In this document: piece after piece, positions 1-64,000 of the stretch
How positions within the stretch are numbered: the first letter of the stretch is position 1
Layout: each line of letters starts with the position of its first letter
Assembly: GCA_964019415.1 (NCBI GenBank)
Contig: OZ025870.1
Coordinates: forward strand, 1,223,501 to 1,287,500
Direction of reading: 5' to 3'
DNA from: Ianthella basta
Taxonomy: Eukaryota; Porifera; Demospongiae; Verongiida; Ianthellidae
Length of the DNA: 64,000 nucleotides
Notes under the pieces: generated by a model
Told to the model about the DNA's origin: nothing
Databases searched by the model: none
Seen by the model: only the letters and a program-made list of their open reading frames with translations
Position numbers and translations under genes: made by a program

Positions 1-2179
1 GCAAGGAGATTTATGAAATGCTGCGACCTGGTGTTATTCTGTATCGACATGTCGGAAACACGACTGCATGGCAGTGTACTTCGTACCATTCAAGAGCTCG
101 AGCCAAACTGGAATCATACCATCTTTGTCCTGATGTTCGCACACGCGCTGCCTGGTCTCGTGCGCCACTGCAACAATCCTCGATTTCCCAAAGGCCAGTA
201 CTTCAATATGAAATTGGCTGAATGGACTAGAGAGTTAAAGGCTATTCTTCAGCATATTGGAGTGGAACAGGAGGTGGTTGCTAAAACTAATGTTTGCCCA
301 ACTACTGATAAAGCTGGAGACCTTCTCCCAAATGGAGAACCGTGGCTCCCCCCACTGTCTTTGACCGTTATGGGACTACTCTCACCTGAGAAGAAGGCCT
401 CCTTTCTGGAGGAACATGCCTCAATAATGGCTACTGCCACTGTTACAGAACAGCTGCCAACACTATCACCTACTGCTTCTACACTTGCAGAGCTCATGGC
501 GACAATGCATGTGGGCACAATGATGAAGGTTCGGTCAAGTAGTGAGAGAGGTCTGCAGGCTTCTGCTGCTACACCTGTTCTTTCAGAACATCAATTGCGT
601 TCCATCAGAGCTGCTCTGTCAAAGCTGAGGAAGGATTGCCCTGTGTTTGGCATCTTGGTGATAGGTAGAACTGGCGTTGGTAAGTCCACCCTCATCAACA
701 ACCTCCTTGGAAAGGAGGTAGCAAGAGTGGGTCACACACTGCAGTCAGAGACGCCAGATGTGGACCAACATGAAGTTACGGTGGAAGGAGTGCAAGTCGT
801 TGTGTATGACACACCGGGCCTAGGTGATGTGAAGGGCGAGGAAGAGGAGCGGCGGCATCTGAAGGGCATGGAGAAAGCCCTAGCACAGAAGAAGATTCAT
901 CTGGTTGTGTATTGCCTTCAGATGAACAATACCATAATGACAAGCAGTATAGCCGGTGCCATCCGCAAGTACCACCAGATCGGTGTGGACTGGCAGAGGA
1001 GTGTCATTGCACTCACATTTGCTGATGCTCTCTATGTGCCTGAGAGGGAACAGGCCCTTCCCAACTTTAGAATGAGTCATTTCTTTGAAGAGAGATTGGC
1101 CTACTGGCGGAGTGAATTGGAAAAGGAGCTGGTTGATATAGTTGGCGTGAAGTCTGTAGCGGTTGCGGAGCAGAGTGATCCAGTGAGTATAGGTGTAGTT
1201 GAGCAGTCGAGGAACTGTTCCTGCCTTCAGAAGTTGATCTGCTGTCAAAGAGGCCAAACGAGGGAGATTGAGCTTGATGCTATTGTTGCAGAGTCAGATG
1301 TGATGAACATTTATCCAACTTCTCTACTACCATCAGATGACCTCCCAAATGGTAAGCCATGGTATGTCCCTCTCTGGTTGCGCATTGTGGAGATCCTGTC
1401 ACCCGCAGCAGTAGTTCGGTTACTGGACATCCACAGGAACAACATCTCTGATGAGCAAGCACCGCCTCCAAGCAAGCATTTCAAAGTACAACTGCAACTC
1501 ACCAGGGAAGACAAAAATCGTGTAGCAAATGCCATTGCTGTCACTGTAGAATCAACTGGAATGGACAGCAGCGAGGTACTTTCTCTTTCAGAATCATGTA
1601 TTGGGGATTTACTCAAGTTATTTGCTCCGGAGCAAGCAGGCCAAAGTGGAAGTGAGCCTGAGCAGGCAACATCACCACAGAATCAAACACAGTCTGTCAA
1701 AGAGTCCATCTTGTCACAGAATGTGTATGGTGAGTGTGAGAGCAAGAAGAGTGGGATAAATAGAGTGGGAGCTGAAAGAAACTTTGATAAACATAGTGCA
1801 TGCAGGTGTTAGATATGGTCATGATTGGTAGCTATCATTCTTCTGAAGTCGTGATGTAGTCATGAATGTGATTGTCTCTGCCTTCCCCACAGAACATCAG
1901 TACCATCTCGTGCTCTTCAGAAAAAACGTGAGCAAGAAGGCTGCAGGCAAGGGGAGGGCACTTCTGGAAGTGCTGTTGTGTGATGCAGCCGAGGTAGAAA
2001 AGTGCTTTGTGGGCAACCCCCTGAATGAGGAGGAGGCTGTGCAAACTGGTCTTGTCAAATGGATGGGAGGCAATGTAGGCCGCCAACCTCCCACCTGGGA
2101 GGTTCTTCTTGAAGCTATGGACGGTGCTGAAATAGACAAACAACATGTCCAAAGCCTATCAAAGGACCTCGGCCTCTAA
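1..2179 (+). CDS. GTPase copy A: pseudo-G + AIG1/GIMAP-like G domain + Death-like domain (5' partial)
   Basis: The reading frame is open from base 1, so the gene starts outside the window. Exons are 1-1729 and 1893-2179 (donor gtgagt at 1730, acceptor cag ending at 1892, phase 1), giving 671 visible residues. The first part is the end of a G-like domain (FCIDMS, then FAHAL where the other copies have TFADAL). A second, canonical G domain follows: P-loop GRTGVGKST near base 665 and G3 motif DTPGLGD near base 810, with ALTFADAL as the likely G4 region. A Cys-rich insert (CLQKLICC) precedes the conserved PNGKPWYVPLWL block. The second exon is about 95 residues and has the Trp and Leu pattern of a Death domain (LVKWMGG, PPTWEVLLEAM). 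Copy E is the closest relative. The role as an immune or cell-death GTPase is inferred from domains only. Confidence 0.82.
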
Positions 2180-2462
2180 CAGTTCTTGACACATTGCTAG
2201 CTACGTTTAACTTGGTTTTATTTCTTTAAAATTTTACTTCAATATTTTGTAGCAGCATATTTTAGCCACATAGCTAGCTAGCTGTCACATATCATGTTGA
2301 ATTATAGTCTTTATTTAGCTCTAGTTCACATGACACGTCATGTACAGGGTATGTGCGTGCATTACTTGTATGTGCATGTGCAGTTGCTTTATTCTACGTG
2401 GCTTGTGTATTGATCCATATTGCATTGCACCTAAGCCCATGACCTGTATTTGATCATGATTG

Positions 2463-2866
2463 ATTGAATCCAAAATGGAAGTGGGACCCGTCCACACATG
2501 CACCAACACAAGTTGCGTTTGCTCGCAATGAGTTCAACAGTACGTCTGTCCTTCCTCACCTGTCTCCTTCTGTCGGCCCACTTGGTCTTGTGCAAGCAGT
2601 TTACCCTGAACATATCACAGTGAGGGCGAGGAGCTGAGCTATGGCTGTGAGACTAGGACAGGTCTGGTGCATGTATATATTAGCGACTAGTTGATTGTGC
2701 ACTTTCCTTCAGGCGAAGTGACAGCTCCTTCATCTACTTATGCTAAGAGAATTAAAGAATTAACCACGACCAGCTAACAGTCTCGCGTGCTTTGTAGGTG
2801 TTGTGGTCGATTCTAGAGTGTGTATATGCTTACTTCACACTTCCAACCATACATCCCATCAATCAT
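2463..2866 (+). pseudogene. NUP210 5' fragment 1 (exon 1 and part of intron 1)
   Basis: The signal-peptide exon of NUP210 recurs at 2528-2619 (begins MSSTVRLSFL, ends KQFTLN), with about 60 bases of conserved 5' flank before it. One G is lost at the donor relative to the intact gene (tcacagtgagg against ccacaggtgagg). Matching intron 1 sequence continues to about 2860 and then stops abruptly in the interior of GTPase copy B. No NUP210 exon 2 follows, so it cannot make NUP210. The spacer at 2180-2462 matches the DNA after GTPase copy E and holds no gene that I can see. Confidence 0.75.
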
Positions 2867-2868
2867 GA

Positions 2869-4393
2869 TCCATCAGAGCAGCTTTGTCAAAGCTATGGAA
2901 TTAGGCCTGCCCCGTATTTGGCATCTTGGTGATTGGCAGAACATGTAGAGGTGTTGGTAAGTCCACCCTCATATCAACAACCTCCTTGGAAAGGAGGTAG
3001 CAAGCGTGGGCCACACACTGCAGTCAGAGACACCATTGCTAATTCTGTGGAAGGAGTGGCAATCATCGTGTACGACACACCAGGACTAAGTGATGTGAAA
3101 GACAGCAGAGACGGCAGCACTGCATCCATATGAAGATTAGTGGAAGGATTACCAATTGTTGTGTACGACACACCAGGGCTAGGTGATATAAAGGGCGAAG
3201 AAGAGGAGAAGCTGCACCTGGAGACGGTAGAAGATTTCATAGCGAAGAAGAAGATTCATCTGGTTGTGTACTGCTTTCAGATGAAGGAAACCGTAATGAC
3301 AAGCAGTATAGTCGGAGCCTTACGCAAGTACCACAAGGTTGGCGTGGACTGGGAGCATAGTGTCATTGCACTCACGTTTGCTGATGCTCTCTACATGCCT
3401 AAGAGTAAACAGGGACATCCTGACCTTAACATGAGTCAATACTTCAATGAGAGATTGACCAACTTGCAGAGACAACTGAGAAAGGAACTGGTTATTGTTG
3501 ATGTGAAGTCTGATGTGGTTGAGAGCCTGAAGATTTGTCCGACTTCTCTACTGCCAACAGATCAGCTCCCAATCGATGGTATACCCCACTCTGGTTGCGC
3601 ATTGTAGAGATACTGTCACCTGCGGCAACCGTTCGGTTCCTGGAAATGCACAGAAACAACATCTGTACTGAGCAAGCACCCGTTTCGAGGAAGCGTGTCA
3701 AATTTCAAATGCAGCTCAGCTGGGAAGACAAAAATCAGTTTGCTGAAAACATTGCTGTCACAATAAGAGCAGCTGGAATGGACAGCAGTGTGGTCCGCGC
3801 TCTTTCAGAATCACCTGCAGGTTTTGGGGAATTACTCAATTTACTTACCCTGGAACAAACAGGCCAAAGTGGAAGTGAGGCATCTTCACCACAGATCAGG
3901 GTGGCAAAGAGTCCATCTTCCTGCAGAATGTATATGTTCAATGCGAGAGCACGGAAAGTGTAATAGCTACATGCAGTGGAAGTTGAAACAAATGTGCCAA
4001 TTATGCTGTAGAAGTTTATGGGATGGGGATGGACTTTAGATATGTGTAGTAACATTCTTTGAATATGTGATATGGTCATGAATGTGAAGAATCTCTGCTT
4101 TCTCCACAGAACGTCAAGGCCATCTCAAGCTCCTCAGAAGACATGTGAGCAGAAAGGCTGCAGGCAAGGGGAGGGCAGTTCTGGAAGGGGTGGAACTTGA
4201 CACACCCACAATAAAAGCATGTTTCAAGGACAACCCCATGGATGAGGAGGGAGCCGTTCAGGAAGGGTTGACCAGGTGGATAGAAGGCGAAGGCAGCCAA
4301 CCTCCCACCTGGGAAATACTTTTCGAAGTTATGGATTTTGCCAAAATTGCACAGCAACATGTCCAAAGTCTCATGGAGGACCTCAGCCTCTAA
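2869..4393 (+). pseudogene. GTPase copy B: broken GTPase-Death pseudogene
   Basis: Homology to copies A and E starts in mid-exon at the segment leading into the P-loop; the N-terminal half is absent. The P-loop carries a 6-base insertion and is followed by a 2-base insertion that shifts the frame. The G3 segment is present twice (near 3075 and 3165), with a stop between. A deletion near 3570 shifts frame at the PNGKPWYVPLWL block. The donor of the penultimate exon is destroyed (tatatgttc where the others have tatggtragt). The final Death-like exon (about 4111-4393) has an intact acceptor and an open frame. Several independent lesions make this a confident pseudogene, although the Death exon could still be used as a donor module. 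Confidence 0.85.
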
Positions 4394-5119
4394 CAATTCC
4401 TGACACATAGCTACATAGTACGTTTTAACTATTAGTTTGCAATTGTTCTTTGATTTTCATTTTTGTGCTTAGCTAGCTAGTTTGCCACATGTCATTTATT
4501 TATTATCATGGTTGAATTATAGTCTTTATTTAGTTTCTAGGAAACAAGCATTGCACACAAATTGTGCATATTCCTTACAAGTATATATATACCCGTATAA
4601 TTATATAGTAACTGCTGCATAATTATTATGGTTTGGATAATATCGCGCAAGTGCCCCGGGGCCCTTACTTACGTAAGTGAATCCAAAATGGAAGTGGAAC
4701 CCGTCTGCAACGCACGTCTGCTCGTGATGGGCTCCAGAGTGTCTTTGCCGTTCTTCGTGTGTCTCGTAAGCAGTTCACCCACATAGCGTACCACAGGTGG
4801 GGGAGGACAGCTATGGCTGTGAGACTAGGCCAGGTCAGGTGTGTTTTAGCTGCTAGATGAATTGATTGTGCACTTTCCTTGAGGCGAGGTCATAGCTCCT
4901 TCATCTACTTATGCTAAGTGAATTAAGGAATTAATCACGACCAGCTAACAGTCTCCCTTGCTTTGTAGGTGTTGTGGCTGATTCTAGAGTGCGTATGTTT
5001 ACTTCACTCTTCCACCTCCAGGTGTTGTTACCTTATGTCCCTGAACAATCTGGAGTGAAGACCAACTTTACATTAAAGTCACAAAATGGATGCTTTCAAT
5101 GGTACAGTGTCACATGCAC

Positions 5120-5120
5120 C

Positions 5121-5200
<80 letters not shown>

Positions 5201-5212
5201 CACACACACACT
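5120..5212. repeat. CA microsatellite
   Basis: About 90 bases of CA dinucleotide with one TG interruption. It sits at the point where NUP210 exon 3 is missing from this copy. Confidence 0.95.
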
Positions 5213-6598
5213 CCCCTCCCCTCCCCTCACACACAGCTACTGGTACTCAGTTGAGATGTGATGTGTTTGTGGACACCATTCACAAGATAGAGATCACCAC
5301 GACCACCAGAGAACTGCTCCTGGAGGAGGCACCAGAGATGTTTGATGTCAGAGCTTTTGATGAAGAAGGTACGCACACCACACAATACTGTACAATTCAC
5401 TGCCCCCTATCCCCATGGGGTGGTCTTGTTTGACTTTCAGTGCCTTCTAAAGCACACGTACTTTCATGACTTGCTTTCCTTGAGGAGACATTGTGTGCAG
5501 TTGTAGCTACTCTTCATCTTTCCAATTGTTTTGCAAAGTGGTTGCTATTACAGTCATGCGACTCATGCTATCCCACCTTGAACTCACTTTTGGCACTGTT
5601 ACTTACCACTTGTGAATGGTTTAAGTTCCCTTGTGATGTACCAAGTTAGGTCAAAGTCCAAGATAAGTTGTGACTCTAATGGTATTCATGACAGCAGCCA
5701 CTTCGCATAACTTTGCTCAATTAACAGGATTATGTTTTTGTCATGTACATACTCTGGATATGCATATGAGGTAGCCAGTGACGTGAAGTCTCTGTAGACT
5801 TCCTGAGGCTCGCCTCGCCATGCTCAATACATGGTTATCATAGTAATGTGTCAGATGTACCCCGACCTGCTGTGTTTCCTATTCCGGGCAAAATATTCAG
5901 CACTCTACGAAGTCTTCTGTTTGAGGCCTATTGTTTGAGTGAACTCTGTCCAAGGACACTACAGCCAGGAACGGAAACCAGATGAGATACTGACGTATGG
6001 AAGTGGGAATATGTTTTTGCATACTAGTCCCTACTTCACTTTAGCCCCTGCATATTAATGAGGCATTAGCCAAAGCCTGTCCGTCGCATTATGTGTTCCA
6101 TTCTGTGATTGTTACATGCGCTCTGTGTAGTTAAAGTATAGCACATATCTAGCCTGTGTTACAGTACACTACTTGTCCTGTGATATATAATGGCATCTAT
6201 ACTTTGTATGTGCTGTGTGTTGTGAGTTGATTGTTGCTCCTGCCGGCAATGTCCATACAACGCACACCTGTAGCATGTTCAGCCATATCTGTTTATATGC
6301 TGTATGTGTTGTGTGTGTGCGTAGGTTTGTCCAGTTTGCTGACTCTGGTTATGAGGCAGATCCTGAGATTGACGGAATTGAGCAACAAGCAAGTATGTGA
6401 TATTAGCACATTGCCACCCACTTCACACTGTACAGTACATCAGTTTGTAAGCTAGTTACAGCACACACACAGTGTCACCCACACACGGTGTACTGTGATG
6501 ACCTTGTAGTAATGTATTTGTTCTGTGGCACCTCTCCAGTGCCCAAAACCTTTGGGACATTTTGAGCATGCCCAATTAAGTGTTCTGATTTGAGTGGT

Positions 6599-6746
6599 GT
6601 CTTTATTTCAGAGGTAGTTTTGTACACATCACTATGTAGCTGGGACAGTAGGCAATGTTCTCATTAGAGAGATGTCCTTATTTCAGATGTAGTTTTGCAC
6701 ACATCTCTATGTAGCTGGGACAGTAGGCACTGTCCTCATTAGAGAC
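6599..6746. repeat. Two tandem units of about 74 bases
   Basis: Units 6599-6672 and 6673-6746 both start with TGTCYTTATTTCAG and contain GTAGCTGGGACAGTAGGCA. A single unit occurs in the matching intron of the complete NUP210 gene (about 25665-25740), so the tandem copy arose in this duplicate or was lost there. Confidence 0.8.
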
Positions 6747-7974
6747 GTCTGTCCTTTGTAAGCATGCTCCAGTGTGTTTAAGATGTGGCTCATTGCATGG
6801 AGATGAGTCCAGTCTCTGCTGCTTATGCATGGTTGTTGTCCTTGTCTAGGGTCTCCATGGCGACTCAGTGTTGGTCCAGGCTATCAACACTGGTAGAGTT
6901 GTTGTCAATGTGAAGTTGCTGAATGAGGCGTGGCAGGGCGTGACAAGGCGTGTCCCCAGAGAGTGTGCGACTGATTGTGAAGGAGAACCTAATGTTAAAG
7001 CCATACCTGCCGATCTACATCATTCCACTGAGTTACATTGACTACACATTGGAGAAGAGGAAACAGGGAAGGGTGGAAGGTGAAGGGGAAGGGGTGGGAA
7101 GAGAGTATATATAGTGGGAAGAGTATCTTGTCTACGTACTTACAGTCAATAAGCACTCGTACACACACAGTAAGTAGCAGGGATTCACACAAGTACTTGC
7201 TGGACAAACAGCTTACCGTTTCATTGTACATTTGTGCAAATGACGTTTGCTGTGCTGTTATTATGCTTGCATCTGGAGGAGAATCTGCTCTGCAGATGAC
7301 GAGTGCTCTTGTTAACAGGTATCATCTTCTTACAAGTACACTACAGTTATTGCTGAAAAGGATAGGAAACTCGATCAACCACATTAGCGGAGGTTGTTTC
7401 TCCCATCGCTGGCTCTTTTAGTGGAATGATAGTCTGGATGATTTAATTCACCAACGTAGTCACTTCAGTACCGGATACAGCCTGTGACAGTTGAAACACT
7501 GCATTAAATTCAAAAGGTAACTTTGTTGGTGTGACAGATCGGTGATTGTACATTGATTAGGAGCACGGAGATACCGAAACATTACAGTAAACTAATTTGC
7601 TTGAAAGAAATTACAGAGCTGCAAGGGAGATGAGACAAAGCTACTCTGTGGATTGCTAACTCACTTGGAGTGTGTGTGTTAACTGAGGCATGTCCGAAAG
7701 GGTACGTGTTGCTAACTCTGGTGCAGTAATGGCTTCAATCGTCATCACCTTGCTGGTTCCTACCATAATCGGTGCGTACACTAGAAGGGCCTCTCTTCGT
7801 AAATCACTTTTTCATTCATGTAATTGGACGGCTACCTTACCAGTGGCCAAGATATGACATGTTTTACAAAAGTAAATGCAGGCACCTCCCTTAGGTGAAG
7901 CACTGACTACTCTGCAGTAGCAATGGCATGTGCATCTAGCTGACTCATGCGTGCAAACAGCATGACACATGCAT

Positions 7975-8145
7975 GCTGGAAGTGTAATAGCAAGGTACTT
8001 ATCAACATGAAACACACATTAAGTCCTTGCATGCTCAGCTGCAAGTTACATAGTGCAGCTGGAAGTGTAATAGCAAGGTGCTGATCAACACAACTTGCAG
8101 GAAACACACATTAAATCCTTGCACAATTGCAAGTTACATAGTGCA
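7975..8145. repeat. Two tandem units of 83-88 bases
   Basis: Both units begin GCTGGAAGTGTAATAGCAAG and end AAGTTACATAGTGCA. Unit boundaries are 7975-8057 and 8058-8145. There is no coding potential. Confidence 0.85.
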
Positions 8146-8390
8146 GCAGCAGTGTATGTAGTGGTAGACGTGCTACTCCTATAGCTAGTGGATGTGCAGT
8201 TGTGATTGTGGTAGTGAGCCACTGTACACTCATAGCTAGATGCGTACCATAGTGCATCCAGTAAAACTTGTAGGAGATGGTCACTGTAGCCACCTCTCTA
8301 AAACAACTAGCCTCCCTGGACCCCCCCCCCCCCTCCAAGTAGCATTAGCATAGCACTAATACATTGCAGTCCATCTCTGTAATACAGCCA

Positions 8391-8434
8391 GCTCTTAGTG
8401 GGCCACAGGTGGCTGTATTGGACAGGTTTCACTG
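8391..8434. repeat. Dispersed repeat end (shared with 51712-51752)
   Basis: The stretch with GGGCCACAGGTGGCTGT and ACAGGTTTCACTG is the approximate reverse complement of 51712-51752. A shorter related end (GCAGGTTCCACTGTA) occurs near 25755. It is probably the end of a miniature inverted-repeat element. Confidence 0.55.
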
Positions 8435-9017
8435 TACATACGTACATACTCTATGGTGTTTGGGTGACATGTTTGTGTGTGTGTGTGTGTACTCCTAGGT
8501 GCGTGTGCCCTGCAGTAGCTAGGGGGATGAAGTCAAGCAGGTACTAGAAATAATCCAGCACTCTCAGGCTAGCTACCAATACACTGTAGCTAGGTACGTA
8601 GCTACCACCATGGATGGTAGAGTTAACTCTACCTAAATGCTACCTCCAATGAAGGGCAGCAATAGTACTCTGTTCTGCTGCGAAGTCATTCGCGGCAGTA
8701 CCCCCTTTTGCACGCGCAACGGCCAGACTTCTCAACGACAATCTTACTTCCACTGGTCCATGAAGCATCCCTCAAGTGAACTACAGCCCAAGAAGACACT
8801 ACCGTTGGTAGTTTCTTGGAGGTCCCAGAGCACCTTCTGCAGGCAAAGAGTTCGCTGTGGCCGTGAGCATCATAGATTATGTTCGCCGAGTTCGTCTGCG
8901 ACCGTCTCACTAATTAGTAGCCCGCAAAGTTCCCGATCAGATGCTCAGAAAGGCACAAGAGCTTTTGCCAACAGCAAAAACGCGCGAAACCGTGACGCCA
9001 TTTATGAGAGGGACATA

Positions 9018-10826
9018 ATGGCTGTTGGAGGCGACGCGTTTCAAGATTGTCAGATGAACCGGTGGCTGGGAAAGGTTTGGAACGAAACTCGCTTTGAGAT
9101 TGTGTTGATTGGAGATCGTGGATCGTTAGGAAGTCCCTTCTTGAGCAACGTACTGGGCGCGGACCTTGACCGTCGAAGTCGGACATGCTGCGATAAAGCA
9201 CCTCGGCGGTTTGTTGCAGACGGAGTGCGTGGTATTGCTTGGCTCGTACCTGCGCTGTCAGATGCTGCAGGGTACAAGGATGAGGAGTACTTCAGACGTG
9301 ACGTTATGGAGAGCGCTGACCTGGTAATCTATTGTGTCGACATGTCGGACACACGGCTGCGCGGCGGTGTGCTGCGAACCCTACAAGAGCTGAAGCCAGA
9401 CTGGAGTCGAACTGTCATTGTCCTGACGTTCGCAGACGCCCTGCCAGGTCTCGTGCGTCACCGGGATAGTCCTGAGTTTCCCAGAGGCGAGTACTTCAAC
9501 GCCAAATTGGCTGAATGGACTGAAGAATTGAAGGCAATACTTTTGCGTATTGGAATGGGACAAGAGATGATTGCTAAGGTAAAGTTTCACCCCTGTACCA
9601 ATGAACCTGGAGATCTTCTACCAAATGGAGAGCTGTGGCTTGCACCACTGTCTCTGGCTATTATGGAAATACTATCACCTGAGAAGAAGGCCGCTTTTTT
9701 GGAGGAACATCCAATGCCACTGCATGCTGTCACTACAATTGCCAAACAACCAGCGACACAATCTCCTGCCGTTGCTGTTGTTGCTGAGCTTCCAGCAACA
9801 TTGCCTTTGGGCGAAGCCATCCTGGTTCGGTCAAGTAATGATAGCAGTCTGCAGGCTTCTCCTGTTATATCTGTGCTTTCAGAAGATCAGTCACAGTCCA
9901 TCAGAGCTGCTTTATCTAAGCTGAGGAAGGATTGCCCTGTTTTTGGCATCTTGGTGATAGGTAGAACTGGTGTTGGCAAGTCAACCCTGATCAACAATCT
10001 CCTCGGGAAGGAGGTAGCAAGTGTGGGCCATACACTGCATTCGGAGACACCAGAGGTGAACCCACATGAGGTTACGGTGGATGGAGTGCCAATTGTCGTA
10101 TACGACTCACCGGGACTAGGTGACGTGAAGGGTGAGGAAGAGGAGAAGAAGCACCTGGACATCATGAAGGCTCTCCTATCAAGGAAGAAGATTCATCTGG
10201 TTGTGTATTGCTTTCAGATGAACCAGGCCACGATGAGAAGCAGTATAGTCGGTGCCTTACGCAAGTACCACGAGATCGGTGTGGACTGGAAACGGAGTGT
10301 CATTACACTCACATTTGCTGATGCTCTCTTTGTCCCTACAAGTAAACAGGCACTTCCTGACTTTAAGATGAGCCAGCACTTCGATGAGAGGTTGGCCTTC
10401 TGGCAGGAAGAATTGAGAAAGGAGCTGGTTGAAACAATTGGTGTGAAGTCAGATGTGTTTAAGCAGCTGAAGATTTATCCAACTTCTTTACTACCAAAGG
10501 ATGAACTACAAAATGGTAAGCCATGGTATGTCCCTCTCTGGTTGCACATTGTGGAGATCCTGTCACCCGCAGCAGCCCTTCGATTCCTGGAGATGCACAG
10601 GAACAACATCCGTGACAGGGAAGCACCACCTCTGAGTAAACGTGCTAAGGTGGAAGTGAGCCTTGTTAAGGAAGAAAGGAGTCGGTTGGCTGTTACACTT
10701 GCTGTGACCATAGAAGAAGCTGGGCTGGATAGCCGTGAGGGCTTTGGTGATCTTCTCACAGCCGCTTTAGAATCAGGAGTTGGGACAGTGCACAACTTGC
10801 TGAAGGAAGATACAGCCATGACTTAG
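9018..10826 (+). CDS. GTPase copy C: pseudo-G + AIG1/GIMAP-like G domain, no death-fold module
   Basis: A single-exon frame. I chose the ATG at 9018 because the protein then begins like copies D and E (a short leader, then FQxxQMxxWLGxxW); the frame is open back to 8637. This gives 602 residues. Residues about 15-270 form the degenerate G-like domain: IGDRGSLGSP stands where a P-loop would be, and TFADAL is kept. The second G domain has GRTGVGKST (about residue 315) and DSPGLGD (about 363), then ITLTFADAL. The C-terminus ends soon after a short helix-rich segment and no Death exon is visible downstream. GTP binding by the second domain is well supported by motifs; the biological role is unknown. 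Confidence 0.88.
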   Translation: MAVGGDAFQDCQMNRWLGKVWNETRFEIVLIGDRGSLGSPFLSNVLGADLDRRSRTCCDKAPRRFVADGVRGIAWLVPALSDAAGYKDEEYFRRDVMESADLVIYCVDMSDTRLRGGVLRTLQELKPDWSRTVIVLTFADALPGLVRHRDSPEFPRGEYFNAKLAEWTEELKAILLRIGMGQEMIAKVKFHPCTNEPGDLLPNGELWLAPLSLAIMEILSPEKKAAFLEEHPMPLHAVTTIAKQPATQSPAVAVVAELPATLPLGEAILVRSSNDSSLQASPVISVLSEDQSQSIRAALSKLRKDCPVFGILVIGRTGVGKSTLINNLLGKEVASVGHTLHSETPEVNPHEVTVDGVPIVVYDSPGLGDVKGEEEEKKHLDIMKALLSRKKIHLVVYCFQMNQATMRSSIVGALRKYHEIGVDWKRSVITLTFADALFVPTSKQALPDFKMSQHFDERLAFWQEELRKELVETIGVKSDVFKQLKIYPTSLLPKDELQNGKPWYVPLWLHIVEILSPAAALRFLEMHRNNIRDREAPPLSKRAKVEVSLVKEERSRLAVTLAVTIEEAGLDSREGFGDLLTAALESGVGTVHNLLKEDTAMT

Positions 10827-11280
10827 TAATGTGAAGTACGTAGAATCTGTATGTGAACAAAGTATGCCATTTAGCATGATTTTATCGAGTACTTTTTATC
10901 GTAGCTATTAGTACACTTTAGCATTCCACATGTCTTGTGAACACTTTTCAGTTCTTCAAAGAATTTTAGGTTTATGTATTAGCAACATAACTGATACTGT
11001 ACTAGCTGTAAATTTTTGTTTGTTTCACAAGTATAATAATTATTATTCTGCATACATACATATGCAAATGATGTAATTTATATTTTGTACAAGGTTAAAT
11101 TGCATTTAGTTTTTTGTGAATGGCCACCATCAGTTGTAAATTATATTAGTTATGTATGTACATGATATATATTTGTATACTGGATATGTAGCCCAACGTT
11201 TTCATGATAAGTACTTTATTTTTGCAAATGCCAACTGCATGATGTGCTAAATCTGTGATAAAAGCTCCATGAAAATTAAA

Positions 11281-11397
<117 letters not shown>

Positions 11398-11564
11398 GTA
11401 TTTTCATGTAGGATTAGGTACGTATGATCCTGCTGTTTCTGTGCTGTTACCTGTTAGCTATTCAGTTTGGGGTTTACATCTTTTGAGGTCAAAGTTCAGA
11501 GGTGAGCCTTGGGTCGAGTAACATTAATTATATAATATACATAATAGCAACTATTTAGCAACAC

Positions 11565-11760
11565 TCTTCACTTGAATGATAGGATGATATGCATATATAC
11601 TTATAGGTAGTCAGCGTAGAAGAGGTGATGTATTGTATGGCATAAGATTCACCACACTCAGTTATCATAATGTTGTGCTACGTTAGACACAACCCGACCT
11701 GTTGTGTTTCCTCCTCAAGGCAACATATTCAGCACTCTATGAGGTCTATTGTCTTGAAAT
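11565..11760 (+). pseudogene. Relic of NUP210 intron 4 and exon 5
   Basis: The stretch around 11690-11755 aligns with the start of NUP210 exon 5 and its upstream intron (shared TGTGTTTCCTCCT and ATTCAGCACTCTA). Weaker similarity to the intron extends upstream. The exon is cut off after about 45 bases. It shows that copy C, too, was once followed by NUP210 sequence. Confidence 0.6.
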
Positions 11761-12106
11761 GCAGAGCTGTTTTAAATGGCTTTCCTAATGCCAGTTAGTC
11801 TACTTGCAGATGAAAATGTCAGATCAGCCACGGACTTTGTTGAGTGATAAAGCTATCTCGTCCAGTGATGCAGGATTCTTCCCCTTTGCTGTGAGGTGTC
11901 TCCAACATTCAAAGCAGTACCAATGGGGAGAGTAGATATATAGTTATTCTCATCAGCCATATGTAGGCACACTTAGCACTGTTTGTGGGGCTGCATGTGC
12001 AGCTGGGAAGAAGGCTTAGCTTAAACAGTTATGAAGTAGCTTTCCTGAAAATTACATCAAGTGGTTCCTGTACATTGCCATGTACTTTGTTGAACAGAAC
12101 CACAGT

Positions 12107-12154
12107 CATGAGACAGCCACCACATGAGACAGCCACCACATGAGACAGCACACC
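12107..12154. repeat. 16-base tandem repeat, about 2.8 copies
   Basis: The unit CATGAGACAGCCACCA is repeated at 12107 and 12123, with a third, imperfect copy from 12139. Confidence 0.85.
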
Positions 12155-12170
12155 CACAGGTAAGATAGTA

Positions 12171-12752
12171 CCGTATTCGCTCTAAAAATTCGTCATTCTA
12201 ATTTTCGTCAGGGAAAAAAAATATGCTCAAGTGTACTCTAATCGTGACGAATTTCCTGTCTCTCTAATTTCCGCAATTGGCCTCTAATTTTCGTCATGAA
12301 CAGGAAGCGTTCTAAATATTCGTCGGAAATGCCTGCAATATGGCTGCGACGGCCAAGGAACAAAGCCTAGGAGCAAAGCCAACAGCACTCGCTGTTGTCT
12401 TTGTCCTTTTGGCATTGTTCTGTTCGTCTATAAGCCTTCTCGACGCTGTGTACGTCGTTCATTTTCCTTCTGGCGCGACAATGGAGTTCAGTGATCACGA
12501 ATCGTCTCCACATTCTTCTCGTTCGGACGGTAGCCTCGCACTGCTGTTCGCCCGGTCAACGTGTAAGTGGCCATTTCAGCAAGAAATGCCCATACGGAAT
12601 AGCTCTCCAATGTTTCGTCTTCGCTCTAATGTTTCGTCCGAAAACTCTAAATATTCGTCACCTTCGACGGTCTTCTCCATTCCAGCTCTAATTGCCTCAA
12701 AAGACGAAATTTTCGCTGCACTAGGGGTGACGAATTTTTAGAGAGGATACGG
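12171..12752. mobile_element. TA-flanked terminal-inverted-repeat element, about 580 bp
   Basis: The ends are inverted repeats of about 25 bases (CCGTATTCGCTCTAAAAATT at the left; the right end GAATTTTTAGAGAGGATACGG is its near reverse complement). They are flanked by TA on both sides, as in Tc1/mariner-type insertions. The interior repeats the end motif CTCTAAnnnTTCGTC at least six times in both orientations. There is no transposase, so it is non-autonomous unless the small ORF has an unknown role. Confidence 0.82.
12340..12741 (+). CDS. 133-aa ORF inside the TA-flanked element, N-terminal hydrophobic segment
   Basis: The ATG at 12340 opens a frame that ends six bases before the right inverted repeat finishes its core. 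Residues about 16-42 are hydrophobic (VVFVLLALFCSS), like a signal or transmembrane segment. The rest is Ser-rich and is partly translated from the repeated end motif. I recognise no family. The fit of the ORF inside the element may be chance, so confidence that it is a real gene is low. Confidence 0.25.
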   Translation: MAATAKEQSLGAKPTALAVVFVLLALFCSSISLLDAVYVVHFPSGATMEFSDHESSPHSSRSDGSLALLFARSTCKWPFQQEMPIRNSSPMFRLRSNVSSENSKYSSPSTVFSIPALIASKDEIFAALGVTNF

Positions 12753-12754
12753 TA

Positions 12755-13651
<897 letters not shown>

Positions 13652-15979
13652 ATGGCGGCCGGAAGTGGTCTGGGACGATCACGAACCGTCTTCCGGAGCG
13701 CTCATCTTTCTGCCCTTGATCTGTTGGGACGGAGACGTCTAAGCCGCGCGCGCGCGATGGCAGTGGCTCTTCCTAGTGAGATATTTCAGGAGTTTCAAAT
13801 GAAAAACTGGCTAGGGAAGATATGGGAGGAACATGACCTCCACATTGTTGCGATTGGAGAACGAAAGTCGCTAAGTGACCCTTTATGGAGCTTACACGGC
13901 AATCTCGAGGGTTGGGCTAGACCTGGCACGCTAGAACAAAACTGCAGCGCCTCAGTGCATCATTATGAGGGTTACGCAGACGGAGTGATGCTCCGTGTAT
14001 TGCGTGTACCCGCACTATCTGATGCCACCGGATACAAGGATGAAAGTTACTTTCGTCTGGCGGCACGTTATGATGTGGCGAAGGCCGATCTGGTAGTCTA
14101 CTGCGTCGACATGTCAGCCACACGGCTGCGTGGCAGTGTGCTTCGTACCTTTCAAGAAGTGAAGCCGGAATGGAATCGAACCGTCATTGCTTTGACGTTC
14201 GCAGACGCCCTGCCAGCTCTCGTGCGTCATCGGGACAATCCTGCCTTTTCCAAATGCGACTATTTCAACGACAAATTGGCTGAATGGACTAGAGAGTTAA
14301 GGGCAATGCTTCAGCGTATCGGAATGGAAGAAAAGGTGGTTGATAAGATAAGGTTTTACCCCGTTGGTGATGAACTTAAACACCTCCCAAATGGAGAACC
14401 GTGGCTCCCCCCACTGTCTCTGGCTATTATGGAAATACTATCTCCTGAGAAAAAGGCCGCCTTTTTGAAGGACCATGCCGCACAGTTGCCTACTGTCACT
14501 GCAGCTGCAATACAGCCATCAACGTTATCACAAACCATTTCTACAGCTGCAGAGCTCATGCCGACAATGCATGTGAGTACAAGGACTGAATCTCAGTCAA
14601 GCAGGATGAGCAACCTACAGGCTTCTTCTGTTTCATCTACTCTCTCAGAAGATCAATCACGATCCGTCAAAGCTGCTTTATCTAAGCTGAGGAAGGACTG
14701 CCCCATATTTGGCATCTTGGTGATTGGTAGAACTGGTGTTGGTAAGTCCACCCTCATCAACAACCTCCTAGGGAAGGAGGTAGCAAGCGTGGGCCACACA
14801 CTGCAGTCAGAGACACCAGCAGTGTACCCACATGATCATGAGGATTCGGTAGAAGGAGTGCAGATCGTTGTGTACGACACACCAGGGCTAGGTGACGTGA
14901 AAGGTGAGGAAGATGAGAAGATGCACCTGGAGATTATAAGGGATCACTTAGCAAAGAAGAAGATTCATCTGGTCGTGTACTGCTTTCAGTTGAATGAGAT
15001 GATTATGTCAAGCAGTCTGATCGGCGCCATCAACAAATACCACAAGATCGGTGTGGACTGGGAACGGAGTGTCATTGCACTCACATTTGCTGATGCCCTC
15101 TATGTGACTAAGTGGGAACAGGAAGTGGAAAACTTTAATATAAGTCAAGAGGAAGACTTTAATATAAGTCAATACTTTGATAAGAGAGTGGACTCTATCC
15201 AGAAAGATTTGGAATTTGGTATGAAGACTGATGTGCATCTAAAAATTTGCCCAACTTCTCTACATCCGAAGGATAAGCTCCCAAATGGTGAGCCATGGTA
15301 TGTCCCTTTCTGGTTGCACATTGTGGAGATCCTGTCGCCTGCAGCAACTGTTCGGTTCCTGGACATCCACAGGAACAACATCTGCGATGACCAAGCACCA
15401 CTTCTGAGCAAGAATGTCAAAGTGGAAGTGAAGCTTAGTGAAGAAGAAAGGTATAGGTTCTGTGTTAACATTGCTGCCATCATAGAAGAAGCTGGGATGG
15501 ACAGCAGTGAGGTAATGCATGCGCTAGCTGGGGTGAGCAGCAGTGAGGTCAAACGTGTGCCTTTCGTTAGGGATATCCTCAATTTGTTCGCCTTAGAACA
15601 AACAGATCAAAGTGGAAGCGAGGCCCATTCAGATCGTCAAACTATCCTGGATTGCTTTGAGTGTTTTGGAGACCGTTTTGTGAAGGATGTCCAGTCAAGA
15701 GACAACCCGGCCTTCACCAGCAAGCTATATCGACAGAAGGTCATCCCGGAGAAGTTGAAGAACCAGATAGCAGTGGCCCCCGATGGCGCTACTGCCAATG
15801 AACACTTGTTTGCCTTCCTCTGCCAGCAGGCGACTTGTGAGTCCTTGTCCAAGTTGGTTGCAGCCATGATTGAAGCTGAGGGCTATCCTGCCATGAACGA
15901 GTTGGGGAGAGAGATGCAGGCAAAACTGGGACTGCAAACACCTGCACCTGGTGCTATGAGATACTGCACAGTAATATAG
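13652..15979 (+). CDS. GTPase copy D: pseudo-G + G domain + CARD-like domain + CaaX-type tail
   Basis: A single-exon frame of 775 residues from the ATG at 13652 (context aaaATGG). An internal ATG at 13757 corresponds to the start used in copies C and E. The first 35 residues are Arg-rich with no acidic residue before Asp23. The degenerate G-like domain follows (IGERKSLSD in place of a P-loop). The active-type G domain has GRTGVGKST (about residue 359), DTPGLGD and ALTFADAL. Residues about 667-765 differ from all other copies. They have six-helix-like spacing and a CARD-type pattern (RFVKDV, VIPEKLKNQI, ANEHLFAFL, LSKLVAAMIEAEGYPAMNEL). The last residues are CTVI, which fits a prenylation CaaX box. 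The CARD and CaaX assignments are by eye. Confidence 0.85.
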   Translation: MAAGSGLGRSRTVFRSAHLSALDLLGRRRLSRARAMAVALPSEIFQEFQMKNWLGKIWEEHDLHIVAIGERKSLSDPLWSLHGNLEGWARPGTLEQNCSASVHHYEGYADGVMLRVLRVPALSDATGYKDESYFRLAARYDVAKADLVVYCVDMSATRLRGSVLRTFQEVKPEWNRTVIALTFADALPALVRHRDNPAFSKCDYFNDKLAEWTRELRAMLQRIGMEEKVVDKIRFYPVGDELKHLPNGEPWLPPLSLAIMEILSPEKKAAFLKDHAAQLPTVTAAAIQPSTLSQTISTAAELMPTMHVSTRTESQSSRMSNLQASSVSSTLSEDQSRSVKAALSKLRKDCPIFGILVIGRTGVGKSTLINNLLGKEVASVGHTLQSETPAVYPHDHEDSVEGVQIVVYDTPGLGDVKGEEDEKMHLEIIRDHLAKKKIHLVVYCFQLNEMIMSSSLIGAINKYHKIGVDWERSVIALTFADALYVTKWEQEVENFNISQEEDFNISQYFDKRVDSIQKDLEFGMKTDVHLKICPTSLHPKDKLPNGEPWYVPFWLHIVEILSPAATVRFLDIHRNNICDDQAPLLSKNVKVEVKLSEEERYRFCVNIAAIIEEAGMDSSEVMHALAGVSSSEVKRVPFVRDILNLFALEQTDQSGSEAHSDRQTILDCFECFGDRFVKDVQSRDNPAFTSKLYRQKVIPEKLKNQIAVAPDGATANEHLFAFLCQQATCESLSKLVAAMIEAEGYPAMNELGREMQAKLGLQTPAPGAMRYCTVI

Positions 15980-16182
15980 CTAGCTAGCTAGCTAGTTACA
16001 CTTTGAACTAGCTAGGAACCTGCTTTGTGGCTATTTGTTTGGACATTTGTGCTCACCTAACTCTGTACAGCTGTATATTATAGCTAACACTTTTGCATAG
16101 TTATACGTTTTGCACAGGAAAACCGCTTGTACACTATCTCATTCCCTCCATTTTCATTACCATTTTTGCAATTCCGATTTAC

Positions 16183-17307
16183 TGAATTCCAAATGGAAGT
16201 GGGACCCTTCCATTTTCCTGTCCGCGCGTTGCTCGCAATGAGTTCAACTGTACCTCTGTCCTTCCTCGCCTGTCTCCTCCTGTCGATCCACTTGGTCTCA
16301 TGCAATTGCAAACAGATCACCCTCAACGTACCACAGGTGAGGGAGGAGGAGAGCTATGGCTGTGAGACTTGGACGGGTCTGGAGTGGTGTAGCTGCTAGT
16401 TCGAGTGCTAGTTGATGTCATATGCATCAGGTGACAGCTCCTTCATCTGCTGTTAAGCGAATTAAGGGACTCTCTGCAACTAGCAGTTTCTCCTGCGCTG
16501 TAGGCGATAAAGTACTTCCTAGGGTCTGTATACCCAAGCCACATTCTTCCATTCTTGCCTACCTATGGGGAGCTGCCAATTTGCATTTAATGAGAATGCC
16601 GGAGGATGGACCCATCGATGTAGCTACATGGGCAGGTCTAGGATTTTCCAAAAGGGTTCGACTTGATAAAACAACCGACCACTAAGGCATCCAGTAGGAT
16701 CCCCCCCCCCCCCTAGGAAAATTTCTAATACATATACAGCTAGCCTCTAAGACAGTGACTCTGACCAAGTCTACACGGTGGACCTAGTTTCATTCAGTTG
16801 ATGTATACATTGTTAGTCAAGTACCTGTCGAATACCTCAGTGTCACATGGGTATATCCAGGTATAGCTTGGAAATTTAGTTGGAGGTCTTCCAGTTTTAT
16901 GCTTACAACTGACGTATAATGACGTCATTCTCCGTAGGCAAAATGGCTGCCTAACACTAAGTAAATATTTTAGAAGCTGAAATCATGGGAAACGATGTGA
17001 AGGTGAAAGGCGACTGTCTTCTGTAGTGCATCAGAAAAGAGAAAAGTCAGTAGCAGCACTAATTCATCCTCCAGTACTGCTTTTCAGTACCTTTGAGTTC
17101 CTCAGTTGCAATTGTTGTAGCTATGCCGGAGATTCAGTTTGATGTGCTTGTGAGATGGAGGTGTAGTAGAAATGCGTGTGTCTTGGCACATCTGCCTATG
17201 TCATCTACGTACCTCTTGCAGGTGTTGTTACCTATGTCCCTGAGCAATCTGAAGTGAAGACCAACTTTACATTAAAGTCACAGAATGGATGCTTCCACTG
17301 GTACAAC

Positions 17308-17308
<1 letters not shown>
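16183..17308 (+). pseudogene. NUP210 5' fragment 3 (exons 1 and 2)
   Basis: Exon 1 (16238-16336) is intact with a good signal peptide (MSSTVPLSFLACLLLSIHL) and a normal gtgagg donor. The upstream ATG at 16193 is in frame with it here. Exon 2 (about 17221-17299) keeps its splice sites but has lost one base early on (TTACCTATG for TTACCTTATG), shifting frame. Exon 3 onward is absent; the sequence continues into intron 2-like CA repeat. The intron is longer than in the complete gene, including a poly-C run near 16700. Confidence 0.8.
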
Positions 17309-17385
<77 letters not shown>

Positions 17386-17412
17386 CACGCATACACACAC
17401 GCATGCACACAC
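17309..17412. repeat. CA microsatellite
   Basis: About 100 bases of CA dinucleotide directly after the donor of NUP210-like exon 2. Confidence 0.95.
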
Positions 17413-17790
17413 ATTGCAGTCTGTCCATCATCCCAACTCCTTCAAATACTTCACTGTTGTTCACTGTCACACAACACATCTGTATTGTACATGCTGTGAG
17501 TGTGTTTGGTGTTACATGTGTGTGTGTTGCTCTAGTCATGTTGTGGTTCTACAAATCCCACTGCCTGCACCCTTCTACTTCCAGGTGATATAGCTAGTTG
17601 ATAAACGGCACACCAGTCGACCCACCTTGTCCAGAAAGGTGATGATGACAATGCCCCCAAAGGACACAGCAGGACACACAGGTTAGCTGACAGTCATGTC
17701 TGTGTGATTGCAACTGTACATGTGTGGACCTCACTGTATGTATGTGATTGTCCTTTGTTTGCTTTATGCTTTATGCTGTGTTGCTTAAAC

Positions 17791-17822
17791 GCACACACAC
17801 ACGCACACACGCACGCACACAT

Positions 17823-17914
<92 letters not shown>
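17791..17914. repeat. CA microsatellite
   Basis: About 120 bases of CA dinucleotide, with CACG steps at the start. Confidence 0.95.
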
Positions 17915-17917
<3 letters not shown>

Positions 17918-17997
17918 GCTATTACACCTACAGCTGTTAGTTGCGTATTTATAGTTTATCATTATCCATCACATCTCACTCTTCATTTCTGTGTGTA

Positions 17998-18115
17998 GAG
18001 GAAGCAGTAATGCTTCAGTTGAAATCTTTTATGGAGATCGTTTTGTGAATGAGATCCCGTCAAGAGCAGGCACCACCTCCAAGCAAGTGTGTCAGATTGC
18101 AAGTGCCACTTGTCC
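17998..18115 (+). pseudogene. Chimeric scrap of GTPase-family sequence
   Basis: After a possible acceptor (tgtgtag), the frame reads GDRFVNEIPSR, close to GDRFVKDVQSR at the start of the CARD-like domain of copy D. It then passes directly into GCACCACCTCCAAGCAAG, which belongs to the block after the second G domain in copy E. The two pieces are in the reverse of their normal order. It encodes nothing complete. Confidence 0.55.
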
Positions 18116-19765
18116 ACTTATGTGCACACACCACAACAGTTTGAACTGCTTTAGAGTTCCCTTCAGAGTACAATGAACCATGTACATTACTGCTTGCTGT
18201 CAGTCCTGTTATCTGGATTGCAGTTGTATTCAGTCAATTGCAAGTCACAATTCAAGAATGATGTACTAAGTATTGTACTCACCAAATTGGAATTGGGACC
18301 TGCAGTTCTCCCATGAACGTACATGTGTACATGCAGAGCATGTGTCTGCTCGTAATGGACAACACTTTTATATACTAAGTTTGTTTTAAGTTTGTTTTGT
18401 AACTGCTAGACCCAGGAACTGTAACAGTGGTGACTGGACTTGGCCTACTGTGTGATATATTGCTATAGTTCATGAAAGGCTGCTGGAACAGTTTTGGGAG
18501 GAATGTCGCGTGGGAAGGGAATAGGCCTAGGGCTATATCTTAGGGTGGTGCCATTAAGCGGGGAAATGCATGTATGTGCACATGTGAAAATAGTTCTCCT
18601 TGTCTTGTGTTATTGTATAATTTTATATAAATACTACTTTTCTCATTTAATTTGTCAGATGACTTGGTGGGGAACTCCAAGTATAGAACTCATCGTCACA
18701 CTCATCTTGGCTAACTATGTAGCCAGCCCATTCCTTTATTCTGCCTATTGACAATTGCATAGGTCAATCATTGCAATGCTGTTATGTACGTACCTGAGCC
18801 TGGTAAAGGTACACTAGCTATTATAACATTATAATTATAATAATTATACGTAGTCCTTAATTAATTGCAATCGATGTCACATAGTAATTATATGACATTT
18901 ATACTTGATGACTATGACTTTATAGACACGTTCAGATGGGCAGCTGTGCATGTCTATTATGCATAATTATGATGTCACACATTTACTTGTACTGTATATA
19001 TATCATGCTAGACAGATGATAATCATTGTGGGGGCGAGCCTGAGTGAGATGCAGGTGTTTAGTCCAGGCAGTCTGTAGCCTAGCCTCGCCTGGCTTAGAG
19101 ACTATCTGCCGCCTCTGGTGATCACTGCTTTAACTCATGCCAATAATCCCTGATCTGCTGCTGCGTAGCTTGTCTCTTCACAGCAGTATTGCCTGCTAGC
19201 CTCTCATGATGATAATAACCCTTCATCTGGAATATCTTTATCTGTACTGTATACAGCGAAGCATGCCGAGCCCTCTTTTGCTGTCGGCAGAGCAACTGTT
19301 CTCCTCTGTATTCACCCGTCTCAGCTCGTGGACTTCAAGCTGGGTTGGCAGAGAAGTTCTCGAAGCTGTGGGAAGAGTAGTCCAAAGTCCAAACTCCCAA
19401 AGTCATAAGGCTGGGTGTGGTAAGGGCAGCACGTCTTCAGCATTGCGTTCACATAACCTACCGTTTGAGGCTTTCTGTGGCAAAATTCAAGGTCATCATC
19501 ATCATAATTTTATTTGACTACAGGAGATGCTGCATCTGCATAGCTGCAGGTTTCCATGCAGGTCCTGATTTACCTTAATACAAGGACAAAACATGAGGGG
19601 AGGGAGGGACATGTACTATGGCTGGGGCAGAGAATAATAGGATGCAATTACTCAAGGAAAATAATGAGGTGGTCAGAAATCATTGTCAGTCAGTCAATTT
19701 TCAGTCTGTTGCAATTGGTTGCCAAGATGGATGTGAACGCTGCATAAGTAGAGCCTTATGAAAGA

Positions 19766-20135
19766 CAGAATCTTAGCTCGTGGACTTTACTTCATTTGGA
19801 AGGTCATTGTATAACTTGGCTCCAAAGTACTCAAACGAAGACCTATACCAATTAGTATGCGTGCTTTCAAATGTAGATCTTTTGCCCTGCGGGTCGAATG
19901 ATCGGCGGTGAGGATGGAGTAACGAATTTGTTACAGAAATAGTTGGGGCACGTCTGCTTAGACAGCTGCGGACTTGCAGTAGCTATCGTGCTGGTATCTC
20001 TTCTACATGAGAGAGGGGGCAGGCTCAGTTGACTGCGCATCTTCTCAGTGCTGCTTCTAGGGGGCTTGTTCAGGATTATGCGTAGAGCATAGTTCTGCAA
20101 ACGCTCCAATCTCTTGGTGAAGGTGGTGCGTGATC
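19766..20135 (-). mobile_element. 3' end of a non-LTR-type reverse-transcriptase ORF, degenerate
   Basis: On the minus strand, 20135 to about 19870 reads RLERLQNYALRIILNKPP and then LSLPPLSCRRD, the usual C-terminal segment of RT ORFs in animal retrotransposons. A frameshift follows, and the next frame reads SFEYFGAKLYNDLPNEVKST, again typical of that C-terminus. No RT catalytic core or endonuclease lies in the window, so this is a dead 5'-truncated copy. It sits just upstream of GTPase copy E. Confidence 0.72.
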
Positions 20136-20189
20136 ATGAGCGGCGGCCATTTAAACGGTAAATCGACCCCGGGTGCCAATACAGACGCA

Positions 20190-20279
20190 CGCTGGATATA
20201 GTCTCGTACCCGACCCTGTCCGCCGGCCGCCATTTTATTCGGCCGGCGGACGGGGTCGGGTACGTGACTACGCTGGATA
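20190..20279. mobile_element. Foldback miniature element with 9-bp target duplication
   Basis: The element is 20199-20270, an almost perfect hairpin with arms of about 30 bases around CCATTTTATT. It starts TAGTCTCGTACCCGACCC and ends with the reverse complement (GGGTCGGGTACGTGACTA). It is flanked on both sides by the identical 9-mer CGCTGGATA (20190-20198, 20271-20279). The same end sequence occurs in the elements at 40656 and 43995. Confidence 0.85.
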
Positions 20280-20423
20280 TAAATCGACAAATATTAATCA
20301 CCGTACAGCTGATCAGTGTGGGGCTCGCTCAGGCTCGCACCAATAATACGTTTATTCGTACAGTGCCGCCACATTCTAGCTGTTCCAGTCTTAGCTATAG
20401 CCTCCTATTCGTGTGGGTCAGAA

Positions 20424-22957
20424 ATGGAAGGGTTTCAGATGAGCCAGTGGCTAGGCAGGTTTTGGGATTATGAGAAAGACGGTGCATTACATATTATTTT
20501 CGTTGGAGGCCGAAAATCGATAGGAGGCTCGTTCGTGAGGAGCTTAGTGGGCAAGGATCAGAAATTCCGTGCTGAAGTTCAGTACGCTGATCCCGTTCGC
20601 GTTCAACCGAGTCTAAACAACCTCTCCTCACAACTCCTTCCAACGGTCGCGATCGGGAGTATCATGAAAGATGAATTCAGTTTAGTCGTGGACAAAGTAA
20701 AGGTTATTGTACACCTCGTACCTGTACTGTCTGATGCTACTGGCTACAAGGATGAGAGCTACTTTCTGGCCGCGCGGAAATTATTGGGAGCCCACTGGAG
20801 GAAAGGTCTGGATCTGTTATTCTTCTGTATCGACATGTCAGGAACGCGACTGCGTGGCAGTGTGCTTCGTACGTTTGAAGAGCTGAAGCCAGACTGGAGT
20901 CGAACTGTCATCGTCCTGAGGTTCGCAGACGCCCTGCCAGCTCTCGTGCGTCAGCAGCATCACCGGGACAATCCTGCCTTTTCCAAAGCAAGGTATTTCG
21001 ACGAAAAATTGGGTGAATGGATTAAAGAATTAAAGGCAGTTCTTGAGCACATTAACGTGCAACAAGAAGTGGTTGCTAAGATTAACATTTGCCCCGTTGC
21101 CGATGAACCTGGAGACCTTCTACCAAATGGTGAACCGTGGCTCCCCCCACTGTCTTTGGCCATTATGGAAATACTATCACCTGAGAAGAAGGCATCCTTT
21201 TTGGAGGAACACTCCACACTATTGCCCACTGTCAATGCAGCTGCAGAACTGCCAGCAACACTATCACCTACTGGTTCTAGATCTGCAACTACAGAGCTCA
21301 GGACGACAATTAATGTGAGCACAAGGACCAAGACTCAGTCAAGTAGAAAGGGACGTCTCCGAGGTTCCTCTGTTTCACCGGTGATTTCGAATCAATTACA
21401 ATCCATCAGAGCTGCTCTGTCTAAGCTGAGGAAGGATTGCCCCGTGTTTGGCATCTTGGTGATAGGTAGAACTGGCATTGGTAAATCCACCCTCATCAAC
21501 AACCTCCTTGGGATGGAGGTAGCAAGCGTGGGCCACACACTGCAGTCGGAGACACCAGATGTGAACCAACATGAGGTTACTGTGGAAGGAGTGCAAGTCG
21601 TTGTGTATGATACACCAGGCCTAGGTGACGTGAAGGGTGAGGAAGAGGAGCAGCGGCATCTAAAGGACATAGAGGATGTCCTGGCACAGAAGAAGATTCA
21701 TCTGGTTGTGTGCTGCTTTCAGATGAACGACACCATGATGACAAGCAGTATAGTCGGTGCCATCCACAAGTACCACCAGATTGGCGTGGAGTGGAAGCAG
21801 AGTGTGATTGCACTCACATTTGCTGATGCTCTCTATGTGCCTAAGAGGATACAGGCACTTCCCAACTTTAGAATGAGTCATTTCTTTGAAGAGAGATTGG
21901 CCTACTGGCAGAGTGAATTGGAAAAGGAGCTGGTTGATATAGTTGGTGTGAAGTCGGTAGTGGTTGCGGAACATACTGATCCAGTGAGTTTAGATGCAGT
22001 TGAGCAATCAAGGATCTCTTCCTGCCTTCAGAAGTTAATCTGCTGTCGGAGAGGACAGACAAGTGAAGTTGGGCATGATGCTATTGGCGTGGAGTCAGAT
22101 GTGATGAACATTTGTCCAACTTCTCTACTACCAACAGATGAGCTACCAAATGGTAATCCATGGTATGTCCCTCTCTGGTTGCGCATTGTGGAGATCCTGT
22201 CACCCGCAGCAACTGTTCGGTTCCTGGACATCCACAGGAACAACATCTCTGACGAGCAAGCACCACCTCCAAGCAAGCATGTCAAATTACAACTGCAACT
22301 CACCAAGGAAGACAAAAATCGTGCGTGTCACAAATGTGTCATACGTGCTCTTTCAAAATCAGGTATTGGGGATTTACTCAAGCTATTTGCTCCAGAGCAA
22401 ACTGGCCAAAGTGGAAGTGAGGCAGAGCAGTCAACTTCACCACAGAATCAGAGACAGTCTGCCAAAGTGTCCGTCTTGTCACAGAATGTGTATGGTAAGT
22501 GTGAGAGCAAGGAGAGTGTGATACATAGCTACAGTGGGAGCTGAAGGAAACTTTGATAAACATAGTACATGCAGGAGTTAAATATGATCATGTGTGGTAG
22601 CTATAAAATTGTTCTGAAGGCGTAATATGTCCATAAACGTGACTGTCTCTGCCCTTCTCCGCAGAACGTTTGGACCATCTCATGCTCTTCAGAAAACATG
22701 TGAGCAGCAAAGCTGCAGGCAAGGGGAGGGCACTTCTGGAAGTGCTGTTGTGTGATGCAGCAAAGGTAGAAAAGTGCTTTGGGGACAACCCCTTGAATGA
22801 GGAGGAAGCTGTGCAAGCTGGCCTGGTCGAATGGATGGGAGGCAATGTAGGCCATCAACCTCCCACCTGGGAGGTTCTTCTTGAAGCCATGGACAATGCC
22901 GAAATTGCTAAACAGCATGTCCAAAGCCTGTCCAAGGACCTCGGCCTCAAACCTTGA
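20424..22957 (+). CDS. GTPase copy E: pseudo-G + G domain + Death-like domain
   Basis: Exons 20424-22494 and 22665-22957 (donor gtaagt, acceptor gcag, phase 1) encode 787 residues. The start ATG at 20424 gives MEGFQMSQWLGRFW, matching the starts of C and D. The N-terminal G-like domain has VGGRKSIGGS in place of a P-loop but keeps FCIDMS and ADAL. The second domain has GRTGIGKST (about residue 348), DTPGLGD and ALTFADAL, then a Cys-rich insert (SCLQKLICC) shared with copy A. The Death-like exon supplies residues about 691-787 (LVEWMGG, PPTWEVLLEAM). The stop lies 336 bases before the NUP210 start ATG. The immediate 5' flank is made of transposon remnants. Confidence 0.88.
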
Positions 22958-23293
22958 CACATTGCTAGCTTAGCTATGTTTTAACTTGGTTTTGTTTCTT
23001 TAAAACTTTCTTTAATTGTGTTAGCTAGCTAGCTATGTATTGTAGTCCCATAGCTAGCTACCACATAGCTAACATGTTTGTATTATAGTGGCTACGTATT
23101 AGTTTGCATGACACGTCATGTACAGGAATGTGCATGCAGTTGTATGTTCATGTGCAGTAGCTTTATTCTGTATGCTTACTTGTGTTGATAATCTGCATTC
23201 TGCTTTGCCCGTGACCCTATCGATTGAATCCAAAATGGGAGTGGGACCGGTCCACACGTGCACCAACACAGCGGTGCATTCAGGTTGCTCGCA

Positions 23294-39812
<16,519 letters not shown>

Positions 39813-40646
39813 CTGACTCTGTCATTTAGTGTTCAACTGGACAGATTGATAGTAGAAGGTACAACTCTGGAATGCATGTATGTGCTATGATGTCATAGGG
39901 TGTCATTAATTCCTTATGTGCAATATTAACGGCCCTGATATGGGTTTTGATCACTGATGTAGTAGGAGTCAATGGAACACACACTGGGTATTTTGAATGC
40001 AAAGGTCTTTGTCAGCTGTGCAAAATTGCTAGCAGTTTGTTAACAACTATCCAGCATTGAGGGTCAAGAGTGTGTCACCTCCAACTTCACTCAAGAGGAC
40101 CACGCCCACTTCAGTGATGTCATGAGGGTATTCCCCCAGCACAACTTACAGACATACAGTCAGTCATAACTGTCATTGTCATGTATAGTGTTCAACAGGA
40201 CAGCTAGACTATTAGTGAAAGGTGTATACTAGAATGTATGTGTGTGTATGTATTTGGCAGGGCTCCTGAAACTTAGGGTGGGAGGAATGTTTTGACCATG
40301 AGAGCCTTTGCTAGTTGCCCACATTTGCAAACAGTTTGTTGACAGCTGGCTTCATTCATTATCTAAGCACTATGTACGTGTAAAGAAGGTATAGTGTGGC
40401 TATTAAATTGTTCATGTACACGTAATATTATAGCGACCTCATTAATCAATAATTAGCTCCTGCCATAGCTATATCACTACCACCATCCGCTAGGATAGTT
40501 CCAGTAACATATATATTACCTGCATATCTATAAGCAGGAGTGATTATAATGTAACCATAAGCTTAAGCTTAATACTAAACTATTGACCAAAGCATCTATA
40601 TAGGAGGAATGCATGACATGATCACTTGAGCCTAAAGCCAATTCCT
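39813..40646. other. Spacer after NUP210
   Basis: 3' flank of NUP210 with a second, partial copy of the end of exon 29 (40061-40169) and similar flanking sequence. The rest is AT-rich spacer. Confidence 0.5.
40061..40169 (+). pseudogene. Duplicate of the last about 110 bases of NUP210 exon 29
   Basis: GTGTCACCTCCAACTTCACT and AGGACCACGCCCACTTC are shared with exon 29, up to the CAGTCAGTCATAA stop. The downstream flank is also similar, so a short segment spanning the gene end was tandemly duplicated. Confidence 0.8.
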
Positions 40647-41253
40647 ATTATTATCTAGTCTCGTTCCCAGCTGCAGACCCTTCCGAAGTGCGCGCGAGGG
40701 GAGGAAGGGTCTGGTGAAAATAGACAGGTTCTCGTGACCGCTGCCGGAATGTGGGCAGCGCCAATCAGATTGCTAGTAGCGGAATATTGCGCAGTGTCTT
40801 ACCTCGCGAACGAGTTATAATTGCGAGTACGTACGTAAGCAGATTCGCAGTTGAAGAAGTGAGCGCAGCCATCTCCAGAGCAGCTAAAGAGCTTGGATAC
40901 AGACATTTGAAGGACAAACAGTACCAGGCAGTGTCGGAGTTCGCTTGCAGCAAAGACGTCTTCGTAACTCTGCCAACAGGCGGCGGAAAATCGCTCTGCT
41001 ATCCACCGTTGCCCGCTGTTCACGATGTTCTACGCCAGCGCGCCAGCCCTACCTCGACTGTCATCGTTGTGAGTCCCCTGCTCCGCACAAAATAGCAACT
41101 CGCAATCGAAGCGTTAGAGAAGCCGTAACTAATCACATGCAGCATTACGTCATCATCCATAATTACATTCCATTGTGCCCAAACTTCCTGCCGACTTTCA
41201 CCAGACCCTTCCTCCCCCACGGGAAGGGTCTGGGTACGAGACTAATTAATATC
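40647..41253. mobile_element. Inverted-repeat element carrying a helicase fragment, 9-bp target duplication
   Basis: The element is 40656-41244. The left end TAGTCTCGTTCCCAG is matched by the right end, whose reverse complement is TAGTCTCGTACCCAG. Inverted similarity continues inward for about 60 bases (GGGGAGGAAGGGTCTGGTGA). The flanking 9-mers are ATTATTATC (40647) and ATTAATATC (41245), 8 of 9 identical. The ends match the hairpin elements at 20199 and 43995. The interior encodes the start of a RecQ-like helicase. Confidence 0.8.
40751..41095 (+). pseudogene. RecQ-like helicase fragment (motifs 0, I, Ia only)
   Basis: The frame reads ELGYRHLKDKQYQAV, then LPTGGGKSLCY (Walker A) and TVIVVSPLL (motif Ia region), and stops at 41095. 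Nothing of motifs II-VI follows. No ATG leads the frame. It lies between the inverted repeats of the element and is best explained as a captured or residual transposon gene piece. Confidence 0.75.
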
Positions 41254-42917
41254 ATGAATTTTATTACACTGATAAACCACTGTATATATATTGTTGCCCG
41301 TGCGTTTTCTCACAGACATCGCTACTGCAGAGCAGGGGAGACTCCAATCATTCAGCACACACTGCGCTGCATTCAATGTAATCTGTACCTAAAGCGCGCC
41401 TCAGATGCTGGAGAGTATATACCACTAGTGTGTGGATACCGAACCAGCGTCAATTCGAACCCAGTCTCTATTCGAGACCTGGCCTCTGTTAATGAATTGC
41501 TGCTTGGGACCCCTGGCTTCTATACAGACAATTCGTGGCCATGCAGGTGTTGCTATGTAGGTAATCATGCAACTATAGGGTAGAGAAACCTTGTAAAGAT
41601 GCCAGCTCAGCTCTCTTGGGGACCATCACCTATTGTTATATTAATGTACAATTGGAACCCATGGCCATAGCAGCACAACATAGCTAATGGTGTCTGGCTT
41701 CCAGTGACTCAACACTCTTGAAGGACCATGCAGGTGTTGTTCTGATACATGAAATAAAATTTTAATTATGAGAAAAATGACATCTTCATGCCATACATGC
41801 ACATGCAGGTCTGTGGTCTGACTAAATTAACTAATAATAATAATTATTATGCACATGATTTTGTATAATTATATTCTATTATTCACTGATCTTTATCGAG
41901 ACAGAAATTAAATTAGCGAAACCATGACATGTCTGTTTATGACAGTCCAGAAGTATATACGTATAATTATGTATGATAACTTACAATCATACAGTGTCAA
42001 TTGAGGGGTGTGCATGCATGCGATGCTTTGACTTCAAGGGAACAGTTGAGCAAGCTTGTACCATAGATGCTTGTACGTAAGTGAGGACATGCACATGAAA
42101 TTGATCTATACTTCTCATATGATTACACAATAATTATTAATTTCACATCGACATCGACCCCAATATCCATGCCGCGTACAGTAGATTTCAACTGATTCAT
42201 TGACAAGCGTACACATATATTGTCATACAAAAGACAGAATTATACAATATACATAACAGTGTGTGAGTATATACAGTGTATCTGTACCCAGACACTGGAC
42301 AGTAGCCCCATATATATATATATGTTATACATGTACAGTATCTGCAGTTTGTTGAAGTATTAACACAGTGTGCACAGGAAAACTGCATGTGTTATACTGG
42401 TTGTATGTATCACCTTTGAAATCAGATAGTTTGTAATTACTTCAGTTTGGCAATGTTTAGTAGGGTCTGAAAAACTATACTGTCATGGTTTGGCCTCGAA
42501 CATAGAACATCTCATAATAATTACTCTTTATCTTGAGGCTGGTGCTCTAAGCTCCAGACCACCAGCACCCAGTGTACCATCAGCCCAGCTATCTGTTAGT
42601 TTAACTAGAGCCCTTCAAAAGCGGGACATTGAAGGGTGAGAGTGGGACAGCGGGACATCTGCAGGCAAAGCGGGACATGTCCTGCCGAAATCGGGATGGT
42701 TGACACCTATGGTGGGCCCTCCTTTTTAATACAGATGCCACCCTATTAATACAGATATAGTACTGTAACAACCCTGTTTGTGTTAATTGTTCTGTTTTCT
42801 GTGCATGGACAAGCATGAATGTGACTATGCAATGGCATTTTGTGTAACTGCAGTAATTGGGACACTTTACTCTATTCCCCTCCTCCATCTGTTTTCTCTG
42901 TATTGCAATCCTTGTAG
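41254..42917. other. Spacer with duplicated AT-rich DNA
   Basis: No gene seen. Parts of 41580-42200 recur in 43010-43450 and weakly near 58580-58700 (shared GAGGAGAAACCTTGTAA-like and TCATGCATGCACATGC-like blocks). Confidence 0.5.
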
Positions 42918-43002
42918 AGATGATGCCGTTAGGCTGTTGCCAGGCAACAATGGCTCACTAGTGATACAGACAGCACAACAGGGAGAGGCCAATTTGAGGG
43001 TG
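42918..43002 (+). pseudogene. Partial third copy of NUP210 exon 26
   Basis: After a conserved acceptor (cttgtag) the sequence matches the first about 85 bases of exon 26 (RLLPGNNGSLVIQTAQQGEA) and then diverges. It is more diverged from exon 26 than the copy at 44708 is. Confidence 0.8.
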
Positions 43003-43009
43003 TGCCCTA

Positions 43010-43450
43010 TAGCCCTTCATCAATTAGTGAGGAGAAACCTTGTAAGAACACCAGCTCATCTCTCTTGAGGTAGACTATCATCTATTGATCAACTTAGAAC
43101 GAACCCATATGCATTAGCACAATGTCTGGCTTCGAATTCCAGTGACTTATTGTGTACCCCTCCATGGATATTATCACAAATCATGACATCTTCATGCATG
43201 CACATGCACACGACTCATTCAAGGGGGCCGGCGGTTGAACTATTTCACTGCCAGATATACCATGACCAGTGCAGGAAAGTGCAGTTGATGTGGATGCATG
43301 CTTGTACATAAATGAGGACACATATAATATTATTATTGGACATGCACTCACACAATTATAATGATCACATTGATGTCGACACCAATATAATATATAATTA
43401 TAAATTATGTCCAACAGTATAGTTTGTTTCACTGACTCATGTATATACCA
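43010..43450. repeat. Diverged duplicate of about 41580-42200
   Basis: Shared blocks include CTTGTAAnnATGCCAGCTCA-like, ATGACATCTTCATGC and a block ending in ACATCGACnTCGACnCCAATAT. Order is kept, so this is an old segmental duplication or a dispersed repeat. Confidence 0.5.
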
Positions 43451-43605
43451 GTACTATAAAATAGTACATAGCATACAAAACACTGTAATAATTGTTACAG
43501 TAACACTTATGTGTTATTCAGTTAATATTGAGTACGTAGGTATAACTATTATAGCAAGCCCTATAGTGAAATATATGTGCTATATATGTGCTGTGTGTTA
43601 ACTGT

Positions 43606-43872
43606 CTAAATCTCAGCATAGTTTCGCTGCTTTCGAGCTTCACATTTCTGGCATATGAACCACGAGCACACGCACGTGCACGTGCACACAACACAGAACA
43701 CCACCAGGCATCCCAATACTGTTGCAGTTGGTATCGGGTAGTGAATAAGCAACTCGTAAATGATCGTGCAAACAAAAGCAATAGTAGCTAGAGTAGGCAC
43801 CAACAATACAACGCCGAGGCATGCGTAACATAAACATCTATGGCAATCCTCCTCGCACTGGTAGCTAGCCAT
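43606..43872 (-). CDS. 88-aa Cys-rich ORF with two hydrophobic segments
   Basis: The minus-strand ATG (43872) has context ATGGCTAGC. The product has a Cys/His-rich start (CEEDCHRCLCYAC), then two hydrophobic stretches (VVLLVPTLATIAFVCTII and VLGCLVVFCVVCTC), then a basic tail. I recognise no family. It could be a small membrane protein, or an exon or chance frame; nothing else nearby supports it. A CDS on the minus strand is unusual in this window. Confidence 0.3.
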   Translation of the reverse strand: MASYQCEEDCHRCLCYACLGVVLLVPTLATIAFVCTIIYELLIHYPIPTATVLGCLVVFCVVCTCTCVCSWFICQKCEARKQRNYAEI

Positions 43873-43985
43873 TTTCTATACTCTGCAGCTGACGATCCGA
43901 TTCCTGGCCGCGCACACAACATTGGTCGTGAATGTATAATATTATACAGCAATGTATTGTAGTCCGTTGCAGTAGCAAGGTTTCG

Positions 43986-44064
43986 GAAACATCCTAGTCT
44001 GGAGACCAGACCCTAATTTTGCGCGAGGGGCGCTTAGGGTCTGGTCTCCAGACTAGAAACATCC
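43986..44064. mobile_element. Perfect 61-bp foldback element with 9-bp target duplication
   Basis: 43995-44016 (TAGTCTGGAGACCAGACCC and on to TAA) is the exact reverse complement of 44034-44055, with the loop TTTTGCGCGAGGGGCGC. The flanks are identical 9-mers GAAACATCC (43986-43994 and 44056-44064). The loop and inner arm resemble the subterminal part of the element at 40656 (GCGCGAGGGG next to AGGGTCTGG). Confidence 0.9.
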
Positions 44065-44404
44065 TCGCCGTCGGCCATCTTGGAAATCAGAGACACAGCA
44101 CCTATTATATAGCGGGTTGGAATTGCGCAACATTGCATAATGATAACAATCCAACCCATTCATTCCTTTCTGTGCATGCATGCATGGGAGTGTACATGCG
44201 CTGTAGTTCTCAAATGTAGCTATTGCTACAATGGGGAATAGTCAATGTAAGTGATACTGTCTCATTTACTGTAGGCTAGAGTGCCAGGTAGTCTCGAGAA
44301 GCCGACCGCTTATAACTGTCACCATTTTATATAATGACGTCATCGCTCTTGCCGAGCGATGACGTCAACATATGGTCCTAGTTAGCCCGTGTAGCCAGTC
44401 CCCA
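44065..44404. other. Spacer with a CRE-type hairpin
   Basis: No gene seen. A 14-base inverted repeat TGACGTCATCGCTC (44335-44348) / 44354-44367 lies here, and TAGTCTCGAGAAGCC at 44289 resembles the left end of the 9-bp-duplication family without a matching right end. NUP210-like sequence starts at about 44405. Confidence 0.5.
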
Positions 44405-45031
44405 GAGGAGGATTACGTGTACATTGGTATGAGTCAATGGCTTAGGTCAGCGAGCACACTGCACTTCAACCATAGGTAAGGGCAGTACTTGGCAGTTTCC
44501 AGGTCTCCTCCAGGAATAGGCCACCACTGTATATGCCTTGAAGGCAGTTGTTAGTTTCTACTCTGTGAAACAGGCAGCGTATGTGGTTCTCCAGAAGCAC
44601 TGTACAATTGTATAGTACATATTCATACATACATACTATACATACTATGCAGATTGGACACATTACATGTTTTCCATCAGTATTCAACTTTTCTGCTCTT
44701 TTTGTAGAGATGATGTTGTTAGGGTGTTGCCAGGCAACAATGGCTCACTGGTGATACAGGCGGCACAACAGGGAGAGGCCATTTTGAGGGTGTGGCTTCA
44801 TGACCACACCCACATTGATGATTACATTCGGGTTCGAGTTGGCTTTGCAGTGACTCCAAACATGGCCACTGTACACCTTGGAACACACGTCTGCTTCTCC
44901 ACTCACATTGCTGAGGGTGAGTGGGGGCTGGAGTGGGAACAGGTCGAAGCTACCATGCTGCGTGTTACTGACAGTGTTTGATTGGCTTAAGACTGCAAAT
45001 TTTAGTGGCAACTACGCATAATGTTTGAATA

Positions 45032-45183
45032 GTCCAGGATTTGGTGGGTACAAATTTTAGGAGTATTCAAAGTATTGCGTTTAAATATTTGTGCGTAAAA
45101 AGTTGTGGGGAGCATTTTTGTGATATTTGCCATACTCACTAAATTTTGCTAAAATTAGTACTTTGTTAAATTAGTACCCTTAA
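45032..45183. repeat. AT-rich miniature element (duplicate of 37485-37635)
   Basis: Nearly identical to the copy in NUP210 intron 26; carried along by the segmental duplication. Confidence 0.7.
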
Positions 45184-45460
45184 GATATTTGACTCCACAA
45201 CAATGCAGTACTGTCAGTTTCACCTCCTCCTTCCATCGTCTCTCTGCCCCTCCCTCCTCCCCTCCCCTTCCCCCTCTCCCTCGCTGCATCCCTTCCTCTC
45301 TCCCACGCTAACCCTCCCTCCCCAGCCTACCCTGGTGTGTGGAGCTCTGGAGACGAGGGAGTGGTCCATATGGTCCACTCTAGTGGAGTTGGCAGAGCAG
45401 TGTCCACTGGGAAAGCAGTCATCTACCACAGTGTACCAGATGTGATTGACACAAGGACAG

Positions 45461-45462
<2 letters not shown>

Positions 45463-45546
<84 letters not shown>
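45463..45546. repeat. TG microsatellite starting at the duplicated exon 27 donor
   Basis: About 84 bases of pure TG from the first intron base. Confidence 0.97.
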
Positions 45547-45550
<4 letters not shown>

Positions 45551-47309
45551 TTGAACATGGTGTGCGTAGGCGGAATGATAAGAGTGAGAGGTGTGTTGGG
45601 TGGGTCAACATGGGTGACGGTGTGGCTTATGTATATTTGTCTCCAGCTGGTTGCTCAACTACTAAAAGCAGCATAACAGAGTTCATTTGTTCTGATAGTC
45701 TTGTTATAGCAACTTTGTCTCTATTTCCTCCAATCCCACCAGATTTCAGTTGCTAAAGTAGAGGCAGTCTTTGTCAGGTCCACCCGACATGTTCCCTTCA
45801 CAAACGCAGCAGGACCAAGTGAATACACCGTCCCTGTTGAGTTCCGCAGGCAAGAAGGAGAGACCTTCACTCCTCTTGAGGTAGTTGACAAACCCGACTG
45901 CATCTCTGCAACCACTGGGAGAGCAGGTACTTCTGTGAAGGCGAGATTCATCCAACAGGTAGACTTCACGTGTAAGCTGTCACTGATTTCTGTTCACGGC
46001 TCACTAATGGATGCTAACAGGTTTATGTCAGCGGCTGCCGCGTTTGATGTGACAACGGGTAACTACTATTGTGCGCTGTCACCGGGGAATGACACAAGTG
46101 CCAATAGCCATGTTGCAGCAGAGAGTGGGATGAGGTTGTCACTAAAAGTGATAGCTAGTGACTTTGACGGTTCGTACAGTGTCGAGTCTCAGACAGTCGG
46201 GGTTCCATTTGTGCCAGCATTTAGCGTGTCTCATGCATCAGTGACTCTTTCTCAGAGTGAGAAGGCTGCGAAGGTCATCGTCATGGGAACACCAGAGCAA
46301 CTGAATCAATTGAAAGTGAGTCATTATATGTAGCGCATGCTTTTGGTGTAAAACTGAGATGGAGCAAGTTGTGTGTTTATGTGTTTGTGTGGTGCGTGTT
46401 TGCATGTGATTCACTGTCAACTTGTTTGTGTACTTGTGTGTTGATGTGCATGCACATGTATAACATAGGACAGATTCTGTGGATGTGTGTGGTAAATGAC
46501 ATTGTTGTGTGTACGTAGGTATCACTGGAGATCTGTGTCAATATGTAATGTCCTGTGTAGTTTGTGCAATGTGTATCTTGTGCTCAGCATGTGCGCAGTG
46601 CATAGTAGTCTGCCTTCTTCCATCTTGTCATCTCCCCTACATGTGTACGTAGGTATCCAGTTCTGATGAAGGACGTCTCAAGGTAGTCAAGTCCCCCACC
46701 GACTCGCCTTCCTCCTCAGCCTACACCATCACCATGGTGCGGAGGGCAAAAGATCTCGCAGACACGCACATTCACATCTATTCTCCCCTAACGGAACAGA
46801 AGATGCACATTCCCATTTCTTATCAACCCGATTCTGAAGATGATATGTGCCCAACAGAGGTCAAGGGTGAACTCAAATCGCCTCCTACACCTGTGACCCC
46901 ACCCACCAAATCACATGAGCCAATAAGAGAAGAGGGGATTTCCCTACTAATTCCCATACTAATTGCTCTATCGGTAGGAGCTATTGGGCTGGTACTCGCT
47001 TTCGCTTGCATCAACAGAGGGAAATCCTCAGGATCACAGCAAACAGGATTCAAGGCTTTCATCCCCAAGTCTTCTCCGCAGACAACATCTCCCGTCCCTC
47101 CACCGGCTGGAGGTTCACCTGCCCCAAGCCTCAGTCAGTCTGGATTTGGTGGTACTCCAATGGCGTCCATGACAACACCGTCCAGCAGCGGGGGAGGGTT
47201 CAAGAGCGTGTCACCTCCAACTTCACTCAAGAGGACCACGCCCACTTCAGTGATGTCACGAGGGTATTCCCCTAGTGCACCGTACAGACCTCTTTACAGT
47301 CAGTCGTAA

Positions 47310-48708
47310 CTGTCAATGTCATGTAGTCATTTAGTGCTCACCTGAACAGATTGCTAGTGAAAGGTGCAACTCTGGAATACATGCATGTGCGCTATGATGC
47401 CACAGGGTGTCACTTCGTATGTGCAATATTAACAGTCCTGGTATGAATTTTGAACACTGATGTGATAGGAATCGATGGAACACTAGGCTGCCCTGCTATC
47501 CCCAACTTCCTGCCCCCAATTTCCAGCACACAATCGGGGGCAGGAAGTTGGGGATAGCAGTCACACGCTGTCCATTTTGCCTGCCGTACATATAGGCTAT
47601 GTCAGCTGTGCACAAAAGCCATGAACGTACAAATGCAAGCAGTATATTAACAACTACCGAAGATGTTGACCAGTCAAATTGGCTGTGCATGTTTTAGCGA
47701 TTGTTGCTGCGTCAATGCTTTGACTTAGAGATACATATAGGTACGAATGATTTGTTAGTGATCAGAACCTGTACAGTTGTGCATGTGTGTGTGTCAGTAT
47801 ATATGACTTCACTCAAGTATCCATGTGTGATTGCTACTGGCAGTGATTGTGTTCATCATTTTGGTGTGTGAATTTGTACATACAAGTGTAGGCATTACTA
47901 TAGAGTATACAGTAGCTTGTGTTTGATTTGCGGTCATCTGTATAGCGAATAGCAGTTGCTATGACGATGAGACACGATCACCTTCAGCAGATTCATGGTC
48001 TCAGGTCATTTTAGATTGTCATAAAAATGCAATAATAATTATCTGTTCAAACTTTGAATATCCTTGATAGCCCAGTCAGTTCTATCCATTAGGCGATTTT
48101 GTGTGGCAATTTCGCCCAATTTTCCTATGGGGTATAGTTGTTTGTGGGCGAATGTCTGACTCAACAAGCCGTGTTTATCTAACCCTGCTAATTTGGGGAG
48201 GAGCACCTCTAAATATGCTAACAGGTCTGCCTCTCTCCATCACGAGTTGGTTGTTGGTCACCTCCCACAGGAGCTGCTAATTGCCTTAGTCTACACAGTT
48301 GTGTACGGTCACATGACAATGCGATGATGTGGCACGTATTCGCTGTACATGGGAATACAGTAGAAGATGAACAGGGTAATACTATCTAATCCTCTGACTC
48401 AATTAATGATATTCATGGTTATACTAAGGTTTACACGCTAAATTCCTACACTGACCTAGGTATTTGTACCCTAATGAATTAATATTGTATGTGTGCACTG
48501 TATATATGAAATTGTAGACCTTTCCTTAAGAGGGACCACACATAAATACCCCCACTCCCGGGATAAGCGGCGCATTGCCGTCCCATGAAGACTCTGAATT
48601 GCACTGTACGAGACGTTTTCACTAGCACTTTGTTAGCCGAGGTCAAGTTTATTTTTTCATAAGTCCACTCTTTGAGAAGTTTGTTACACTTCATACTGCT
48701 ACTTCAAA
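47310..48708. other. Spacer upstream of TDO
   Basis: 3' flank of the NUP210 duplicate, a 68-base hairpin (47493-47560) and then unremarkable AT-rich DNA. No gene or promoter motif that I can support. Confidence 0.5.
47493..47560. repeat. Long hairpin (arms of 25 bases)
   Basis: CTGCTATCCCCAACTTCCTG and on to CCCCC is repeated in inverted form ending at 47560, around a short loop with TTCCAGCACAC. It is probably a miniature foldback element; no clear target duplication was found. Confidence 0.85.
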
Positions 48709-52522
<3,814 letters not shown>

Positions 52523-53162
52523 CATGCCTATGCCTAAATAACAGTATGTCATAATTATAGTGTCCTTACTTCTCGTAGTGTAGTTGGGATCAACTCTCAG
52601 ACGTTGCTATATCTTGACGCTGGAGACCTTAAACTTGCTAAAGACACATTTTGCTGATGGCTGTGTGTGTAAATTAGAGTATGCTTGTGTGACTATAAAT
52701 AATATTAATAGAGCAATGGTATTAAACGTACATTGTCTGATTAAGTTGTCAATCAATCGATGCATGTGTCTAGCTATACATGTGCAAATTGCATGGAAGA
52801 ATCTATACCAGGCCTGTATAATGTATAATTATATATTGCAATCATAAGGCATGCACTGACGCACACTGCATGCACAGATTGATTGTAACTTGCACTCCAT
52901 GGCCTGGAGGTGCATGGTGCATGGTGGTATATAGTGGTGACATGGGGTTGATGATGGCATGTGTTTAGCTATACAGTGGGTGGGCCTCCAGTTTGCTGTT
53001 CTGTACCATGATCAGATCTAGTGCATGTTATTGATGACTACTTCATAATCAGAAGAATTTGTATTTGTGATGAAGGCCTAGGCTCATATATAGCTGATGA
53101 CAGCATTCATTTTCAGTTCATTGTATGAGATTATGTCCAACATGTCATTATGATATCACTGC
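52523..53162. other. Spacer between TDO and the first TrpRS gene
   Basis: About 640 bases of AT-rich DNA with no other gene. AATAAT/ATAAAT stretches near 52690 could serve polyadenylation, but I see no clear AATAAA. Confidence 0.5.
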
Positions 53163-57275
<4,113 letters not shown>

Positions 57276-58298
57276 AACTGCAAGACTAGTAGCTAATCCA
57301 GAGTTAACAGTTTCGCAGTCTTGGCACTAGAAGAATGCTAGATAGAGAAATTGATTTCCATCATAAAGTTATATTAGAGATTGAATTGTGTGCAACTGTA
57401 AGTCAAATGTGGAATGAATGCAGTTTCATCAGTCTGTAGGTTAAAAGATCAATAATAATTATTATGTGATGCAACTGTGTACATGAGCAGACATCTCTGT
57501 AAAGATGTTGTCCCCACCATAATATATATGCATAAAATAATGCCTCCATGTCCTGATGTCAGCTGTACATATACAGCTTGACGGGAACACGCTTGAGATG
57601 AGGAGGACTCTTACTGAACAATCACCATGCATGGCAACATCAGGCGGCACTCATTGACAAGTGTACATTATATATATATATACTCCGTTGCCGGGGCAAC
57701 CGCCGGGATATAACTGCAATAAGAAGCCGTTTTGGGGTATAACTGCAATAAGAAGCTATATACTGCACAGGGGCGATTAAATCCTGATATCACTGCCCAA
57801 ATATGGAAGTTGTTATTGATAACAACGAAGGTGTCAAATCACACCAAAGCACATACGTACAAATGCAGCAACCCGCAGTCAGCTTCAACTTTGCGTGGCT
57901 TTGGGAGAGCCCGCAAAGCATTGAAAAGGAGAATACTTCCTTCCATCATGCTGCAATCAATGCACGCAAGCCAACAACGTACAGCGCTCCGTAGCCGAGG
58001 TAGATAAACCATGTACGCGACATGCACAGTGCACAAACGAGAAACAGCAAGCTCGTGCACTAATTCGTACGCAAGGGCACTCAAAATCACTGCAGCAGTG
58101 GGAACGCACTGTTTCAATGAGAACAGAAAGTCGAGTAACGAGCGCAAAGAACCCTCGAAAGCCGAGAACGTCGCAGAAGCCTCAATCACTTAACTGGCCC
58201 CTTAGAGTGTTGCTCCAGTGGCTTAACGTAAGGCAAAAACTTCATAGCACTTGCGAACTCAACAAAACTTGGCAGCCGCTCTTCAGAGGTATATCACT
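57276..58298. other. Spacer between the two TrpRS genes
   Basis: AT-rich, with a 21-base sequence (GGTATAACTGCAATAAGAAG) present twice near 57713-57757. A 116-codon minus-strand frame at 57839-58189 has no recognisable features. Confidence 0.5.
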
Positions 58299-58410
58299 TA
58301 TACCACGGCGCTTCGGTGTATATGAATTTTAGACGCACTCGCCCTCGGGCGCTTCGCGCCCTCGGGTCTAGTGCGTCTAAAATCCATATACACCGAAGCG
58401 CCGTGGTATA
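58299..58410. mobile_element. Foldback element, arms of about 42 bases
   Basis: TATACCACGGCGCTTCGGTG at the left and its reverse complement at the right end (58391-58410). Inner arms TTTTAGACGCACT / AGTGCGTCTAAAA surround a GC-rich loop that itself contains CGAGGGCG-type inverted units. No clear target duplication. Confidence 0.85.
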
Positions 58411-58882
58411 ACTAATACATATATAGTATACATTTATTATCATATAATGATAGTGATTTGCAGAACAGTATAAGTATGATTATACATTATACAGTATCAC
58501 TTAAGTGGAATAAATTGCTTATAGTCCTGTCATGATGTATTTTGATTCCTTTGGCAAGGCCAAAGTAATAGTTCATGTAACCTTTCATTAATTAGTGAGG
58601 AGAAACCTTAATGAACTCCAGTTCACCTCTCCTGAGGACCATAACTCTGACTAACTTAAACCTATCAGCTTAATTCAATTAGTAGTATACTTTGTCCAGC
58701 TACCTCACACAGACACACACACACACACACACTGGCAGTAGCATATAAAGAACTGACTGCTCTGCTTCCTGAATCACAGTACGTGGTATATACTGCGAAG
58801 ATCATACTACATTTGTAGTTTATTGTATAATCTTGTGCTGTTGGACGGTGCCATACTTTGCCTCAAAGCTGAACTGGAAGCT
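58411..58882. other. Spacer upstream of TrpRS copy 2
   Basis: AT-rich; includes a short CA run near 58712 and a GAGGAGAAACCTT block shared with 43.0 kb. No equivalent of the first TrpRS coding exon is visible. Confidence 0.5.
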
Positions 58883-62213
<3,331 letters not shown>

Positions 62214-63041
62214 AGGTAGAACAAAAGCTAGCCATATACTGTTAGCTAAGTGTGGCATATAGAATAGAGAGGAGACATCTTGCATCTAAAATTTGAAATT
62301 CAGTATAATTGCATGCAATTAATTCAAAGGCAGAAATTAAAATCCTTTACGGACGATTGTGGATATATTAGCATGTGATGCATTTGCATATGCACTCTTA
62401 CACAGACATACACCTCTGTCTATAAAGACATACATAATTCTATACCGTCTCCATGCATCTGGAGTCTGTGGCTAAATAGCTTAGTGTCGGCCATACCATG
62501 CAGGCATGGTATAGCTAGGCTGGGGCAGGAGGCTGAGGGAGTGATGGAAGAAATGTACATCATGGAAAGAATTAAGGGGTATACAGTGAAGTTCAGAGAA
62601 TGGAAGAAGTGTGGAGAGCAGAGACACTCATTAGGTGTATGTGTCTCTGTGTATATATAATTTTATACATGCCCATGCCATGCAATATATAGAAGCCCAG
62701 GCTGCTCAATCAGGCCATATAGTCTGAGCAGCTACACACAAATGCCACATACATAACTACTATCCATGTATGGGGGCACCCCATTAATTAGTGAATGCCT
62801 ATATCCCTCTGCTCAACCATTGGATGCACTGACTGATTCACCCCTTGTTTCTCATTCTACTGCTGACAGTACTAACTCTATATTGTGTGATGTTAGTGGT
62901 AAGGAAGACAAAGAGGAAGAGGAGAGGAAAGACAAGGAAGAAGAGTTGACATCTTGTGAGAGAAGGAGGCAGGAGAATGAGAACAGTGCATGGGAAGCAA
63001 TTTGGGAGAAGGCAGCACGTTACACCCACCCACCCCCCTGC

Positions 63042-63072
<31 letters not shown>

Positions 63073-64000
63073 GCGTGTGCGTAGCGGGTGTATGTGTATG
63101 TGTGTGCGTACATGTGTGCGTGTGTGTGTGTATGTGTGCATAAACAGAGATTAGGCTCACTTTTTGTCTGCATAGATTGTGCAAAAATTAATATTGATCA
63201 TCTTTAAAAGTTTGCACAAAGTGAGAACTGTATTCTGCTAGGGCTATATTTTTATGAATCTTCCAGAAATGCAAGCTCTTGTATATATCCCCTAAGTATA
63301 CAATAAATGTAGGCACATTAAAATCAGCAGTCTTACATATGCATTGTTATTGTTCATCTCTGTCACTTCGAGCATGTATGTATGTAATTGCTACCTATAT
63401 TAACTGGCAGTAAACAATTTGAACAACATAATACTGTGATCATGACATGTTTCTTGGCTTTGCTTAAACACGTGAACACTCAATATGAGTACATTAATGT
63501 CTAAAGTCGGTGAGGTCCACACGTAATGACAGAACACATCCACAAGTACTGTACTGTGGCTATCATACTATTAGTTACAGGTAGCTATATATTACAGTAC
63601 CTAGACCAGTATTGTGCACCAGCCAAGGGCAGGCTATAATATTTAGCCATCCCATGCACACTGTAACATGTTACAGGTGTATAACGGGTCCAAATAGTTG
63701 AAGACATTGCATACAAGCAATGTTCTTCAAAACTGCCACAAGTGTACCTAGCTATGTATACCCTAAGCAGATTTCATGAGTCAATGACTGTAGCTAGTAT
63801 AATTATATAATTCTCTGTCTGCAAGTGCATTTGTATATATAAGTTCATGTGAAAGTAATGTGTTAGTGTGAGTATAGGTACAAGTGTGCTAGCATGAATA
63901 TGTTGCATGTGGGGGGTGCATGGATAGTGAGATTCATTGTTGCCAACTTCCCAAGGTGCATCCTCATTTATGTTCCAACTCTGACCGTCACCTGATCACC
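62214..64000. other. Spacer to the end of the window
   Basis: No supported gene. A frame at 62766-63143 has an acidic, Lys/Glu-rich stretch (EDKEEEERKDKEEE) and could be an exon of a gene, but it runs into a CA/TG array (63041-63140). The last 800 bases are AT-rich with nothing recognisable. Confidence 0.5.

Follow-up and report, generated by a model that had tools for sequence, protein, structure and literature searches.

The window, i.e. the whole analysed stretch of 64,000 nucleotides, carries at positions 1..22957 five copies of a GTPase gene on the same (+) strand, of which four are open (copies A, C, D and E) and one is broken (copy B). Their stop-to-stop frames span 603 (A), 729 (C), 786 (D) and 743 (E) codons, with A truncated by the start of the window. 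A tblastn search with pieces of the open copies against the whole window (E ≤ 1e-3) returned A, C, D, E and the broken B and nothing further. Identity between the copies amounted to 52–72% by tblastn, which together with the frame lengths excludes a chance origin of the frames. The array of four open copies and one broken copy that a preliminary description of this DNA had proposed was thus borne out by the frames as well as by the tblastn matches. Genes encoding NUP210 and Trp-tRNA synthetase neighbour the array; on account of these neighbours, the introns and the death folds we regard the host as an animal. A related locus was found neither in the searched genome contigs nor in the searched viral contigs.

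Exon 1 of copy A (1..1729, +), whose 5' end lies outside the window, encodes the 3' part of a degenerate G domain (pseudo-G, to about 429), a linker, a canonical G domain (about 616–1446) and a linker ending with SILSQNVYG. Exon 2 (1893..2179, +) encodes a Death-fold domain and is preceded by a putative phase-1 intron (1730–1892). Copy E comprises exon 1 (20439..22494, +) with pseudo-G, canonical G (about 21417–22247) and the linker VLSQNVYG, and exon 2 (22665..22957, +) with a Death-fold domain behind a putative phase-1 intron (22495–22664) at the identical place. GT..AG splice sites flank both introns, at 1729/1893 in A (163 nucleotides) and at 22494/22665 in E (170 nucleotides). Copy D (13757..15979, +) consists of pseudo-G (13763–14488), canonical G (about 14678–15382) and a CARD-fold domain (15635..15934, +) in the same exon; this tail needs no separate exon, as it shares one open frame with the GTPase without an intron. 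The C-terminus of D reads CTVI (15965..15976, +), which we take to be a CaaX-type motif and thus a putative prenylation site. Start codons were chosen by comparison with the related sequence P0001 for D and as in P0036 for E. Copy C (9018..10826, +) contains pseudo-G (9018–9722), canonical G (about 9912–10610) and a short end without a detected death-fold tail. Among the related sequences, P0021 is copy C of the window, P0036 is copy E and P0024 is identical to A at 591 of 603 positions. The splice sites and differing C-termini described before were therefore found again: Death behind GT..AG introns in A and E, CARD fold plus CTVI in D and no detected tail in C.

The broken copy B (2839..4393, +) was recovered by tblastn as five pieces in different frames (2839–4393). 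They include parts of a canonical G domain and a still open Death exon frame (4088–4393, +), while the splice donor is lost, with TT at the position of GT in A and E. For B, tblastn against the window (E ≤ 1e-3) did not detect a first G domain. This pseudogene is what one would expect of a functionless, decaying array of recent duplicates, a reading which we nevertheless regard as highly improbable. It is opposed by the splice sites retained in A and E and by dN/dS values of 0.25–0.62 between copies in the pseudo-G, the second G domain and the Death exon. Determined by the Nei-Gojobori method, dN/dS was 0.25–0.62 overall where measurable, with 0.39–0.62 for the first and 0.35–0.48 for the second domain (six pairs each). 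Death exons gave 0.25 for A/E and 0.36–0.47 against B; linker plus tail gave 0.26–0.51 in five pairs, of which three approach saturation, the pair D/E not being measurable. These values indicate purifying selection on the parts, the pseudo-G included, and support the view of a tandem family that expands while its coding sequence is under constraint.

The degenerate and the intact G domain

Copies C, D and E encode two consecutive G domains, a degenerate one of the AIG1/Toc type and then an intact one; of the former, A shows the 3' part alone. In all four open copies, the second domain matched Pfam AIG1 (PF04548) with 46.6–53.0 bits, above the gathering score of 27. For every Pfam G-domain profile the best-scoring stretch fell into the second domain, and judged by these best stretches the first domain does not score as a G domain in Pfam in any open copy. 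Nevertheless, both domains are homologous: the profile of 53 first domains matched that of 54 second domains with E = 4.2e-38 over 214 columns, and the second domain of A aligned with the first domain of D by tblastn (E = 5e-20). A profile of the window's first domains matched PDB entry 3def ('T7I23.11 protein'), presumably Toc33, at positions 15–233 (E = 2.4e-4).

The second domain retains the motifs of a working GTPase, namely GRTGxGKST in 54/54, DTPGLGD in 50/54 and the G4-like LTFADA in 52/54 aligned rows; in the open copies its P-loop reads GRTG[V/I]GKS, in agreement with the G1 pattern GxxxxGKS of GIMAPs. From the first domain both the P-loop and the DTPG motif are absent. Among 53 relatives of at least 580 amino acids, 49 cover the first P-loop site (P0011, P0012, P0032 and P0055 do not), and GxxxxGK[ST] is missing there in all 49. 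Instead, this position reads IG-x-R-x-S or a near variant (IGDRKSL, VGGRKSI) in these relatives, with P0042 lacking the R and P0037 carrying C for S. By eye the replacement motif is three residues shorter than a P-loop; the profile alignment sets no gap. PALSDATGY and similar sequences stand in place of DTPG, and the G4-like LTFADA is kept in 42/54 rows. Judged by its motifs, the first domain is a conserved pseudo-GTPase. The preliminary description had staked its proposal on conservation of the two-G core in related sequences, and this conservation was indeed observed, with the first P-loop replaced in 49/49 relatives covering the site.

A distant group of two-G proteins (P0060–P0071) possesses both P-loops in 12/12 members. 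The first domain of the window family matched the first domain of this group (E = 1.5e-44) better than its second (E = 1.5e-37). Since this group keeps both P-loops and the first domains match each other best, two working G domains are probably ancestral. The N-terminal domain probably lost its nucleotide-binding motifs later and yet stayed, with a new conserved motif replacing the P-loop. One could argue from this conserved pseudo-G (49/49 covering the site), and from copy C lacking a detectable tail beside tailed copies, that the proteins are mostly negative regulators which sequester Death or CARD partners like CARD-only or PYD-only proteins. We consider this quite improbable, because the second domain keeps G1, G3 and a G4-like motif, as expected for a working switch rather than for a passive decoy.

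Death-fold tails and their history

The Death exon of E was predicted to form six helices (pLDDT 88) with FADD and RAIDD as best fold matches; its identity is 80% to the corresponding exon of A and 58% to that of B. The Z score of 12.0 lies below the value of about 13 advised by the comparison tool for helical bundles. At the sequence level, CRADD was matched with E = 0.096. Pfam Death was matched at E ≤ 1 by 10/81 relatives (best 0.0024) and at E ≤ 10 by none of the window's own Death exons. As fold and sequence both point to Death, a chance helical bundle is unlikely for the tails of A and E. The tail of D was predicted as a six-helix bundle with the broken first helix characteristic of the CARD fold, and its best structural match was the CARD of APAF-1, a comparison which led us to reject a chance bundle for D too. 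In Foldseek neither tail reached E = 0.001. For D-type tails (10 of 41 tails), the Pfam listing at E ≤ 10 contained no CARD, and a PDB sequence search with the D tail returned no CARD but a sole, unrelated match (E = 1.8). Owing to this lack of CARD matches in Pfam and among PDB sequences, we name the D tail CARD-fold rather than Pfam CARD. The Death and CARD folds postulated before are thus supported by structure prediction and PDB comparison, the very check suggested with the proposal, and remain predicted folds. Ankyrin and p84 Death domains also appeared among the fold matches; Death domains have roles other than in death, and this counts against a cell-death reading.

A search of all six-frame open reading frames of at least 25 codons in the whole window with the family's CARD and Death profiles detected one CARD (D) and three Death domains (A, B and E), and no further tail above the inclusion threshold. 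A hidden tail exon behind C was considered and not detected by this search, which a very different tail would escape.

Whether tails had been exchanged was analysed on a tree of the core, calculated by a quick method with midpoint root from 53 of 59 rows; the short rows P0022, P0045, P0053, P0057, P0058 and P0059 were dropped, and P0036, P0021, P0034, P0035 and P0037 were relabelled by hand. The Death-linker label, which was assigned from the linker motif ILSQNV (the Death exon itself being seen only in A, B and E), was explained by a single change (with a support of only 63). For the in-frame CARD label six changes were required, at least four of them forced by starred branches, and monophyly of the 18 in-frame CARD rows was rejected by the AU test (p = 0.00018). 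As 20 CARD-only frames of 84–135 amino acids were also found, by a search that could return only about 54–171 amino acids, this result covers only CARDs that share their open frame with the GTPase. One of these CARD-only frames, P0182, and the GTPase frame P0026 come from contigs of the same printed size (7110). A Cys-rich end was recognised by regular expression in 11/59 frames of relatives. Since CARD-only frames exist, such ends and the 'TAG' ends of relatives may be splice donors, and reading 'no tail' from open frames of relatives was dropped for the same reason.

A real transfer of tails is indicated only by some mosaics, namely P0002, P0016 and P0012. P0002 agrees with P0028 in 50/50 residues at 201–250 but in only 20/50 at 651–700, where it agrees with P0053 in 48/50. 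P0012 is identical to P0011 in 100/100 residues at 401–500 and in 80/100 at 501–600, and its tail clusters instead with those of P0045, P0181 and P0193 (support 83). The mosaics P0002 and P0016 could be misassemblies, as their contigs comprise only 3,678 and 5,408 bases; P0012 sits on a contig of 829,247 bases. Within the window, A and D share LFAxEQxxQSGSE right up to the divergence of their tails, which places the swap point of both copies at the same site. The scattered in-frame CARDs would be explained largely as well by loss, or by an unseen intron before a CARD exon, as by gain, and the CARD may be the ancestral tail. It is simpler to assume a CARD-bearing ancestor, followed by losses, one replacement by Death and gene conversion on a local scale. 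Hence, the tails can be called exchangeable, as had been proposed, insofar as in-frame CARD frames do not form one clade (AU p = 0.00018) and some core/tail mosaics occur, but not in the wider sense, because Death needs one origin only and CARD may be ancestral.

Known GTPase families and proposed working

Toc34-type GTPases are the nearest solved relatives of both G domains, and the LPNGxxW end of the G domain is common to them and the window family. For the second domain they ranked first (E = 1.6e-10), ahead of GBP1 (E = 7e-4) and GIMAP4 (E = 8e-4). Toc34-type GTPases function in plant chloroplast import with a single G domain and, unlike the window family, have no death fold; the score of D with TIGR00991 (Toc34) was 55.1 as compared to a cut-off of 421.6. 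IRG and GBP proteins are immune-linked GTPases whose Pfam profiles matched the window copies weakly around the P-loop, the four open copies scoring 13.6–17.5 for IIGP (cut-off 24) and 12.8–19.1 for GBP (cut-off 21.1). NB-ARC gave 11.8 (C) and 12.0 bits (D) as compared to 23.5, on the shared P-loop; NACHT was not listed, and no LRR or WD repeat family was among the Pfam matches of the window copies. Membership in the GBP, IRG or NLR families was consequently rejected. Of the GIMAP, IRG and GBP GTPases named earlier as immune effectors, GIMAPs are matched insofar as the second G domain is a Pfam AIG1 domain; IIGP and GBP stayed below their cut-offs and Toc34-type proteins are nearer than GIMAP4 or GBP1. 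Moreover, KIHLVVYCFQM following G3 is by eye unlike the conserved GIMAP box as quoted in the available part of PMC7053062.

The combination of AIG1 GTPases with death folds is not new; published examples come from a snail (PMC7053062) and from amphioxus (PMC12373286). According to the consulted portion of the former account, AIG1 genes of Biomphalaria glabrata are greatly expanded and usually arranged in tandem; some encode two AIG1 domains and some an N-terminal DD-CARD or DD-Fas (PMC7053062). The window family resembles them in AIG1 GTPases, tandem array, death domains and two-domain forms and differs in its C-terminal death fold; a pseudo-G/G core with a lost first P-loop is not described in that portion. 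Amphioxus GIMAPs include CARD+AIG1+HINT and multiple-AIG1 proteins, called unique to amphioxus among animals (PMC12373286); there the CARD is N-terminal and HINT C-terminal, and the accessible text describes no Death alternative. As far as these sources were available, none of them describes a death fold at the C-terminus, a core that can carry either CARD or Death, or a conserved pairing of pseudo-G with G (PMC7053062, PMC12373286, PMC11229196). The claim that no family with this exact order has been described held within the surveyed titles and abstract openings, full texts or other journals possibly containing one, and is narrowed by the published general idea of death fold plus AIG1 (PMC7053062, PMC12373286, each seen in excerpt).

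Membranes are the site of action of Toc and some GIMAP GTPases. The death-fold tails might accordingly be scaffolds for membrane traffic or organelle positioning, unrelated to cell death or defence; the Toc34-type nearest relatives, the ankyrin Death domains among the fold matches, and the Cys-rich ends of some relatives (11/59) and the CaaX-like end of D, which could mean membranes, would fit. We judge this unlikely, since defence accounts better for a core that carries two different classes of death fold and for a tandemly expanded family that includes a pseudogene and mosaics. In addition, AIG1 families of other invertebrates were published as immune or microbe responsive (PMC7053062, PMC11229196, as excerpted); in the sponge Dysidea avara, for example, two GIMAP-family GTP-binding proteins belong to the differential response to foreign symbionts (PMC11229196).

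The layout suggests a home-made infection or stress alarm. We hold it to be rather probable that the family represents lineage-expanded animal AIG1/Toc-type GTPases in which a degenerate and an intact G domain are followed by a C-terminal death-fold tail or none, and which would nucleate adaptors in a switch-driven manner. Septin/Toc/AIG1-side GTPases dimerise via their G face, and one GIMAP member can drive hydrolysis by another. By analogy, the intact second domain would act as GTP switch, and the pseudo-G, having kept its body and lost its P-loop, as an internal partner or clamp at the face by which G domains dimerise, so that the fusion would supply the dimer partner in cis. GTP loading, on a membrane or after an infection or stress cue, would lead to oligomerisation, thereby clustering the C-terminal Death or CARD domains and nucleating Death/CARD adaptors and caspases. 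With different tails on the same sensor core, one trigger could be routed to different lines. D would probably be held at membranes via prenylation of CTVI, and the tail-less C could be a silent subunit that limits or damps assembly.

The likeness in logic to NLRs, also noted before, is a fair analogy: like NLR and APAF-1 proteins, the family would couple a nucleotide switch to a CARD or Death adaptor, although with an AIG1/septin-side GTPase and a C-terminal adaptor instead of a STAND ATPase. More tentatively, an invertebrate, early-branching or not, may here have evolved a large receptor-switch family that parallels NLRs outside the STAND class, i.e. a permanently fused pseudoGTPase:GTPase gating a C-terminal CARD or Death domain, with tails swapped by exon replacement and gene conversion, independent of the N-terminal fusions of molluscs and amphioxus. 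If true, AIG1-type GTPases were linked to death-fold signalling on more than one occasion in animals, with either domain order, and one lineage made a cis pseudoGTPase:GTPase pair whose adaptor (CARD, Death or none) varies between neighbours in an array. If the host is a sponge, the locus also matters for the statement, as given in the available parts of PMC7053062 and PMC11229196, that no genes of this kind were found in the sponge Amphimedon. With one core and several outputs side by side, the array is a compact natural experiment.

Divergence and motifs of the two G domains

Among the four open GTPase copies A, C, D and E, synonymous divergence was clearly lower in the second, intact AIG1-type G domain than in the first, degenerate one in five of six pairwise comparisons, with values of 0.21 versus 0.51 for the A/E pair. 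The only exception was the A/D pair, in which both G domains showed nearly equal synonymous divergence (0.42 and 0.46). The reduced synonymous divergence suggests that gene conversion is centred on the working, second G domain.

Where the first G domain has lost its P-loop, a conserved IG-x-R-x-S motif was found (13844–13873 in copy D, for example), which was nearly constant across 49 relatives. This motif may have acquired a new role, e.g. at the dimer face.

Linkers and C-termini of related frames

The Death-exon frames P0110, P0117, P0130 and P0141 apparently extend backwards across a short intron and into a small linker exon of its own, which encodes ILSQKVYGE and similar sequences, hinting that a cassette of linker and Death exon is in use by other genes.

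Many of the 41 frames bearing a CARD-fold domain like the tail of copy D end in ALGL. Four of them (P0006, P0016, P0055 and P0188) terminate in ETAV, TSTV or TSTL, ends which we take to resemble PDZ ligands. A CC[Y/C/N]LCC sequence lies near the end of 11 of 59 two-G relatives, all within P0038–P0056, and possibly represents a palmitoylated anchor or an exon end.

Part of the frames P0072–P0092 are single-G AIG1 relatives with long, hydrophobic, Gly/Ala-rich C-termini such as GAAGATVAGAVAAGAM, possibly membrane-inserting tails. The relatives P0089, P0090, P0094 and P0095 are about 1,060 residues long and have similar ends. P0089, the only one of these four scanned, revealed an AIG1 GTPase joined to a region with a weak, below cut-off match to COR-A (E = 0.0093), and is perhaps an AIG1 and ROCO-like fusion.

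Other features of the window

The open frame between copies C and D (12316–12741), which has a hydrophobic N-terminal stretch, gave no Pfam match at E ≤ 0.01. A tryptophanyl-tRNA synthetase exon was identified at 58757–59206 (PDB match, E = 2.4e-10). Exons from the 3′ end of a gene for a NUP210-like membrane protein of the nuclear pore occur in a first block at 37621–39812 (Pfam NUP210_Ig, E = 7.8e-14; PDB NUP210, E = 6.4e-4) and a second at 45193–47309; these blocks, near-identical as judged by eye, lie about 7.5 kb from each other and constitute a segmental duplication.
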